A stretch of 64,000 nt of DNA from Ensifer canadensis. GTDB taxonomy: Bacteria > Pseudomonadota > Alphaproteobacteria > Rhizobiales > Rhizobiaceae. The first letter of the stretch is position 1, and the number at the start of each line of letters is the position of its first letter. The notes under the pieces are model-generated. The model saw only the letters and a list, made by a program, of their open reading frames with translations, searched no databases and had not been told where the DNA came from. The position numbers were made by a program, and so were the translations under genes. The stretch spans positions 839,501-903,500 of the forward strand of contig NZ_CP083374.1 of the NCBI RefSeq assembly GCF_017488845.2, given 5' to 3'. Shown here one piece after another: positions 1 through 64,000 of the stretch.

Positions 1-15
1 CATGCATCGTCCCAT

Positions 16-31
16 GTTGTCTGCAGACAAC
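16..31. promoter_or_regulatory. parS-like centromere palindrome 1
   Basis: A perfect 16-bp palindrome, GTTGTCTGCAGACAAC, fits the GTTNNCNGCNGNNAAC form of the parS sites bound by RepB in repABC replicons. An identical copy lies 93 bp downstream and a one-base variant lies in the repA-repB gap at 9973. RepB binding is inferred from this match. Confidence 0.75.
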
Positions 32-108
32 AACGCATGTACCGGGCCAGGTCAAATCCCCTGAATACCACCTATGCGTGCTGTCTTGCTGCATAGTCAA
101 CCGACATC

Positions 109-124
109 GTTGTCTGCAGACAAC
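109..124. promoter_or_regulatory. parS-like centromere palindrome 2
   Basis: Second exact copy of GTTGTCTGCAGACAAC, spaced 93 bp from the first. The pair lies about 7.4 kb beyond the 3' end of repC, which is far for a rhizobial parS. The IS21 element and decayed DNA between them may explain the distance. Confidence 0.75.
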
Positions 125-372
125 AAATCAAACCTCACCGGGCTCGCTTAAGTCAGCTGACTGCCGCCCCGAGGCCGTGCCGGCCTCTGATGCTTCCACA
201 GAGGTCGCGAAATTTACAGACGAAGATGCGCGCGGCGGTAAGGGTACGAAGGAACCTCTCAGAACACTTAATTTCAAGCACCCTCTTCCCTTCTCCGCCC
301 GATCCATTAGTTTTGATGGCGCAACAAACGCCGTGCGAACCCCTGGTTCCAAGGCTCACGAAGGGGAATGTT

Positions 373-579
373 ATGGCGACTGGTACCGTGAAGTGGTTTA
401 ATTCGACGAAGGGCTATGGCTTCATCCAGCCCGACGATGGCGGCACGGACGTCTTCGTCCATGCGTCTGCCGTCGAGCGGGCAGGCATGCGTGGTCTGAA
501 CGACGGCCAAAAGATCAGCTACGATCTCGTCGAGGACCGCAAATCAGGCAAGACATCGGCTGACAACCTGCGGGCCTGA
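373..579 (+). CDS. Cold-shock domain protein (CspA family)
   Basis: A 68-residue single cold-shock domain protein, the normal CspA length. RNP1-like KGYGFIQ (residues 13-19) and RNP2-like DVFVHAS (26-32) give the nucleic-acid-binding surface. By family it would bind single-stranded RNA or DNA in the cytoplasm and act as an RNA chaperone or antiterminator. The ATG at 373 is preceded by AAGGGGAA at good spacing; the longer reading frame upstream is not supported. A hairpin lies 20 bp after the stop. It stands alone downstream of two parS-like palindromes. Rhizobia carry many csp paralogues, so no symbol is given. Confidence 0.9.
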   Translation: MATGTVKWFNSTKGYGFIQPDDGGTDVFVHASAVERAGMRGLNDGQKISYDLVEDRKSGKTSADNLRA

Positions 580-599
580 CACGGCTCCCAGCGTAACTT

Positions 600-630
600 T
601 ACCATTGGCCGGCTGCGCCGGCCAATGGTA
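600..630 (+). terminator. Stem-loop after the cold-shock gene
   Basis: Perfect inverted repeat with 14-bp arms (TACCATTGGCCGGC and its complement) around a TGC loop, starting 20 bp after the csp stop. There is no T-run after it, so it may be a weak or Rho-assisted terminator or an mRNA-stabilising hairpin. Confidence 0.6.
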
Positions 631-794
631 GGCGACGTAATGAACTCCAGATCTGCCTACGACATCAAGGCACAAGTTCGTTGTCAGCAACGCAAATCAA
701 CCGCATTTTCGTTACAGAACCATGTCACCCTTGAGGCAACTCAGCGGCGTCCATTGCGCCCACATAGATTGGCAAAAATCGGGTTCAAGGGCAC

Positions 795-1232
795 CTAGGC
801 GACAAAGAATGCAGCCACCGCCGACCAGAAGCTTTGCGGACGCTCCGAGAGTAAGCTTCGGACCTGGCGAGCCGCTGCAGCCGCACTCACCGTCCTGCCG
901 AAGTGGCAGTAGCAGACGATGTCATGCAGTTCCTCGTCACTGATCTCAAAGAACCGTTTCGCCTCGCCGTAGGTGTCGTTGTCCAAGCCGGCCGCATGCA
1001 GCACTGGATCGCGGAAGGCAACCGTTATCGGCGAGTAGTCGCTACGCAGTGCATTTCGTTCGTCGCTAAACTGGAACTCGGTCTCATGAAGCGTGTCGAG
1101 GTGCCTGTGCCGAATTTGCTCTAGCAACTCGGCCCAACGTTCCAGTCGCTGTCGGCGTGTCATCCCGCGCGCGCCGAAAATTGGCTCTATCTGCGCGATG
1201 GTCTGCAACTGCTCCAAGGTGTGATGCTTCAT
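795..1232 (-). CDS. Conserved-looking hypothetical protein
   Basis: A 145-residue protein that I cannot assign to a named family. The ATG at 1232 is chosen because GGAGG lies five bases upstream; an in-frame TTG four codons earlier would overlap that Shine-Dalgarno sequence. The first half is charged and helical-looking (RRQRLERWAELLEQIRHRHL). The middle has a CYCHF cluster (ICYCH-like, about residues 106-111), which could bind metal, and the C-terminus is alanine-rich. No signal peptide or membrane segment is evident. It stands alone, on the opposite strand to csp. Function unknown. Confidence 0.6.
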   Translation of the reverse strand: MKHHTLEQLQTIAQIEPIFGARGMTRRQRLERWAELLEQIRHRHLDTLHETEFQFSDERNALRSDYSPITVAFRDPVLHAAGLDNDTYGEAKRFFEISDEELHDIVCYCHFGRTVSAAAAARQVRSLLSERPQSFWSAVAAFFVA

Positions 1233-1955
1233 TGTCGCCTCCAATCAAACGACGTTGCGAGAGCCAGCCCAGCACCAGCCTGTTCCTAGTCGTTGGCGCT
1301 GTCCAATCACGATGCTGGTGACAGGCAATATCGTAGCTGGAATGGAGCTTTGGTGCGTAAATTCGCTCGTTTTTGAACTCGTCTTTCAAAACAACGATTG
1401 AGGCATCATGATCTGGGCGAAACGACGAAACGTGCGGGATCATGGCGCAATTGGAGGTTTGGAGATGGTGAACCGCCTTTGGGCTTGGTCGGACACGGTC
1501 CGCACTCCCGACGAAACACCCGGCGAATTGCTCGCGAACTGCCACACCCGTTGTATCGGTTCTCCCAAACCGGCAACCCATCGCCCCCTGATTGTCCAGT
1601 AGGTAACCCCTGCGCCGGGTTCCGGCCGATCGGTATTGAATGAAACTGACGGGCCCGCCGGGCAACGGGTCCTCATCTTTCATCAATTGTGCCAAGCATG
1701 GTACCCTTGAAATCTTCAACTTGGGCATCAACCGTTTCGACATACGGCGCAATTTTTCGCAATACGTCTACGCGCTTTTGGGCGTTTGCTTAATCCATCC
1801 TTGGAAAGGCAAAGCCACCGCACTCTTTCGCGCGACATCCCTGTAGCGAAAATCCGGCCACCAGATCGATGCGGCGCATGGGTTGATTTTCCCTCGACAG
1901 CTGTGAGCATCAGCGCCGGGGAATTTGCTCAACTGCGGACATACGCGCCAAAGGG
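1233..1955. other. Stretch without a convincing gene
   Basis: Several short overlapping frames on both strands, none with a good ribosome-binding site, recognisable domain or clean codon use. It may be decayed coding DNA. I see no RNA gene, repeat or operator here. Confidence 0.5.
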
Positions 1956-2171
1956 TCACGACATAGGCACATGCTGTGCAAATCGGATGCTGGCGACAGG
2001 ATCGCCAAAACCGGCTTGGATCCTTGTATGGACAGGCAGTTTCCTATTCACGCGATGCGCCTCTGCCCACAGCTTCTTGAGCCGCAGCATTGCAGTCACT
2101 TCGTGCGGCGCGAGCACTCCATCGTTCCGCACCATTCCCGCCGAGAACTTCGTAACTGCCTCCGCGCCCAT
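1956..2171 (-). CDS. Small hypothetical protein
   Basis: A 71-residue frame supported mainly by a very good ribosome-binding site: AGGAGG five bases before the ATG at 2171. The sequence is mixed helical (VLAPHEVTAMLRLKKLWAEAH in the middle) with no domain I recognise. The IS21 element begins 165 bp upstream of the start, in or near its promoter region, so expression may be affected. It could be a real small protein or the 5' remnant of a longer gene. Confidence 0.4.
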   Translation of the reverse strand: MGAEAVTKFSAGMVRNDGVLAPHEVTAMLRLKKLWAEAHRVNRKLPVHTRIQAGFGDPVASIRFAQHVPMS

Positions 2172-2328
2172 CAGCCCCTCCTAATGTGTGGAAGAGAGAC
2201 TAGTTTTAGGTATCGCTACCGGACCAGGTTTGCATGTCGCCCGACAACTAAAACAGCCGGGCGATGTGCGGGTTGAAAATGGCAGCCCCGCGCCTTGCTG
2301 CCGAATTTTCTGACCCAAACGCAAGGCC

Positions 2329-2335
2329 GCCAAGT
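2329..2335. repeat. Target-site duplication, left copy
   Basis: GCCAAGT directly abuts the left IS end. The same seven bases follow the right end at 4960-4966, so the pre-insertion sequence can be rebuilt by removing the element and one copy. Confidence 0.75.
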
Positions 2336-2440
2336 TGCGGATTCCGACGTGAAGCCGGCCGCCATTCCGATCAAAGACCGGCCACCATTCCGATCTGAAG
2401 CCGGCCACCGTTCCAATCAAAGACCGGCCGGTTTTCGGCA
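2336..2440. repeat. IS21 left end with 23-bp tandem repeats
   Basis: After the terminal 15 bases come four tandem units of about 23 bp beginning at 2351, 2374, 2397 and 2420. They share the core (G/A)AAG(C/A)CCGGCC(A/G)CC followed by (A/G)TTCC(G/A)ATC; the fourth unit is degenerate. They match the multiple transposase-binding sites known for IS21 ends. Confidence 0.75.
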
Positions 2441-2506
2441 CTGAACATTACCTCCTGGGTCAGCAACTTTGGCATCAATTACACCACGACAAACGTGGAG
2501 ATTTTG

Positions 2507-4042
2507 ATGCCGGCAAAGAGAAGGCTGACCATGAGACAGTTACGACAAATGCTGCGGCTTGCCGGAAGCGGGACGAGCTCCCGCGAGATTGCCGTCGTGT
2601 TGGGAATAGCGCGCAGTACGGTGCAGGATAATCTGCGGCGCGCAGCAGCGGTTGGATTGACCTGGCCCTTGCCGGGCGAACTGACCGACGATGCGCTTGC
2701 GAACAAGCTCTTCACTCGCAACGGCGTCAAACAGGGCGCGAGGAGACGCGTCGAGCCGAACTGGGCCGATCTTGCTGTCGAGCTCAAGAAGCCTGGTGTC
2801 ACCTTGCTCATCCTGTGGGAGGAGTATCGTGGCTCGCATCCCGAAGGATATGGCTACAGTCGCTTCTGCGAACTCTTTCGCGGTTTCGAGCAGCGGCTTT
2901 CGCCGACGATGCGCCAGGAGCATGCGGCCGGCGACAAGGTGTTCGTCGACTATTCCGGCAAGAAGATCCCGATTGTCGATCGCAAGACCGGCGAGATCCG
3001 CGAGGCAGAGATCTTCGTGGCGGTGCTCGGCGCATCCAGCTTCACCTATGCGGACGCGACCTGGACGCAAACGCTCCCCGACTGGATCGGCTCGCATGTC
3101 CGGATGTTTCGTTTCTTTGGAGGCGTTCCCCGGCTGATCGTTCCCGACAATCTGAAGTCAGGCGTCAGTCGTGCCAGCTTTTACGATCCCGAGATCAACC
3201 GCAGCTACGGCATGATGGCATCGCACTACGCCGTCGGTGTTCTTCCGGCACGGCCGCGACGGCCGAAGGACAAATCGAAAGTCGAGAATGGCGTCCGGTT
3301 TGCCCAGTCCTGCATTCTGGGGCGATTGCGCAATCAGACCTTTTTCTCGCTTGCTGAGGCCAATGTTGCCATTGGCCAGGCACTCGATCGCATCAACGGC
3401 CACGTCATGCGCCGGTTGGGCGTCAGTCGCCGGCAACTGTTTGAGAGCGTTGAGCGTGCCGCACTCGCAAGTCTTCCGAGCGAAGACTACGAATTCGCCG
3501 AATGGCGTTTGGTCCGCGTCTCGACGGATTACCACGTCGAGTTCAAGACTTTCTTTTATTCCGTGCCGCACAGCCTCATTCGCCAGCAGGTCGATCTGAG
3601 GGCAACGGCACGCACCATCGAGATCTTCCACCGCGGCAAGCGCATTGCCGTGCATCAGCGCCGCTATGGTGGTCCTCGCCATGGAACTGATCCGGATCAT
3701 ATGCCCAGTTCCCACCGGCGCTATGCCGAGTGGACACCGGATCGCTTTCGGCGCTGGGCCGCATCCATCGGCCCTCAGACCGAAGGGTTGGTCATCGCAA
3801 TTCTTTCCAGCCGTCCTCATCCCGAACAGGGCTTTCGAACATGCCTGGGTGTCCTGCGGCTGTTTCGCGACATCGAACGCAATCGGGCTGAGGCCGTTTC
3901 AGCCCGCGCCGTCGAGATCGGTGGACTGAACTGCAAGAGCATTGCCTCGCTCATCGCCAACCACAAGGCCGCGCGCCATTCCACCGAACCGACCGCCATT
4001 ATCGATCACGCCAACCTGCGTGGCCCTGATTATTTTCATTGA
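2507..4042 (+). CDS. istA: IS21-family transposase IstA
   Basis: A 511-residue DDE transposase. An N-terminal helix-turn-helix (about residues 5-45, LRQMLRLAGSGTSSREIA) binds the end repeats. The rve-type catalytic core has the expected acidic residues in VFVDYSGKK, VPDNLKSGV and KSKVENGV. A C-terminal Mu-type region follows. The ATG at 2507 has GTGGAG at six bases; a GTG at 2495 is a less likely start. istB follows after 12 bp. Length is normal for the family and no lesion is visible, so the transposase appears intact. Confidence 0.93.
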   Translation: MPAKRRLTMRQLRQMLRLAGSGTSSREIAVVLGIARSTVQDNLRRAAAVGLTWPLPGELTDDALANKLFTRNGVKQGARRRVEPNWADLAVELKKPGVTLLILWEEYRGSHPEGYGYSRFCELFRGFEQRLSPTMRQEHAAGDKVFVDYSGKKIPIVDRKTGEIREAEIFVAVLGASSFTYADATWTQTLPDWIGSHVRMFRFFGGVPRLIVPDNLKSGVSRASFYDPEINRSYGMMASHYAVGVLPARPRRPKDKSKVENGVRFAQSCILGRLRNQTFFSLAEANVAIGQALDRINGHVMRRLGVSRRQLFESVERAALASLPSEDYEFAEWRLVRVSTDYHVEFKTFFYSVPHSLIRQQVDLRATARTIEIFHRGKRIAVHQRRYGGPRHGTDPDHMPSSHRRYAEWTPDRFRRWAASIGPQTEGLVIAILSSRPHPEQGFRTCLGVLRLFRDIERNRAEAVSARAVEIGGLNCKSIASLIANHKAARHSTEPTAIIDHANLRGPDYFH

Positions 4043-4054
4043 GGAGACACACCA

Positions 4055-4810
4055 TTGCTGATCAACCCCACCATCGACATGCTGCGCGAACTCGGCCTTT
4101 ACGGCATGGCAGCCGCTTTCCAGGAGCTCGATGCACAATCAGAAGCACGTGGCCTCGAGCATGCAGAATGGCTTGCCATGTTGCTCGAACGCGAGGCCAC
4201 CATGCGTCGACAGAAGCGCTTCGAAGCCCGCGCCAGGGCTGCCAAGCTTCGCCACGACGCGCAGATCGAGAATGCCGACTTTCGTGCTGCACGCGGCCTC
4301 GATCGCAATCTGTTCATGGCGCTTGCCGGCTGCGACTGGATCCGCAAGCACCACAGTCTTCTCATCACCGGGCCAGCCGGTGTTGGCAAAAGTTGGCTGG
4401 CCTGCGCACTCGGCCACAAAGCATGCCGCGAGGATTTCTCCGTCGCCTATCACCGCGTCCCGCGGCTGTTTGCAACTCTTGCCCTTGCAAGGGGCGACGG
4501 GCGATACGGCAGGATCCTCAAATCCCTCGCCAAGACCGACCTGCTTATTCTTGATGATTGGGGACCGGAAAAACTCAACGATGATCAGCGGCGTGACCTC
4601 CTCGAGATCATCGAAGACCGCTACGAGCGTCGCTCGACAATCGTCACCAGTCAGGTGCCTCTGGATCACTGGTACGAGATCATTGCAAACCCAACGCTCG
4701 CCGATGCCATTCTGGATCGCCTCGTTCACAACGCATACCGCATCGATCTGACCGGCGACAGCATGCGAAAACAGCGTCCGCTGGTCGCCGCTGAAACACC
4801 TCAAACTTGA
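4055..4810 (+). CDS. istB: IS21-family helper ATPase IstB
   Basis: A 251-residue AAA+ ATPase that by family assembles on target DNA and delivers it to IstA. Walker A is GPAGVGKS (near residue 107) and Walker B is LLILDDWG (near 165). The start is TTG at 4055, eight bases after GAGGAG that lies just past the istA stop, so the pair is likely translated together. Intact and of usual length. Confidence 0.93.
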   Translation: MLINPTIDMLRELGLYGMAAAFQELDAQSEARGLEHAEWLAMLLEREATMRRQKRFEARARAAKLRHDAQIENADFRAARGLDRNLFMALAGCDWIRKHHSLLITGPAGVGKSWLACALGHKACREDFSVAYHRVPRLFATLALARGDGRYGRILKSLAKTDLLILDDWGPEKLNDDQRRDLLEIIEDRYERRSTIVTSQVPLDHWYEIIANPTLADAILDRLVHNAYRIDLTGDSMRKQRPLVAAETPQT

Positions 4811-4861
4811 CCTGAAACAAAACCCGATCCAAACATCAAACAGACCCAGGATCAGTCCGAG

Positions 4862-4959
4862 AAATGGCCGCCTTCAAATCGGAACGCCGGCCGGAATGAA
4901 ATCGGAATGACTGGCCGGCTTCAAATCGGAATCAATGGCCGGCTTCATCGGAATACGCA
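4862..4959. repeat. IS21 right end with repeated GGCCGGCTTCA motifs
   Basis: Inverted counterpart of the left end: three GGCCG(G/C)CTTCA-like motifs and several ATCGGAAT motifs, at less regular spacing than on the left. Its outer edge is the inverted repeat ending at 4959. Confidence 0.7.
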
Positions 4960-4966
4960 GCCAAGT
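4960..4966. repeat. Target-site duplication, right copy
   Basis: GCCAAGT directly after the right IS end, identical to 2329-2335. Confidence 0.75.
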
Positions 4967-5261
4967 GGCATCTCAAAGGATTTCTAATCCGAAACCAGCG
5001 CACCTCGCCATATCCACAATCAGACCCTTTCTGCAGTAGAGTTTGCGTGGCGGAAGTAAACTGAACTTTTCATTTTGTTAGGCCGTACATTGAAAGCAAG
5101 TTCATGTAGTTAGCACACGCCAAATCGGGTCCGGACGCTCCTGCCTGGTAGGACATGGGGCAGAAACGGTGACGGCGGCGGATTTCCCCTTTTGCCGGAG
5201 GATCTTGTGGGTTGTTGGTGCGGCGCGATTGCGTTGGCGCATGTTCCAGGCAACCATCTTC

Positions 5262-5595
5262 ATGAATGGAGCCAGCATACAGAAGTTCGACCTTGATACC
5301 TCGAGCGAAGTAGAGCTGATCGAATTGCACGATGCGGTCGTCGACCGGCTGCACTTTCTGCATCAGCAGAAGGACGCATGCCTTGCTTGAACTGGCGATC
5401 GGCGAGCGCGTGATATTCGAAGACAGTAACGGCCAGACGCAGGCTGGAATCGTCATCCGTCGCAACCGCAAAACGGTGACTGTGCACGGCGACAACGCCC
5501 GCCAATGGAACGTCTCACCGCAGTTGCTGCGAAAGGAAAGGCGACCTGACGAACGGCAAAGCAGCAAGCTGGTGCCATTTTCGGGAAAGGTCTGA
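5262..5595 (+). pseudogene. Frameshifted small conserved protein
   Basis: Two overlapping frames make one continuous-looking protein if a single extra base near 5372 is removed. The first frame (from ATG 5262) gives SSEVELIELHDAVVDRLHFLHQQK; the second goes on with THALLELAIGERVIFED and ends in a TVTVHGDNARQWNVSPQLLR segment. I recall similar proteins in rhizobia, with an N-terminal HD...RL.FL.Q.K part and a C-terminal small beta domain, of unknown function. The break is a one-base insertion in a purine-rich AGAAGGAC stretch. A sequencing error is an alternative. Confidence 0.5.
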
Positions 5596-5879
5596 CTTTA
5601 ACACGCCATCGTCACGAGTTAGGGAAAGGCTGGAATTGGCCGCCCTGAGCTTCCCAACCCGAGGCGAGCCCGAGCAAATACTACTCATTGCCTAGGGTCG
5701 TTGTGCGCAATTTTTAGTGTCAGGGTTGGTGAACACGCCCCCGCTTTTCCTCGGCAAATGAAACCGAAAGCGGTTGTTCAAAAGGCTCACGCTACGACAA
5801 TCAAGACTTCCGCGACGGATTTGCAGCGCGAATGACCGGCTCGACCGTCGAGCCTTTGAGTGATTGGCAGGATGTCCTT

Positions 5880-6033
5880 GGAAATGAGATCGTCGCTCTT
5901 CAACTGGCACTCGTTCGAGTGGTCGGTGATAGCGTGAGCGATGTCGCCGTTTTCCGCACGCAGTCACGCAACCGTGACTGTCAACGGAACCTCTCGACGA
6001 GGCTGCTGCGCGGTATACATCGGAGGTGCGCTT
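5880..6033 (+). pseudogene. Decayed second copy of the 5262-5595 gene
   Basis: Nucleotide stretches echo the C-terminal part of the preceding pseudogene: a CGCAACCG...GTGACTGT block, then CAACGGAACCTCTC close to the CAATGGAACGTCTC of the first copy, then a GCTGCTGCGC end. An internal part is missing and no frame is kept. Read as a degraded duplicate; support is modest. Confidence 0.3.
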
Positions 6034-6035
6034 GA

Positions 6036-7086
6036 GGTCGCATGTCTGAACCGTATCAAATTCGACCGCTAAACAAGCAGTTGTTAATACGCCGTCGAGC
6101 GTTGGTCGATCCGACAGATTGTTCGAGCCCCAAATGGTAGCCCGAAAAACAGATGCGGCTCAAATGCCGGTCGTGGTCGATCTCCTGCGACGGTGCCTAC
6201 GCCATGGCCAATCATCACAGGCCTTTGCGAAAAGACACTTGCCTCTCGCCGCTGATATCTTGCGATGCTTTCGTCATATTTCCCGCCACTTGTGTTTGCT
6301 GCCGTCATAACCAAGGACGGTTTCGGACGTCGGCAACTGTAAAAGCGCCGGTGAGCGCCGGAGTTGTTTCGACCCCACGAGCAGTTTGCCTCGAGGGAGA
6401 CGGGCCCAGGTGGAAGTCCTTCACATATCGCACGCCGATCTCGAGATGCTCGTGCGATTATGCGGAGCCCAACAGTCGGTCGCAGTGCTGGCAGCTCACT
6501 GTTGGGCTCTCGCAACAGTCGCTTCCAATCATGTTGAACCCTGCGCATCGATGCCCTTTTTCCGCTCTCGTGCTTAAGCACCGATCGCGCTGAATAGTGA
6601 AGGTCGAAAGACCTCAATTGCGCAGGCAACAAATACGGACCATGTCAAGGCGTGCGATCGAGCCACTTGTCGGGAGCCGCCGCCATCGGCTCATTTTTCC
6701 ATAGGTCTGTTCCGGTAAACGACAACCGCTTGCGCACGCCGATCCCGTGTGAATCACTTGACTGATAGGTCTCAGGGACCCTTCAGCCTGAAGACCGCGT
6801 TCCCCACGGAGCAGCGCCGGACTTCGGGAATCTGCGTTTGAGCGACCAGGGCGAAGGCTTTGTCGGCATATTTCGGCGCCACCTGTTTGAAAGCGCCCGA
6901 ATTAGCTACGAACAAGCGCGAACAATCTAAATATCCGGGCCACATGCTACCTGCGGTCTCAGGCGAGACACCGCTCATGGTGCTAAAATGTCGGCCGCAG
7001 GTTCAGAACCTGTCCCTCAGCTCCGCCCGTTTCCCGGGAACCACCTGCACCCTTTCCCCGTTCCGGTCGTGCAAATGGAGTTCGCT
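6036..7086. other. About 1 kb without a convincing gene
   Basis: Short frames on both strands, the longest about 180 codons on the minus strand at 6084-6632, lack ribosome-binding sites and recognisable domains. Probably eroded DNA between the replication genes and the IS element. No RNA gene or repeat recognised. Confidence 0.45.
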
Positions 7087-7269
7087 ATGTTGGGTGAAAG
7101 AAACTACCTAAAGCCAGAACGTCACACCTCCGGCGGCCTGCCCGTTGGTATCTTACTCATCTCGGTCCTCGCACTTTCGGCCTATCTCCTTGTCGGAAGC
7201 TCGTTTGTTGGCAACAAGCCGTCAACCCCGACTGTCTACCTCCCGGTGGTGTCGCAGCAATCGCGCTAA
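7087..7269 (+). CDS. Small single-span membrane protein (hypothetical)
   Basis: A 60-residue frame with one clear hydrophobic helix (about residues 20-42, VGILLISVLALSAYLLVG) between a basic N-terminus and a short polar tail, suggesting an inner-membrane protein with the C-terminus outside. The ATG at 7087 has GGAG six bases upstream. Another frame that overlaps its end runs on to a stop near 7420 and encodes a Thr/Pro/Lys-rich segment (TPTAETKPPQTA), so this may be the 5' half of a longer, frameshifted gene. Function unknown. Confidence 0.4.
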   Translation: MLGERNYLKPERHTSGGLPVGILLISVLALSAYLLVGSSFVGNKPSTPTVYLPVVSQQSR

Positions 7270-7504
7270 CTGCATCCTCTACCAAGACTAAAGAGGAGGA
7301 GGGGAGGGCGACTGCTGTGGTGACGCCGACAGCCGAGACCAAACCTCCGCAAACGGCGACCTGCATGTCAAACCTTTCGAAGCAATGGCCGGACCCGGGT
7401 GTGGCAAACACTAACTGACCGATGGCAAATCGCTGTCACCGGCTAGGTGCAGTTCACGTAGGGAAGTGTCAAGCCGAGAGCAGTCTGCCCAACCGCAGCC
7501 CGGC

Positions 7505-8722
7505 TCACGACGCAGAAGCCAGATTGGATGTCGGCGCCCCACGAAGCAGTGCCATGAGCATCGGCCCGAGCGAGAACTCCCCGCGCCGCGCCCGGTTTGT
7601 CAGATCTCTGAGATAACCGCCGGGCGAATTGATGTGTCCGGACCGCTCGTACATGCAAGCCACCACGGACGCAGCCGTCGCCGGCCCCATCACCTCGCAC
7701 GCTTCCTCATAGGCCGACGGGCTGACCGCAAGCATCGAGCGGACGGTCACCGCGGCCATCATCAGATCACGCCAACTCGAAACCACGCCGTCCGGGCCGA
7801 AAGGTTTGATCTCGGGGCAGGCCCGCAAAACCATCTCCAACGGGAATGGCTGTACGCCCTTCGGCTTTGCTCCGCTTTTCGCCCTCGGCTTTTCGTCCTG
7901 CTCTTTTTCAGAGCTTGGTTCAAGTTCATTGAAGGATTCGGGATTTGAATTCTGTATGTGCTGCTCAGATAGACCATCATTGCTAGCCATATTTTCGGAA
8001 ATCGCGTTATCATCCAGCATGTTGACGACTTCTTCGTGCAAAAGCGTCATCTCGTCGGCAATGGCCAGCAAATCCTTGAGGCTCGGTCGGCGTGGAATTC
8101 GTGCGATAAGCGCGACAAACATGTCTTCGGCGTGCCCCCAATCGCCGGATGCCCCCTCCTCGATCGCGGCAGTAATCAGCTTGCGAACATCCCGGCGGCA
8201 CAATGAGACACGCTCCTTGGCGATCAGGAACCGCCGGCGTTCTGCCGCAACTTCCTGGGCCAGGCCTGCCAGTTCTTCCGAGCGGGCCAAAAGCGGGGCG
8301 AGATCAAAGCCGTAGGCCTCCTCTATGCCGCCTTCGCCGTCCTTGCGTGCATATCTCTTGCCATTGGGGCTGTCCTTGCGCGAAACCAGGCCCGCCTCCA
8401 CCAATGCAGCAAGGCAGCGGCGTAGCGTGCTGCCGGCGATGCCATTGGCGCGGTGGGTCAGCTGGGCGTTCGACGGGAACACGACGAGGTCATTGCCCTC
8501 AGCCAATTCGCCCTGCGGATAGAATGACAGAAGTGCGTTCAGCACAGCCAGAGCGCGGTCCTGGACGCCAAGAAGGGTCCGTGCCTCGCATACGTCGCGA
8601 AGCACCTTCCACTTGTCGACGGTTTTTCCGGCTTTGATGCCGGACGATCTGATTTGTCCCCTCACCAGGGCAAGCGACATCGGCCGCCGCCCGAATGGCG
8701 TCGTTACGGATAACCTGTCCAT
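7505..8722 (-). CDS. repC: Replication initiator RepC
   Basis: A 405-residue RepC, the only protein essential for repABC plasmid replication; by family it binds the origin inside its own gene. The N-terminus has the typical SVTTPFGRRPMSLALVRGQ start, and the winged-helix region lies around residues 80-125 (NAQLTHRANGIAGSTLRRCLAALVEAGLV). The ATG at 8722 is the natural start. The gene follows repB by 204 bp, and that gap holds the antisense ctRNA that limits RepC expression. Third gene of the repABC operon. Length is standard and no lesion is seen. Confidence 0.95.
   Translation of the reverse strand: MDRLSVTTPFGRRPMSLALVRGQIRSSGIKAGKTVDKWKVLRDVCEARTLLGVQDRALAVLNALLSFYPQGELAEGNDLVVFPSNAQLTHRANGIAGSTLRRCLAALVEAGLVSRKDSPNGKRYARKDGEGGIEEAYGFDLAPLLARSEELAGLAQEVAAERRRFLIAKERVSLCRRDVRKLITAAIEEGASGDWGHAEDMFVALIARIPRRPSLKDLLAIADEMTLLHEEVVNMLDDNAISENMASNDGLSEQHIQNSNPESFNELEPSSEKEQDEKPRAKSGAKPKGVQPFPLEMVLRACPEIKPFGPDGVVSSWRDLMMAAVTVRSMLAVSPSAYEEACEVMGPATAASVVACMYERSGHINSPGGYLRDLTNRARRGEFSLGPMLMALLRGAPTSNLASAS
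7910..8015. other. AT-rich segment in repC, probable oriV
   Basis: This stretch in the 3' half of repC is clearly richer in A+T than its surroundings (TTCAAGTTCATTGAAGGATT and following). In studied repABC plasmids the replication origin is an AT-rich island inside repC, so this is the best candidate here. The assignment rests on position and base composition only. Confidence 0.5.
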
Positions 8723-8792
8723 TTCAGCCTTACCTTTTTTCAGGCAAAGGAATGCCGGTCACCGAAACGGCGCCAAATCTCCGAAGAGAGTC

Positions 8793-8821
8793 TTGACTGT
8801 GAATCCCGGAAGTGCGAATCT
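8793..8821 (+). promoter_or_regulatory. Promoter of the antisense ctRNA
   Basis: TTGACT at 8793-8798, a 17-base spacer, then GAATCT at 8816-8821. A start about seven bases later gives an RNA of roughly 57 bases ending at the terminator, the usual size of repABC ctRNAs. Confidence 0.6.
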
Positions 8822-8827
8822 CGAAAT

Positions 8828-8884
8828 CGCCAAATGACGAGAAAGGGCCTTCAGAGACGGTGTTTCGGGGGCCTTTTTTCTTTT
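8828..8884 (+). ncRNA. incA: Counter-transcribed RNA (incA/ctRNA) of repABC
   Basis: Lies in the repB-repC gap and is read against repABC, the conserved place and direction of the small antisense RNA that represses repC and sets copy number and incompatibility. The sequence shows a plausible promoter just upstream and a long 3' stem-loop followed by T6CT4. Predicted length is about 57 nucleotides. The 5' end is inferred from the promoter spacing. Confidence 0.8.
8842..8884 (+). terminator. Rho-independent terminator of the ctRNA
   Basis: Arms from AAAGGGCCTTCAGAGAC and GTTTCGGGGGCCTTT pair over about 15 bp with two bulged bases and a GGT loop, followed by a T-rich run. In ctRNAs this hairpin is also the part that pairs with the repC leader. 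Confidence 0.8.
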
Positions 8885-8926
8885 GCCGTGCTGCTCCTCT
8901 ATATTTTCAGTCTTCAGGACGGCGCC

Positions 8927-9943
8927 CTATTCGGCGCTGCTCTGCGTTTTCTCCAGCGCCGCCTCGTAAGCTTCAAACAGCTCGGGCAATTTCGCCGTCA
9001 GATAATCTGCAAATCCGTCATGCCGATCGCGCCGGATCGACAGGCGCCATTGCTTGTCGCTCGTGGCCACTTTTCCGATCTCCGCACCCGATCCACTAGT
9101 GACAGTCTCAGGTGCAAGCCCAGCGGCTGGCCCTTTTTCGGACTTTGTCGCGGCCGCAAAGGCCAGCATAAAGCGGTCATCCGTTTCCCGTGTCGTAAAG
9201 CCGGCTTTGGTTGCAACCGCCAAGGCGCGCTTCAATGCCGGCTCGTTGCCGATCGCATCAACCAGTGACTGCCAGCGGCCTCGACCGATTTTCGGTGCCC
9301 GCCCGATGGCGTCCACAAGTTCGCGCGGCAATGCGCGTGCGACAGCGACCAGCTTGGAAACTTCAGCCCGGTCGACAGAAAGTGCCGACTGGATCAGCGC
9401 ACGGGCAAAGCCGGCATCCTCCAAACGGCAAGCAAATACCGCGCGTTCGATGAAGCTCAGATCTTCGCGGGCGGAGTTCTCCACACCTTGCGCCACGACT
9501 AGATCTTCATCGCTCAGCGAGCGCACATAGGCCTTGACGGGAATGCCGAGCGCACGAGCGGCGCGAATGCGCCGATGTCCGTAGGCGCTCTGGTAGCGAC
9601 CGGATAAAGAAGGATGCTCGCGAAGGAGGACGGGAATTTCCTGTCCTCTTTCCCGGATCGAAGTTATCAGCGCCTCGAAACTGGCTGGGTCCTGCTCGCT
9701 GAAGCGATCGGCCAAAGGCGAGGGGTCGATCAAGGTGGGGTCGATCTCTACGGCGAGCTGGCCCGACGCGAGCTTTGCGCGAAGAACTTCATACTCCTTC
9801 TCGACGTCCGAAAAGGTGTCCTTGAGCGAGCGGACTGCGCCGGAGCTCATACGCGGCAGCGCCGGCCGCTTGATGTCACCATCAACGGAGTGCTCGCTCT
9901 GGCCGGAAAACATCGAGCGAATGGACTGGGTGCGTTTGCTCAA
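8927..9943 (-). CDS. repB: Partition protein RepB (ParB family)
   Basis: A 338-residue ParB-type centromere-binding protein that loads at parS and works with RepA to segregate the replicon. The ParB N-terminal nuclease-like fold is seen in GQEIPVLLREHPSLSGRYQSAYGHRRIRAARALG, followed by a helix-turn-helix near ARALIQSALSVDRAEVSKLVAVARALP. The start is taken as TTG at 9943 because AGGAGGT lies about seven bases before it and LSKRTQSIRSMFSG matches RepB N-termini; a longer frame to 10033 would read through the parS-like site at 9973. Second gene of repABC. Confidence 0.93.
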   Translation of the reverse strand: MSKRTQSIRSMFSGQSEHSVDGDIKRPALPRMSSGAVRSLKDTFSDVEKEYEVLRAKLASGQLAVEIDPTLIDPSPLADRFSEQDPASFEALITSIRERGQEIPVLLREHPSLSGRYQSAYGHRRIRAARALGIPVKAYVRSLSDEDLVVAQGVENSAREDLSFIERAVFACRLEDAGFARALIQSALSVDRAEVSKLVAVARALPRELVDAIGRAPKIGRGRWQSLVDAIGNEPALKRALAVATKAGFTTRETDDRFMLAFAAATKSEKGPAAGLAPETVTSGSGAEIGKVATSDKQWRLSIRRDRHDGFADYLTAKLPELFEAYEAALEKTQSSAE

Positions 9944-9972
9944 CGGAGAGACCTCCTCGTTACAGGCGAGGC

Positions 9973-9988
9973 GTTGTCTGTAGACAAC
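9973..9988. promoter_or_regulatory. parS-like site in the repA-repB gap
   Basis: GTTGTCTGTAGACAAC differs by one central base from the perfect palindromes at 16 and 109. It lies 29 bp before the repB start codon, a position where some repABC plasmids keep parS. It is the likely RepB site closest to the replication genes. Confidence 0.7.
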
Positions 9989-10037
9989 ATTCCCCGCCCA
10001 AGGGGAAAGAGTACTGGCACGGAATAGGAGCAATCAC

Positions 10038-11246
10038 TCATCGCTGCCATACCTTCGAAATCAGGTCGATCACCTCGGTGTTGACCGCGTTGACGGATTC
10101 CATGGCTCGGTCATAAACGGACCGCCCGACGGCGCCTTTCGACAATTCGAACAGCGACTGCTTGGTAAGGCCGGCATTGGCAATGGCCGTCGACTTCCAT
10201 GCCGTAGCCCTGAGGACATCGCTTCCGAAGAGGTCGCGCAACAGTCCGACGATCTCCTGCTCGGGCACGTCGCGCGGATCGTGCCTGGTCACGACGAATT
10301 TCATGAAATCGTAGTTCAGATGCGCGCCGGCATCCTCGATCACCGCGATGAGATCGGCTGTCATCAACAGGAACTGGCTCATCGATGCGACATCGACCAT
10401 CTGCGGGTGGATCGTCACCAGCATGCCGGTTGCCGCATTGAGGGCGCCCATGGTCAAGAAGCCGAGCTGCGGCGGGCAGTCGATGACAACGACGTCATAG
10501 TCCGCTTCGACTTCATCGATCGCGGCAGCGACGCGGCGAAAGAACAGATCCTCGGGTCCGGATCGTTTGCCCATTGCACGCGGGGTTTCATGCTCGAACT
10601 CCATCAGCTCGAGATTGCCCGGGACGAGGTCTATGCCCTCGAAATAGGTCGATCGGATCACCGAACGCATGTTGACCCGCTCCTCATCGTAGCGGATCGC
10701 GCCGTAGAGGGTGGTGTTTTCGGCAATGTCGAATTCCGGCTGGTAACCGAACATGGCAGACAGCGACGCCTGGGGATCGAGGTCGATCGCCAGAACGCGG
10801 TAACCCTGCAGCGCCAGCCCCTGTGCGAGGTATAGCGATGACGTCGTCTTGGCTGAGCCGCCCTTGAAGTTGGCGACGCTGATGATCTGGAGCTTGTCAC
10901 CTACGCGGCGGCGCGGCCAGAACTTCAAGGCTTCCTTCGGGCGTGCTTCGGCAAGATAGGCGCGAAGCTCGTTGATTTGGCGCAGTGTGTAGGAACGGCG
11001 ACCAGCGGTGCCCAGTTCCGGCATCGGCCCGAGACCGTCCAAGGACAATTGCCTGAGATAACCGTCCGATACACCAACGATCTGCGCGACCTCTCCTGAG
11101 GTAAACGACCTCAGGCTCTTCATCGCCTTCGGCGGAAAAGCAATTTCACCAACGGCCCGCAGACGGTCCGAAAGCGCGGTCGCCTGGCGTGTGATACGCT
11201 CGGAAGTCGTCTCGTTTTCAACCTGGGGATTCGCGGGCTTCAACAT
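10038..11246 (-). CDS. repA: Partition ATPase RepA (ParA family)
   Basis: A 402-residue ParA-type ATPase that moves the replicon and, with RepB, represses the repABC promoter. An N-terminal helix-turn-helix (FTSGEVAQIVGVSDGYLRQLSLDG) precedes the deviant Walker A motif KGGSAKTT; Walker B-like DVVVIDCPPQLG follows. The ATG at 11246 gives the family's usual length. In-frame starts at 11285 (ATG) and 11330 (TTG) cannot be excluded. First gene of the operon; repB starts 94 bp downstream. Confidence 0.94.
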   Translation of the reverse strand: MLKPANPQVENETTSERITRQATALSDRLRAVGEIAFPPKAMKSLRSFTSGEVAQIVGVSDGYLRQLSLDGLGPMPELGTAGRRSYTLRQINELRAYLAEARPKEALKFWPRRRVGDKLQIISVANFKGGSAKTTSSLYLAQGLALQGYRVLAIDLDPQASLSAMFGYQPEFDIAENTTLYGAIRYDEERVNMRSVIRSTYFEGIDLVPGNLELMEFEHETPRAMGKRSGPEDLFFRRVAAAIDEVEADYDVVVIDCPPQLGFLTMGALNAATGMLVTIHPQMVDVASMSQFLLMTADLIAVIEDAGAHLNYDFMKFVVTRHDPRDVPEQEIVGLLRDLFGSDVLRATAWKSTAIANAGLTKQSLFELSKGAVGRSVYDRAMESVNAVNTEVIDLISKVWQR

Positions 11247-11315
11247 CGGGGTCTCTTCAAAACGGTTTCTTCGCGTCTGACGCATTGTTTCCGTCTGGAA
11301 GTAGAGACACGATTC

Positions 11316-11331
11316 GTTGTCGGTCGACAAG
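11316..11331. promoter_or_regulatory. Degenerate parS-like site upstream of repA
   Basis: GTTGTCGGTCGACAAG matches the palindrome at 16 in 12 of 16 positions and keeps outer TTGTCG/CGACAA arms. It sits 70 bp before the chosen repA start, where an operator for RepA-RepB autorepression would be expected. It could also be a chance match. Confidence 0.4.
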
Positions 11332-11340
11332 CCGCTTTAG

Positions 11341-11751
11341 GGATAACAAGAACTTAGCAGTTGCAGCGGAAGCGGCATCCCACTGCTTTCTCCTTGACGC
11401 ATTCCGTATACTTATCAGCAGCTTGGCGGCACTTTGGCGTCACCTTTCCGCCCAACAATCCCTTGCTTTTGCGGGCCCTTCACGTGGCGTTGTCAACCGT
11501 TTCTTGCACTGACTGACACGGCCAACAGGGCAAAACGGCGAAATCGCCGCTCCCGGCAGTCTACTTCCGCAGCCAAATCAATTGATTCGCACTGAGCCGG
11601 AAGAGCGTCAGCGGCTGAGTGGGACCGCGTGGTCACCCGATCTTCCACGGCGATGTGTTCTGCCGGGTGGCGGTGAACTCACCTGATCTGGCAGTTGCTT
11701 CCGCCTGCCCAATCGGTATCGTTTGAACGCGATTCGTCGCTTGGAGGATCT
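11341..11751. other. repA upstream region, no gene seen
   Basis: Should contain the minus-strand repABC promoter, but I could not choose a single convincing -35/-10 pair. No open frame has both good codon use and a ribosome-binding site. Confidence 0.4.
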
Positions 11752-11922
11752 ATGCGTCAGCAGACAAAGCCGTTTATTGTTGAGATAAAGCCGTCCCGCA
11801 AGGTGAAGGCCGATAGCCAAAAGACATCGATCTGGGGGAAACTGGATCTGAGTCCCGAACCCGATCTGCAAGCAGAGCCCGTTGGGGCAGAGGAGCTAAT
11901 CCTCGAGGCTAGTCGGCCCTAG
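11752..11922 (+). CDS. Small conserved-looking hypothetical protein
   Basis: A 56-residue frame with an excellent ribosome-binding site (TTGGAGGATCT before the ATG at 11752). The N-terminus MRQQTKPFIVEIKPSRK is basic, then KTSIWGKLDL, then an acidic tail. I recall similar short proteins in rhizobial genomes but no function. Not secreted and no membrane segment. It lies upstream of repA on the opposite strand. Confidence 0.6.
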   Translation: MRQQTKPFIVEIKPSRKVKADSQKTSIWGKLDLSPEPDLQAEPVGAEELILEASRP

Positions 11923-12408
11923 ATAATCCAACACGTGTTTGCCGACTGCAGACGGGCCTGAGGTTTGCAAGCCGACTCGCCTTTCCGGGCAAAACAAGTG
12001 CGGCCACATGTCGTACTGCAGAGCGACATGGGCGCCAAGCGCACCGGGCAACCACACTGGTCAAGGCGTAGCTCGAGGCTATGTCAGTTCGAGACTTTGA
12101 CCGACAAAAGCCGAAATCATAAATCGCGCACGACGCAGCTCTCCGGGCATGGCTTTAGCGCACACTTCGCTTCAGTCGATCAGCCGATCGACGTTGGCGA
12201 CGCATTTCCGAAGAAGAAGACCCTCTGCGACACAGCTAGTTGATCCCTGCGCGGCTGTATCCTAGGGCTGCTTGCCAGCGGCCGTCCGGTTGGCATTAAG
12301 CGCGATCAAGGGAGTGTCAGGTGGGAGGAGCCATCGTCGGACACGAATGGCAACCGGTTTCTGCGCTGACCGGTCGCGCCGATTGATCGGGCCGGCCAAA
12401 ATTTTGGC
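11923..12408. other. Non-coding stretch upstream of the sRNA terminator
   Basis: No supported gene. The minus-strand frame 12262-12519 runs through the terminator at 12409-12442 and is judged a by-product of the small RNA. Confidence 0.5.
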
Positions 12409-12442
12409 AAAAAAAATGGGCCTGCGGAAAACCGCGGCCCAT
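12409..12442 (-). terminator. Rho-independent terminator of the sRNA candidate
   Basis: On the minus strand, ATGGGCC-GCGG, loop TTTT, CCGC-A-GGCCCAT, then eight T residues. One bulged base. No protein gene on this strand ends nearby, which supports a dedicated RNA. Confidence 0.8.
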
Positions 12443-12530
12443 GAAGTGTGAAGGTCATAAAACCTCCAGAGGGGAACAGCTGCTGCGGCGGCACTGGGAG
12501 GAGAAGCCGCCATGTGCATCAGCTGTGAGC
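12409..12530 (-). ncRNA. Candidate trans-acting sRNA (alpha-r14/alpha-r15-like)
   Basis: A minus-strand transcript of roughly 120 bases can be drawn. Its 5' hairpin has outer arms ACAGCTG/CAGCTGT (12520-12526 with 12476-12482), inner arms GGCGGC/GCCGCC and a 13-base apical loop, TTCTCCTCCCAGT, that exposes CUCCUCCC, an anti-Shine-Dalgarno sequence. A second CCUCUGGAGG hairpin and a strong terminator follow. This layout resembles the alpha-r14 (NfeR1) and alpha-r15 (AbcR) RNAs of Rhizobiaceae, which base-pair with mRNA leaders of ABC transporters and other genes. Family membership is an inference from motif and architecture. A TTGCAC at 12569-12574 may be part of the promoter. Confidence 0.6.
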
Positions 12531-12819
12531 GTTATGATCGTTTTTTGATCATTTGGAAAACATTTTTTGTGCAATGCAGCTATGCGTATGCTGCGTTGCT
12601 TGTCCGCTCCAGGACAGGCAAACGATTGGTGCGAAGCGATCCCCTGGCTGACCGGCACTTAAAAGCTCCAAGCGTTAAGCAGCGCATTGAACGCGCAGAA
12701 CCGGTGCAGAGAGAGCTCAAGGAAGATTGTCAGTTCGGCAATTTCGCATCGCTGGATGGGGCGGGCCATTGGCCTAGAAGGCGAGATTGTGACGTAAAGC
12801 ACGCTGGCCGCAACGTTGG

Positions 12820-13749
12820 CTATTCGTTTTCCCCACGAGAGTGATTGACCGCTTCCTGGCTTTTCGCCGCGACACTCGAATACATCCCGGTCGTACGGAA
12901 CTCGGTGGGACTCGCACCAAAATAGCGTCGAAACACTTTGGCGAAATAGTTCGGGTCTTCGAAGCCGGACATGATCGACACTTCCTTGACCGAGAGATGT
13001 GCCGCCTTTGTCAAAAGTTTCGTTGCCCGCTGCAATCGCTTGCGCAGCACGAACTCCGCGGGCGGCATGCCTTCGCTAGCGGCAAACACGCGCGAGAAGT
13101 GCGCGCGGCTGAGCCCAGACACTTCGGCAAGCGTCTCGACGGGAAGGGGATGCGCAAGGTTCGCCATGATATGTTGAATGACATGCTGCATTGTCCGGTA
13201 TTCCTGGCTGAATACGGGATGGGCGCCGAAGACGTCGTCATAGAGTGCCATTGCGGCCTCGTAGGCGATTGCCGATGCGCTGCCCGGCGCTTCGCCGCCG
13301 CCTGAAATCAGCCGCAAACTGCAGTCTGCCAGATGCTCGATTGTCTCGGGCTTCAGGTTCAGGATTGGGCCGGTTGTCGAAAGAATGGCCTTGTGGATGC
13401 GCAGTGCCTCTTCGCCGTTCATCGATATCCAGAAGAACTCCCACCGACCATTCTGCTCGAGCCAGTAGCGATGGTTGTGCGGCACCAGCAAGAGAAGCGT
13501 TTCGCCCTCGCGCACACGGTGATTGCGCGCTTCGTAGCGCAGGTTTCCCGCGCCTGAGATCGTATACTGCAGCACGGTAAACGGTGTCTGTCCCCGCTTG
13601 CGACCATCCCAATCGTAACTTCCGTCCGTGCGGATCTCATAGCCCGTGCTGGTCGGCATGGTGTGCAGGCTGTGACGCCCGCGCGGTAGCGAGACCGTCT
13701 TCATGGCAGGGCCATTCTCGATCAGCCGTTTCAGCATAGAATTACCCAT
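12820..13749 (-). CDS. agpT: AraC-family regulator of the alpha-galactoside operon
   Basis: About 309 residues: an N-terminal cupin-like sugar-sensing half (VLQYTISGAGNLRYEARNHRVREGETLLL) and a C-terminal double helix-turn-helix of the AraC/XylS type (VETLAEVSGLSRAHFSRVF, then VKEVSIMSGFEDPNYFAKVFRRYFGASPTEFR). It is divergent from agaL1 with 190 bp between them, the layout of agpT in Sinorhizobium meliloti, where it is needed for induction by alpha-galactosides. The start is uncertain: ATG 13749 is used, with 13737 and an upstream GTG as alternatives, none with a strong ribosome-binding site. Confidence 0.85.
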   Translation of the reverse strand: MGNSMLKRLIENGPAMKTVSLPRGRHSLHTMPTSTGYEIRTDGSYDWDGRKRGQTPFTVLQYTISGAGNLRYEARNHRVREGETLLLLVPHNHRYWLEQNGRWEFFWISMNGEEALRIHKAILSTTGPILNLKPETIEHLADCSLRLISGGGEAPGSASAIAYEAAMALYDDVFGAHPVFSQEYRTMQHVIQHIMANLAHPLPVETLAEVSGLSRAHFSRVFAASEGMPPAEFVLRKRLQRATKLLTKAAHLSVKEVSIMSGFEDPNYFAKVFRRYFGASPTEFRTTGMYSSVAAKSQEAVNHSRGENE

Positions 13750-13939
13750 GAAAGCACAATACCTCTCTGGCGACGCCAAACATTATACGCATAATGCCCC
13801 ACAACAAGGCAAGACGGCCGATTTCAGGCGGCACGTGGGAGTAAACCGGGAGGGAACCGCGCTTTGGCGCAACCTTGTCGGCGCACCAATTTTACCCAGA
13901 CCGCCTTTATTCGGTTGAACGAACAGCGACGAGGACAGC

Positions 13940-15412
13940 ATGAGTAACTTCAAGATTGCCATCATCGGCGCCGGCAGCGTTGGTTTCACCAAGAAGCTCT
14001 TTACCGATATTCTCTGCGTTCCGGAGTTCCACGATGTCGAGTTCGCGCTCACAGACGTCAGCGCGCACAACCTCGACATGATCAAGTCGATCCTCGACAA
14101 GATCGTCGAAGCCAACAACTTGCCGACCAGGGTCACAGCATCCACCGACCGCCGCGAAGCGATCTCAGGCGCGCGCTACATCATCAGCTGCGTGCGGGTC
14201 GGCGGGCTCAGTGCCTATGCCGATGATATCCGTATCCCGCTCAAATACGGCGTCGACCAGTGCGTCGGCGATACGATCTGCGCCGGCGGCATACTCTATG
14301 GCCAGCGCAACATTCCGGTCATCCTCGATTTCTGCAAGGACATCCGCGAACTGGCCGAGCCGGGCGCGAAGTTCCTCAACTATGCCAACCCGATGGCGAT
14401 GAACACCTGGGCGGCGATCGAGTACGGTAAGGTCGACACGGTCGGGCTTTGCCACGGCGTCCAGCATGGCGGCGAGCAGATCGCCGAGATCCTCGGCGCC
14501 GGGGAGGGCGAACTCGACTTCATCTGCTCCGGCATCAATCACCAGACGTGGTTCGTCGACATCAGGCTGCGCGGTCGCAAGATCGGCAAGGACGAACTTG
14601 TCGCCGCCTTCGAGGCTCATCCGGTCTTCTCGAAGCAGGAAAAGCTCAGGATCGACGTGCTGAAGCGCTTCGGGGTCTATTCCACCGAGAGCAACGGCCA
14701 TCTCTCCGAATACCTTCCCTGGTATCGCAAGCGTCCGGATGAGATCACCCGCTGGATCGACATGTCGGACTGGATCCATGGCGAAACCGGCGGCTACCTC
14801 CGCTATTCGACGGAAACCCGCAACTGGTTCGAAACCGAGTTCCCGCAGTTCCTGGAGGATGCCCGGCGTCCGATCGATGCGACAAAGCGCTCGAACGAGC
14901 ACGCCAGCCACATCCTGGAGGCTCTGGAGACGGGGCGCGTCTATCGCGGCCATTTCAACGTCAAGAATACCGGCGTCATCACCAATCTGCCTGCCGATGC
15001 GATCATCGAGTCTCCCGGCTTCGTCGATCGCTTCGGCATCAACATGGTCTCGGGCATCACGCTTCCCGAGGCCTGCGCCGCCACCTGCCTGTCCTCTATC
15101 AATGTCCAGCGTATGTCGGTGCATGCGGCCATTTCAGGCGATCTCGATCTGCTCAAGCTGGCGATGCTGCACGATCCGCTGGTTGGCGCCATCTGTACGC
15201 CAGAGGAGGTCTGGCAGATGGTCGACGAGATGGTCGTCGCACAAGCCAAATGGCTACCGCAATACGCCCACGCGATCGACGGTGCCAGAGAGCGCCTGAG
15301 CCGGGCGACCGTCAAGACCCGCGATTGGAACGGGGCGGCACGACGCCAGGTGCGCTCGGTGGACGAGATCCGCGCCGAGCGACACGAGACCAAAGCCCGC
15401 GCTGCCGGTTGA
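13940..15412 (+). CDS. agaL1: GH4 glycosidase, alpha-galactosidase/glucuronidase type
   Basis: A 490-residue NAD- and metal-dependent glycoside hydrolase of family 4. The N-terminal Rossmann motif IAIIGAGSVGF binds NAD; the metal pair lies in CHGVQHG (C171, H172) and GINHQTW. It acts in the cytoplasm on imported sugars. In GH4, the residues after the Cys correlate with substrate: CHSV marks alpha-galactosidases, CHGx alpha-glucuronidases. This protein has CHGV, so activity on uronides or a broader range is possible even though the locus position is that of agaL1. First gene of the agp operon, ribosome-binding site GACGAGGA, 136 bp before agpA. Confidence 0.85.
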   Translation: MSNFKIAIIGAGSVGFTKKLFTDILCVPEFHDVEFALTDVSAHNLDMIKSILDKIVEANNLPTRVTASTDRREAISGARYIISCVRVGGLSAYADDIRIPLKYGVDQCVGDTICAGGILYGQRNIPVILDFCKDIRELAEPGAKFLNYANPMAMNTWAAIEYGKVDTVGLCHGVQHGGEQIAEILGAGEGELDFICSGINHQTWFVDIRLRGRKIGKDELVAAFEAHPVFSKQEKLRIDVLKRFGVYSTESNGHLSEYLPWYRKRPDEITRWIDMSDWIHGETGGYLRYSTETRNWFETEFPQFLEDARRPIDATKRSNEHASHILEALETGRVYRGHFNVKNTGVITNLPADAIIESPGFVDRFGINMVSGITLPEACAATCLSSINVQRMSVHAAISGDLDLLKLAMLHDPLVGAICTPEEVWQMVDEMVVAQAKWLPQYAHAIDGARERLSRATVKTRDWNGAARRQVRSVDEIRAERHETKARAAG

Positions 15413-15548
15413 CGGCCGGCGGGGCCACTGCGTGAGGAGACGCGGACCCCGCTTGCCGCCACATGCCCGCCCCCGCGGGACATTCTGAGACTTTCTAGGA
15501 GGAGGCCACCTTTCGGCGTGGCAGATACATGAGGGAGAACCACAGACC

Positions 15549-17633
15549 ATGAACAGCCACCGACTGACAAAAATGGCGAGCCTGCTGCTTGTCGGCATCT
15601 CAAGCTTCGCGCTGCAGGCGGCCGCATCGGAGCCGACTGTCGTGCCCGAGCAGCCACCGTTTCCGGCGCAGGGCAAGATCACCTTCGTGCCACGCGACTC
15701 GATCGCCGAGTTCAAGGCGTTGCCGGAATACAAGGAGCCGACCTGGGTTACGGAAAAATACGTGAAGGCCGGCAAGCTGCCGCCGGTCGCCGAGCGCCTG
15801 CCGAAGGAGCCGATGGTCTTTCAGACCGGCAACATGCCTGACGGCGTCGGCGTCTATGGCGACACGCTGCGCCACGTGATCGGCGGCCGGCCGGAGGGCT
15901 GGAACTACAGCGCCGGCCAAAGCCAGGGCTGGGGCGGCATCGATATCGGCATGTCGGAATGTCTGACGCGCACGGCGCCGCTCTTCCAGGTGGAGGCGAA
16001 GGACGTCGAACCGCTGCCGAACCTTGCAAAGAGCTGGGACTGGTCCGCGGACGGTCACAAGCTGACCATGCATCTCGTCGAGGGCGCGAAATGGTCGGAC
16101 GGCGATCCCTTCGACGCCGAGGACGTGATGTTCTACTGGGAGGACAATGTTCTCGATCCGAGCGTGACGCCCCTGAACGGCGCGACGCCTGAGACCTTCG
16201 GCGAGGGAACGACGCTGAAGCAGATCGACACGTATACGGTCGAATGGACCTTCAAGGAGGCCTTCCCGCGCCAGCACCTCTATGCCATGGCCTATGGCAC
16301 CTTCTGCCCCGGCCCGTCGCATATCCTCAAGACCAAACATCCAAAATATGCTGGCACGACCTATGACCAGTACAAGAACGGCTTTCCGGCGGAATACATG
16401 AATATACCGGTGATGGGTGCGTGGGTGCCGGTCGCCTATCGGCCGGACGACATCATCGTGCTGCGCCGCAACCCCTACTATTGGAAGGTCGACGAGGCCG
16501 GCAACCAGCTGCCTTACCTCAACGAGCTTCACTACAAGCTCTCGACCTGGGCCGACCGCGACGTGCAGGCCGTCGCCGGTTCGGGCGATTTCTCAAACCT
16601 GGAACAGCCGGAAAACTTCGTCGAATCGCTGAAGCGCGCAGCCGACGAGGCAGCCCCCGCACGGCTTGCGTTCGGTCCGCGTCTCATCGGCTACAACATG
16701 CACATGAACTTCTCGGCCAATGGCTGGGGTGAGCCAGACGAGCGGGCCCAAGCGGTGCGCGAACTCAACCGCAACGAGGATTTCCGCAAGGCGGTGACCA
16801 TGGCGGTCGACCGGAAAAAGCTCGGTGAGGCTCTGGTCAAGGGACCCTTCACGGCGATTTATCCGGGCGGCATTTCCTCCGGCACGAGCTTCTACGACCG
16901 GCAGTCCACGATCTATTATCCCTATGACCTCGACGGTGCGAAGGCGTTGCTCGAGAAGGTCGGCCTCAAGGACACCGACGGCAACGGCTTTGTCAACTTC
17001 CCGTCCGACAAGCTCGGTGGGCGCGATGTCGAGATCGTGCTGCTCGTGGGCTCGGACACAGGCACAGACAGGAATCTGGCCGAGGGCATCATCGGGCAGA
17101 TGGAGAAGCTTGGCTTGCGCGTCGTGCTCAATGCGATGGACGGCAAGCAGCGCGACGCGGCCAACTATTCCGGTCGCTTCGACTGGATGGTGCACCGCAA
17201 TCAGGCGGAGTTTGCCTCCGTCGTTCAAAACACCCCGCAACTCGCGGCAACCGGCCCGCGAACGAGCTGGCACCATCGCGCTCCGGAAGGCGGTGTTCCT
17301 GACCTGATGCCGTTCGAGAAGGAGCTTGTCGACATCGTCAACAAGTTCATCGCGACCAACGACAACGCCGAGCGCGCGGAATTGATGAAGCAGTATCAGA
17401 AGGTCGCAACGACCAATGTCGATACCGTTGGTCTGACCGAATATCCCGGCGCGCTGATCATCAACAAGCGCTTCTCGAACATTCCGACAGGCGCGCCCAT
17501 TTTGATGTTCAACTGGGCTGAAGACACAATCATCCGCGAGCGGGTCTTCGTGGCGGCCGACAAGCAGGCCGACTTCGAACTCTTCGCCGAACAGCTTCCG
17601 GGCAAGCCTGGTGAGAGCGGGCCGAGCAACTAA
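15549..17633 (+). CDS. agpA: Periplasmic alpha-galactoside-binding protein AgpA
   Basis: A 694-residue solute-binding protein of the large SBP_bac_5 (oligopeptide/DppA-type) class, with a signal peptide (MASLLLVGISSFALQAAASEP, ending near residue 27). Sugar uptake by this class is unusual but is the known case for AgpA of Sinorhizobium meliloti, which is needed for melibiose and raffinose uptake. The start at 15549 follows GAGGGAGAACCACAGACC. A strong stem-loop follows the gene, then agpB. The opposite-strand frames here are shadows. Confidence 0.9.
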   Translation: MNSHRLTKMASLLLVGISSFALQAAASEPTVVPEQPPFPAQGKITFVPRDSIAEFKALPEYKEPTWVTEKYVKAGKLPPVAERLPKEPMVFQTGNMPDGVGVYGDTLRHVIGGRPEGWNYSAGQSQGWGGIDIGMSECLTRTAPLFQVEAKDVEPLPNLAKSWDWSADGHKLTMHLVEGAKWSDGDPFDAEDVMFYWEDNVLDPSVTPLNGATPETFGEGTTLKQIDTYTVEWTFKEAFPRQHLYAMAYGTFCPGPSHILKTKHPKYAGTTYDQYKNGFPAEYMNIPVMGAWVPVAYRPDDIIVLRRNPYYWKVDEAGNQLPYLNELHYKLSTWADRDVQAVAGSGDFSNLEQPENFVESLKRAADEAAPARLAFGPRLIGYNMHMNFSANGWGEPDERAQAVRELNRNEDFRKAVTMAVDRKKLGEALVKGPFTAIYPGGISSGTSFYDRQSTIYYPYDLDGAKALLEKVGLKDTDGNGFVNFPSDKLGGRDVEIVLLVGSDTGTDRNLAEGIIGQMEKLGLRVVLNAMDGKQRDAANYSGRFDWMVHRNQAEFASVVQNTPQLAATGPRTSWHHRAPEGGVPDLMPFEKELVDIVNKFIATNDNAERAELMKQYQKVATTNVDTVGLTEYPGALIINKRFSNIPTGAPILMFNWAEDTIIRERVFVAADKQADFELFAEQLPGKPGESGPSN

Positions 17634-17642
17634 CGAGACCTC

Positions 17643-17676
17643 GCCTCCTCCGGCCCGATCTCGGGCCGGAGGAGGC
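17643..17676 (+). promoter_or_regulatory. Intercistronic stem-loop agpA-agpB
   Basis: GCCTCCTCCGGCCCGA pairs perfectly with its complement over 16 bp, with only TC between the arms. It starts 10 bp after the agpA stop. No T-run follows, so it more likely protects the abundant binding-protein mRNA or attenuates agpB than fully terminates. Confidence 0.75.
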
Positions 17677-17744
17677 ACCCGCATTCACCCGGTGCGCTGT
17701 CTCTAGCCGGCGCACTGCAAGTCCATCCGACAGAAGGAAACGGC

Positions 17745-18758
17745 ATGTTCAGATTTCTGCTTGTCCGCATCGCCTCTGCCATTCCGGTCCTGCTGGTCCT
17801 AAGCGTAGCGACCTTCGCCATCATCCAGGCGCCGCCGGGAGACTATAGCGACTACATCCGCTCGCAGCTCATCAACCAGGGCGGGGCGTCCTTCGAGGAG
17901 GCCGATGCGCAGGCCCAGGCCTATCGCAAGGAGCATGGTCTCGATAAGCCGATGGCGGTCCAATACGTCACCTGGATGACAGGCATTCTGACGCGCGGCG
18001 ATTTCGGCCACAGCCTCTACTACAACAAGCCCGTCGCCGATGTCGTCAGCGAGCGCTTGCCGCGCACGCTCGTGCTTGCTCTCGTCTGCCATATCCTTGC
18101 GTCGGTTATCGGCATTTCCTTCGGCATCATTGCAGCGACCCGGCAATATTCCTGGATCGACAGCCTACTTTCGACCGTCTCCTTCCTCGGCATGACGGTG
18201 CCGCGCTTCCTGATGGCGCTGATCATCGTCTATGTCCTCGTCTTCCACTTTAATGTCAGCGAAATCAACAGCTTCCACTCCGCCCGCTATGGCGGCGCGC
18301 CCTGGTCCTGGGGCAAGTTCGTCGATCTCATCAAACATGTTTGGCCGGTCGTGGCGATCGCAACCTTCGGCGGCCTCGCCTACAATATGCGCGTGATGCG
18401 CGGCAATCTGCTCGACACGCTAAATGCGCAATATGTCGAGACCGCCCGGGCCAAGGGTTTGAGCGAAGGGGCCGTGGTCATGCGCCATGCCGTGCCCAAC
18501 GCCCTGCATCCGCTGATCATGTATCAGGGCGTCGTCCTGCCTTACATGTTGACCGGCGAAATCGAGACCGCAATCATCTTCGCGCTGCCGACAGTCGGTC
18601 CCGCCATCGTTGGCTCCATGTGGGTGGGAGACGTCTATGTCACCGCAACCTTCATGCTGGTGCTCTCGGCGACTTTGATCCTCGGCAACATCATCGCAGA
18701 CCTCTTGCTCGCCGCTCTCGACCCGCGCGTGCGCATGGGGGGAGGAGCCCACGCATGA
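17745..18758 (+). CDS. agpB: ABC permease AgpB
   Basis: A 337-residue inner-membrane permease of the oligopeptide-type (DppB-like) class. It has an N-terminal membrane helix (IPVLLVLSVATFAIIQAPPGD), the AVQYVTWMTGILTRGDFGHSLYYNKPV segment typical of DppB-type proteins, and the ATPase-contact loop ETARAKGLSEGAVVMRHAVPNAL. It pairs with AgpC. ATG at 17745 follows AGAAGGAAACGGC. Its stop overlaps the agpC start by four bases. Confidence 0.92.
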   Translation: MFRFLLVRIASAIPVLLVLSVATFAIIQAPPGDYSDYIRSQLINQGGASFEEADAQAQAYRKEHGLDKPMAVQYVTWMTGILTRGDFGHSLYYNKPVADVVSERLPRTLVLALVCHILASVIGISFGIIAATRQYSWIDSLLSTVSFLGMTVPRFLMALIIVYVLVFHFNVSEINSFHSARYGGAPWSWGKFVDLIKHVWPVVAIATFGGLAYNMRVMRGNLLDTLNAQYVETARAKGLSEGAVVMRHAVPNALHPLIMYQGVVLPYMLTGEIETAIIFALPTVGPAIVGSMWVGDVYVTATFMLVLSATLILGNIIADLLLAALDPRVRMGGGAHA

Positions 18759-19882
18759 CCATCGAGATGCATAGCGCCATTCCCCTTGCCGTCGACCCCA
18801 AGGACGAACAGCACAACGAAAGCTATTCGGCGCTCGTCTGGCGTCGGCTCAAACGCTCCTGGACCGGGATGCTCGGACTGATCCTTGTCGGTCTGCTGCT
18901 CGTCATGGCGATTTTCGCCGATTTCCTGTCACCGGTTGATCCGAAGGCGACCGGTGTCGGCTTCGCACCGCCGCAGGCAATCAGCTTCAGCGATCAGAAC
19001 GGCGATTTCGCCTTCCCGCCGCGCAGCTATCCGCTGCGCGAGACCGAAGAGCTCGATCCCATCACCTTCCAGCCGAAGATCGGCCCGGACTATGCCAATC
19101 CGCAGGTCCTCGGTTTCTTCGTCAAGGGATCGCCTTATCGGCTCTTCGGCCTGATCCCGGCCGAGCGGCACCTTTTCGGCGCGATCGACGGTTCACCGGT
19201 CCACCTGCTCGGAACCGACAAGTTCGGCCGCGACGTGCTCTCGCGCATTCTCCATGGATCGCGTATTTCGCTGATGATCGCCTTGGTCGTCGTCTCGATC
19301 GTCACTGTCGTCGGCACCACCGTCGGCATGGCTTCGGGCTATTTCGGCGGGCGCTTCGATGCCTGGACACAGCGTTTCGTCGAGCTGGTGTTGGCCTTTC
19401 CGCAATTGCCGCTCTATCTGGCACTGACGTCGCTGATCCCGGTAACGGCGCCAACGAATGTGTTCCTCGCCTTCGTCATCATCGTCATGTCGGCGCTCGG
19501 CTGGGCGCAGATGTCGCGCGAGGTTCGCGGCAAGACGTTGGCGCTCGCCCGTATCGACTATGTGCGGGCGGCCATCGCCGTCGGCGCCAGCGATCGGCGC
19601 ATCATCTTCCAGCACATTTTCCCGAACGTGATGAGCCATGTGATCGTCGCCGTCACCCTGTCGATCCCCCAGGTGGTCCTGCTGGAATCGTTCCTGGGCT
19701 TCCTCGGTTTTGCGGTCAAGCCACCGCTGATTTCATGGGGACTGATGCTGCAGGACACCGCCACCTATTCGGTCATCGGGTCCTATCCCTGGATTCTATC
19801 GCCCGTTGCCTTCGTGCTTGTCACAGTCTTCGCCTTTAATGCGCTGGGCGACGGCCTGCGCGATGCAATCGACCCCTATTGA
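18755..19882 (+). CDS. agpC: ABC permease AgpC
   Basis: A 375-residue DppC-type permease. The first membrane helix (about residues 38-58) is followed by a long periplasmic insertion, then the core with HLLGTDKFGRDVLSRILHGSRISL and the coupling loop DYVRAAIAVGASDRRIIFQHIFPN. The start is the ATG at 18755 inside the ATGA overlap with agpB, with GGGGGGAGGAG upstream; the much longer frame to 18341 is out-of-frame agpB sequence. agpD follows after 13 bp. Confidence 0.92.
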   Translation: MTIEMHSAIPLAVDPKDEQHNESYSALVWRRLKRSWTGMLGLILVGLLLVMAIFADFLSPVDPKATGVGFAPPQAISFSDQNGDFAFPPRSYPLRETEELDPITFQPKIGPDYANPQVLGFFVKGSPYRLFGLIPAERHLFGAIDGSPVHLLGTDKFGRDVLSRILHGSRISLMIALVVVSIVTVVGTTVGMASGYFGGRFDAWTQRFVELVLAFPQLPLYLALTSLIPVTAPTNVFLAFVIIVMSALGWAQMSREVRGKTLALARIDYVRAAIAVGASDRRIIFQHIFPNVMSHVIVAVTLSIPQVVLLESFLGFLGFAVKPPLISWGLMLQDTATYSVIGSYPWILSPVAFVLVTVFAFNALGDGLRDAIDPY

Positions 19883-19895
19883 GGAGGAGCGTCTC

Positions 19896-21569
19896 ATGGC
19901 AGAAACGATCGACTTCATGGCCGCTGCTCCCGTCGAAAGGAAGGACCTTTCGAGCCGAGACGGCAAGCCGGTCATCGACGCGCGCAACGTCGCGGTCAAC
20001 TTCAAGGTCGAACACGGCACGGTAGAGGCGGTGAAGGACGTGTCCTTCCAGCTCTATCGCGGCGAGACCATCGCCATCGTTGGCGAATCCGGTTCGGGCA
20101 AATCGGTGACGGCGCGCACCATTATGGGGCTTCTGTCGAAACGCGCGACGATCGCCTCGCTGTCCCGCATCGAATATGACGGCAAGGACGTGCTCAAGTT
20201 TTCCGCGCGTGAGCGCCGGGGCCTGCGCGGCAATCGCCTGGCGATGATTTTCCAGGAGCCGATGAGCTCGCTCAATCCCGTCTACACGGTCGGCGCGCAG
20301 ATCGTCGAGGCGATCCGGGCGCATCGCAAGCTCAGCCGGCGCGCGGCCACCGAGCGCGCCATCGAATTGCTGCGCCATGTGAGGATCCCGGATCCCGAGC
20401 TCAGGCTCAATCAGTATCCGCACCAGCTTTCCGGCGGCCAGCGCCAACGGGTCATGATCGCCATGGCGCTTGCCAACGAGCCTGACGTGCTGATCGCTGA
20501 CGAGCCGACGACGGCGCTCGACGTCACCGTTCAGGCGCAGATCCTCAACCTGATCCGCGAGTTGCAGCGCGAGCTTGGCATGGCGGTGATCCTGATCACC
20601 CATGACCTGACCGTGGTGCGGCAGTTTTCCGACTACGTCTATGTCATGCAGCATGGCGAGGTGAAGGAACACAACACCACCGCCGCTCTATTCGGCAATC
20701 CGCTGCATCCCTACACGAAGCGGCTTTTGTCGTCGGAACCATCGGGGGCGGCCAATCCGCTGCCGGACGATGTGCCGATCATACTCGATGGACGAAACGT
20801 CCGCGTATCCTTCATGCTGAAGAAGGGCGGATTGTTCCGACCCCAGCTTTCCGAGCTCGTTGCCGTCGACAGTCTCAGCCTTAATCTGCGCAAACATGAG
20901 ACGCTCGGAGTGGTCGGCGAATCCGGATCGGGCAAGACAACCTTCGGACAGGCTCTGATCCGCCTGATCAACACCGATGGCGGCGAAGTCTTCTTCGACG
21001 GCGTCCCGATCCACGACAAGGACCGCACCGCAATGAGGCCGTTGCGCTCGCGCATGCAGATCGTCTTCCAGGATCCCTTTGCCTCGCTCAACCCGCGTAT
21101 GTCGGTGGGCCAGATCATCGAGGAGGTGCTCGTCGTCAACGGGATAGGGCAGAACCGCAAGGAACGGCTCGACCGGGTCGTGGATGCGCTGGTCGCGGCG
21201 GGCATGCCGGGCAATATCCTGTCGCGCTTCCCGCATGAATTCTCCGGCGGTCAGCGCCAGCGCATCGCCATCGCCCGCGCCGTCGCGCTCGAGCCGGAAT
21301 TCATCCTGCTCGACGAGCCGACCTCGGCGCTCGACCTTTCCGTTCAGGCGCAGATCATCGATCTCTTGCGCCGACTGCAGGATGAGCGGGGCCTGAGCTA
21401 CCTCTTCATCTCCCATGACCTCAAGGTCGTGCGCGCACTCTGCCACCGCGTCGTGGTCATGCAGCACGGCAAGATCGTCGAGGAAGGGCCGGTGAACGAC
21501 ATTCTTACCAATCCCAAGACCGCCTACACGGAGCGGCTCGTTCGAGCCGCCTTCGATGTGGCAGCATGA
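19896..21569 (+). CDS. agpD: ABC transporter ATPase with two NBDs, AgpD
   Basis: A 557-residue protein with two complete ABC ATPase domains (DppD-DppF fusion type), energising AgpBC. Domain 1 has Walker A GESGSGKS, signature LSGGQRQR and Walker [10 protein letters not shown]; domain 2 has [16 protein letters not shown] and FILLDEPTS. The start at 19896 is set by GAGGAGGAGC just before it. The end overlaps, or lies 23 bp before, the agaL2 start, depending on which agaL2 start is right. Confidence 0.93.
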
Positions 21570-21592
21570 TCGTCAGAAAGCAGAGGCAATCC

Positions 21593-22966
21593 ATGACCAG
21601 ACAACCCAAGATCACTTTCATCGGCGCCGGCTCGACCGTGTTCATGAAGAACATCATCGGCGACGTTCTGCAGCGTCCGGCCCTGTCGGATGCAAAGATC
21701 GCGCTGATGGACATCAATCCGCAACGGCTCGAGGAAAGCGAAGTCGTCGTACGAAAACTGATCTCAACGCTCGGCGCCAAAGCGACCATCGAGTTGCACG
21801 CCAACCAGCGCAAGGCGCTCGATGGTGCCGACTTCGTCGTCGTCGCATTCCAGATCGGCGGCTATGAGCCCTGCACGGTCACGGATTTCGAAGTGCCGAA
21901 GAAGTATGGCCTGCGTCAGACGATCGCAGACACACTTGGCGTCGGCGGCATTATGCGCGGGCTGCGCACCGTGCCGCATCTGTGGAAGATCTGCGCCGAC
22001 ATGACCGAGGTCTGCCCAGAGGCAATCCTCTTGCAATACGTCAACCCGATGGCGATCAACACCTGGGCGATCGCCGAGAAATATCCCCGGATCAAGCAGG
22101 TCGGCCTTTGCCACTCCGTGCAGGGCACGGCGCTGGAACTCGCCGAGGATCTGAACATTCCTTACGAGGAGATCCGCTACCGCTCGGCCGGCATCAACCA
22201 TATGGCGTTCTTCCTCAAATTCGAGCACCGCCAGCCGGACGGATCCTATCGCAACCTTTATCCAGATCTCCTGCGCGGTTATCGCGAAGGCCGCTTCCCG
22301 AAGCCCAGCCATTGGAATCCGCGTTGCCGGAACAAGGTGCGTTACGAGATGCTGACGCGGCTCGGCTATTTCGTCACCGAAAGCTCGGAGCACTTCGCCG
22401 AATACACGCCCTATTTCATCAAGGAAGGCCGCGACGATCTGATCGAAAAATTCGGCATCCCGCTCGACGAATATCCCAAGCGCTGCATCGAGCAGATCGA
22501 GCGTTGGAAAGGGCAGGCGGCGGCCTATCGCTCCGCCGACAAGATCGAGGTCAAGCCGTCGAAGGAGTATGCCTCCTCAATCATGAACTCCGTCTGGACC
22601 GGCGAGCCCTCGGTGATATACGGCAACCTGCGCAACAATGGCTGCATCACCTCGTTGCCCGACAATTGCGCAGCGGAAGTGCCATGCCTGGTGGATGAAA
22701 ACGGCATACAGCCGACCTTTATCGGCGATCTGCCGCCGCAGTTGACCGCACTGATCCGCACCAACATCAACGTGCAGGAACTGACGGTCGCGGCGATGTT
22801 GACGGAGAACCGCGAGCATCTCTATCATGCGGCCATGATGGATCCGCACACGGCCGCCGAGCTCGATCTCGATCAGATCTGGTCGCTCACCGACGACCTG
22901 CTTGCCGCTCACGGAAACTGGATCCCGGAATGGGCAAGAAGCGAAAGAAAGGTTCACGCCGCGTAG
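21593..22966 (+). CDS. agaL2: GH4 alpha-galactosidase
   Basis: A 457-residue GH4 enzyme related to MelA. The NAD-binding motif is ITFIGAGSTVF; the metal-site motif is CHSV (C173, H174), the signature of alpha-galactosidases, followed by SAGINHMAFF. It would release galactose from melibiose or raffinose in the cytoplasm. The ATG at 21593 has AGAGG at six bases; an ATG at 21566 overlapping the agpD stop is an alternative. Last gene of the operon and closed by a strong terminator. Confidence 0.9.
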   Translation: MTRQPKITFIGAGSTVFMKNIIGDVLQRPALSDAKIALMDINPQRLEESEVVVRKLISTLGAKATIELHANQRKALDGADFVVVAFQIGGYEPCTVTDFEVPKKYGLRQTIADTLGVGGIMRGLRTVPHLWKICADMTEVCPEAILLQYVNPMAINTWAIAEKYPRIKQVGLCHSVQGTALELAEDLNIPYEEIRYRSAGINHMAFFLKFEHRQPDGSYRNLYPDLLRGYREGRFPKPSHWNPRCRNKVRYEMLTRLGYFVTESSEHFAEYTPYFIKEGRDDLIEKFGIPLDEYPKRCIEQIERWKGQAAAYRSADKIEVKPSKEYASSIMNSVWTGEPSVIYGNLRNNGCITSLPDNCAAEVPCLVDENGIQPTFIGDLPPQLTALIRTNINVQELTVAAMLTENREHLYHAAMMDPHTAAELDLDQIWSLTDDLLAAHGNWIPEWARSERKVHAA

Positions 22967-22992
22967 CTTTTTCTCCCGGTCGCGCGGCGAGG

Positions 22993-23022
22993 AAGCCCCG
23001 GAACCTCCCAGTTCCGGGGCTT
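22993..23022 (+). terminator. Terminator of the agp operon
   Basis: AAGCCCCGGAAC, loop CTCCCA, GTTCCGGGGCTT, then TCC. A 12-bp perfect stem 26 bp after the agaL2 stop. Confidence 0.85.
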
Positions 23023-23160
23023 TCCTTCGGTCGCCAGCCGGACGGGTCAGTTGCAATCAACATGCTATGCCGGTGCGGGTGATAAACCCTTTGCTACAAA
23101 CCCCTACTGCAGTTGATTGGTGCCTGAGATTGACTCAATTATCGCGATCGGGTAGTTACT

Positions 23161-23176
23161 GGGTAACCGTTAACCC
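23161..23176. promoter_or_regulatory. Candidate LacI-type operator before the fructoside regulator
   Basis: GGGTAACCGTTAACCC is a near-perfect palindrome with the central CG usual for LacI-family operators. It ends 12 bp before the GTG start of the regulator, which suggests autoregulation. A related site, GGGTAAACGTTTAC, lies at the start of the binding-protein gene at 24238. Confidence 0.6.
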
Positions 23177-23188
23177 AAGGGCCTGCCC

Positions 23189-24193
23189 GTGACGACCTCA
23201 TTGAGCGATATTGCTGAACGCGCTGGCGTTTCCATCAAAACCGTTTCGGGCGCGTTGCATGGCGGCTCGGCGCGGATGTCGGAACAAACGCGACTGCGCA
23301 TCAAGGAAATCGCCGAAGAGTTGGGTTACGTCACTAACCTGGCCGCTCGTGGCATGCGACAGGGTTGGATGCCACTGATCGGTGTCGTTGCCGATGACTT
23401 GATCACCTCGCCCTTCGCCACCGAGATCATCCGCGGACTGGATGGTGCCGCCCGCGCGGCGGACATGGCGGTCTTTGCAATGACGCTCGGCGGAGGTCGC
23501 GACGTGGCCTCCGTGCTTGAAGAGGTGCGCCGCTTCCGCCCACGCGCGATTGCCTACGCCGCGATGTATCACAAGATGGTATCGCTGCCGGCGGAGTTCG
23601 CAGATACGGTCGGCGTCATGATCAATTGCCGTGAGGCCAATGGCAAAGTGACGTCCTTGGTGCCGGACGAGATCGCTGCCGCTCACGAGATCACGACCTA
23701 TCTGATCGAGGCTGGCCGCCGGAACATTGCCTTTATCAACCTGCCGGGGCTTCTGGCAGGAGAGCTGCGCGAAGCCGGTTTCCGGCGTGCCCTTGACGAA
23801 GCCGGGCTTGATGCAGGTGGTGCCTGCGTCCTGCCGGCGGTCCGCCGGGCGATCTATAGCGACCGGGCGCACAGCCTCGTGCTTGCACACGTAACCGCGC
23901 TGATGGACGGACCGGAGCGCCCGGATGCGATCCTTTGCGGCAACGATCGCGTTGCCATGGAAGTCTACGCCGCATTGCGCCGGGTGGGTGCACAAATTCC
24001 AGATGACGTCGCAGTCGCAAGCTTCGACAACCAGGTGGACATTGCCACCAGGCTCGATCCCCCTTTGACGACCATGGCATTGCCGCACCGTGCCATGGGC
24101 CGCCTGGCAGCAGACATTCTGCTTGCCGAAAATAGCGCCCCCCGCGAGGTGCGCAAACTCGCGTTCCAGTTGGTGGAGCGCTCATCCGTCTGA
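23189..24193 (+). CDS. LacI-family regulator of the fructoside locus
   Basis: A 334-residue LacI/GalR regulator. The N-terminal helix-turn-helix LSDIAERAGVSIKTVSGALHG lies at residues 5-25; the hinge is YVTNLAARGMR; the rest is a periplasmic-binding-like sugar domain (ILCGNDRVAMEVYAALRRVGAQIPDDVAVASFDN). GTG start with AAGGG upstream. It stands just ahead of a fructo-oligosaccharide transport and GH32 operon on the same strand and is probably its repressor. The effector sugar is inferred from context. Confidence 0.9.
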   Translation: MTTSLSDIAERAGVSIKTVSGALHGGSARMSEQTRLRIKEIAEELGYVTNLAARGMRQGWMPLIGVVADDLITSPFATEIIRGLDGAARAADMAVFAMTLGGGRDVASVLEEVRRFRPRAIAYAAMYHKMVSLPAEFADTVGVMINCREANGKVTSLVPDEIAAAHEITTYLIEAGRRNIAFINLPGLLAGELREAGFRRALDEAGLDAGGACVLPAVRRAIYSDRAHSLVLAHVTALMDGPERPDAILCGNDRVAMEVYAALRRVGAQIPDDVAVASFDNQVDIATRLDPPLTTMALPHRAMGRLAADILLAENSAPREVRKLAFQLVERSSV

Positions 24194-24235
24194 TCAAACT
24201 GAAAGACCAAACCCTGTTGAGGAGGAGTTGCAGCA

Positions 24236-25528
24236 ATGGGTAAACGTTTACTTTCAATGTTAATGGGGTCGGTTGCCCTTATGGCCACCGCCGTGGGTGC
24301 AGAGGCGAAGACAGTCTTGCATGTCATGCACCAAGGCGACCCAGGCTGGGTTTCGACCTATGGCGAGGTCGCCAAACGCTTCGAAGCCGCCAATCCGGAT
24401 GTGGATGTCGAGCTGATCTACGCACCGCACGATGCCTACAATGAAAAGTTCAGCGCAGCGGTCATGTCCAAACAACTGCCTGATGTCATGGAGCTCGATG
24501 CCCCCTTCCTCGCCAACTATGTCTGGTCCGGCTATTTGCAGCCGATCAAGCCTCTGATCGATCAGGATGTGCTCGATGACATGACCCCGTCGAACATCGC
24601 CCAGGGCACCTATCCGATCGACAAGGATCTCTATGCAATCGGCCTGACCGACTCCTCCGTCGTGCTCTACGGCAACAGGAAGTATCTGGAAGCGATCGGC
24701 GCCCGCATTCCGAAGTCCGTGGACGATGCCTGGACCCAGGAAGAGTTCGAAGGCTACCTCGAAAAACTGGCAAAGGTCGATGGCGTCAAGTGGCCGATCG
24801 ACACGTTTCGCGGTTACGGCATCAAAACCGAATGGATCACCTACGCCTACGGCCCGATCCTGCAGTCGGCGGGCTGCGACCTGATCAATCGGACGACCTG
24901 GAAATCGACGGGCACCCTTGATAGCGATGCGTGCGTCAAGGCACTGACTATGATGCAGACATGGGTGAAGAACGGCTGGGTCGTGCCGCAATCGTCCGGC
25001 ACCAACCAGTTCTTCGCTGAGGGCCATCCTGCAGCGCTCGCACTCGGGGGCCACTGGTTCTACGCCGAAGCTGCCGCGTCGATGAAGGACGACATCGTCG
25101 TCATGCCGTTGCCGAAGTTCGGGCCGAAGGGTGCTAGCCCCAACGGCACCTGGATCTGGGGCATCACGACCGCCTCCGAGCATCCGGACATCGCCGGCAA
25201 GTTTGTCAGCTTCATGCTGAAGGACAAGCTCTACCGGGATTATGCAATCGCCGATTCCGGCTATCCCGGTTTGAAAAGCTTCGCGGCAGCATCGCCCTTG
25301 TACAACACCGGTGGTCCGCTCGCCGTCGCATTCGAACAGGCGTCCAAGACCGCGGTCGCGCGTCCTCCGCATCCGGCCTATCCAGTCATCACATCGACCT
25401 TCATGCAGGCCGTCGACGAGATCTTCAACGGGGGCGATGCCAAGACGGCATTGTCGGCGGCCGCGGCCAAGATCGACGAAGACATCGAGGAGAACGACGG
25501 GTACCCGCCATTCGACGAGCAGCAATAG
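24236..25528 (+). CDS. Sugar ABC transporter binding protein (fructoside locus)
   Basis: A 430-residue family 1 (MalE-like) solute-binding protein with a signal peptide (residues 1-24, SMLMGSVALMATAVGAEA). Mature motifs include VELIYAPHDAYNEKFSAAVMSKQLPDVMELD. The ribosome-binding site GAGGAGGAG precedes ATG 24236. Its partners are two permeases, a GH32 enzyme and an ATPase, so sucrose, kestose or other fructo-oligosaccharides are the likely ligands. A stem-loop follows the gene. Confidence 0.9.
   Translation: MGKRLLSMLMGSVALMATAVGAEAKTVLHVMHQGDPGWVSTYGEVAKRFEAANPDVDVELIYAPHDAYNEKFSAAVMSKQLPDVMELDAPFLANYVWSGYLQPIKPLIDQDVLDDMTPSNIAQGTYPIDKDLYAIGLTDSSVVLYGNRKYLEAIGARIPKSVDDAWTQEEFEGYLEKLAKVDGVKWPIDTFRGYGIKTEWITYAYGPILQSAGCDLINRTTWKSTGTLDSDACVKALTMMQTWVKNGWVVPQSSGTNQFFAEGHPAALALGGHWFYAEAAASMKDDIVVMPLPKFGPKGASPNGTWIWGITTASEHPDIAGKFVSFMLKDKLYRDYAIADSGYPGLKSFAAASPLYNTGGPLAVAFEQASKTAVARPPHPAYPVITSTFMQAVDEIFNGGDAKTALSAAAAKIDEDIEENDGYPPFDEQQ
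24238..24251. promoter_or_regulatory. Candidate LacI-type operator at the binding-protein start
   Basis: GGGTAAACGTTTAC contains the perfect 12-bp palindrome GTAAACGTTTAC and begins inside the ATG of the binding-protein gene. It resembles the site at 23161. Being in coding sequence, it may partly reflect codon choice. Confidence 0.45.
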
Positions 25529-25537
25529 GCAACCAAA

Positions 25538-25589
25538 GACGGGACCACGATGGTGCGGCCGCAGCCGGTCTGACGCCATCGTACCCGTC
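25538..25589 (+). promoter_or_regulatory. Intercistronic stem-loop after the binding-protein gene
   Basis: GACGGG-ACC-ACGATGG pairs with CCATCGT-A-CCCGTC, and an inner GCGGCCGC palindrome lies between them. It starts 10 bp after the stop, the same position as the hairpins after agpA and lacE. Confidence 0.65.
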
Positions 25590-25610
25590 GCCGGCCTGCG
25601 CATCGATCCG

Positions 25611-25630
25611 AGGAGGAGGAGGAGGAGGAG
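25611..25630 (+). promoter_or_regulatory. Extended (AGG)n ribosome-binding tract
   Basis: Nearly seven AGG units end three bases before the permease ATG. This is far longer than a normal Shine-Dalgarno sequence and gives overlapping sites, the innermost of which lie too near the ATG. The repeat could vary in length by slippage and so tune permease output. Confidence 0.7.
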
Positions 25631-25633
25631 AAT

Positions 25634-26569
25634 ATGACATTGCAACAATCAGCCGAGCCGGCGATTGCAGCGCGTCCCGCCTGGCGCCGGGACAAGAGCC
25701 GGCTGCTTCAGGAGATGGGCATGCTTGCGCCGGCAGTGGTGCTGCTGACGATATTCCTTATCGTTCCGTTCCTGTTGTCGTTCTGGACGGCGATGACCAA
25801 TCAACCGCTGGTCCCGCGGCCAACGCCGGTCCGTTTTGTTGGCTTCGGCAACTTCCTGCGCATCTTTAGGGACGATCTCTTCTGGACATCGCTCTGGAAC
25901 GTCTCGCGCTTCACTTTCTGGATCCTGCCGGTGCAATGCGGCCTGGCATTTGCCACCGCACTGCTGTTGCACCAGAAGATGCCGTTTCGAAATCTTTTTC
26001 GCGGACTGTTCTTCCTGCCAGCGATCACGTCGATGGTCGTCGTCTGCGTCATCTGGGGAACGCTCTTTCAGTACCCGACCGGACCATTCAACCAGGTGAT
26101 CGGTTTCCTGTCGGGCGGAGCCATCGAACCGATCGACTGGCTCGGGGACCCCAACTGGGCAATGTTCTCGATCGTGCTGCTGTCGGCCTGGCAGGCCTAC
26201 GGCTTCCAGATGATTGTCTATCTCGCTGGCCTTCAGTCCATTCCGGATGAACTCTACGACGCAGCGCGGATCGACGGCGCGAACGCGCTGCAGCGCTTCT
26301 GGCATGTGACCATGCCAGGCTTGCGGCCGACCCATGTCTTCGTGCTGGTGATTACGACAATCCAGGCATTCAAGCTCTATACCCAGGTTGCCATCCTGAC
26401 CCAAGGCGGTCCCAAGAGCAGCACGGAGACCGTTGTCCACTACATGGTGCGTTCCGGCTTCGAGGAGCAGAAGCTCGGTTATGCTTCGGCCGTATCGGTC
26501 ATTCTCTTTCTCATCGTTCTCGTTATCGCGCTGCTTCAGCGTCAACTTCTGAGGCGTTTCGATGTCTGA
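25634..26569 (+). CDS. Sugar ABC permease 1 (fructoside locus)
   Basis: A 311-residue MalF-type permease with about six membrane helices (first at about residues 33-53, AVVLLTIFLIVPFLLSFW). The coupling loop ELYDAARIDGANALQRFWHVTMPGLRP matches the EAA motif that contacts the ATPase. The ATG at 25634 follows the (AGG)n tract. Its end overlaps the start of the second permease by eight bases. Confidence 0.92.
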   Translation: MTLQQSAEPAIAARPAWRRDKSRLLQEMGMLAPAVVLLTIFLIVPFLLSFWTAMTNQPLVPRPTPVRFVGFGNFLRIFRDDLFWTSLWNVSRFTFWILPVQCGLAFATALLLHQKMPFRNLFRGLFFLPAITSMVVVCVIWGTLFQYPTGPFNQVIGFLSGGAIEPIDWLGDPNWAMFSIVLLSAWQAYGFQMIVYLAGLQSIPDELYDAARIDGANALQRFWHVTMPGLRPTHVFVLVITTIQAFKLYTQVAILTQGGPKSSTETVVHYMVRSGFEEQKLGYASAVSVILFLIVLVIALLQRQLLRRFDV

Positions 26570-27455
26570 TATCGCAATTTCCACACCACACGCTCAGGCG
26601 ATGCACACCCGCTCGGCCGTTGGTTCGCTGCGCATCGTCCAGACGGCCTGCATCCTTGTTATCGCGCTCGTCATCGTCTCCCCCCTGTTCATGCTGCTGA
26701 TTGCCAGCCTGAAGGACGATCGTTTCCAGATCCTGGCCGACATGGGGAGTTTCAGGGCGTTCTGGGTCTCCGATCCGACGCTCGCCAACTTTGCGGAGGT
26801 CGGCAATTTCTCAGGCGAGCTTGCCTTTGGGCGCTATCTGCTGAATTCGCTAATCATCCTCGCGCTGACGGTCGGGTCGGGCCTGATCGTCAATTCTATG
26901 GCAGGCTTTGTCCTTGCCTGGGGCTCCGTACGCGGCCGCGCAGTTATCCTTTCGCTGGTCATAGCCCTCTACGTCATTCCGCAGGAAAGCATCATCATGC
27001 CGCTCGTGATCATGGTGTCACGCGCCGGAATAACAGATACATTCGCCGTGCAGATCGTGCCCTGGATCGCTAGCCCGCTCTATATCTTCCTCTTCTACCA
27101 ATTCTTTGCCCAGCTTCCGAAGGAGCTCTTCGAGGCCGCGCAGATCGACGGAGCATCGATCTTTCGCATCTACCGGTCGATTTTCCTGCCGCTCAGCCTG
27201 CCGGCACTTGCCACTGTCTCGATCCTGATGGGGATCGAGAGCTGGAACCAGTACCTTTGGCCGATCCTCGTCACCCAGACCGACTATGCGCGGCCCATAG
27301 CCGTCGCGATCGCTACGTTCTTTGGCCAGGACAGCATCTATTGGGACCGCGCTATGGCGGCATCCGTGTTGATGATGCTGCCTATCCTCGCCCTCTATCT
27401 TGCCTTCCAGCGCTGGTTCGTAAGTTCCTTCGTTGGTTCGGCCGTGAAAGGTTGA
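26562..27455 (+). CDS. Sugar ABC permease 2 (fructoside locus)
   Basis: A 297-residue MalG-type permease. The first membrane helix lies near residues 26-46 (VQTACILVIALVIVSPLFMLLIAS) and the EAA coupling loop is ELFEAAQIDGASIFRIYRSIFLPL. The start overlaps the upstream permease. The GH32 gene begins only 3 bp after its stop, showing that transport and hydrolysis are made together. Confidence 0.92.
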   Translation: MSDIAISTPHAQAMHTRSAVGSLRIVQTACILVIALVIVSPLFMLLIASLKDDRFQILADMGSFRAFWVSDPTLANFAEVGNFSGELAFGRYLLNSLIILALTVGSGLIVNSMAGFVLAWGSVRGRAVILSLVIALYVIPQESIIMPLVIMVSRAGITDTFAVQIVPWIASPLYIFLFYQFFAQLPKELFEAAQIDGASIFRIYRSIFLPLSLPALATVSILMGIESWNQYLWPILVTQTDYARPIAVAIATFFGQDSIYWDRAMAASVLMMLPILALYLAFQRWFVSSFVGSAVKG

Positions 27456-27458
27456 TCA

Positions 27459-29180
27459 ATGACAACGCATGCAGAAATCGCTTCGGCCGCCGCGGCAGAC
27501 GTCGAGAACATCAGCGCAGTCCTTGCGGATGCGACCACGATCCACATCTGGCTCAAAGCGAGACAGATGGGAACATCGGCCGAGATCAAAGCGACCGTCG
27601 CCGGCCGCGAAATCGACCGTCTGATGGCGTCCAACAGCGACGAATTCGAGCAGCGCAGCCTGGACCTGGGGCAGGGCGGTCGAACCGTTCTCTCCTATGA
27701 TCCGACCACAACGCAGGTCTCCGTTGCCTATGCCTTTCAGCACCAGAATGTGCTGACCGAGGGCGTTCAGATCCTGCACAGCAGCCGGGAAAATGCGGCG
27801 CCGACGGTCGTCGGCGGGTACCACTTCCGCCCACCCTTCGGATGGATGAACGATCCCAACGGGTTTGGCCGTTTCAGCGACCATGTCCATCTCTTCTACC
27901 AGCACTATCCGCACAGCCTGCGCTGGAACACCATGCATTGGGGCCATGCCGTATCGGATGACTACATTCATTGGCGACACTTGCCGATCTTCCTGTTTCC
28001 CTCCTCGGACCTTTCGGCCCGCGCCGATGGCCGCGGCGGGGCGTTTTCCGGCTCGGCAATTCCGCTATCGTCAGGTGAACCGGGTATCCGTGTCTTCTTC
28101 ACGGAGCAGGTCAAGGACCGGGAACCCGAAGAGCAGATCCAATTGACGGCGGTATCGCACGACCAAATCACGGCCGGCGCGCAAGAGATCATTCTTGCCC
28201 ACCGGCCGTCCGGCCTTGACCTGACGCTCGACTTTCGCGACCCCTATGTCTTCAAGGGCCCGGACCACCTTTGGAAAATGTTGATCGGCAGCCGCGACCG
28301 CGCCGGCGGCGTCGTCCTGCTCTACGAAAGTGGCGATCCGAACGGTGCTTCCGACTGGACCTTTGTCGGCATTATCCACCGGGAAGACCGGTACGGGATG
28401 ACGGCGGCGGAGTGCCCGTGCATCGTGCCGCTCGACGGCCCGGCTGATGATCCGAAAACGCGCTGGGCGCTCATCTTCGGACTGCTGACGAGCCGCGACC
28501 CGCAGACCGGCCGCCGGAACATCACAGCGGCGACTGTCGGCCGCTTCGACGGCCGCAGCTTCGTCAAGGAATTCGAGCAGGAACTGGATTTCGCGACCGA
28601 TGCCTATGCTTTCCAGGCATTCGTCGATCGATCCGGGCCAATCGGCATCGCCTGGCTTGCCAACTGGACCGAGGTGTCAAAAAAAGTAGACTTTCCAACG
28701 GCAATGACACTGCCTCGCCAGCTACTGCTGGAAAAGGACGCATTGCTGACGCCGCCGGTCGAAACGGTTGCGACGCTGCGTCGTGACCTGATCGACGACA
28801 ACAAACTCAAGGGGCAGGAGCCTGTCGGCCTTAACAACGGGGCGGTCGAGATCGTCATCGAACTCGCGGGGCCGGGTGCGCAGTTTCATCTCGAGCTTGA
28901 TCATCCGGACGTTGGCCTCGGCGTTCAGCTCGGAGCGGAAGGCCTGATCATTCACTACGACCTGCCGGACGGCAAGGGCGCACCGCGCTACATCGCTGGC
29001 GGGGCGCAACCGTCGACGCTGCGTATTTTCCTCGATGTCGGCTCGATTGAGGTCTTCGCCGACAACGGTCGCTGGACGGGAACGAAACGTCTGCCAGGCT
29101 TTGCCGCCGTCAGCACGGCACGCCTATCAGCGCCCGCGGGCAACATTACCGCCGCCACGATCTGGCAACTCGAACTGTGA
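27459..29180 (+). CDS. GH32 beta-fructosidase (sucrose/levan-type hydrolase)
   Basis: A 573-residue family 32 glycoside hydrolase that cleaves terminal beta-fructosyl bonds. All three catalytic motifs are present: WMNDPNG (129-135, nucleophile D132), FRDP (259-262) and AEC (317-319, acid/base E318). A beta-sandwich domain follows, with the DVGSIEVFADNG segment typical of the family. There is no signal peptide, so it works on imported sugar. About 115 residues precede the catalytic domain, more than in most bacterial enzymes. Preferred chain length cannot be read from the sequence. Confidence 0.93.
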   Translation: MTTHAEIASAAAADVENISAVLADATTIHIWLKARQMGTSAEIKATVAGREIDRLMASNSDEFEQRSLDLGQGGRTVLSYDPTTTQVSVAYAFQHQNVLTEGVQILHSSRENAAPTVVGGYHFRPPFGWMNDPNGFGRFSDHVHLFYQHYPHSLRWNTMHWGHAVSDDYIHWRHLPIFLFPSSDLSARADGRGGAFSGSAIPLSSGEPGIRVFFTEQVKDREPEEQIQLTAVSHDQITAGAQEIILAHRPSGLDLTLDFRDPYVFKGPDHLWKMLIGSRDRAGGVVLLYESGDPNGASDWTFVGIIHREDRYGMTAAECPCIVPLDGPADDPKTRWALIFGLLTSRDPQTGRRNITAATVGRFDGRSFVKEFEQELDFATDAYAFQAFVDRSGPIGIAWLANWTEVSKKVDFPTAMTLPRQLLLEKDALLTPPVETVATLRRDLIDDNKLKGQEPVGLNNGAVEIVIELAGPGAQFHLELDHPDVGLGVQLGAEGLIIHYDLPDGKGAPRYIAGGAQPSTLRIFLDVGSIEVFADNGRWTGTKRLPGFAAVSTARLSAPAGNITAATIWQLEL

Positions 29181-29203
29181 TCGCGCAAGGGGAGGAATAA
29201 GCA

Positions 29204-30250
29204 ATGGCATCTGTCACGATCGAACAGGTTAGAAAGCAATATGGCGCCGTTCCGGTTATTCACGATGTTTCCATCGACATCGAGGATGGCGAGTTCGTCA
29301 CACTCGTCGGGCCCTCTGGATGCGGCAAGTCGACATTGCTGCGTATGCTTGCCGGTCTCGAAGACATCAGCGGTGGCCAGATCCGCATCGGCGGCCGCAT
29401 CGTCAACAATATCGCGCCCAAAGAACGCGATATCGCCATGGTCTTCCAAAGCTACGCGCTCTATCCGCATATGACTGTGGCGGAGAATATGGGATTTGCG
29501 CTGAAGCTGAAGGGACAGGACAAGGCCGCGATCCAAAGCCGGGTAAAGGAGGCGGCCGATATCCTGGCACTCGAACCTTTGCTCGACCGCCTGCCGAAGC
29601 AACTTTCCGGCGGCCAGCGCCAACGCGTGGCGATGGGCCGTGCGATCGTCCGTCATCCCCAGGTGTTTCTGTTCGACGAACCGCTGTCGAACCTCGATGC
29701 CAAACTGCGCGTAACCATGCGTGCCGAAATCAAGGATCTGCACCAGCGGCTGAAGACAACGACAGTCTACGTCACGCACGATCAGATCGAGGCAATGACA
29801 ATGGCAGACCGGATCGTCGTCATGCGTGGTGGTGTGGTCGAGCAGATTGGCCGGCCGCTCGACCTCTATGATCGACCCGTAAACACCTTTGTCGCCACGT
29901 TCATCGGTTCGCCCGCCATGAACCTTTTCCACGGCTCGATCCTCGATGGGCAGTTCGTCACAGAGGACGGCAAAACGCTTCCGCTGCCGCCGGGTTATTC
30001 CGGCGGTGCTGCGCACACCTATGGCATCCGGCCTGAGCATCTGGCTATTGCCGAGAGCGGCATTCCAGCGACAGTCGGCGTGGTGGAGCCGACTGGCGCC
30101 GAGACGCATCTGGTCGTCAAGCTGGGCGCATTCGATACGACATTGGTGATCCGCGATCGAATGGAGCTTCGACCCGGGCAGACCGTGGCGATCGCCCCTG
30201 ATCTGGCGAAAATCCACCTGTTTTCGTCACAGGGCTCGCGATTGAACTGA
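29204..30250 (+). CDS. Sugar ABC transporter ATPase (fructoside locus)
   Basis: A 348-residue UgpC/MsmK-type ATPase. Walker A GPSGCGKST (near residue 37), signature [19 protein letters not shown], Walker B VFLFDEPLSNLDA, switch histidine in VYVTHDQIEA, and a C-terminal TOBE domain. Start ATG 29204 follows GGGGAGGAATAAGCA. Last gene of the operon, followed by an inverted repeat. Confidence 0.93.
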   Translation: MASVTIEQVRKQYGAVPVIHDVSIDIEDGEFVTLVGPSGCGKSTLLRMLAGLEDISGGQIRIGGRIVNNIAPKERDIAMVFQSYALYPHMTVAENMGFALKLKGQDKAAIQSRVKEAADILALEPLLDRLPKQLSGGQRQRVAMGRAIVRHPQVFLFDEPLSNLDAKLRVTMRAEIKDLHQRLKTTTVYVTHDQIEAMTMADRIVVMRGGVVEQIGRPLDLYDRPVNTFVATFIGSPAMNLFHGSILDGQFVTEDGKTLPLPPGYSGGAAHTYGIRPEHLAIAESGIPATVGVVEPTGAETHLVVKLGAFDTTLVIRDRMELRPGQTVAIAPDLAKIHLFSSQGSRLN

Positions 30251-30281
30251 GACAATGGTTTCGTCAGTTGACGGGTTTCGA

Positions 30282-30322
30282 CGCCGCTTGCGCACAGTTC
30301 GATCACTTGCGCGCAAGCGGCG
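30282..30322. terminator. Inverted repeat between convergent operons
   Basis: CGCCGCTTGCGC and its exact complement GCGCAAGCGGCG are separated by 17 bases. It lies between the ATPase stop and the lacK stop, which converge, so it may act as a shared terminator. No clear T-run. Confidence 0.55.
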
Positions 30323-30450
30323 CTTCTTCGAGGTCGGACGGGGGCAGGACAGCCGTTACCCCTTCCTTCGAGCGGCGATGACGCGCGACCATCGGTCGAG
30401 CCGAAAAGGCTAGGAAAACGATCGCCTCTGCTACGGAGCCACCGATTTCG

Positions 30451-31539
30451 CTATCTGAGACGGATGCCATCCTTGTCGAACAGGAAGGACCGTAATGCGG
30501 CGATGCCGATGCTGAGGGTTTCGCGACTTGCGATGTTGCGGACGTCACCGTGTTCGATGATGATCCGCTCGCTGTCCGAGACATGAGCGTAGACATAGCT
30601 GGTATTGCCGAGGTGCTCTGCGACATCGACCTTGACTGTGAGATCAACATCACCCTTGCCTTCAGCGAGAAAATGCTCGGGGCGAATTCCAAGCGTGACG
30701 ACGTCGCCGATGGCAACAGATGTCGATGTAACGGGTAGAGTCAACGCGACACCGGGCTGGCTCGTGAGTGCCACAGTCGCGCGGCCGTCTGCGACGTTTG
30801 CGACATGGCCTTTCAGAAAGTTCATGCGCGGTGAGCCGATAAAGCCGGCAACAAAGGTGTTTGCCGGGTCGTCGTAGAGATCGAGCGGTGCGCCCACCTG
30901 TTCGACGACACCCGACCGCAGGACGACGATCTTGTCGGCCAGCGTCATCGCTTCCACCTGGTCATGCGTCACGTAGATGACGGTCGACTTCAGTTCCTTG
31001 TGCAGCTTGGCGATTTCGACGCGCATATGCACACGCAACTCGGCGTCCAGGTTCGACAGCGGCTCGTCGAACAGGAAGACGAGCGGATTGCGCACGATGG
31101 CGCGGCCGATCGCGACGCGTTGCCGTTGACCACCCGAGAGCGCTTTCGGCTTGCGATCCAGCAGCGGTTCAAGCTCGAGAATTCGTGCCGCGTCGTTGAC
31201 CCGGCTATCGACTTCCTCTCTTGCCATACCGGCGAATTTGAGCGCGAAGCCCATATTCTCACGCACCGTCATGTGCGGATAAAGCGCATAGGACTGAAAC
31301 ACCATGGCGATGCCGCGCTTGGAGGGGTCAACGTCGTTCATGACTTCGCCGCCGATTGTGAGTTCGCCGGAGGAGATGTCCTCCAGACCGGCGATCATGC
31401 GCAGCAGCGTCGACTTTCCGCAGCCCGATGGGCCAACGAAAACGACGAACTCTCCGGCATCGATCGACAGATCGACACCCTTGATGATTTCGAGCGCGCC
31501 GAAGCGCTTGCGAATGTCGGTAAGACGGACTTCGGCCAT
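30451..31539 (-). CDS. lacK: Lactose ABC transporter ATPase LacK
   Basis: A 362-residue MsmK/UgpC-type ATPase with Walker A GPSGCGKST, signature [19 protein letters not shown], Walker B VFLFDEPLSNLDA and a C-terminal TOBE domain. It is the last gene of lacEFGZK and starts nine bases after the lacZ stop without a strong ribosome-binding site, so translation is probably coupled. Gene order matches the lac operon of Agrobacterium radiobacter and Sinorhizobium meliloti. Confidence 0.9.
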   Translation of the reverse strand: MAEVRLTDIRKRFGALEIIKGVDLSIDAGEFVVFVGPSGCGKSTLLRMIAGLEDISSGELTIGGEVMNDVDPSKRGIAMVFQSYALYPHMTVRENMGFALKFAGMAREEVDSRVNDAARILELEPLLDRKPKALSGGQRQRVAIGRAIVRNPLVFLFDEPLSNLDAELRVHMRVEIAKLHKELKSTVIYVTHDQVEAMTLADKIVVLRSGVVEQVGAPLDLYDDPANTFVAGFIGSPRMNFLKGHVANVADGRATVALTSQPGVALTLPVTSTSVAIGDVVTLGIRPEHFLAEGKGDVDLTVKVDVAEHLGNTSYVYAHVSDSERIIIEHGDVRNIASRETLSIGIAALRSFLFDKDGIRLR

Positions 31540-31548
31540 GGCGGGTAC

Positions 31549-33795
31549 TCAGCTGACGGTAAAGGTGATGGACTGGTTCTCGAAGCGGCGGCTCGTCACC
31601 GTTAGTTCGAGCTTGCCCTTGGCCTCGCCGGCCTCGATCCAGAAGCCGGTCGCGCCGCCCTTCAGCGTATGTTCTGAGGGCCCTATGATCCGGCCGGGGC
31701 CATCCAGCGAAAGCAGGACAGGCTCTTCGAAATAGGGCAGCAGATTGCCGCATTGATCGAGCGCGCGCACCACCACGCGCACCGCATCCTTTTCGCAAGC
31801 GCGAAGCTCCGTATCGTCGGCTACGACCTCCAGCGTCGCCGGGACCGGGTCGGCCGGAAGGGTCAGCGTCTTTACGGCTTTGCCGTCGACGTAGCCGGTA
31901 AAGGTACCTTCGCACCAGACTCGACCCCAGGTGCCGAATTCTTCCGGCGTCACGCTGCGCAGGTCGAGCACGACGGGAGGATGCGGCAGATGCGGGTAGT
32001 TCTCCCTGTCGGGGTAGATCCGCTTTACCGGCCATTCGCCGAACTTCACTTCGACATAGTCACAGTTCGTCAGCACGATCAGCGGCAGTACACCGCCGAT
32101 ATTGCGTTCGCCGCGTGCCCAGAAGGTCACCGGCTGAAGCACGACATTGTCGTTCGGATCTCCCTGGGAGGCATAGGCATAGGCAGCAAGTTTCGGTATC
32201 CGGTACATGTCGAGCACACCGTGATAGCAGATGCGGTCGCCGGCGCCGAAGTCCTTGTGGGTGTTGTAATCGAACATGCACCAACCGGTGGAGCCGGAAA
32301 TATCCTGGTCGCCGGCAACGGCGTTGAGGATCAAGAGATGACGCGTCACATGCTCGGCCTGGCGCTGTTCCTGGTCGAAGCGCTTGGTCGGATACATGTG
32401 GCCGTTGTATTCGGTGATCATATAGGGGATCGGCCGGCGAATGCCCGTCGTCTCCACCCGATCGCGCAGGACCACGCGCCCGCGGTTGTTGCCCGGCAAC
32501 TCCTCGTTTCCGAGGATGAAATCGTTCATCGTGTAAACGTCTTCGAGCAATTCCGAATTGGTGATGAAGCGTACGCCGCCGGTCTGGCGGGTCGGATCAA
32601 GCTCGCGCGCCAGACGGTTGGTCTCCGCGTAGAAGGCGTGGTTGTCCTGGCTTTCGTTAATGCGAACGCCCCAGATGATGATCGAAGGATGGTTCCAGTC
32701 ACGCTCGATCATGCGGCGCACATTCTCGATCGATTCTTTCTGCCAGGTCTCGCCACCGATATGCTGCCAACCGGGGATCTCCTCGAAAACGAGCAGGCCG
32801 ATCTCATCGCAGCGCTCGATGAACCACTTCGACTGCGGATAGTGTGATGTGCGCACGACATTGCAGGCGAGTTCATGCTTCAGGATGTCGGCGTCTTTTT
32901 CCTGCGCGCGCCGACCCATGGCGTAGCCGGTGTGGGGAAAGGCCTGGTGCCGGTTCAATCCGCGCAGTTTCAATGGTCGACCATTCAGCAGAAAGCCTTC
33001 CGGTGTGAAGAGCGCAGTGCGGAAACCGAAACGTTGCGTCAGCACGTCTTCGCCGTACTCTGTCTCAAGTTTGAGCGACAGGGCGTAGAGCACCGGATTG
33101 TCGATATCCCAGAGTTCGATATCGGTGAGATCGGGAAAGGCGAGGGCCACCTCGTTGCCATCGAACTTGATCGAGGAAGCCGCAACGTCGCCGCCGCCCC
33201 TGCGGCGGATCTTGGCAGAGAGCGTGCCGGACAACGTGTGCCCTTGCGGATTGGCGAGAAAGACGCGAGCGGTGACGGACTTTTTCTCGGCAAGCGCATC
33301 CGGCGTCTCAATCTTCACATTGGCGATCGAGACGGGGTTTGTCACTTTCAGCCAGACGTCGCGGTAGATGCCGGCATAGCAGAGGTAGTCGATCTGGCCG
33401 CCAAAGGGGGGGATCTCGGGGTTCTCAGAGCCATCGATCTTGACCGTGATCAGGTTTTCGCCACGCGTGAGATGCGGCGTCAGTCGCGCCTCGAAGGGCG
33501 TATAGCCGTCCTTGTGCGCGATGATCTCCTGGCCGTTCAGATAGACGACGCTGTCGGCCATGGCGGCATCGAAGATGAGCGAGACTTCGCGCCCCTCGAA
33601 TTCCGGGCGCCAGTCGAGCCGCTTTTGATAGGTGAAGGGCTTCTGGTAATCGGTCTCGTCGAAGTAGTTGTAAGGCAGCTCGACGGCGCTGTGCGGCAGG
33701 CGCACGGTTTCACCCGGCTGAAGTGCTTGCACATGTGCCGGCTCGAAGCCGTGGCGGAAGACCCAGTTGGCATTGAAGTTTTCAGTAATGCGCAT
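31549..33795 (-). CDS. lacZ: GH2 beta-galactosidase
   Basis: A 748-residue family 2 glycoside hydrolase that releases galactose from lactose-type sugars in the cytoplasm. N-terminal sugar-binding jelly roll (residues 1-170), Ig-like domain, then the TIM barrel with RTSHYPQSKWFIERCDEIGLLVFEE, the acid/base in WGVRINESQD, and nucleophile region MITEYNGHMY. A C-terminal Ig-like part follows. The ATG at 33795 follows GGAACGTCG; the upstream extension to 34095 is out-of-frame lacG sequence. Some GH2 relatives are beta-glucuronidases, but the lac context favours beta-galactosidase. Confidence 0.9.
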   Translation of the reverse strand: MRITENFNANWVFRHGFEPAHVQALQPGETVRLPHSAVELPYNYFDETDYQKPFTYQKRLDWRPEFEGREVSLIFDAAMADSVVYLNGQEIIAHKDGYTPFEARLTPHLTRGENLITVKIDGSENPEIPPFGGQIDYLCYAGIYRDVWLKVTNPVSIANVKIETPDALAEKKSVTARVFLANPQGHTLSGTLSAKIRRRGGGDVAASSIKFDGNEVALAFPDLTDIELWDIDNPVLYALSLKLETEYGEDVLTQRFGFRTALFTPEGFLLNGRPLKLRGLNRHQAFPHTGYAMGRRAQEKDADILKHELACNVVRTSHYPQSKWFIERCDEIGLLVFEEIPGWQHIGGETWQKESIENVRRMIERDWNHPSIIIWGVRINESQDNHAFYAETNRLARELDPTRQTGGVRFITNSELLEDVYTMNDFILGNEELPGNNRGRVVLRDRVETTGIRRPIPYMITEYNGHMYPTKRFDQEQRQAEHVTRHLLILNAVAGDQDISGSTGWCMFDYNTHKDFGAGDRICYHGVLDMYRIPKLAAYAYASQGDPNDNVVLQPVTFWARGERNIGGVLPLIVLTNCDYVEVKFGEWPVKRIYPDRENYPHLPHPPVVLDLRSVTPEEFGTWGRVWCEGTFTGYVDGKAVKTLTLPADPVPATLEVVADDTELRACEKDAVRVVVRALDQCGNLLPYFEEPVLLSLDGPGRIIGPSEHTLKGGATGFWIEAGEAKGKLELTVTSRRFENQSITFTVS

Positions 33796-33806
33796 TGACG
33801 ACGTTC

Positions 33807-34622
33807 CTATTTCACTGAGCCGAGCATGCCCTGTACGAACTGGCGCTGCATGACGAAGAAGACGAGGAGGGTGGGGAGCGTGGCGAGGATCGTGCCGATC
33901 ATGACCACGCCGTAGTCGGGGTAATAGGCCGAGGCGAGTGAGGAGACGACGAGGGTGATCGTCTTGGTCTCGTTCGACTGGAGGACGATGAGCGGCCAGA
34001 GGTAGTTGTTCCAGTTGGTCATGAAGACGATGACGAAGGCGGCCGCGTAGGTCGAGCGCATCACCGGAACGTAGATGTAGAGAAAGATCTGCCATTCCTT
34101 GAGGCCGTCGACCTTGGCGGCGTCGCGAAGCTCTGTCTGAAAGGCCTTTGTCGACTGGCGGAAGTAGAAGATGATGAAGGCGGACGCGATCGTCGGCAGC
34201 ATGATGGCGATATGCGTGTTGATGAGGCCGCTTTTCGCCATCATCATGAACAGCGGGATCATCAGCGCGGCAAACGGCACCATGAGTGTCAGAAGCACGA
34301 GCGCGTAGATCCGGTCGCGCGCCTTGGATCTGAACATCTCAAAACCGTAGCCGGCGAGCGACGACACGACGATCGTCAAAAGCGTCGCAAGCACCGCGAC
34401 CTTCGTGGAGTTCCAGAAAACCAGTGGCACGTCGACCTGTGCGAAGAAGTTGGTGACATTTGTACCGAAGGCATCTCCGATACCCGTTCTGCCGCTAATG
34501 ATGTCGATCGACTTGTTCGTCGAACTGATCACCATCCAGATGAACGGGAAAATCGACAGGAAGGCTGCAGCCGCGAGGAAGGCGTATTGCAATGCGGTGG
34601 CGGCCAGGCGTGAGGCGTTCAT
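33807..34622 (-). CDS. lacG: Lactose ABC permease LacG
   Basis: A 271-residue MalG-type permease with about six membrane helices and the coupling loop ELRDAAKVDGLKEWQIFLYIYVPVM. The start is the ATG at 34622, which overlaps the lacF stop in an ATGA. A longer frame reaching 35573 reads through lacF out of frame and is rejected. lacZ starts 11 bases after its stop. Confidence 0.92.
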   Translation of the reverse strand: MNASRLAATALQYAFLAAAAFLSIFPFIWMVISSTNKSIDIISGRTGIGDAFGTNVTNFFAQVDVPLVFWNSTKVAVLATLLTIVVSSLAGYGFEMFRSKARDRIYALVLLTLMVPFAALMIPLFMMMAKSGLINTHIAIMLPTIASAFIIFYFRQSTKAFQTELRDAAKVDGLKEWQIFLYIYVPVMRSTYAAAFVIVFMTNWNNYLWPLIVLQSNETKTITLVVSSLASAYYPDYGVVMIGTILATLPTLLVFFVMQRQFVQGMLGSVK

Positions 34623-35515
34623 GACCGATCCCTCGCCGCGTAGAATTGGAGGAAGGATAGAAGCGCCACCATGATCACGATGACGTAGGAAATGGTTGCC
34701 GCGTAGCCGAAGCTCGGCATGAAGCGGAAGGTGAGATTGTAGATATAGAGCGAGAGGGTGATCGTTGCGTTCGCCGGGCCGCCGCGGCCCTCGGTCAGGT
34801 TGTAGACTTCGTCGAACAGCTGGATCGTGCCGATGGTCGAGATGATCGTCGTAAACAGGATCACCGGCTTCAGCATTGGTACTGTGATGTAGACGAAGCG
34901 AGCCCATGCCGGCACGCCGTCGATCCGCGCCGCCTCGTAGATCGACTTGTCGATGTTCTGCAAGGCAGCAAGGTAAAAGATCATGTTGTAGCCGGTCCAA
35001 CGCCAGGTGATGGCCAGGATGACGAGCACCTTGGCCCAGAAAGGTTCCGTCAGCCAGCCGATCGGGGTGGCGATCAGGCCGACCGCCAGAAGTCCGGAGT
35101 TCACCACGCCATCGACGGAAAACATGCTTTTGAAAAGCACGGAATAGGCAACGAGCGAGGCGACGCAGGGCAGGAAAATGGCGGTGCGGAAAAAGCCGAT
35201 GAACTTCAGTTTGTCGTTGTTCAAGACCGCGGCAAGCAGAAGCGCCAGCGTGATCATGATCGGCACCTGGACGATGAAAAAGGTGACGGTGTTTTTCAGA
35301 GCCTGAAGAAAGACCGGATCGTTCCATAGCCGTGCAACGTTTCCGAAGCCGGCAAACTTCATCATCATTCCCTTGCCCGAGAAGAAGGACAGGTAGAGCG
35401 AGCGCAAAATCGGATAGACGAGGAAGATTGCGATGAGAAGCAAGGACGGGGCGATGAACAGCCAGCCGTTGAGGTCGTAGTAGCGCTTCAATCCGCCTGT
35501 TTTGCCGGCAGCCAT
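34619..35515 (-). CDS. lacF: Lactose ABC permease LacF
   Basis: A 298-residue MalF-type permease. Helix 1 is LFIAPSLLLIAIFLVYPILRS and the coupling loop is SIYEAARIDGVPAWARFVYITVPML. The ATG at 35515 is chosen over the TTG at 35527 because GAGGG lies five bases before it. The gap to lacE (about 100 bp) holds a stem-loop. Confidence 0.92.
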   Translation of the reverse strand: MAAGKTGGLKRYYDLNGWLFIAPSLLLIAIFLVYPILRSLYLSFFSGKGMMMKFAGFGNVARLWNDPVFLQALKNTVTFFIVQVPIMITLALLLAAVLNNDKLKFIGFFRTAIFLPCVASLVAYSVLFKSMFSVDGVVNSGLLAVGLIATPIGWLTEPFWAKVLVILAITWRWTGYNMIFYLAALQNIDKSIYEAARIDGVPAWARFVYITVPMLKPVILFTTIISTIGTIQLFDEVYNLTEGRGGPANATITLSLYIYNLTFRFMPSFGYAATISYVIVIMVALLSFLQFYAARDRS

Positions 35516-35586
35516 GGGTGCCCTCAACGAAAAGGGATGATGTTGCGGAGGGCACGCGACGTGATGGCCGCATGCGCCCGAGCGAG

Positions 35587-35611
35587 AAGGCAGGCGGTTG
35601 CCGCCTGCCTT
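35587..35611 (-). promoter_or_regulatory. Intercistronic stem-loop lacE-lacF
   Basis: AAGGCAGGCGG, TTG, CCGCCTGCCTT: an 11-bp perfect stem eight bases after the lacE stop. Probably favours high LacE over LacFG by stabilising the upstream mRNA or by partial termination. Confidence 0.75.
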
Positions 35612-35618
35612 TGAGCCG

Positions 35619-36887
35619 TTACTGGATCTGGCCCTGCGCTTGGCTATCGACCGCCTTCAGCACGTCATCGATGGGCGCGCCCTCGCCAAGCGAAGGCAGA
35701 TGCGCCGTTACTGCCGTGTCCACCTCGTTGGTGAAGACGCCGTAATTGACCGCTGGAACCTTCGCCAACCAGTCGGAGAAGTTCTGCCAGACCTTCTCGC
35801 CACCAAAGAATGCATCGGCTTCAGAATAGGCGGGACCGTTGCGGGCCGCGAGCAGCGAGCCGACGGCACCGCGCTCCGTCAGGATCTTCTGATAGAAATC
35901 GACGTCCTTGGCATAGACTTCGTTGAGAAAGTCGATGGCTTCGTCCTTCTCGGCGGAGCTGGCGGTTACGTACCAGCTGGAACCACCAAGGTTGGACGCA
36001 TGCGAGGCGCCCTCGACGTCAAGCTTCGGAATCGGTGCCACGCCCCACTTGCCGGACTGATCGGCCTGGGCCTTGACCGTACCGGTGATCCAAACGCCTG
36101 TTGTCACGGTGGCGACATCGCCGGAGGTGAAGGTCGCGACCCATTCCGTCCAGCCGGCAGCCGGCTTATGGATATTGGCCTGCAGGATCTTCTGTTCGGT
36201 TTCGAGCGCTGCCTTCAGGGCGGCGTTGTTCTCGATCGAAAGATTGCCGTCCTTATCGAAATACCAGCCGCCGGCGGATTGCATCAGGATGCGGATGAAG
36301 CCCGCATCGTTGACGTCGAGGCCGAGCATCTTCTTGCCGGTCTTGGCTTCGACCTGCTTGCCGATCTCGATGAAACGGTCCCAGGTCAGGTCCTGCATAT
36401 CATCAGGCTTGAAGCCTGCCTGCTCCAGATAGTCCTTGCGGTAGTAGAGGCCGGTGACGCCGGAATCGAACGGCATGCCGTAGACGGCCCCGTCCATCGT
36501 CATCAATTGAACCTTGTAGGGCGCGAAGCCGGAAAAATCGACCTTGCTGGAAAGCTCGGCGAAGGCTCCGGGAAAGGACTGGAGGTACTTCTGCGCACCG
36601 TAGTCCTCGATCAGCACGATATCCGGCAGCGCGTCAGTGGTGCCCGACGACAGTGCCGTCTGCAGCTTCTGCTCGACATCGGCCTTGGCGAAATCGACGA
36701 TGTTGAACGTCGTTTCGGGATGCTTCGCGCTATAGCGCGCCGTAGCTTCCTTCATGATAGCAACGTTGAAGTTGGGATCCCAACACCAGATCGTGACTTC
36801 CCCGGCAAAGGCGGCGGTGGACGCAAGCAGGCTTGCTGCGGCGAGCACGCCAGCCGCAACGCGCGACAGGTTCGTTTTGCGGTACAT
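35619..36887 (-). CDS. lacE: Periplasmic lactose-binding protein LacE
   Basis: A 422-residue family 1 solute-binding protein with a clear signal peptide (residues 1-28, VAAGVLAAASLLASTAAFAG). The mature protein has DALPDIVLIEDYGAQKYLQSFPGAF and GMPFDSGVTGLYYRKDYLEQAG, usual for this class. The ATG at 36887 follows TAGGGAGGAAACG, so the longer frame is not used. First structural gene of the lac operon; a candidate LacR site lies about 100 bp upstream. Confidence 0.9.
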   Translation of the reverse strand: MYRKTNLSRVAAGVLAAASLLASTAAFAGEVTIWCWDPNFNVAIMKEATARYSAKHPETTFNIVDFAKADVEQKLQTALSSGTTDALPDIVLIEDYGAQKYLQSFPGAFAELSSKVDFSGFAPYKVQLMTMDGAVYGMPFDSGVTGLYYRKDYLEQAGFKPDDMQDLTWDRFIEIGKQVEAKTGKKMLGLDVNDAGFIRILMQSAGGWYFDKDGNLSIENNAALKAALETEQKILQANIHKPAAGWTEWVATFTSGDVATVTTGVWITGTVKAQADQSGKWGVAPIPKLDVEGASHASNLGGSSWYVTASSAEKDEAIDFLNEVYAKDVDFYQKILTERGAVGSLLAARNGPAYSEADAFFGGEKVWQNFSDWLAKVPAVNYGVFTNEVDTAVTAHLPSLGEGAPIDDVLKAVDSQAQGQIQ

Positions 36888-36978
36888 CGTTTCCTCCCTA
36901 GAAACTTGCTGAGGGCAGGTTCTCCTCTCCTGCCGTCCGCGCAAGATTTACCGAAATTCAGGCAACACGCAAGGAAGA

Positions 36979-36995
36979 TTTAGTAAATATTTATC
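36979..36995. promoter_or_regulatory. Candidate LacR operator before lacE
   Basis: TTTAGTAAATATTTATC: an AT-rich, partly palindromic site in otherwise GC-rich DNA, between lacR and lacE. The same TTTAGTAAAT-N-TTTA core recurs upstream of lacR at 38147-38163, as expected for one repressor acting on both promoters. Confidence 0.6.
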
Positions 36996-37012
36996 ACGCG
37001 CAATGAAACAGC

Positions 37013-38068
37013 TCACAATGACAAGGATTCCAGGGGCTTTCGGCAGCTGTCGCGCCAAACGAGTTCCGTGGCGATGCGTACCTGCTTGCCGTAGCTGCGG
37101 CCTGAAAGTCGCTCGAGCAACAGATCGACAGCCGTCTCGCCGATATGTTCGCCATGGATGCGCACCGTGGTCAGCGACGGCGTCAGGAACTGGGCAACGG
37201 GAATGTCGTTAAAGGATATGACGCCAATGTCGGCCGGGATCGAAAGGCCGAATTCCTGGATCGCCCGATAGGTGCCGATTGCCATGTTGTCGTTGGATGT
37301 CACGATCACATCCGGCCGGTCAGTGAGCGACAGCAAATCGCGCGCGAGACGATAGCCGGTTTCGAGCCGGAGGCTCTGACCCGATGAGCAATCGGAGAGC
37401 GCCAAAAGCTCAGGCGCGAAGGTGCCGTTCTTCTTGTGCCAGTCGATATAGGCCACACATCGGCGCTCGGCGAAATGCTGGACAGTGCCGTTGAGGTTCT
37501 CGTGGCTGCCGATAAAGCCGATGCGCTTGTATCCGCTGGACTTCAGAGCGTCGAGGATCTTGCACGTGGCGAGCCCCACATCGGAAAACACGCTGTCGAT
37601 AAGGTCGCTCCTCGGGTCGAAATCGGCAAAAATGACATGTGGAGCATTCTTGCTCAGCCATGCGATCTCGTTGTCGGAATGCTTGCCTATGACGATGACA
37701 CCCGATGCGCCTGCAAGCAGGGACGCCTCAGGCAGCGCGTCTGAATGGAAGACCTTGACGATCTCCGTCCTCAGGTCGCGGCAGCGGCTTTCGATGCCAA
37801 GCCGCACGCCGACGTAATAGGGGTCGGCAATCTCGTCCGAAGGCTCGAGAAAATGCACGATGACGAGCTTGGTCAAAAGGCTGGGGGCAGCCTGTCCGTT
37901 CGCCTTGTTGCGATTGCGCGGGGTCTCATAGTTCAGAGCCTCGGCCGTCTCGATGATCGCTTGCCGTTTTGCCGGTGAGATCGACAGGGCGGGGTCGTAG
38001 TTGAGCACCCTCGAAACCGTAGCCGACGACACGCCAACACTCTTGGCGATTTCCTTGATAGTGACCAT
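37013..38068 (-). CDS. lacR: LacI-family repressor of the lac operon
   Basis: A 351-residue LacI/GalR regulator. Helix-turn-helix TIKEIAKSVGVSSATVSRVLN lies at residues 3-23 and the sugar-binding core ends with TSNDNMAIGTYRAIQEFGLSIPADIGVISFND. It lies directly upstream of lacE on the same strand and has a candidate operator on both sides. Start ATG 38068; the upstream GTTGTCATAGGGCGATC stretch has no strong ribosome-binding site. Inducer is probably lactose, galactose or a product of LacZ. Confidence 0.9.
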   Translation of the reverse strand: MVTIKEIAKSVGVSSATVSRVLNYDPALSISPAKRQAIIETAEALNYETPRNRNKANGQAAPSLLTKLVIVHFLEPSDEIADPYYVGVRLGIESRCRDLRTEIVKVFHSDALPEASLLAGASGVIVIGKHSDNEIAWLSKNAPHVIFADFDPRSDLIDSVFSDVGLATCKILDALKSSGYKRIGFIGSHENLNGTVQHFAERRCVAYIDWHKKNGTFAPELLALSDCSSGQSLRLETGYRLARDLLSLTDRPDVIVTSNDNMAIGTYRAIQEFGLSIPADIGVISFNDIPVAQFLTPSLTTVRIHGEHIGETAVDLLLERLSGRSYGKQVRIATELVWRDSCRKPLESLSL

Positions 38069-38146
38069 GCCGTCATTCCATTGTTGTCATAGGGCGATCG
38101 TTGTCATTGGCGAATGTGCCATATGCAACGGCATTTCGAAATCGTC

Positions 38147-38163
38147 TTTAGTAAATTTTTACT
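38147..38163. promoter_or_regulatory. Candidate LacR operator before lacR
   Basis: TTTAGTAAATTTTTACT: AGTAAA and TTTACT arms around TT. It shares TTTAGTAAAT-N-TTTA with the site at 36979. Position 79 bp upstream of lacR suggests autoregulation. Confidence 0.6.
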
Positions 38164-38207
38164 CAACATTCAATTAGGCGCCAACGCAGGCAAACGCCAC
38201 GGTCACG

Positions 38208-38405
38208 ATGTATGCGGCGCTCAATCTCATCAGCGGCAAGTGACAAGGCATGATCCTGTATGATCTTCTCAAGGGTACCTTGCGGTTCAATGCCCTGAAA
38301 AGAGAACTCGGTGACTGCTCACAGCGGCTCCTGATCAAGCAGCTAAGGGAACTCGCAAAGGATGGCCTAGTCGAACGCAAGGTGTTCGCAGTCATCCCGC
38401 CACAG
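38208..38405 (+). pseudogene. HxlR-family regulator remnant
   Basis: The translation LISGK-stop-QGMILYDLLKGTLRF, then ALKRELGDCSQRLLIKQLRELAKDGLVERKVFAVIPP, matches the winged-helix core of HxlR-type regulators. An in-frame TGA stands where the family has Trp after GGK. After VIPP the frame no longer matches, and the N-terminal cysteine region is not recognisable. Read as a pseudogene with a nonsense mutation and a lost C-terminus. Confidence 0.7.
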
Positions 38406-38503
38406 GGAGGTCCGGGCGAAGTAACGGGCGGCGAAAACCGATGCCAGCACCTGAAATGCTAATCATGCCAACATCGCCAGCAAGCCAAGAGCAATGACCG
38501 CGA

Positions 38504-39610
38504 TCATGGAGGCGGATATTCAATTCGCGGCCCGCCCTCAATGGGTTCGTCCCGCAGCCACTCCATGAGCAGTACATAGCCAACAGCCAGGAGCACAGGG
38601 CCCACAAACAGGCCGAGAAGCCCGTCAGCGATCATGCCGCCGATTACACCGATCAGAATGATCGGCATTGGAACGTCAAGTCCGCGGCCGAGCATCAATG
38701 GCTTGAGGAGGTTGTCGCTGAGCCCGGCAATGATGGTCCAGATCGAAAAGATGATCGCCGGCGTGGTCGCTTCCGTCGCAAGAACATAGGCTATGACAGG
38801 TAGCGTTACCAACACCGCCGGCACCTGCACGATGGCAAACAATAGCACCAAAAGCGTCAAAACTCCGGCTGCCGAAAGACCTATTGCAAAAAAGCCTATC
38901 CCGATCAGCAGCGACTGGATGACGGCCACGCCGACTACGCCGACCGCCACACCTCGAATCGTCGCGGCCGTCATTGCAACCAGCCGGGTACCTTGTGCCT
39001 TGCTGCCGGTGATACGTTCCAACAGACGTCTGGCGAACTCGGTGGCGCCCTCGCCATAGGCGATGAGCACGGCAGCGACTGCGAACGAAAGCACGAATGA
39101 CAGCTGACCGGCGGCCAAACCGCCCGCGAACGACGCCAGCCATGATGCAATTCCACCCAGCATCTTGCCGTACTTGGCAAGCGCCGCCGGCATGTTTGTC
39201 GCAACGAGAGCCCATGTCTCGGTCAGTTTCTGGCCGACCAGCGGGAGGTCGGCAAGCCATGTCGGCGGCGGCGGCACCGTCAGGCTGCTGTCTTGCAAGC
39301 CCGAGACGAACTCAAGTATGGAAGATCCAAGCGACGCCACAACCATGACCAATGGAACCAGCAGCAGCGCAACGCTGACCAACCCGATTAACGTCGCCGA
39401 CCAGCGATTGCCAACCCGGTCGACCAATCGTTGGTGCAGCGGATAGAGCATGACCGCGAGGATGACCGACCAGAGCAGGATGCCAGCAAAGGGCAATATG
39501 ATGCGGCTACAGGCAAAGATCAGTAAGGCTACGAGTCCGATCTGAAGTGCAGCGTCGAGCATTCTCAAGAGCGACGGCGCGCGCTCAGGGATTGTCACGT
39601 TCGGCTCCAT
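38504..39610 (-). CDS. AI-2E family membrane transporter (UPF0118/YdiK-like)
   Basis: A 368-residue membrane protein with about eight hydrophobic spans, including paired N-terminal helices (IGLVALLIFACSRIILPFAGILLWSVIL) and a C-terminal part with IPVILIGVIGG-like repeats (MPIILIGVIGGMIADGLLGLFVGPVLLAVGY). These mark the AI-2E transporter family, whose members export various small compounds or act as Na+/H+ antiporters; the AI-2 role is not general. It stands alone. Substrate unknown. Confidence 0.85.
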   Translation of the reverse strand: MEPNVTIPERAPSLLRMLDAALQIGLVALLIFACSRIILPFAGILLWSVILAVMLYPLHQRLVDRVGNRWSATLIGLVSVALLLVPLVMVVASLGSSILEFVSGLQDSSLTVPPPPTWLADLPLVGQKLTETWALVATNMPAALAKYGKMLGGIASWLASFAGGLAAGQLSFVLSFAVAAVLIAYGEGATEFARRLLERITGSKAQGTRLVAMTAATIRGVAVGVVGVAVIQSLLIGIGFFAIGLSAAGVLTLLVLLFAIVQVPAVLVTLPVIAYVLATEATTPAIIFSIWTIIAGLSDNLLKPLMLGRGLDVPMPIILIGVIGGMIADGLLGLFVGPVLLAVGYVLLMEWLRDEPIEGGPRIEYPPP

Positions 39611-39914
39611 TGTTGCTGGCCCCCTTCCCAGCCAATCCGGATTTCCCAGGTAGCTCGGTACTCTGGCTGATTATTTACCTGTTTCGGTCTTCCTGCAAGA
39701 CAGACGCAAAAGTGCTCGCTGGACGCGCCTCGAACAGGCCATTTGAGAAGCCGATGCAGCCTCAGCCTGGCGCGGTTTTATGGGTGGGTACCTGGGGTCG
39801 CATCGGCGGCCGTTGCGATGGCGACAGCTTAGGACTAAATTGCCAATCCAACGCAGGTGCTGGCGCAAGGAGAGCCTCGGCGCGACGGCCGCGTGATCTT
39901 AGGGGGGAAACGTC

Positions 39915-41039
39915 ATGGCGTCGGATGCAACTGAGGCCCCTCATAATGATGCTCCAAATACAGTGAGCGCGCCTGTTAAAGAGAAAAACCCGCAGCGCAC
40001 GGTCGCAATCACTGTGCTCCTGATGGCTTTGCTTCTGTTCGTCGTGACGGTGTTCATGGAGCGGCGCACTCCTTCTTCCTCGCAGGCGACCGTCAGTGCA
40101 TACGTCGTTGGCGTAGCGCCGGAGGTTACCGGGCGGGTCATTGAAGTGGGCGTGACCGACAACAGCGCCGTGACGTCCGGCCAGATGCTGTTTCGTCTGG
40201 ACCCGGAACAGTACCGGCTCGCCGTTGCGGAGGCGGAAGCACGCCTTGCAGGGGTAGGTCAGACGATCGGCGCTTCGACGGCGGCCGTCGATGTCGCCCA
40301 GGCCAAGGTGGTGGAGACGAAGGCAGTGCGCGTCAACGTCCAGGATCAAGCCACCCGCGCCATGGAACTTGTCAGGCGCGGAATCTACGCCCAGGCGAAG
40401 TATGATGAGGCCGCAGCCGCGCTGGATCAGGCAGATGCAGGCGTGGATGCAGCCACAGCCGAGCTCGTGCGGGCTCAGGAGGAGCTTGGGCCTGCGGGAA
40501 AGGACAATCCACAGCTTAAGGAGGCGCTCGCGGCGCTTGAAACCGCTCAGCTTGATCTGCTGCGCACGACGGTTTCAGCGCCGGCGGAAGGCGTCGTCAC
40601 CAATCTTCAGCTTTCCGTCGGTGGTATGCTTAGCGCTGGCGAGAGTGCAATGACTTTCATCGATACCGGCACGATCTGGATCACCGCCGCGTTTAAGGAA
40701 AACAGCCTTGAGATGGTTGCCGCCGGCGACCGTGCGGAGGTGCTTTTCGATGTTCTCCCCGGTCAGATTTTCGCCGGGACCGTTGAAGGCATCGGGATGG
40801 GAGTGGCTCAGGGGAGTGTCGACCCGGCAACGGGCCTGCCGAAGATTTCCACAGACACGGGATGGGTGCGAACACCGCAGAGCTTTCCCGTCCGCCTGGT
40901 CCTCGACGAAGGGCGGCCCAAGGGCGTTCGGTACGGTTCGCAGGCGAATGTGGTGATCTATACCGGGGACCACCCGATCACCAATGCGCTTGGCAGTCTC
41001 TGGATCCGAATTCTGTCGGTCCTGACCTATGTCAGCTGA
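39915..41039 (+). CDS. HlyD/EmrA-type membrane fusion protein
   Basis: A 374-residue periplasmic adaptor anchored by one N-terminal helix (about residues 29-49, VAITVLLMALLLFVVTVFM). Biotinyl-lipoyl-like halves (YVVGVAPEVTGRVIEVGVTDN; LLRTTVSAPAEGVVTNLQLSVGG) flank an alpha-hairpin region rich in Ala/Glu. The ATG at 39915 follows AGGGGGGAAACGTC. Its end overlaps the next gene by 11 bases. Together they form a drug- or aromatic-acid-type efflux unit like AaeA-AaeB; substrate unknown. Confidence 0.88.
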   Translation: MASDATEAPHNDAPNTVSAPVKEKNPQRTVAITVLLMALLLFVVTVFMERRTPSSSQATVSAYVVGVAPEVTGRVIEVGVTDNSAVTSGQMLFRLDPEQYRLAVAEAEARLAGVGQTIGASTAAVDVAQAKVVETKAVRVNVQDQATRAMELVRRGIYAQAKYDEAAAALDQADAGVDAATAELVRAQEELGPAGKDNPQLKEALAALETAQLDLLRTTVSAPAEGVVTNLQLSVGGMLSAGESAMTFIDTGTIWITAAFKENSLEMVAAGDRAEVLFDVLPGQIFAGTVEGIGMGVAQGSVDPATGLPKISTDTGWVRTPQSFPVRLVLDEGRPKGVRYGSQANVVIYTGDHPITNALGSLWIRILSVLTYVS

Positions 41040-42060
41040 CACGTATCTTTCGCACGAGGAGGACCGCGTCAATGTAAAGCGCAAGGGTCTGCGCATAGCG
41101 CTTGCCGTTGCGGTCGGCTTTTCCTGCTCAGTCTATTCGGGGGCTATCATCCCCTTCCTTGGGCCATTGTTTGCAGCACAGTTTCTCATCGCCAGTGATC
41201 GCCCTATGCCGTTGCAAAAGGCGTTAGCGGTCACTTTGTTTATTCTTGTCGTCGGGGCACTTCTGCAATTCGTAACGATGCTGACTGGCGACCGGCCGCC
41301 GGTTCTGTTGCTACTGCTTGGGCTGATTTACTTTGGATGTTTCTACCAGCAGGCGAACGGCAAGGGCGGCCCCACAATCTTTCTTGTTCTGGTCATTGCG
41401 GTTATGGTGCCGCTCCTCACAATTCTGAACGAGGATCTCGGCGACACCATTCTAATGATCCTGGTGCAGGGTGTGGTGACCGGAATGCTCTTGATGTGGC
41501 TGGCATATGTCTTTATCCCGGACAAAGGCAGCCCCACTGTTAAGCCGGCGACGGCAGCGACATATCCGCGTGCGGCACACTACGCTGCCGCCAACACCAC
41601 CATACTCCTGATCGCGGTGGTTGCCTGTCTGACACGCGAAGCGCTAGCCACGGCGATTGTCATTCCGATAACAGTCGTGTCACTGCTCTCACAATTCGAC
41701 GCAACAGCCAGCACGCGCGCGGCCCTGGGGATCGTGATAACCAATATCACTGGAGGCGTGGCCGCGTCCGTCGCATTCGGGCTGCTTCAGCTACGGCCGT
41801 CCCTCATTTTCCTCTTTCTATTGGTCCTGCTGGCCGGCCTGGTATTTGGCGGTCGTGCCGCCATGCGTGCGCCGGCCGCCAAACTTTACGCGGGCGCCTT
41901 GACGATCTTCCTCCTCGTATTCGGAACCGGCGTCTCACCGCTTCCGGGGTCTGCCGCCGAGTCCTTCTCCACCCGCGTCACTTACATACTGGTGGCCATC
42001 GCCTTTGCCACATTCATGACGACGTTGCTTTGGCCTCGGCAGGAAGGCAGTCGCGATTGA
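41029..42060 (+). CDS. DUF2955-type inner-membrane efflux protein
   Basis: A 343-residue protein with about ten hydrophobic spans in two repeats, resembling DUF2955/FUSC-like proteins that are encoded with HlyD-type adaptors. The first span is LAVAVGFSCSVYSGAIIPFLG after a short basic leader. The start at 41029 lies inside the end of the adaptor gene, so the two are translationally coupled. It is probably the pump or channel part of the pair; substrate unknown. Confidence 0.8.
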   Translation: MSADTYLSHEEDRVNVKRKGLRIALAVAVGFSCSVYSGAIIPFLGPLFAAQFLIASDRPMPLQKALAVTLFILVVGALLQFVTMLTGDRPPVLLLLLGLIYFGCFYQQANGKGGPTIFLVLVIAVMVPLLTILNEDLGDTILMILVQGVVTGMLLMWLAYVFIPDKGSPTVKPATAATYPRAAHYAAANTTILLIAVVACLTREALATAIVIPITVVSLLSQFDATASTRAALGIVITNITGGVAASVAFGLLQLRPSLIFLFLLVLLAGLVFGGRAAMRAPAAKLYAGALTIFLLVFGTGVSPLPGSAAESFSTRVTYILVAIAFATFMTTLLWPRQEGSRD

Positions 42061-42224
42061 GTGCTTGTCGGCGGCTGACGCGCGCCGATTGATCGCCGCC
42101 TCCTCCTTGGCGAGCCGCGGAGGCTGACAACCCAGCGGACATCATCGCGAACAGCGTCAGAGTGCAGCGTCTCTCGCCAACTAACCCCGTAGTCAACGCG
42201 AATGGCCGCGGTTGCCGCGACCGG

Positions 42225-42440
42225 TTGTTGCGGAAAAAGTCGGCTTTTCTATAAGGTCTGATTATTTGAAGGGTCGTAGAGGCCGACACAGAAAATTGGC
42301 GTGGGGGCCTTGCCAATTTTCGATCAAGCAGCGTGTGAGCCGTGTAGCGGAATTGACTCAGCATCAAACGGCAAACATTCACGCAGAACGTGAATTGGCC
42401 GACTTTTCGGCAAACCCACGATTTGGGACTTTTTCAACAA
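42225..42440. mobile_element. Possible IS remnant or MITE
   Basis: Bounded by TTGTTGCGGAAAAAGTC on the left and the complement of TTGTTGAAAAAGTC on the right, an imperfect terminal inverted repeat. The 180 bp inside has no intact transposase. No clear target duplication was seen. It could be a shrunken IS or a MITE-like element at the edge of the polysaccharide locus. Confidence 0.35.
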
Positions 42441-42747
42441 TATCGGCACAAAGAAGCCCTCGCAGGCTTTGAGAACCGCACTAAGTGCTCTTCTTGTCCC
42501 ATTCCAACAGCAGTCTGTCCTGAACATCGATCGGCCCATGCAAATCAAGGCTTTGCGGGCATGAAATCAACACCGGTTCAATTGGGACAGCGGAACAAGC
42601 CTTCGCGATGGCCCCGGAAAAGGAGGAACGCGTTTCGTGTCCAACAAATCCACTGGCCTCAATTTTAGTATGATGTAATTTTGACGCAGCCATCCATAGG
42701 CTGCATCCCAAGCTTGCCTTTCTCCCTAGGTTATGGAGTTATCATCG
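42441..42747. other. Upstream region of the polysaccharide locus
   Basis: No supported gene. An AT-rich stretch (TTTTAGTATGATGTAATTTT, 42663-42682) about 65 bp before the formyltransferase start is the likeliest promoter zone; a similar TTTTAGTATG element occurs near 62446. Confidence 0.35.
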
Positions 42748-43659
42748 ATGCGCGTCGCATTCGTCGGGACAGTCGAGGGTTCGAGGATCGCTCTTGAAGC
42801 GCTCGTGTCTGTGGGTCGCCCGCCCGGCCTGCTCCTCACCCTTCCCGGTGCAAAAGCAGGTCGACATTCGGATCATGCCGACCTTATGCCGATTGCGCGA
42901 AGAGCAGGGATCGATGTTGTCGAAACCTCTGATGTCAACGACGAGGCCACGCTTGCAACCCTCCGACAGTTCGCGCCCGATGTCATCCTTGTCATCGGGT
43001 GGTCTCAGATCTGCGGCCCCCAGTTTCGAAGCATCCCTGCACGCGGTTGCCTGGGTTTCCACCCGGCCGCCCTGCCAAGGCTACGGGGGCGGGGAGTCAT
43101 CCCCTGGACGATACTCTGCAACGAAAAGGTCACGGGATCGACCCTCTTCTGGCTCGATGATGGCATGGATTCCGGCGACATCCTGCTGCAACGATTGTTC
43201 GATGTCGCCGCCGACGAGACCGCGCGGACCCTCTACGACAAGCATACGCGCAACCTGTCGGAGATGATCGTCGAGGCGACGGATTTTCTGGAGAAGGGCT
43301 CGGCGAAAGGTATCCAGCAAGACGAACAGGGCGCAAGCTATTGCGCGCGCCGAAGAGCCGAGGATGGGTTGATCGATTGGCGAAGTTCGGCCGTGGACAT
43401 CGAGCGCCTCATTCGCGCCGTCGGCGATCCTTATCCCGGGGCATTCACCTTTTTCGGCGATCGCAAGATCGTTGTCACCCGCGCGACCGTGCACCCGAAT
43501 GCGGGCAAATATATCGGCCTGACGGGCCAGGTCCAAGTGTACACGAAAGCCGGCTTCCTCGTCTTGTGTGGAGACGGCAATTGCCTGGAAGTCATTGACT
43601 GGCAGGGGGATCGGCCAGCGTTACATGGCAAGCTGACGGATGGCCGCCCGGGACTTTAG
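42748..43659 (+). CDS. Formyltransferase-family protein
   Basis: A 303-residue protein with an N-terminal formyltransferase Rossmann half and a C-terminal OB-like half (DGLIDWRSSAVDIERLIRAVGDPYPGAF), the build of Fmt and of ArnA-type sugar N-formyltransferases. The catalytic region reads GFHPAALPRLRGRG (H105) and later LDDGMDSGDI (acidic residue near 141). Where Fmt and ArnA have NxH, this protein has GxH, so the usual catalytic Asn is replaced by Gly, a variant I associate with a side branch of the family. Given its neighbours, N-formylation of an amino sugar is the best guess. ATG 42748 is chosen with GGAG nine bases upstream; 42733 is an alternative. Confidence 0.8.
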   Translation: MRVAFVGTVEGSRIALEALVSVGRPPGLLLTLPGAKAGRHSDHADLMPIARRAGIDVVETSDVNDEATLATLRQFAPDVILVIGWSQICGPQFRSIPARGCLGFHPAALPRLRGRGVIPWTILCNEKVTGSTLFWLDDGMDSGDILLQRLFDVAADETARTLYDKHTRNLSEMIVEATDFLEKGSAKGIQQDEQGASYCARRRAEDGLIDWRSSAVDIERLIRAVGDPYPGAFTFFGDRKIVVTRATVHPNAGKYIGLTGQVQVYTKAGFLVLCGDGNCLEVIDWQGDRPALHGKLTDGRPGL

Positions 43660-43710
43660 ACAGGGGCAGCTTGAATCCAGGACGACAGGCGCCAACGGAG
43701 GGCTTTAACG

Positions 43711-44682
43711 ATGAGCAGACGGGAGTTGTGCGTTCTCTTTTCTTCCGCCGGACGGCGGGTCGAACTCATCCAGTGCTTTCGCGCCGCGGCCGCGCGGCTT
43801 GATGTGACGCTGCGAGTAATCGCGTGTGACAGGAGGCCGGAGCTCAGTGCCGCCTGTCATACGGCCGATCGGGCATACGCCGTGCCCAGTTGTGACGACG
43901 AGGCGTTCATCGACGCCGTCGCCGACATCTGTCGAACAGAAAACGTCGATCTCGTGGTGCCGACAATCGATCCCGAATTGTTGCCGTTTTCCCTCAACAC
44001 CGAGCGCTTCGCCGAGGCGGGAACACGGATCCATGTGAGCCAGCCCTTGGTGGTGGAAATCGCCCGGGACAAGCTGCGCACGATGCACACGTTCCACCGG
44101 GCGGGCCTCGCCGTCCCACGCACCGATACGCTGGAGAATGCCCGTCAGGCGATCTCCGACTGGACGTGGCCGGTCTTCGTCAAGCCGCGCTCAGGCAGCG
44201 CCAGTCGCTCCATCAGTATGATCCGCGACCCAAGCGCTCTTCCCAAGGATTGCGCCGAACCGATGATCGTCCAGGAATACCTCTCCGGCCCCGAATACAC
44301 GATCAGCATGTTCATCGATCGTGATGGCGTGGCCCGATCTTGCATCGCACACGAACGGCTCTCGGTGCGGGCGGGCGAAGTCGAGAAGGGGCGAACTGTG
44401 CGCCTGTCGGAGCTTCCCGCGCTTGCGCGGGGGATGGCTGAGGCACTGCCCGACGCACGCGGCGCCCTCTGCTTTCAGGCAATCGCCGATGCAACCCGCG
44501 GATTGCAGGTAATCGAACTCAACGCGCGGTTCGGAGGCGGTTATCCGCTTGCCGATCACGCCGGGGCGTGTTTCGCGCAGTGGCTGCTTGAGGAAGTCGC
44601 CGGCCTTCCCGTCAGCGCCAACGACGATTGGCGAGATGGAGTACTCATGTTGCGCTATGATCAGGCTCTTTTTGACGGGTGA
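43711..44682 (+). CDS. ATP-grasp enzyme (carbamoyl-phosphate-synthase-like)
   Basis: A 323-residue ATP-grasp ligase with an N-terminal pre-ATP-grasp fold (LCVLFSSAGRRVELIQCF) and an ATP-binding part: PVFVKPRSGSASRSI, then MIVQEYLSGPEYTISMF, and the metal-binding VIELNARFGGGYPL. Such enzymes join a carboxylate to an amine through an acyl phosphate. It starts 51 bp after the formyltransferase, and the next gene begins four bases after its stop. Likely role: ligating an acid or amino acid to a sugar or sugar precursor; the substrate cannot be read from the sequence. Confidence 0.8.
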   Translation: MSRRELCVLFSSAGRRVELIQCFRAAAARLDVTLRVIACDRRPELSAACHTADRAYAVPSCDDEAFIDAVADICRTENVDLVVPTIDPELLPFSLNTERFAEAGTRIHVSQPLVVEIARDKLRTMHTFHRAGLAVPRTDTLENARQAISDWTWPVFVKPRSGSASRSISMIRDPSALPKDCAEPMIVQEYLSGPEYTISMFIDRDGVARSCIAHERLSVRAGEVEKGRTVRLSELPALARGMAEALPDARGALCFQAIADATRGLQVIELNARFGGGYPLADHAGACFAQWLLEEVAGLPVSANDDWRDGVLMLRYDQALFDG

Positions 44683-44686
44683 CCAA

Positions 44687-45373
44687 ATGCGCTCCTTTGC
44701 TCGCGGGATCATCTTTGATCTCGATGACACACTCTATTTAGAGCGCGACTTCGTCTTCAGCGGCTTTGCGGCTGTCGGCGCATGGTGGCAGCAAAGAACC
44801 GGACAGACCGATTTTGCTGTGCGGTGTGCCCGTCTTTTCGCGGCGGGAGTCAGGGGCCAGGTTTTCGATCTTGCGCTTGCGGAAACGGAGGGCGAGGTCG
44901 ACCCTTCTCTGATAGAGCAACTGGTGACGATTTACCGGCACCATCAGCCATCAATCTCACTTGCCCCCGACGCGGCGCGTTTTTTGTTCGATCGCCCGAA
45001 CGATGACTTCATCGGCATCATCACCGATGGACCAGTCTCGACCCAGCGTTCGAAAATCAAAGCCCTTGGACTCGAGCATAAAGCTGACCTCGTCCTCTTT
45101 ACGGATGCCTGGGGCATGTCTTATCGCAAGCCACACCCAAGAGCATTCGAAGCTGTCGAGACTGCGTCGCATCTAACGGCAGCGCAACTCACCTATGTTG
45201 CCGACAATGCCATCAAGGATTTTGTCACGCCCCGAACAAGGGGCTGGCAGACCGTTCAAATCCTGCGCGACGATCGCATCCACCGGTGCGACGCGCCGAC
45301 GCCGATGCACCAGGCACAATCACGAATCGTTACATTCGACGAACTCGAGTTAGCGCTCGACCGCTGTCCTTAA
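44687..45373 (+). CDS. HAD-superfamily hydrolase
   Basis: A 228-residue HAD phosphatase. Motif I IIFDLDDTLY (Asp nucleophile near residue 10), motif II GIITDG, motif III YRKPHPRAF (Lys), motif IV YVADNAIKDF. A helical cap lies between motifs I and II. The start ATG 44687 sits four bases after the ATP-grasp stop; an ATG at 44657 is possible. In this context it may remove phosphate from a sugar or from the product of the ATP-grasp step. Confidence 0.85.
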   Translation: MRSFARGIIFDLDDTLYLERDFVFSGFAAVGAWWQQRTGQTDFAVRCARLFAAGVRGQVFDLALAETEGEVDPSLIEQLVTIYRHHQPSISLAPDAARFLFDRPNDDFIGIITDGPVSTQRSKIKALGLEHKADLVLFTDAWGMSYRKPHPRAFEAVETASHLTAAQLTYVADNAIKDFVTPRTRGWQTVQILRDDRIHRCDAPTPMHQAQSRIVTFDELELALDRCP

Positions 45374-45722
45374 TCCCCTCACTTGTCGCAATTCGACACT
45401 TGCGAACCTAAATGCTTGATCTTTATGGACGTCTGCCTGCGCCATCAAAACCCATCGATCTTGTAGATTACGTTTATCGCCCCAAAGGATTAATCCTTCA
45501 AAATTAGTTTACTTTCCGAAATCAAAGTGGTCTCTAGAGTTCAATGCAAATAGGGAAAAGGTAAAACACGCTCCGACACCGAACAGGTCGAGAGCGTATA
45601 TCTTTTTTATGCTATGGAATTGACGGAACTCCACCAGAAGTAACGCATATACTTTCGGTCGTATTACTCGCCCGGCCCATTCTGGCCACCGGTTAGCGAA
45701 GCCATGTCGAAGGAGGGGCGTT
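45374..45722. other. Intergenic region before the dehydratase
   Basis: About 350 bp, more AT-rich than its neighbours, with no supported gene. Probably a separate promoter for the dehydratase-glycosyltransferase group. I see no clear operator. Confidence 0.45.
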
Positions 45723-47915
45723 ATGTTTCGCATTCCGACCGCCTTTAAGGCGTTTTACGGTGCGTGGGCATTTCGTGTAATGAATCATCGAGCCATCGCA
45801 GACAGCGCAGCGTTCCCGGCAACTGCCCGGGACGCCGCGATCACACTTGCGCAGCTTGGCGTCAGGAAACTCAAATCGGCCGCTCGTGGCGCACGAAAGA
45901 ACGCTGCTCTCTATGCGGTGGATTTGGCATCCGCTGCGATCGCGCTTTTCCTCGCACTATTCCTGCGGTATGGGCCTGGAGGCCTGAGCGATCGCCCCGA
46001 TACGATGCAGATCCTGGCTTGGTCGTCTGCCCAGTATTTGGCGGTCTGCGCGGCCATGTTCCCGCTCTCGGGTCTCTACAGTCGAAACTGGAAATACGGG
46101 TCAATCAGCGACCTCGTGATTATCATCCGCGCGGTGGTCCTGACCTCGCTCGTGCTCATCGCCCTTTTGTTCTTTTCGACACGCCTCACCGATATGCCGC
46201 GAACTGTCGTGCCGCTGCAATCGCTGCTTTTGATTGCCTTCCTTGCGACCTCCCGCTTAAGCTTCCGCGCAGACGAATTCCTGCCTTCCAAAAACAAGCG
46301 TTCGGAAAAGGCCGACGCCGATGGCCATCGCCACCGCGTTCCCCTGCTTCTGGTTGGAGCCGGCAACGCCGCGGATCTCTATCTACGCGCTTTGTTTCGC
46401 GATCCGGCGGCGCCCTATGTGCCGGTCGCCTGTCTCGACACGAGTGAATCTCAAGTTGGCCTGATGCTGCATGGGGTACCGATCGCAGGCAGGCTCGAGG
46501 ATCTGGAACAGGTCGTCGCCGATCTCAGGGCCGAGGGCAAGCAACCCTGCCATATCGTTTTCACCGAACCCCTGTCGTCCTTCGATGAGACGGCTTCGGG
46601 CGAGTTACTCCAAGCCGCCGAACGCCTTGGGATCGCAGTCTCGCGGCTGCAAAGCGCTACGGAGTTCAAGCAGACCAGCAACGAGAACCCATACGAGCTC
46701 CGATCGATCGAAATGACAGACCTGCTCGAACGGCCGCAGGCCGCCCTCGACAAGGACGCCATCAGGCGCTTGATTGCCGGCCGGCGAGTTCTTATCACTG
46801 GGGCAGGCGGGTCGATCGGCAGCGAACTTACCCGCCAGATCGCCGCTTGCGGCCCGGCCGAGATCGTCCTGGTCGACAATACCGAATTCAATCTCTATTC
46901 GATCGACCTGTGCCTAAAGGAAGAGTTTCCGGAGATCCGCCATTCGAACTGCCTTGGCAGCGTTCGGCGCAGCCAGAGGGTCAATGAGATCTTCGAAGCG
47001 CACTTGCCGGAACTGGTCTTCCACGCCGCCGCGCTCAAACATGTGCCCATGGTTCAGATCAATCCCTGCGAAGGCGTCCTGACCAATGTCATCGGCACCA
47101 TGAACGTCGCGAACGCAGCCAAGCGGTTCGGTGCACTCGCCATGGTGCAGGTGTCTACCGACAAGGTGGTGAACTCCTCCAGCATAATGGGCATGACGAA
47201 ACGGCTTGCCGAACTCTATTGCCAGGCGCTCGATCTCGATGGTGTCACAAGCGGGCAGGGACCCCGCTTCATGACCGTTCGCTTCGGCAACGTGCTTGGA
47301 TCAAGCGGATCCCTTATCCCGCTCTTTAAGCATCAGTTGGCCAAGGGCGGTCCGTTGACGGTCACGGACGCGAGAATGACGCGTTTCTTCATGACCATCC
47401 GAGAGGCCGTCGAGCTGACGCTTCAGGCATCGGCTTACGGTTTTCAGAAGCAGATAGGCCAAGGCGAAATCTTCGTTCTCGACATGGGCGAGCCTGTGAA
47501 GATCATTGACATCGCTCGACGCATGATCCGTCTGGCGGGCTTCGTGCCGGACAAGGACATCATGATCGAGATCGTTGGATCCCGACCGGGCGAAAAGCTG
47601 TTCGAGGAACTGTTCGATCCGACCGATAAGCGCATCCAGTCGGCCATCCCCGGCGTGCTTGGAGCGGTCCCTCAACCCGTGCCCTCTTCGGTGTTGAAGA
47701 GCGCATTCAATCGTATGCAGCGCGATGCCGAACGATGTGACGAGAGTTCTGTTCTGGCAGCGATCGCGCAATTGTTGCCGAATGCGGAAATCCCCCAAGA
47801 CATGATTTCCGCAGCAAGGGCGGCTCGTCGATCGACCGGTCGCAGTGTTGGCGTTATCGCGCTCGGCAAAAAGACGGCGGTGCGGCCGCAGACCACCAGC
47901 AGGCCGCGTCAGTAG
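45723..47915 (+). CDS. Membrane nucleotide-sugar 4,6-dehydratase (CapD/WbpM family)
   Basis: A 730-residue protein with four membrane helices in the N-terminal 190 residues (the first near 62-82, LYAVDLASAAIALFLALFLRYG), a Rossmann-like linker domain, then the catalytic SDR domain. NAD motif VLITGAGGSIGSELTRQ (near residue 355) and active-site segment STDKVVNSSSIMGMTKRLAE (near 480), the Met/Lys form of WbpM-like enzymes. It would convert UDP-GlcNAc or similar to a 4-keto-6-deoxy sugar, the first step to QuiNAc, FucNAc or diamino sugars. Start ATG 45723 after GAAGGAGGGGCGTT. Confidence 0.9.
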   Translation: MFRIPTAFKAFYGAWAFRVMNHRAIADSAAFPATARDAAITLAQLGVRKLKSAARGARKNAALYAVDLASAAIALFLALFLRYGPGGLSDRPDTMQILAWSSAQYLAVCAAMFPLSGLYSRNWKYGSISDLVIIIRAVVLTSLVLIALLFFSTRLTDMPRTVVPLQSLLLIAFLATSRLSFRADEFLPSKNKRSEKADADGHRHRVPLLLVGAGNAADLYLRALFRDPAAPYVPVACLDTSESQVGLMLHGVPIAGRLEDLEQVVADLRAEGKQPCHIVFTEPLSSFDETASGELLQAAERLGIAVSRLQSATEFKQTSNENPYELRSIEMTDLLERPQAALDKDAIRRLIAGRRVLITGAGGSIGSELTRQIAACGPAEIVLVDNTEFNLYSIDLCLKEEFPEIRHSNCLGSVRRSQRVNEIFEAHLPELVFHAAALKHVPMVQINPCEGVLTNVIGTMNVANAAKRFGALAMVQVSTDKVVNSSSIMGMTKRLAELYCQALDLDGVTSGQGPRFMTVRFGNVLGSSGSLIPLFKHQLAKGGPLTVTDARMTRFFMTIREAVELTLQASAYGFQKQIGQGEIFVLDMGEPVKIIDIARRMIRLAGFVPDKDIMIEIVGSRPGEKLFEELFDPTDKRIQSAIPGVLGAVPQPVPSSVLKSAFNRMQRDAERCDESSVLAAIAQLLPNAEIPQDMISAARAARRSTGRSVGVIALGKKTAVRPQTTSRPRQ

Positions 47916-47945
47916 GTATTGGTGTACGCAAGGAAGGAGCATGGC

Positions 47946-49145
47946 ATGGCAGGGATCCCCGTACTTCATTGCATCACGGGGCTGAATGTCGGCGGTGCGG
48001 AATACATGCTCGCGCGCTTTGGCGCAAAGCTCGCTCAAACGCATTACGACCCTTCCGTGCTGTCGCTGATGTCGCCCGGCCCGATCGCGCGCGATTTGCA
48101 AGCGGCCAACATCGATGTCGCGACACTCCAAATGAACCAGTCTCGACCAGGCCCTCGTGCCTTGGTCAGACTGCGTGCGATCGTGAGATCGTCTCGCCCG
48201 AGCCTGCTTCACGGATGGATGTATCACGGCAATGTCGCAGCATCGCTCGGAGCGCTGCTCGGCGAGCGACAGCCCACCATATGGAGCATTCACCACTCCA
48301 TCGCCAACCTCGCCTCAGAGAAACTGCTGACACGTGCCGTTATCCGGCTGAGCGCTTCCCTTTCCCATCGCACAAGCGCAATTTCCTACTGTTCGCGGGT
48401 GTCGGCCGACCAGCACGAAGCGCTGGGTTTCGATCCGGACAAGCGGCGTATCATTCCAAACGGTGTCGATTGCGATCAGTTTCGCCCACGGCCCGACGCG
48501 CGACGGTATCTCTGCGACACGCTCTCAGTGCCCACTGAGCGCTTTCTTGTCGGCAATGTCGCGCGCGCACATCCGATGAAGGACCATGGCACCTTCGTGC
48601 GTGCAATCGCCACGCTTCGCAGCCTGGGGCTTGATGCTCACGGGATCCTGATCGGCGACGGCCACGAAAATGGGATCGTCCGACATTTGGCGGCCGAACT
48701 CGGCATAACACCGATGATCACCGTCTCAAACGCACGTGCGGACATTGACCGCCTGATGCCGGGCCTCGACCTATTCATGCTGTCGTCGGCTTGGGGGGAA
48801 GCATTTCCACTGGTCGTGGCTGAAGCAATGGCCAGTGGCGTGCCGGCGATCGCCACCGATGTCGGAGACTGCGCATGGCTGCTAGGAGACCGGCAGATGG
48901 TCGTTGAACCGGAAAACGCAGATGGCCTTGCAAAACTTGCCGCGTCGATCCTCTGCCTGTCGCAAAGCGCCCGGCGGCAACTGGGAGAACGCGCGCGTAG
49001 GCGCGTCGTCGAGCGGTTCTCCCTGAGATCCTACGTCGACAGCCACCTCGCGCTCTACGACGAGATCCTCGACCAGCAAGCCACCAATGCGGCGCGGCAA
49101 ATTGGGTGGCAGGCACCGGTCAACGCAGCCCGTCGTATGCGGTAG
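47946..49145 (+). CDS. Glycosyltransferase, GT4 family
   Basis: A 399-residue GT-B glycosyltransferase. The N-terminal acceptor domain has ITGLNVGGAEYMLARF; the C-terminal nucleotide-sugar domain has RFLVGNVARAHPMKDHGTFV and the SAWGEAFPLVVAEAMASGVPAIATDVGD motif of GT4 enzymes. ATG 47946 has AAGGAGCATGGC before it; the frame to 47919 is an over-extension. It lies 30 bp after the dehydratase and five bp before the next glycosyltransferase. Likely adds a sugar to the lipid-linked repeat unit on the cytoplasmic face. Confidence 0.9.
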   Translation: MAGIPVLHCITGLNVGGAEYMLARFGAKLAQTHYDPSVLSLMSPGPIARDLQAANIDVATLQMNQSRPGPRALVRLRAIVRSSRPSLLHGWMYHGNVAASLGALLGERQPTIWSIHHSIANLASEKLLTRAVIRLSASLSHRTSAISYCSRVSADQHEALGFDPDKRRIIPNGVDCDQFRPRPDARRYLCDTLSVPTERFLVGNVARAHPMKDHGTFVRAIATLRSLGLDAHGILIGDGHENGIVRHLAAELGITPMITVSNARADIDRLMPGLDLFMLSSAWGEAFPLVVAEAMASGVPAIATDVGDCAWLLGDRQMVVEPENADGLAKLAASILCLSQSARRQLGERARRRVVERFSLRSYVDSHLALYDEILDQQATNAARQIGWQAPVNAARRMR

Positions 49146-49150
49146 CGGCC

Positions 49151-50398
49151 ATGAAGGCATCAAAAACCGTTCCCAGCAAAACGGAAGCACCCCGCACCAG
49201 GATAGTCCTGATTGCGAGCTTGACGTCGTCGCTAACGAACTTTCGTCGCGAATTGATCAAGGATCTTGTCAAGGCAGGGTTTGATGTCGATGCCATGGCC
49301 CCTGACCATGATCCGATCGTGGAAGAAGAACTGGATACGCTTGGTGTGCGTTTCATCCGAATTCCCATGTCGAGGGCCGGGCTGAACCCCTTTGTCGACC
49401 TGGTGACGCTCGCTGCTCTGGTCCGTCACTTCCTGAAAGAACGTCCGGCGGCGATCCTGCCCTATACGATGAAGCCGATCATCTACGGCGGCATTGCCGC
49501 GCGGCTCTGCGCGGTGCCCCATAGGTTCTTTCTCGTCACCGGACTCGGCCATATGTTCGCTGTCGAGCCTGACGAAAGCGCCGTTCGCCGATCGCTGCGC
49601 TCGATTTGCGTCGGGCTCTACCGATGCGCGATGAAGAAGGCACGGGCCGTCTTCGTATATAACGAAGCGGATCTTGCCGACATCAGAGAGCGCCGGCTGG
49701 TCGACGACCCCTCTATTGTCTCGACAGTGCCGGGGTCGGGCGTCGATCTTGATTACTACCACGCATCGACGCCACCGCTTAAGCCGACGGTTTTTCTTCT
49801 GATCGCCCGGCTCCTGCGCGACAAGGGGGTCCCGGAATATGTCGCTGCGGCGCGGACAATTCGCGCGCGCCATCCCGACGCCATCTTCCAACTGCTGGGG
49901 CACTATGATCCCAACCCGACGGCGATTAGCCAAGGAGAAGTCGCTGGATGGGTGCAGGAAGGTGTGGTGCAGTATCTTGGAACCACCCGCGATGTGCGTC
50001 CGTACCTTGCGGCGTGCAGTGTGTTCGTGCTCCCCTCCTACTACCGGGAAGGCATCCCCAGAAGCATTCTGGAGGCGATGGCGACCGGACGCGCAATCAT
50101 CACGACGGATCTACCCGGCTGCAGGCAAACGGTGGACCCAGGTGTCAACGGCGTTTTGATCGAACCTCGCAGCGTCTCGTCGCTTGTTGAAGCGATGGAA
50201 GGCTTCATTGAGAAGCGTTCCGCGATTACCGCCATGGGGCGCGCTTCGCGCCGGATGGCGGAAGAACGGTTCGACGTCAGGCTGGTAAACCGCCTGCTTC
50301 TTGCGCGTATGCAAATAGACGACAAAGCGACGACCGCATGCACCGACGACAGTCAGCACCAACCCTCAGGCGGGGCTGCGGCCCAGGCGACGAAGTGA
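49151..50398 (+). CDS. Glycosyltransferase, GT4 family (PglA-like)
   Basis: A 415-residue GT-B enzyme. The N-terminal half contains LPYTMKPIIYGGIAARL and FFLVTGLGHMF, a pattern I associate with PglA/WbpX-type GT4 enzymes that add an N-acetylated amino sugar after the first residue. The C-terminal half has FLLIARLLRDKGVPEYV and SYYREGIPRSILEAMATGRAIITTD. Start ATG 49151, five bases after the upstream stop. Its 3' end overlaps convergent cysQ by 46 bp. Confidence 0.9.
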   Translation: MKASKTVPSKTEAPRTRIVLIASLTSSLTNFRRELIKDLVKAGFDVDAMAPDHDPIVEEELDTLGVRFIRIPMSRAGLNPFVDLVTLAALVRHFLKERPAAILPYTMKPIIYGGIAARLCAVPHRFFLVTGLGHMFAVEPDESAVRRSLRSICVGLYRCAMKKARAVFVYNEADLADIRERRLVDDPSIVSTVPGSGVDLDYYHASTPPLKPTVFLLIARLLRDKGVPEYVAAARTIRARHPDAIFQLLGHYDPNPTAISQGEVAGWVQEGVVQYLGTTRDVRPYLAACSVFVLPSYYREGIPRSILEAMATGRAIITTDLPGCRQTVDPGVNGVLIEPRSVSSLVEAMEGFIEKRSAITAMGRASRRMAEERFDVRLVNRLLLARMQIDDKATTACTDDSQHQPSGGAAAQATK

Positions 50399-51156
50399 GG
50401 GTTGGCGAAGTCGCAATCGCTCACCTGCCGGCACTTGCCATACCTCAGGACCGAGCCGTCCAGGCGCAGCACCGTTCCGCCGGCAGCAGCCAATACCGCA
50501 TCACCGGCGGCAGTATCCCACTCCATCGTCCGGCCAAAACGCGGATAGACATCCGCCCGCCCCTCGGCCAGCAGGCAGAATTTTAGGGATGAACCAACCG
50601 AGGTACACTCCTGGACATGGTGCCGGGCAAGGAATCTCTCGGTTTCCGCGCAGGAATGGCTGCGGCTCGCGACCGCGATGATCGCGGTTTCACGACCGCG
50701 CGCGCGGATCTCCCGTCGCTCGCACACGCGACCGAAGCGATCGATCTCCAGGCGCTGCGCGATGCCACCGGCCGCAACATAGGCTCGTCGCAAGGCCGGG
50801 GCATACACGATACCGGCAATCGGCTTGCCGTTCTCGATAAGGGCAATGTTCACAGTGAAATCGTCTCGGCGAGCAATAAACTCTTTGGTGCCATCGAGTG
50901 GGTCGACCAGATAGAAGGTGCCTTCCTCAACGGAGGGAGCACAGCCCGCAGCTGCCGCCTCCTCCCCGACGATGGGGGTGCCGGGCGAAACTTTGGCGAG
51001 ACGTTCGAATATCACCGCCTCGGCCCTGAGATCGGCTTCGGTAACGGGCGATCCATCGGCCTTCGCAACGGCGTCAGCGCCGGCATGATAGACATCGAGA
51101 ACGGCGATGCCCGCAGCCAGTGCCGTCTCCTCGAAAAGTTCGGACAACGCGTTCAT
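50353..51156 (-). CDS. cysQ: 3'(2'),5'-bisphosphate nucleotidase CysQ
   Basis: A 267-residue inositol-monophosphatase-fold enzyme that degrades PAP, the by-product of sulfotransferases, to AMP. Metal-site motifs are GEEAAA (near residue 63), [13 protein letters not shown] (near 83-95) and [11 protein letters not shown] (near 218). It is the last gene of the sulfate-activation operon and its start overlaps the cysNC stop by four bases. Presence beside a sulfotransferase fits a PAP-clearing role. Confidence 0.92.
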
Positions 51157-53048
51157 TGCAACTGTCGCCGTGCGAGAAAATCTTCGATCTGGAGGGCGAG
51201 ATCCGTCGGCTCGCTGTCGATAGTCGAAAGGCGCAGCTCCGGATGCTCCGGCTCTTCATAGGGTGACGAGATGCCGGTGAAATTGGCGATCTTGCCGGCA
51301 CGGGCTTTTTCATAAAGCCCCTTGGGATCGCGGCGAGCGCATTCCTCGATCGGCGTATCCACGAAAATCTCGATGAATTCACCTTCGGCCATCAGTTCGC
51401 GTGCCATGCGCCGCTCGTCGCGGAACGGCGAGATGAAGGAAACCAGAACGATCAGGCCGGCATCCGCCATCAATTTTGCCACCTCGGCCACGCGCCGGAT
51501 GTTTTCCACCCGATCCTCGTCAGTAAAGCCCAAATCCCTGTTCAGGCCGTGTCTGACATTGTCGCCGTCGAGAAGATAGGTATGCCTGCCATGGGCATTG
51601 AGGATCCGTTCGAGCGCGTTGGCGATCGTCGATTTGCCAGAGCCGGAAAGCCCCGTGAACCACAGGACGGCAGGTGTCTGCTGTTTCTGCGCACTTCGCG
51701 CCTGCTTGTTGACGTCCATGGCGTGCCAGTGGACGTTGGCCGCGCGCCTCAGTGGAAAATCGATCATGCCGGCGCCAACGGTGTCGTTGGTCAGGCGGTC
51801 GACGATGACGAAATTGCCGGTTGCTTTGTTGTCCTTGTAGGCGTCGAAGGCGATCGGAGCCTGCGTCGAGATATTGCAGACGCCGATCTCGTTCATCGTC
51901 AGCGACTTGGCTGCCTCCCGGGCAAAGCTGTTGACGTTCACGCGATGCTTGAGCTTGGTGATCGTCGCGTTGACGCTGTCGGTTTCGGTCCTCAGGATAT
52001 AGCTGCGGCCCGGAAGCAAAGGGTTGGCGTCGAACCAGATAACATGAGCTTGCAACTGATCGGCGACGAAAGGCCGAGCTGATGGCGACGTCAGCATGTT
52101 GCCGCGGGAGGCATCGACCTCATCTCTAAGAACCAGGGTAACGGCCTGGCCGGCCTCGGCGCTTGCGACTTCTCCGTCATAGGTCACGATGGACTTGATC
52201 GCCGTTTTTTGTCCAGACTTGGCGACCGTGACCGGATCACCGACGGCTATCCGGCCGGACGCAATCTCGCCGGCATAGCCGCGAAACCCGGCATTGGGCC
52301 GATTGACCCATTGTATTGGAAAGCGGAACGGGCGCTCGGCGACCTCTTTGCCGACATCGACGGTTTCGAGATATTCGAGCAGGCTCGGCCCCTGGTACCA
52401 TGGCGTGTGCATTGACCGGGAGGTGACGTTGTCGCCATAACGCGCTGATACGGGAATGGCCTGCACGGTTTCAAAACCGAGCGTCAGCACGAATTTGCGA
52501 TAGTGGGTCTGTAGCGCTTCAAATATGCTCGAGCGATAGCCGACGAGATCGATCTTGTTCACCGCAACGACCACGTGGCGAATGCCAAGAAGCGAGGCGA
52601 GGTAGGTGTGGCGGCAGGTCTGCGGCAGCATGCCGTGCTGGCTGTCGACCAAGATAATCGCCAGATCCGCCGTCGATGCGCCGGTCACCATATTGCGGGT
52701 ATATTCCTCGTGGCCGGGCGTGTCGGCGACGACGAACTTGCGCTTGGCGGTCGAGAAGTAACGGTAGGCGACATCTATGGTGATGCCCTGTTCTCGTTCC
52801 GCCTCAAGCCCGTCCAGCAGCAGCGAGTAATCAAGGTGATCGACCTTTCCCTGCCGTTCGCTCTCCCGTCCCAGGTCCGCGACCTGATCCTCCAGGATCA
52901 AGCCGCCGTCATAGAGCAACCTGCCGATCAAGGTGGATTTTCCGTCGTCGACCGATCCGCAGGTGATGAAGCGAAGAAGCGACTTGCTACCTTCGACATC
53001 AAGGAGCCCCGCCACTTCAGGCGAAAATACCGAAGGTTGACCGTGCAT
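51153..53048 (-). CDS. cysN: Sulfate adenylyltransferase large subunit / APS kinase (CysNC, NodQ-like)
   Basis: A 631-residue fusion. The N-terminal EF-Tu-like GTPase ([10 protein letters not shown] at 31-40, DTPGHE, NKIDL) drives APS synthesis with CysD; the C-terminal APS kinase (from about residue 460: GLSGSGKST, then [15 protein letters not shown]) makes PAPS. This is the NodQ-type build of rhizobia. The start at 53048 shares one base with the cysD stop; the frame to 53207 is out-of-frame cysD. As part of a polysaccharide locus its PAPS probably feeds the local sulfotransferase. Confidence 0.93.
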
Positions 53049-53947
53049 CAGAAGTATCCTTCCCGCTTCTTCCTTTCCATGCCGGACGCTTCGTCGCGAT
53101 CGACAAGCCGGTTGCGCCGCTCCGAGGAGCGGCTGAAGACCATCTCCTCGATGATCTCGGGAACAGTCGTTGCCGTGGACGGGATGGCGCCGGTGAGGGG
53201 ATAGCACCCCAAGGTGCGGAAACGCACTTGGCGCTGACGGACGATCTCGCCCGGCTGCAGCGGCATGCGGTTATCATCAACCATGATCAACATGCCGTCC
53301 CGTTCGACGACCGGACGTTCGGCGGCGAAATAAAGCGGGACCACCGCGATGCTTTCCTGCAGGACATATTGCCAGACATCCAGTTCAGTCCAGTTCGAGA
53401 GCGGGAAGACCCGCATGGTTTCTCCCGGCGTGAGCCTGGTATTGAAGGTCTTCCACATCTCCGGTCTCTGTCGCTTGGGATCCCAAGCCTGACCGGCAGT
53501 GCGCAAGGAAAAGATCCGTTCCTTCGCCCTCGATTTTTCCTCATCGCGCCTCGCGCCCGCGATCGCCACGTCGAAGCGATGTTTCTCCAGCGCCTGGCGC
53601 AATGCCACCGTCTTCATGAGGTGGGTGTGGACGTTCGAACCGTGCTCGAAAGGACTAATGCCTTGAGCGACACCATCTTCGTTGATGTGAACGATAAGCC
53701 TGAGATCGTTGTCTCGTGCGACTTGGTCCCTGAAGGCGATCATCTCCTTGAACTTCCAGGTCGTATCGACGTGAAGCAGCGGAAACGGTGGTTTTGCAGG
53801 AAAGAATGCCTTCATCGCCAAATGAAGCAGCACGCTTGAATCCTTGCCGACGGAATAAAGCAGCACTGGGTTGGCGGATGTTGCCGCGACCTCCCTCATG
53901 GTGTGGATGGCTTCGGCCTCAAGGCGGGCAAGATGCGAAAGAGCCAT
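53048..53947 (-). CDS. cysD: Sulfate adenylyltransferase small subunit CysD (NodP-like)
   Basis: A 299-residue PP-loop enzyme that, with CysN, makes APS from sulfate and ATP. The PP-loop is [15 protein letters not shown] (near residues 28-42); other family motifs are [19 protein letters not shown] and the C-terminal [17 protein letters not shown] 53947 has AAGGGG seven bases upstream; the ORF to 54016 is over-extended. First gene of the cysD-cysNC-cysQ operon. Confidence 0.93.
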
Positions 53948-54120
53948 GCGACAACCCCTTTGTGTCGCGTTGCGAAATCGACCGGCGCAAATCAATTGTC
54001 GTCGGGAAAGCGGCACAGCGGCTTCCCGAAACAGGTTTCGTAAATGATGTTCGAATTTAAGGTCCGCGCCGCCCCGGTGGCAATTAGCGAGAACGGGTTA
54101 GCCTAAAAGGGTAGGTCGGG

Positions 54121-55083
54121 TCAGGCGTGTCGCCCCTGCGCCCCCTGGTAGTGGGCGATAATGGCCTTCGGGGAAATCGGCGCCTGCGCTTTCCGACCAT
54201 AAAAATACACGCCGCTTGCGCCATCCTCCGCAAAGCGTGCGGGAATGATCGCATCCAGATATTGCGTCCAGAAGAAGGCGAGCTTTGCAAGCTTGCCCAG
54301 CATCACCGACCGAAAGACACTGCGAACGAGATAGTCGACTGACCACATGAACTGCGTGCCGGGGCCACCATTGGCCCCAGATGAAATCGTCTCGAACCAG
54401 CGGAACAGATATCGATGGCCGCTTTCGCTGAACCGGGTGAAATCGAATGCTCCCTCGTGCACCTGCTGCATGAAGGGCGTTTCAGCGTAGACGAGCCCCT
54501 TGTCGCTCAGGACGCGCCAGATCTCGGACACGACCTGGGCAGGCTGGAGGACGTGCTCAAGAACGGCCTGGATGACCACTGCGTCGAAAAAGTCGTCCGG
54601 CAAGGGAATCTGATGGGCGTCGGCTATGAACTGGGTGAGGGGGGAGGCATAGACGTCGAAGGAGTAGACGCTGATCTCCGGATGCTCATAGAGCGGTTCC
54701 ATTCCTTGGCCAATACTCCCGCCGCCGATGACAAGAAGCTTGGCCGGGCGGGCCGCGGTCGTCTGCAGGTCATCAACCAATCGATTGACGTTGGAGACAG
54801 TACTCTTTTTTGTCGGCGAGAGCAGTTTCTTGAAGAACCTCGTCAAGCGACCGTATTGTTTGCGCTCGATGGGGCTTGCCGCCTTCGAGCGTAGGAAATC
54901 GCCTTCGCTAAACACGGATTCCGAAAAATCGATCATAACCGGCTTGCCGTCGACCAGGCGATAGGACATCTCGGGGTTCTCGGGACAGACCGGTTTCAGC
55001 ACATCGGGTGAAACGCGCGCCAGTTTCGAACCGGTGCGCGGGCAACGCAATGCTTCAAAGCATTCTTCCACTTCGACCAGCAT
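54121..55083 (-). CDS. SAM-dependent methyltransferase
   Basis: A 320-residue class I methyltransferase with a Trm112-like N-terminal part (EALRCPRTGSKL, residues 8-20) before the SAM domain. SAM motif LLVIGGGSIGQGMEPL, acidic loop FDVYAS, and FFDAVVIQAVLEHVLQPAQVVSEIWRVL (motifs II/III). ATG 55083 has GAGGAT upstream. It shares strand with the sulfate genes but is separated by about 170 bp. A glycan O-methylation role is inferred from location. Confidence 0.8.
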   Translation of the reverse strand: MLVEVEECFEALRCPRTGSKLARVSPDVLKPVCPENPEMSYRLVDGKPVMIDFSESVFSEGDFLRSKAASPIERKQYGRLTRFFKKLLSPTKKSTVSNVNRLVDDLQTTAARPAKLLVIGGGSIGQGMEPLYEHPEISVYSFDVYASPLTQFIADAHQIPLPDDFFDAVVIQAVLEHVLQPAQVVSEIWRVLSDKGLVYAETPFMQQVHEGAFDFTRFSESGHRYLFRWFETISSGANGGPGTQFMWSVDYLVRSVFRSVMLGKLAKLAFFWTQYLDAIIPARFAEDGASGVYFYGRKAQAPISPKAIIAHYQGAQGRHA

Positions 55084-55175
55084 CACTTATCCTCGCCCTC
55101 AGCAACTGGAACCGCATCTGACAGTTTGCGTTGCGACAGAAACTTGCGTTCCTTCAAACAGTTTCCGCGCACGAA

Positions 55176-56504
55176 CTAGCGAATAGGACCTAACCCTGAC
55201 CTAGGGCGTCCGGCCCGCAATATTCGCGCAGGCGGTAGCGCTCCATTGCCGATGCTCCTTTTCTCCACAGCGCGACAATAGCTTGTTGCCAGTCCTAGCG
55301 TAAGGATTATTGGGACAGTCCAGAACCGCCCATAAAGGTGAGGAAACGCATTAGCCATCAACGCGAACATAGACACGCTGACAAGCGCGCAGGCAGCGTA
55401 AGCTGCACCTCCCGGCACGCGATACGTCCGCACAATCGGGAGAAACGTGGCAGCAATCATAACACCAAAACCTATGGCGGCCATGATTCCGCCTTCGGTC
55501 GACAACAAAAGATACAGGTTGTGCACGGGCTGCCTGATGGCGCTGGTGACTTGGTATTGATCGGCGCCGACACCGATCCACAATGTCTCCTGCACTCGAC
55601 CAAGGGCCTCATGCATCAATTCGACGCGATGGTCAAAGGTTCCAGCCTGGCTTAGATCGCCCGTTTCCAAGGCGCCGAGCACGCGTTTTTGAAAGACCGC
55701 CGGCAGGTAGTCGCGGCCGGAGTGCACAATCCAAATGGCAAAGGGTGTCAAACAGGCAAGGCCGACCACGACATACTTCCAGCTGCCGCTCAGGACCATG
55801 AACCCGAGGAAAGTGAACGCAAAGCCGGCAAGACCGGTATTCGAACCCGTCAGCAAGATGCCATAGGCCATGGTTGCCCCAATGACGATCGCATAGACTT
55901 TGCCGACTTTTCCCTTGGAAGCCAGCAACATAAGCATCGGCATCGCAAGCGCGATTACGGCCGCGCATTCGTTCTCCCTTTCGACAAATCCCGTCAAGCG
56001 ACCATTGCCGCTTACGAAAGCGGTGTTCTTCTGGCCATCGATATGGATCAGGTAAATCCCATGCAAGCACATGAGGAAGATCGACGCTACGTAGACCTTG
56101 GCGAAGGTCCACATGGTGCCCAGATCGCGCCCGCAAACAACAAGGGCAACAACCAGATAGGCGAACAGATATTGCCCGACGATGACGATGCCCCGTATCG
56201 GGGCGGTGGACAGAAGGCTGCTGATCATCAGCCCGGAGCACAGCAACACCAGACCGCAAAGCCACACAGTCGCCGATGCCCGCCCCCACAGCCGTAGCGG
56301 CAATCCACCGGTAAGCGCACGCAACCCAAGAGCGGCGCAAAACAACAAGTCGCTCAAGGTGAAATAGAACATGTTCGTGCGCAAGAAATTCACCGCCGAA
56401 AGGAAAACGGCACACACGGCACAGGCGAATTCAATCCTTTGCCAAAAGGTGTGTCGGTCGGAGGAGATCGGCTGAACACCGGACGTTCGTGTCATGTGCG
56501 TCAT
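55176..56504 (-). CDS. O-antigen polymerase/ligase-like membrane protein (Wzy/WaaL)
   Basis: About 442 residues with ten or more hydrophobic spans and a large periplasmic loop with HRVELMHEALGRVQETLWIGVGADQYQ and PVHNLYLLLSTEGG, the H...N pattern of Wzy_C/WaaL proteins. It probably polymerises or transfers lipid-linked repeat units in the periplasm. Start unsure (56504 or 56495); no strong ribosome-binding site. Divergent from the co-polymerase gene with about 210 bp between, which should hold both promoters. Confidence 0.85.
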   Translation of the reverse strand: MTHMTRTSGVQPISSDRHTFWQRIEFACAVCAVFLSAVNFLRTNMFYFTLSDLLFCAALGLRALTGGLPLRLWGRASATVWLCGLVLLCSGLMISSLLSTAPIRGIVIVGQYLFAYLVVALVVCGRDLGTMWTFAKVYVASIFLMCLHGIYLIHIDGQKNTAFVSGNGRLTGFVERENECAAVIALAMPMLMLLASKGKVGKVYAIVIGATMAYGILLTGSNTGLAGFAFTFLGFMVLSGSWKYVVVGLACLTPFAIWIVHSGRDYLPAVFQKRVLGALETGDLSQAGTFDHRVELMHEALGRVQETLWIGVGADQYQVTSAIRQPVHNLYLLLSTEGGIMAAIGFGVMIAATFLPIVRTYRVPGGAAYAACALVSVSMFALMANAFPHLYGRFWTVPIILTLGLATSYCRAVEKRSIGNGALPPARILRAGRPRSGLGPIR

Positions 56505-56713
56505 TGACGTCGACCACAACCATTGGGAAATGAGTTCGTTATTCTACAGGCCACATATTTGCACACATGCTTGAAATGAATCCGCTAAAATTCCCTTTGA
56601 CATTGTTCCCAAACTGCTCCCAAGTAAATAGGCGAATGTGAAGCCTAATATCACTTGTTGACCGACCGACGTGGACGCAAATGGCTCCAACGGAGGACTC
56701 GGGATAGGCCATC

Positions 56714-58987
56714 ATGCTGTTATATGACCGAGAGTACGAAGCCGATGAGAAGGGTGGGCGCCGATTTGGACCAGTACCGCCGGTCTCGCGCGACACCTCG
56801 TCCTATGAACTTGCGGATATCGTCGACTTCTTCCGGCGCCACGCCAAGCTCATCTTGATTACAGCCCTGACGGGCACCCTGCTCGCTACCATTATTACCC
56901 TGTCGCTCACCAAGATCTATACGGCCTCCTCGACGCTCGTCTTCGACCGCAACGATATCCGGCCGTACGAAGCCGTCATCGAATTGCAAAAACAGGAACG
57001 TGACAAGTCCGCGATGGAGACCGAAATGGATCTCATCAAATCTCGCGAATTCCTCGGCTTTGTGGTTGACGACTTGAATTTGATGGAAGACCCATACTTC
57101 AATGCCAGATTGTCAGCAGACACTCAGCAAGACGCATCGTCGTTTTGGGGATGGCGGTGGTCTCCACGCAAAGCGCAGGCAGGACCGCGGCGCGTGACGG
57201 CGGGCCAGAATGTTCATCGGCCCACTACCCTCGACCCAGTCAACCGTGATCGGGTCATCACAAAACTCGCCGCTGCCATCTCTGCCGATCGCAAGGGCGA
57301 AAGCCTTGCGATGACAATTTACGTTCAGCATCCCTTGGCGCTTTATGCAGCCGAGATCGCCAATGGCGTAGCAGCGGACTACGTGGTTTGGTCAACCCAG
57401 ATGAAAGAACTTGCAGCGCATGCGACTGTCGATACCCTTCGCACCCAGGCCAAAGATCTAGTGCAGTCGATAGCCAAGAAGGAACGCGAGATCGCCGACT
57501 TCACGATGCGCAGCGACCTGACATTCGATCCACGCGACGATGTTCTGCGTGCCCGCACCGAACAGCTCAATCAGCAGTTCATTCTGGCGAGGGTCGACGA
57601 AGCCGGCGCATGGGCGAAGTATAATGAGGCCAAGAACATTCTTTCAAAGACCGGCATCGACTCCGCCGGCCGCGTTATGACGTCGGACCTGCTCGGCTCG
57701 CTGCGAACCGAACAAGGAAGGCTGGAACGCGGCCGGGCCCAACTTGCCTCGAAATTTGGCAAGAACCACCCCCAGGTAGTCGAGGTCGATGCGGAATTGG
57801 CGTCGAATCGCCAAGTGATCGAAGGTGAAATCAATCGCATCCTCCAGGAACTGGAAAACGATGCGAAAGTCGCAACCGTCAGGGTGCAGAAATTCCAGGA
57901 GGAAGTCGGTCGGCTGCAAAAACAAATGCAGGACCGAAATCTCGATGAAATTCGCCGTCGTGAATTGGAGCGTGACCTGCTGACCGAGCAGAAGCGCTAT
58001 GATGCAGTGGTCCTGAGACTCGGCACGCTCGATCCGGAGAAGGATGAGATCAAGGCCACGGCCCGCATTGCGTCGTTCGCCGAAGTTCCGATCGATCCGT
58101 CGTTTCCCAAGCCCGGCTTACTCATTCCCATTGGCGGCTTGGCTTCGCTACTGCTGGGCATGGTTGGCGCGATGGCGGTCGAGGCGGCGGACGGACGCGT
58201 TCGGACGGCCCGCACGCTCGAAGCGATCGTCAACCAGCCGAACTATCTCTCCATCCCCGATCTAACGGCGACGTTGAAACCGGATCAAACGCTATATCGC
58301 TCCATTCTCGCCGACCCACGCTCACCATTCGCACGCTCAATGCGCTCTCTATGTCTCGGCTGGAAGAGCCAGGACGCATCCAAAGTCGTGATGTTCTGCT
58401 CTCCTTCAGCCAATGAAGGCAAGACAACTTGTGCCGTGGGCATGGCCACCGTTGCCGCTCTGAACGGTTTGCGTTCCGTTATCCTGGACATGGACCCCGG
58501 CCCTACGGGGGCGACCACGATGATCGGAGCGCCGCAAAGGCCATTCAATCTCGATCTTGTGGCCGATGGCGCCACCGATCTGACCTCAATTAGCGCGCAA
58601 GCACCTGACTTTCCTTTTGTTCACGTTCTCACCTCGCGTCTGACGCTCCAGGATCAGGAGCGTATTTTTGGAGAACTGCGCAGGCACTTCGATCTTATCA
58701 TCGTCGATACGCCTGCGGCCGATAATGATGACGACGCGATCTGGCTCGCAAGCCATGTCGATGCGGTGTTTGTGGTTGCCGCTGCGGAGCGGACCTACGA
58801 GAAGAACCTCCTTGACCTTGTCGAGCGACTAACGACAAGCCGCGCGAGGATCATCGGGAGCATCCTAAATTTTGCCGGCATCTATCGGCCAAAGCCGATG
58901 TGGAAATCGCCGCGTGACTGGCTCCGGAACAGGTTTGACTCATGGAGGAGAACGGATAACTTGGGATTGCAGGTACGGCGCTCCTAA
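56714..58987 (+). CDS. Polysaccharide co-polymerase, Wzc/ExoP-like
   Basis: A 757-residue chain-length regulator: Wzz domain with a first membrane helix near residues 47-66 (LILITALTGTLLATIITLSL), a long periplasmic coiled coil (about 240-440), a second helix near 473-493, then a cytoplasmic BY-kinase-like ATPase with SPSANEGKTT (near 563) and VILDMDPG (near 593). The Walker A' keeps Asp-Met-Asp but lacks the usual acidic/basic ending, and the C-terminus has no tyrosine cluster, so kinase autophosphorylation is doubtful. ATG 56714 follows GGAGGACTCGGGATAGGCC. Confidence 0.88.
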   Translation: MLLYDREYEADEKGGRRFGPVPPVSRDTSSYELADIVDFFRRHAKLILITALTGTLLATIITLSLTKIYTASSTLVFDRNDIRPYEAVIELQKQERDKSAMETEMDLIKSREFLGFVVDDLNLMEDPYFNARLSADTQQDASSFWGWRWSPRKAQAGPRRVTAGQNVHRPTTLDPVNRDRVITKLAAAISADRKGESLAMTIYVQHPLALYAAEIANGVAADYVVWSTQMKELAAHATVDTLRTQAKDLVQSIAKKEREIADFTMRSDLTFDPRDDVLRARTEQLNQQFILARVDEAGAWAKYNEAKNILSKTGIDSAGRVMTSDLLGSLRTEQGRLERGRAQLASKFGKNHPQVVEVDAELASNRQVIEGEINRILQELENDAKVATVRVQKFQEEVGRLQKQMQDRNLDEIRRRELERDLLTEQKRYDAVVLRLGTLDPEKDEIKATARIASFAEVPIDPSFPKPGLLIPIGGLASLLLGMVGAMAVEAADGRVRTARTLEAIVNQPNYLSIPDLTATLKPDQTLYRSILADPRSPFARSMRSLCLGWKSQDASKVVMFCSPSANEGKTTCAVGMATVAALNGLRSVILDMDPGPTGATTMIGAPQRPFNLDLVADGATDLTSISAQAPDFPFVHVLTSRLTLQDQERIFGELRRHFDLIIVDTPAADNDDDAIWLASHVDAVFVVAAAERTYEKNLLDLVERLTTSRARIIGSILNFAGIYRPKPMWKSPRDWLRNRFDSWRRTDNLGLQVRRS

Positions 58988-59003
58988 CCCGAGTTCGAGC
59001 CGT

Positions 59004-59858
59004 CTACACCGATCGGCGCTTGATATCTTCCATGGGGGCTTTCAACCAGTCGCCCAAGTCGCGGCCAAGCAAACCTGCAAGGCGGTCGGTCTCGTCCTCA
59101 TAGTAACCGATCATCCGCGAGGTCAATTCCTTGTTGAGCGGTACATACTTGAACTCTGCCGAGATCATTGATCTCAAAAATTCGAAGCCTTTCGTGTCAC
59201 GCAAGGGCGCAACGATCGGCTTAAGTGGCTTGAGTATCTGCCGTAATCTGGCGTCCACCAGAGGTTTGGTCTTGTCCTTTACCCTCTGAGCGACTGGCTC
59301 AAAAGCGGGGTTTCCGTCAAGGCCGAGAAAGTGCCGCAGGTCCTGAACCTGCCCGGCGGCATCCCTCTTGAGGTCTTCGTAAAACAGAACGAGCAGCCTT
59401 TCCCGAGGGAAGAACTCGAGAAACCGGCGCAACTGCCGGAAATACAACCCACCCTCGAGGAACCTGCCGCCCGCACCCTGGCGCGGATCGAGATAGCGCT
59501 CGATGTCGCCAGTCGCCTCGCCGCGGCGATGGAGCATGCAGTAGTCAGAATAGGCCCGCTCGACGGGATTTCTCAGCTGTGCCACCAGCAAGACGTGCGG
59601 CAGACTGTGGTGGATACGCGCCGCGGCGGCAGGGGTATCAAGGTAGGAGTTCGACTTTTCACCGATGATAAGGCCCTCGCTGGCCGGCTTGAAGTTCTCC
59701 AGATACCAACGATCTCCGCGATCGTGGTAGCGACTGAAATAATGGATCTCCGGATCCGGCATATGGACACGTGGATCCAATTGCAGCGATTGTTGCAACC
59801 AGGTGGTGGCGCTCTTCGTTGCGCCAATGATCAGGAAGTTGATATCGCCCATTTCCAT
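59004..59858 (-). CDS. PAPS-dependent sulfotransferase
   Basis: A 284-residue sulfotransferase. The 5'-phosphosulfate loop is ATKSATTWLQQSL (residues 13-25) and the 3'-phosphate motif is LRNPVERAYSDY (near 97-108), as in the Sulfotransfer_1 (NodH/heparan-type) family. It would move sulfate from PAPS to a sugar hydroxyl in the cytoplasm. ATG 59858 has GAGGAG upstream. It lies 22 bp after a glycosyltransferase, and PAPS supply genes are 6 kb away in the same locus. Confidence 0.9.
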   Translation of the reverse strand: MEMGDINFLIIGATKSATTWLQQSLQLDPRVHMPDPEIHYFSRYHDRGDRWYLENFKPASEGLIIGEKSNSYLDTPAAAARIHHSLPHVLLVAQLRNPVERAYSDYCMLHRRGEATGDIERYLDPRQGAGGRFLEGGLYFRQLRRFLEFFPRERLLVLFYEDLKRDAAGQVQDLRHFLGLDGNPAFEPVAQRVKDKTKPLVDARLRQILKPLKPIVAPLRDTKGFEFLRSMISAEFKYVPLNKELTSRMIGYYEDETDRLAGLLGRDLGDWLKAPMEDIKRRSV

Positions 59859-59880
59859 CGTCTGCTCCTCAAGGCCAAAC

Positions 59881-61131
59881 TCAGGGTGCTGTCCTTCTTA
59901 CTCCAAAGCTCCGGTACTCGCGTCCAACGATGCGCTCATAAAGCAGGCTGATGCCTTTGACATGAGCCTCGGTGCCATATTTCGTCAAAGCGTTTTCACG
60001 AGCCGCCGAACTGATGCGGCGATGTTCCCCGGCGTTCATCAGCAGTCTCGCCAGCGGATCGACGAAGGCCTCCGGCTTTTCAGGCTCAACGAGGAAACCA
60101 GTCACACCGTCGACGATTGCCTCGATGTTGCCGCCGTGGCGGGTCGCAATCACAGGGGTCGCGAGCAACATGGCTTCAATCAACGTCCGCCCGAATGGTT
60201 CGTTGATGGCCGGTACCAGCAATGCGTCGAGCGCACTCATGCAAGGCGCGACCGGCGCGCGAAAGCCCATCGTTTTGATACGCCGCTCGACTCCAAGTTC
60301 CAGCGCGCGCGCTCGCATCTCCGGTTCCGGGTTCGGAAGGTCCGGTGATGGGATGCCGAAGACGAGACCAACCAGCGGGAAATCCGGAAAGCGCTGGAGG
60401 AAAGCGTGGATGACCTCGACAAACCTGACCGGGCGCTTCCTGTCGATCAAGCCACCCACATAGCCGACGAAGCGGGTTTCCTCGGGCAGCTCGAGTTCCC
60501 TGACGAATTCGCGCCTGCAGTCGTCCCGATCGGGCAAAATGGTTGGGTGATCGAAGGGGCTGTGCAGTACGCTCAGCTTATGGGAAACCGGCAGGATCGG
60601 CCGCGTCGGCTGCACGTAGCGCGAGACCGTAACAATGTGATTTGCCAATAGAGGCGCCATGACGTTAACGCCGAAGGCACCGGGATCGCCGCGATGATGC
60701 CAAAGCAGCCGCGCGCCGGAAAGGCGAGCCGCCAGGCCCCAGGTCGCGTGCATCTGGCCGTCGTTGGTATGTACGATATCAACCTCATGTTCACGAAGGA
60801 ATGAACTGAGCAGCGCAGTGGTTCGTGCATATCCAAAACCGCGCGAGAGCTTGCCGGCCACGCCATATGAATGGCGAGGCGACATCACCGCAACTTCGGG
60901 CGACTTGACGAAAGGCACTCCACGTTCTGCGAGATAGGCTTCAAGTGCCTTTCCGGGCTGATGCAGAATGACAAGTGGTTTATATTTCGATTGATCGAGC
61001 GCACAGATCAAACCAACGGCGGAGATGTGGCTGCCGCCGACTTCATCTCCCACAAATGGATAGGCCACTACGAGACGGTCAACGTCGCTCAGGATATTCT
61101 TCTCCCCGGATCGCCTCTCCCTGGGAGCCAC
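59881..61131 (-). CDS. Glycosyltransferase, GT4 family
   Basis: A 416-residue GT-B enzyme. N-terminal YPFVGDEVGGSHISAVGLICAL, central RFVGYVGGLIDRKRPVRFVEV, and the C-terminal EPFGRTLIEAMLLATPVIATRHGG motif of GT4. GTG start at 61131 with AAAGGACC just upstream. It is followed by the sulfotransferase, likely in one operon, which hints that the sugar it adds could be the one sulfated. Confidence 0.88.
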   Translation of the reverse strand: MAPRERRSGEKNILSDVDRLVVAYPFVGDEVGGSHISAVGLICALDQSKYKPLVILHQPGKALEAYLAERGVPFVKSPEVAVMSPRHSYGVAGKLSRGFGYARTTALLSSFLREHEVDIVHTNDGQMHATWGLAARLSGARLLWHHRGDPGAFGVNVMAPLLANHIVTVSRYVQPTRPILPVSHKLSVLHSPFDHPTILPDRDDCRREFVRELELPEETRFVGYVGGLIDRKRPVRFVEVIHAFLQRFPDFPLVGLVFGIPSPDLPNPEPEMRARALELGVERRIKTMGFRAPVAPCMSALDALLVPAINEPFGRTLIEAMLLATPVIATRHGGNIEAIVDGVTGFLVEPEKPEAFVDPLARLLMNAGEHRRISSAARENALTKYGTEAHVKGISLLYERIVGREYRSFGVRRTAP

Positions 61132-61149
61132 GGTCCTTTCTGCGGTTGA

Positions 61150-61842
61150 GCTAATCTAACGCGGCTTCTTCCGATGATCCATTACAATCCGACTGCCGGC
61201 TGTCGATCGCTCGCCGCCGCAGTAAAGACCATCGTCAGCCGTCCAGCCTTCATGTGCAGACCCACCCCTGAGGGCTGGAAATTGGTAGGTTGAGGCAGCG
61301 ACGGCGGCTTGTTTTGCGTTTTCAAGCAATCCCCGCCAGTTGGGCCGCAACCTTCGGCAAGTATCCTGACGAAATCGTCGCCGTCGGCCACAAAGCGCTC
61401 ATCGAGCCAGAAAATTTAGAAACCTGGGAACCGATATCAAAAGTATCGCATTGGGTCAGCCCCGTCGCTTCGACCTGATGGGCGGTCTAGTGACAATCAA
61501 GCGGCATTGTGAATGCAAGTCCCACAAACGAACGCAGGGTCGTAGACGTTGACACCGTCTCGAATGCCGATTTTTGCTAGCCGAGAACAACGATCCGCCG
61601 CAGCTCTTCAATTCGGGCATCGATATCACCCAGTTTCGGATGTGCCGCGCCAACGACCGTGCATCCCGCTCGCATCGGAAATTTCCCCCGATATATCCAA
61701 CGACATATACTCCGCCAACGGGGAACGAGTTACAGTCTTTTGTTGAATGGCTGGCGGATAATCCGATGGGTGATTTGCTGTGCGATGACTGTCCTGCGTA
61801 CGGCGGTATTGCCAAGTCGGAATGATTGGGCTGGAGTTGACC
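61150..61842. other. Region with only doubtful small frames
   Basis: A 69-codon GTG-started minus-strand frame (61182-61391) and an 83-codon TTG-started plus-strand frame (61574-61825) are open but lack ribosome-binding sites. The latter ends in an ATGA overlapping a possible start of the next ORF, and has LLCDDCPAYGG near its end, so it may be real. Nothing else recognised. Confidence 0.4.
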
Positions 61843-62280
61843 ATGTTAGGTTGCAGCGTCATCGAAATCATGCCATCGAACGGGCGGGTCCCTGCGGAAT
61901 TGATCGAAGCAGGCTATCGGTCAAGCCAGTATGGTCTCGTCGTATTTATCCTGAACAACGTGACCTACCAGGCTGTTAATTTGGTTCTCGATCCGGTCGT
62001 CAGGACAATGCCCCTGTCAATCCCAGGCGTGCTTTACGTAAAAATTGGCGACGAGCAACGAGTGCGCGAAGCGGTAACTTCCGCTTCGATCGTATATTTC
62101 GCGAGCAATTCTCTTTACAACTTCGCTGCAAATTATGGCGCAGCGCCCAAGCTGGTCCATTTAGATTTGCCCCCGCAGTCGAATGACACAGACGAGTTAT
62201 CAGCTATTCGAGAACATATTCCCCCACCACAAACCGTCGATTGGCACCACCACAGCTTTCATCATATTTCCGCGGCATAA
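61843..62280 (+). CDS. Hypothetical protein
   Basis: A 145-residue frame with GGAG six bases before the ATG at 61843 (an ATG at 61822 is in frame). Alternating hydrophobic stretches (YGLVVFILNNVTYQAVNLVLDP; ASIVYFASNSLYNFAANYG) suggest a folded alpha/beta protein without membrane segments. The C-terminus is His-rich (DWHHHSFHHISAA). I do not recognise a family. It follows the polysaccharide locus but on the other strand. Confidence 0.5.
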   Translation: MLGCSVIEIMPSNGRVPAELIEAGYRSSQYGLVVFILNNVTYQAVNLVLDPVVRTMPLSIPGVLYVKIGDEQRVREAVTSASIVYFASNSLYNFAANYGAAPKLVHLDLPPQSNDTDELSAIREHIPPPQTVDWHHHSFHHISAA

Positions 62281-62329
62281 CTCAGACTTCAATTCTGCTG
62301 TGAAGAAGACAATTGTCAGTTGCTGCGAA

Positions 62330-62395
62330 TCCCAAATGAGCAAGAAGGCGACGCTGGCGAAAATGGGCCTACCAGCCCCTTGAAAAAGTCGGTCG
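62330..62395. mobile_element. Possible IS end remnant
   Basis: The stretch ending TTGAAAAAGTCGG resembles the GGAAAAAGTCGG end at 42225-42243. No transposase frame is intact. Weak evidence, from the shared end-like sequence only. Confidence 0.2.
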
Positions 62396-62622
62396 TTGGC
62401 ACGGGCAAGGCTGTGCAATTGATCATTCGGTTTAAGTTCATTTTTTAGTATGTTATGCTGACGTAATTAAGCGTTTCAGGCTGGAATGCAGCAAATCCAG
62501 TGTCTGAGAGGAAACAACGGCCGGTCTCGTATAGAGCAGATAGCAATCAATAGCTTAATTCTGAGCGCCGTTTACGAGCGAGGGTAAGGCGGCCCTAGCT
62601 CGGTCATCGCTGGAGACGGGCC

Positions 62623-64000
62623 ATGCGTATGAATGCCTGGCGGAACTTCATACTTAGGGGCAACATTGCCTCGCCTCTTCGACCCCAAGGTTTTAGCAAC
62701 ACCTGCGACGCGGACGCAGCACGCGGTCGAACGACCTGGATCAACACACACCGTGCACGTGCGGATAAGGTCATTGCTATTGGCCGTATCATGTCAGTGA
62801 TCGCAAGCCTCTCGATAGCCTGGCTCGGAGCGATGCATCAGCCGCGTCCTCCCCAGTTTGTACTTCCATTTCTGTCGGTCTACCTCGCATACGCGATCCT
62901 CTGCGCAATCCATGTTTGGCGAAGCAAGATTTCGCGTGTTAGCGGCACCCTGATACGCCATGTGGTGGATGTCGTTACCTTTGTTGTTTTCATGCTACTA
63001 ACTGGGGGCGCTTCCAGTCCATTCTTCATATTTATGCCCTTCGTTCTCCTGAGTGCAACGCTGCATTGGCGTTGGCGAGGTGCGTTTTGGACCGCACTCG
63101 TCTGCATGGCAGTTCCTGTTTGCCTGGTAGCGTTCGGAACCGCTGCTGACGTGACGACGGATGTCTCACACATCCTATTCGTGACTGTCGCCGGCGTCCT
63201 ACTGGTCTGGCTCGGGGCTCACCAGGAAGTGGTTCGCGCGGAGATGCTGCGCCTGGTGGAGAAAACTCCTGCGACACCCGAAGGGCCTGAGTGGCCCGCT
63301 GGTGCCGCTCTTGAATACGCAGCGCACGTGATGCGCTCGCCCCGCGCGTTCCTGATTTGGAGCGACCCGGACGAGCCATGGACCTATGTAGCAGTTCGCG
63401 AGAATGGCGCTTGCAGTGTCACGCAATTGCCGCCGGACGCCTATTGGCCATGGGTTGCCGAACCATTGCAGCGCGCCAGCCTTCTAATCGCAGACGCCAG
63501 CCATTCTCAAATCCTCATCCACCGGGGTGAGGGATATTTCGACGAATGGGCTGACGCAGTGTCTCCCGTTTCTCATGCTCTCGCTGGCGATTTTTCGATA
63601 GCCTCTGCCGTCTCGGCGCCATTTCGAGTAGGTGATCTTGAGGCACGCATCTTTCTCTTGGATCCACCGACACTTTCGCTTGACGACGTGGCCATTGCAG
63701 AGGTCATCGCCGACAGGATCAAAGCATTGTTCGAGCAGGCTATCTTGATGCGCAGGCTTAGCGATGCAGCGGCTGTTGAGGAACGTATCAAGATCGGGCG
63801 CGATCTTCACGACGGAGTACTTCAAGCTCTGGCCGGAACGGCGTTGCAACTCCAGTCCCTGCGTTCGTTCACTCTCGGGGAGCATCAACAGATCGACGGG
63901 CGTGTGACCGCTATCCAAGCCATGCTTGCCGATGAGCAACGCGAACTTCGCGCTTTCATCCGCGCGCTCGAACCAGGCCAAGGATACCGCAACTTCGCCG
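62623..64000 (+). CDS. Sensor histidine kinase, NarL/DesK type (3' end outside window)
   Basis: At least 459 codons, cut by the window end. N-terminal membrane region with about five or six helices (IGRIMSVIASLSIAWLGAM to VTVAGVLLVWLGAH), a GAF-like central part, then the HisKA_3 dimerisation helix EERIKIGRDLHDGVLQALAGTALQLQ with the phospho-acceptor His near residue 404. The ATPase domain is not in view. ATG 62623 has GGAGACGGGCC upstream. A LuxR/NarL-type response regulator is expected just beyond the window. Confidence 0.88.
   Translation, partial: MRMNAWRNFILRGNIASPLRPQGFSNTCDADAARGRTTWINTHRARADKVIAIGRIMSVIASLSIAWLGAMHQPRPPQFVLPFLSVYLAYAILCAIHVWRSKISRVSGTLIRHVVDVVTFVVFMLLTGGASSPFFIFMPFVLLSATLHWRWRGAFWTALVCMAVPVCLVAFGTAADVTTDVSHILFVTVAGVLLVWLGAHQEVVRAEMLRLVEKTPATPEGPEWPAGAALEYAAHVMRSPRAFLIWSDPDEPWTYVAVRENGACSVTQLPPDAYWPWVAEPLQRASLLIADASHSQILIHRGEGYFDEWADAVSPVSHALAGDFSIASAVSAPFRVGDLEARIFLLDPPTLSLDDVAIAEVIADRIKALFEQAILMRRLSDAAAVEERIKIGRDLHDGVLQALAGTALQLQSLRSFTLGEHQQIDGRVTAIQAMLADEQRELRAFIRALEPGQGYRNFA

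Follow-up and report, generated by a model that had tools for sequence, protein, structure and literature searches.

The window, by which we mean the whole analysed stretch of 64,000 nucleotides, carries towards its end a set of genes for sugar modification, sulfate use and polymer assembly, and this raises the question whether they form a pathway of their own or serve the glycans of other loci. In the initial annotation they were read as a plasmid-borne locus for a sulfated, probably N-formylated and methylated polysaccharide which, lacking Wzx and an initiating transferase, has to depend on other loci or else act on a glycan that already exists. Domain and profile matches located the named gene set (42733-61131, Table 1), and RepC and ParA-type genes within the window (7505-11330) back the plasmid assignment. 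The absences, however, are true only inside the window: matches to Wzx and to the PF02397 transferase family (PGT) lie on the same contig, 9.6 kb and 12.5 kb past the window end, respectively, which rules out that the two are missing. They appeared to be absent because the window edge cuts the locus. The complete locus of about 38 kb, about 17 kb of it beyond the window end, is held by a large plasmid (contig C5, 946,878 bases) of a bacterium with nodulation genes.

Table 1. Genes of the locus. Coordinates are in window numbering (contig coordinate minus 839500) or, for genes outside the window, contig C5 coordinates.
Feature	Coordinates	Strand	Relatives (of 19)	Remarks
formyltransferase-like protein	42733..43659	+		PF00551+PF02911; second ATG 42748; ArnA/Fmt fold
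ATP-grasp protein	43711..44682	+	12	PylC-like N domain, carbamoyl-phosphate-synthase-like; at least 45% identity
HAD hydrolase	44684..45373	+	12	accompanies ATP-grasp gene
membrane 4,6-dehydratase, WlaL (PglF)-like	45723..47915	+	19	
GT4 glycosyltransferase a	47919..49145	+	5	at least 40% identity
GT4 glycosyltransferase b	49148..50398	+	16	longer ORF 49106-50398 scanned
CysQ 3'(2'),5'-bisphosphate nucleotidase	50353..51156	-	8	TIGR01331 over cut-off
CysNC/NodQ-like sulfate adenylyltransferase large subunit + APS kinase	51153..53051	-	10	NCBIfam
CysD/NodP-like sulfate adenylyltransferase small subunit	53048..53953	-	10	NCBIfam
methyltransferase	54121..55086	-	5	PF08241
Wzy_C membrane protein, likely Wzy polymerase	55176..56519	-	18	PF04932
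Wzc/ExoP-like co-polymerase	56714..58987	+	18	PF02706
sulfotransferase	59004..59858	-	16	PF00685, PF13469
GT4 glycosyltransferase c	59881..61131	-	19	
sensor histidine kinase start, then response regulator	62623..64000	+		kinase ends at window-equivalent 64407; inside locus, membership uncertain
GDSL	C5 904564-905955			outside window
SxtJ-like	C5 906113-906544			outside window
carbamoyltransferase	C5 906756-908588			outside window
GT4	C5 908792-909937			outside window
second sulfotransferase-like	C5 909915-910889			outside window
pectate-lyase-like	C5 911660-913105		17	outside window
Wzx	C5 913116-914456	-	17	PF01943, PF13440 over cut-off; outside window
OPX	C5 914701-915945		18	PF02563 + SLBB; outside window
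PGT, PglC-like initiating transferase	C5 916032-916691		18	PF02397, 167.7 bits; outside window
PIG-L deacetylase	C5 916691-917422		18	outside window
DegT aminotransferase	C5 917391-918611		18	outside window
GT4	C5 918920-920098			outside window

Co-occurrence of the genes was analyzed in 247 genomes of the family. A close homologue of the sulfotransferase (at least 49% identity) was detected in 11 of them, the own genome included, and the formyltransferase-like gene (E ≤1e-50) was present in 11/11 of these and in 3 of the remaining 236 (Fisher p = 9e-17, kinship uncorrected). Both genes were found on one contig at most 31 kb apart in 10 of the 11 genomes, own included. Gene content was then compared in 19 relatives, which are the 21 genomes with a formyltransferase-like gene minus our own and G100; presence was called at identity thresholds of 25-50% that we set gene by gene, and separate pieces (G057, G156, G226) were pooled for the counts in Table 1. 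The pooled pieces are the sulfotransferase, GT4c and Wzy of G057, found on a different contig, and DegT and PIG-L of G156 and G226, which are separated from the formyltransferase. The 247-genome co-occurrence and the gene counts speak against a set of scattered genes that do not co-occur. Against the reading as a self-contained locus for a sulfated polysaccharide stand G100, in which the formyltransferase-like gene occurs alone and the other tested genes are absent from the 40 kb read, the three relatives in which no sulfotransferase reached our threshold, and the presence of cysDNC in only 10 of the 19. In a 48 kb stretch of S. americanum CCGM7, PGT, PIG-L, DegT, Wzx and OPX were not found. 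A methyltransferase is present as annotated, but its restriction to five relatives makes methylation at best a strain-specific decoration.

Comparison with solved structures pointed to the nature of the first sugar. The best relative by sequence of the dehydratase was WlaL (5BJU), which we take to be PglF; that of DegT was 7L7X (E 9e-131), a protein whose substrate is UDP-4-keto-6-deoxy-GlcNAc; that of the PGT was diacetylbacillosaminyl-1-phosphate transferase (8G1N, 1.5e-37); and that of PIG-L was diacetylchitobiose deacetylase. PglF-PglE-PglD-PglC is the bacillosamine pathway of Campylobacter. The dehydratase, aminotransferase and initiating transferase thus resemble bacillosamine enzymes (PglF-PglE-PglD-PglC and Pcryo_0638/0637 in the consulted part of PMC8040287), a resemblance that is new here. 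The pathway includes a PglD-type acetyltransferase, whereas the locus has the formyltransferase-like protein and PIG-L instead. A PglD-like gene was detected in 9/9 DegT stretches without formyltransferase, in eight of them exactly between PGT and DegT, and PIG-L in 0/9; both PglD-like proteins tested passed the TIGR03570 cut-off. In contrast, two queries (E 1e-8) detected PglD-like genes in 0/21 formyltransferase stretches (own locus and 20 others). The formyltransferase-like protein together with PIG-L therefore seems to replace PglD, which is likewise new here. This DegT is present in 17 of the 21 formyltransferase stretches, PIG-L lies at most 10 kb from DegT in 19/19 formyl-type DegT stretches, and in the DegT tree formyl-type and PglD-type sequences split on one branch (support 100/98). 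The distance of about 29-33 kb that separates the formyltransferase and dehydratase genes from PGT-PIG-L-DegT in the own genome speaks against the pathway proposed below.

Where the new acyl group would be placed depends on the role of PIG-L. If PIG-L made the acceptor by deacetylating the C2 amine, the formyltransferase-like protein would acylate C2 rather than C4; the unbroken order PGT-formyltransferase-PIG-L-DegT in 6/21 loci and the lack of both PIG-L and formyltransferase where PglD is present are in line with this. However, the replaced PglD acylates C4 and 7L7X acts on a 4-keto sugar, which makes acylation of C2 doubtful. The active site bears on the chemistry itself. With the ArnA/Fmt N10-formyl-THF formyltransferases the locus protein shares the fold and two triad residues, His and Asp, but it carries Gly108 where ArnA has the catalytic Asn102, the Asn-His-Asp triad of N-formyltransferases being Gly108-His110-Asp146 here, and its family mostly has Ala for the Ser of HxSLLP. 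Among the best 120 of 2,072 homologues (at least 53% identity, one fragment excepted), Gly was found in 119/119 that show the motif and the Ser to Ala exchange in 106/119; since only these closest were compared, more distant homologues may keep Asn. All five other paralogues of the own genome with a recognizable motif keep the Asn. At this site, according to a published comparison, transferases have Asn and FDH hydrolases have Ile, and the Asn has been called crucial for formyl transfer. These differences favor a protein that transfers another group, hydrolyses its substrate or serves in binding or regulation, an appreciable possibility that we nevertheless consider unlikely on balance. Gene context makes the annotated N-formylation, by this protein and on the sugar amine, likely, but the missing Asn weakens it. 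For an Asn-less formyltransferase, the only relevant papers found in the mostly non-subscription literature searched were PMC5498481 and PMC4388273, which does not imply absence from print.

A comparable question concerns the target of the sulfate. CysD, CysNC and CysQ passed the NCBIfam cut-offs and the sulfotransferase those of PF00685 and PF13469. The motifs GAxKxATTW and RNPxxRAYSDY, presumably the PAPS-binding 5' and 3' motifs, were invariant in 13/13 alignment rows, and heparan sulfate 3-O-sulfotransferases are among the solved structures nearest to the enzyme. From this we infer that the polymer is sulfated, and the annotation as a sulfated surface polysaccharide locus is backed by gene content, the intact motifs and conservation. 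Were cysDNCQ to function in the sulfation of Nod factors or in general sulfur assimilation instead, the nine relatives without cysDNC and the close kinship of nod-cluster and polysaccharide-locus copies in the CysNC tree would be accounted for; in that tree the G166 and G226 copies were not part of the clade formed by the remaining polysaccharide-locus copies, and labels clustered no more strongly than in many shuffles. Yet the nod cluster of the own genome, on contig C3, has a CysD/CysNC pair of its own, additional copies lie on C1 and C2, and it is the C5 pair that sulfotransferase and CysQ accompany, so that such a role is unlikely. The locus itself is not a nod cluster, as the single NodA match of the genome lies on C3. 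Sulfate might also be added to an existing glycan such as the LPS O-chain or K-antigen, the Wzy_C protein being a WaaL ligase. Its PF04932 domain is common to Wzy and WaaL and therefore cannot by itself separate polymerase from ligase, and sulfated LPS and KPS of S. meliloti have been described (cited in PMC5498481, consulted in part). Decoration of this kind is nonetheless improbable: PGT, Wzx, a Wzc-like PCP co-polymerase and OPX make up an own export set, conserved in 17-18 of the 19 relatives. With these and Wzy_C all within the locus, the dependence on other loci or glycans proposed earlier is not supported, and we read the locus as a Wzx/Wzy system for a sulfated polysaccharide that is complete in itself.

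The gene combination had not been recognized in the initial annotation, but much the same set is found in the nodP2-SMb21248 cluster of S. meliloti pSymB. In 2017 this cluster was proposed to make an unknown sulfated surface polysaccharide, and several of its genes are activated by Clr/cAMP (PMC5498481, consulted in part); the word 'formyl' occurs 0 times in the main text of that paper. Homologues of most locus genes lie together within about 34 kb (NC_003078, 786-820 kb), with identities of 73% (CysD), 75% (CysNC), 63% (CysQ), 71% (dehydratase), 59% (formyltransferase-like protein), 59% (sulfotransferase), 64% (Wzx), 65% (OPX), 56% (PGT), 70% (PIG-L) and 71% (DegT). In this cluster the aminotransferase is SMb21248 and the sulfotransferase is probably SMb21243. 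Compared with the Ensifer locus, the gene order is rearranged, Wzc and Wzy have diverged (26-34%), and the 49 kb read contains no close counterparts of the ATP-grasp, HAD, methyltransferase and carbamoyltransferase genes. Beyond PMC5498481 and PMC4388273, nothing on point concerning later work on the cluster or the gene combination was found in the mostly non-subscription literature searched.

Taken together, the locus is probably a self-contained Wzx/Wzy-type locus of some 38 kb that directs synthesis of a sulfated exopolysaccharide or capsular polysaccharide, the repeat of which starts with an N-acylated 2,4-diamino-2,4,6-trideoxyhexose. The pathway builds on what was observed, namely gene content, protein families, motifs, conservation and the exchange of PglD; the substrates, the sequence of the steps, the identity of the acyl group as formyl and even sulfation are predicted from it. 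The dehydratase would convert UDP-GlcNAc to the 4-keto-6-deoxy sugar and DegT would aminate C4, yielding UDP-Qui2NAc4N, the bacillosamine precursor, whose C4 amine the formyltransferase-like protein would acylate, most likely with formyl instead of the acetyl of PglD. The PglC-like transferase would transfer the sugar to undecaprenyl phosphate and the GT4 enzymes would assemble the repeat. At some point in the pathway, PIG-L would remove an N-acetyl group. CysD and CysNC would provide PAPS, the sulfotransferase would add the sulfate and CysQ would clear PAP. Flipping by Wzx, polymerization by Wzy and export by Wzc and OPX would follow, with possible trimming of the polymer by the pectate-lyase-like protein. 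In this way a poorly understood cluster of the model symbiont S. meliloti could be described as a series of steps whose intermediates can be tested. A wider proposal, tentative and rather unlikely to hold in all its parts at once, is that a sulfated surface polymer is produced by rhizobia and also by members of three further families of the order; that its first sugar is a bacillosamine relative in which an Asn-independent enzyme of formyltransferase fold has put a different acyl group, most likely formyl, in place of the acetyl of PglD, while PIG-L deacetylation has left a free amine; that in S. meliloti this polymer is the unknown polysaccharide controlled by Clr/cAMP; and that the Nod-factor nodPQ genes descended from the sulfate-activation genes of the locus. 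The locus draws attention to a subfamily of formyltransferase-like proteins whose active site is altered, and it may indicate where the nodPQ genes of Nod-factor sulfation came from.

A more distant parallel is the synechan xss cluster of Synechocystis 6803, a member of a different phylum (PMC8205485, consulted in part). It differs from the Ensifer locus in that its OPX gene lies elsewhere, and the gene list in the consulted part names no sulfate-activation, bacillosamine-type or formyltransferase genes. It is also a Wzx/Wzy cluster on a megaplasmid and has two sulfotransferase genes, and its product was shown to be sulfated (PMC8205485).

The genes described in the initial annotation were confirmed as ORFs in the window and assigned to families by Pfam and NCBIfam: a formyltransferase-like protein, an ATP-grasp and a HAD protein, a PF02719 dehydratase, three GT4 glycosyltransferases, a methyltransferase, CysQ, CysNC, CysD (the three Cys proteins exceeding curated NCBIfam cut-offs), a Wzy_C protein, a Wzz/Wzc-like protein and a sulfotransferase. 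Since RepC and a ParA-type gene lie within the window, the assignment to a plasmid holds; the genome comprises 8.09 Mb in six contigs. It had also been stated that Wzx and an initiating phosphoglycosyltransferase (PGT) are absent, so that the cluster would have to draw on other loci or modify an existing glycan. When contig C5 was read to its end, both were found just beyond the window, the PGT being one of four PF02397 matches in the genome. The inference of borrowing therefore falls, and the earlier observation is sound with one window-edge error. The gene order past the window is sensor kinase, response regulator, GDSL, SxtJ-like (under the Pfam cut-off), carbamoyltransferase, GT4, a weakly matching second sulfotransferase-like protein (PF13469, 27.8 bits with the cut-off at 27), a pectate-lyase-like protein (24.7 bits with the cut-off at 24, and well short of that for NCBIfam PelZ), Wzx, the export protein OPX, PGT, PIG-L, DegT and GT4. 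The two-component pair, whose regulator was assigned to the LuxR type by eye, lies mid-locus and may control it. A second glycan block directly after the locus (ELM1-like, GT92, GT8-like, KpsF-like SIS/CBS, acyltransferase-SGNH, ABC transporter) was counted as separate.

Coordinates of the features discussed (L, stretch read; C, contig)
Feature	Sequence	Coordinates	Strand
Window	G000:C5	839501-903500	
Locus	C5	~882.2-920.1 kb	
Formyltransferase-like	window	42733..43659	+
ATP-grasp and HAD	window	43711-45373	
GT4a	window	47919..49145	
GT4b	window	49148..50398	
GT4c	window	59881..61131	
Two-component pair	window	62623-64000, on to C5:904.5 kb	
PGT (PF02397)	C5	916077-916586	
Second glycan block	L007; L008	5825-20000; 1-2164	
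nod cluster stretch L084	G000:C3	174001-194000	
cysDNC/nodPQ copies	window; L084; L081	51153-53953; 12832-15632;	
IS21-type transposase and IstB pair near repABC-type genes	window	2495-4810; 7505-11330	
Sugar-uptake and glycosidase genes	window	13940-19882; 31549-34095	
S. meliloti 1021 homologues	pSymB	786-820 kb	

The best solved relative of the dehydratase is WlaL, which we take to be PglF, and its STDK...M...K stretch is retained in 16/16 aligned rows. For the PGT it is diacetylbacillosaminyl-1-phosphate transferase (PglC). Among solved structures DegT is closest, by far, to 7L7X (E 9e-131; next 4e-40), which is Pcryo_0638, described as the aminotransferase for UDP-4-keto-6-deoxy-GlcNAc in a diacetamidotrideoxyglucose pathway (PMC8040287). 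Judged by these relatives, the three enzymes likely indicate a bacillosamine-type start. For PIG-L, the best solved relatives are diacetylchitobiose deacetylases.

PglD, the 4-N-acetyltransferase of the bacillosamine pathway, had no match within the locus. At 1e-100, DegT was detected in 22/247 family genomes, namely 13 of the 14 with the formyltransferase and nine others. In eight of these nine a PglD-like acetyltransferase lies exactly between PGT and DegT, and in the ninth (G147) it lies ~7 kb away; both PglD-like proteins tested exceeded the TIGR03570 cut-off. Neither PIG-L nor the formyltransferase was found in any of the nine (17-20 kb read each). Conversely, no PglD-like match was present in the 21 stretches with the formyltransferase, 17 of which contain the DegT in question, or in the two DegT stretches that lie apart in G156 and G226. 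An unbroken row of PGT, formyltransferase, PIG-L and DegT was seen in 6/21 (G002, G011, G301, G337, G471, G560). The DegT tree splits the two types on a single branch (19 versus 9 rows, support 100/98), the long G147 row being of unsure placement. The simplest reading is that formyltransferase and PIG-L took the place of PglD, and hence that the C4 amine is the acceptor. A C2 amine exposed by deacetylation is a possible alternative acceptor.

The formyltransferase-like protein has an altered active site. By our count in the alignment, ArnA Asn102, His104 and Asp140 correspond to Gly108, His110 and Asp146. A structural study describes the Asn as crucial in FMT, ArnA and GART, and Ile at this place in FDH hydrolases (PMC4388273); the protein studied here has neither. 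Gly occurs in 16/16 locus rows and in 119/119 motif-showing proteins among the 120 closest of 2,072 homologues, the remaining one being a 187-residue fragment that does not show the motif. Of the seven PF00551 matches of this genome, six yielded the motif, with Asn in five and Gly in this protein alone. The predicted structure (pLDDT 92.8) has the complete ArnA/Fmt fold. The family is conserved and presumably active; the group that it transfers would probably be formyl.

Matches to the sulfotransferase were obtained in 13/247 family genomes (E 1e-20 or better, own included), 11 of them with at least 49% identity; all 11 fall among the 14 formyltransferase genomes (1e-50, own included). An order-wide draw yielded the formyltransferase in 6/347 genomes (own and G047 included). 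The four new ones belong to three other families and all carry most of the locus; cysDNC was not found in their stretches read, and one of them, G471, also gave no Wzx match over 40 kb. Across 19 relatives (counted without the own row and the isolated G100, at identity thresholds of our choice), dehydratase and GT4c occur in all, Wzy, Wzc, OPX, PGT, PIG-L and DegT each in 18, Wzx and the pectate-lyase-like protein each in 17, GT4b and the sulfotransferase each in 16, GT4d in 14 and GT4e in nine. ATP-grasp and HAD occur together in 12 and are both missing in seven; our guess is that they ligate an amino acid or a carboxylate to the glycan. CysD and CysNC are each found in 10, CysQ in eight, GT4a and methyltransferase each in five, GDSL, SxtJ-like and carbamoyltransferase each in three, and the second sulfotransferase-like protein in one. 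By these counts, the methyltransferase and the sulfate-activation genes of the locus belong to its variable part, and the sulfotransferase is close to the core.

By family, CysD and CysNC would make PAPS and CysQ would remove PAP. The sulfotransferase retains GAxKxATTW and RNPxxRAYSDY in 13/13 rows, and its invariant Glu37 (P-x-P-E-[IL]-H) aligns with the Glu of E-x-H-F in heparan sulfate 3-O-sulfotransferase 3A1, presumably the catalytic base there. Of the five PF01507 matches in the genome, C1 carries two, one of them likely CysH, and C2, C3 and C5 carry a single match each. The C3 copy lies with NodA in a nod cluster; the NodQ of this cluster and that of S. medicae WSM419 are 100% identical over 633 residues, which suggests recent acquisition of the symbiosis genes. 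Polysaccharide-locus and nod-cluster copies interleave in a tree built from 24 CysNC proteins. It has five label changes, and well-supported branches force three of them; 84-92 of 500 label shuffles reach as few. In an 18-row clade (94/91), two polysaccharide pairs diverge ahead of every nod copy; the polysaccharide-locus copies of G166 and G226 fall outside this clade. Interleaving and early-branching pairs suggest that nodPQ may have been recruited, perhaps on more than one occasion, from a polysaccharide locus of this type.

The locus and a cluster of S. meliloti 1021 are divergent relatives, the latter holding homologues of most of the genes. In PMC5498481 (2017), Clr/cAMP-activated genes are placed within the ca. 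30-kb nodP2-SMb21248 cluster and a sulfated surface polysaccharide is proposed as its product; PMC12542648 (2025) lists PhaR-regulated members and places the exoF3 site at pSymB 813,544, in agreement with our OPX match position. Neither paper, to the extent available, gives a polymer structure, and the portions of the literature examined held no description of the product; a search mostly without reach into subscription journals found no later work on the cluster. The present reading adds the likely initiating sugar, the PglD replacement and the unusual formyltransferase-like subfamily.

Elsewhere in the genome, C4 carries two RepC genes and is perhaps a fused or misjoined replicon. The window also holds an IS21-type transposase and IstB pair, and a sugar-uptake and glycosidase set (10 ORFs scanned) with GH4, a family 5 solute-binding protein, a permease and GH2.
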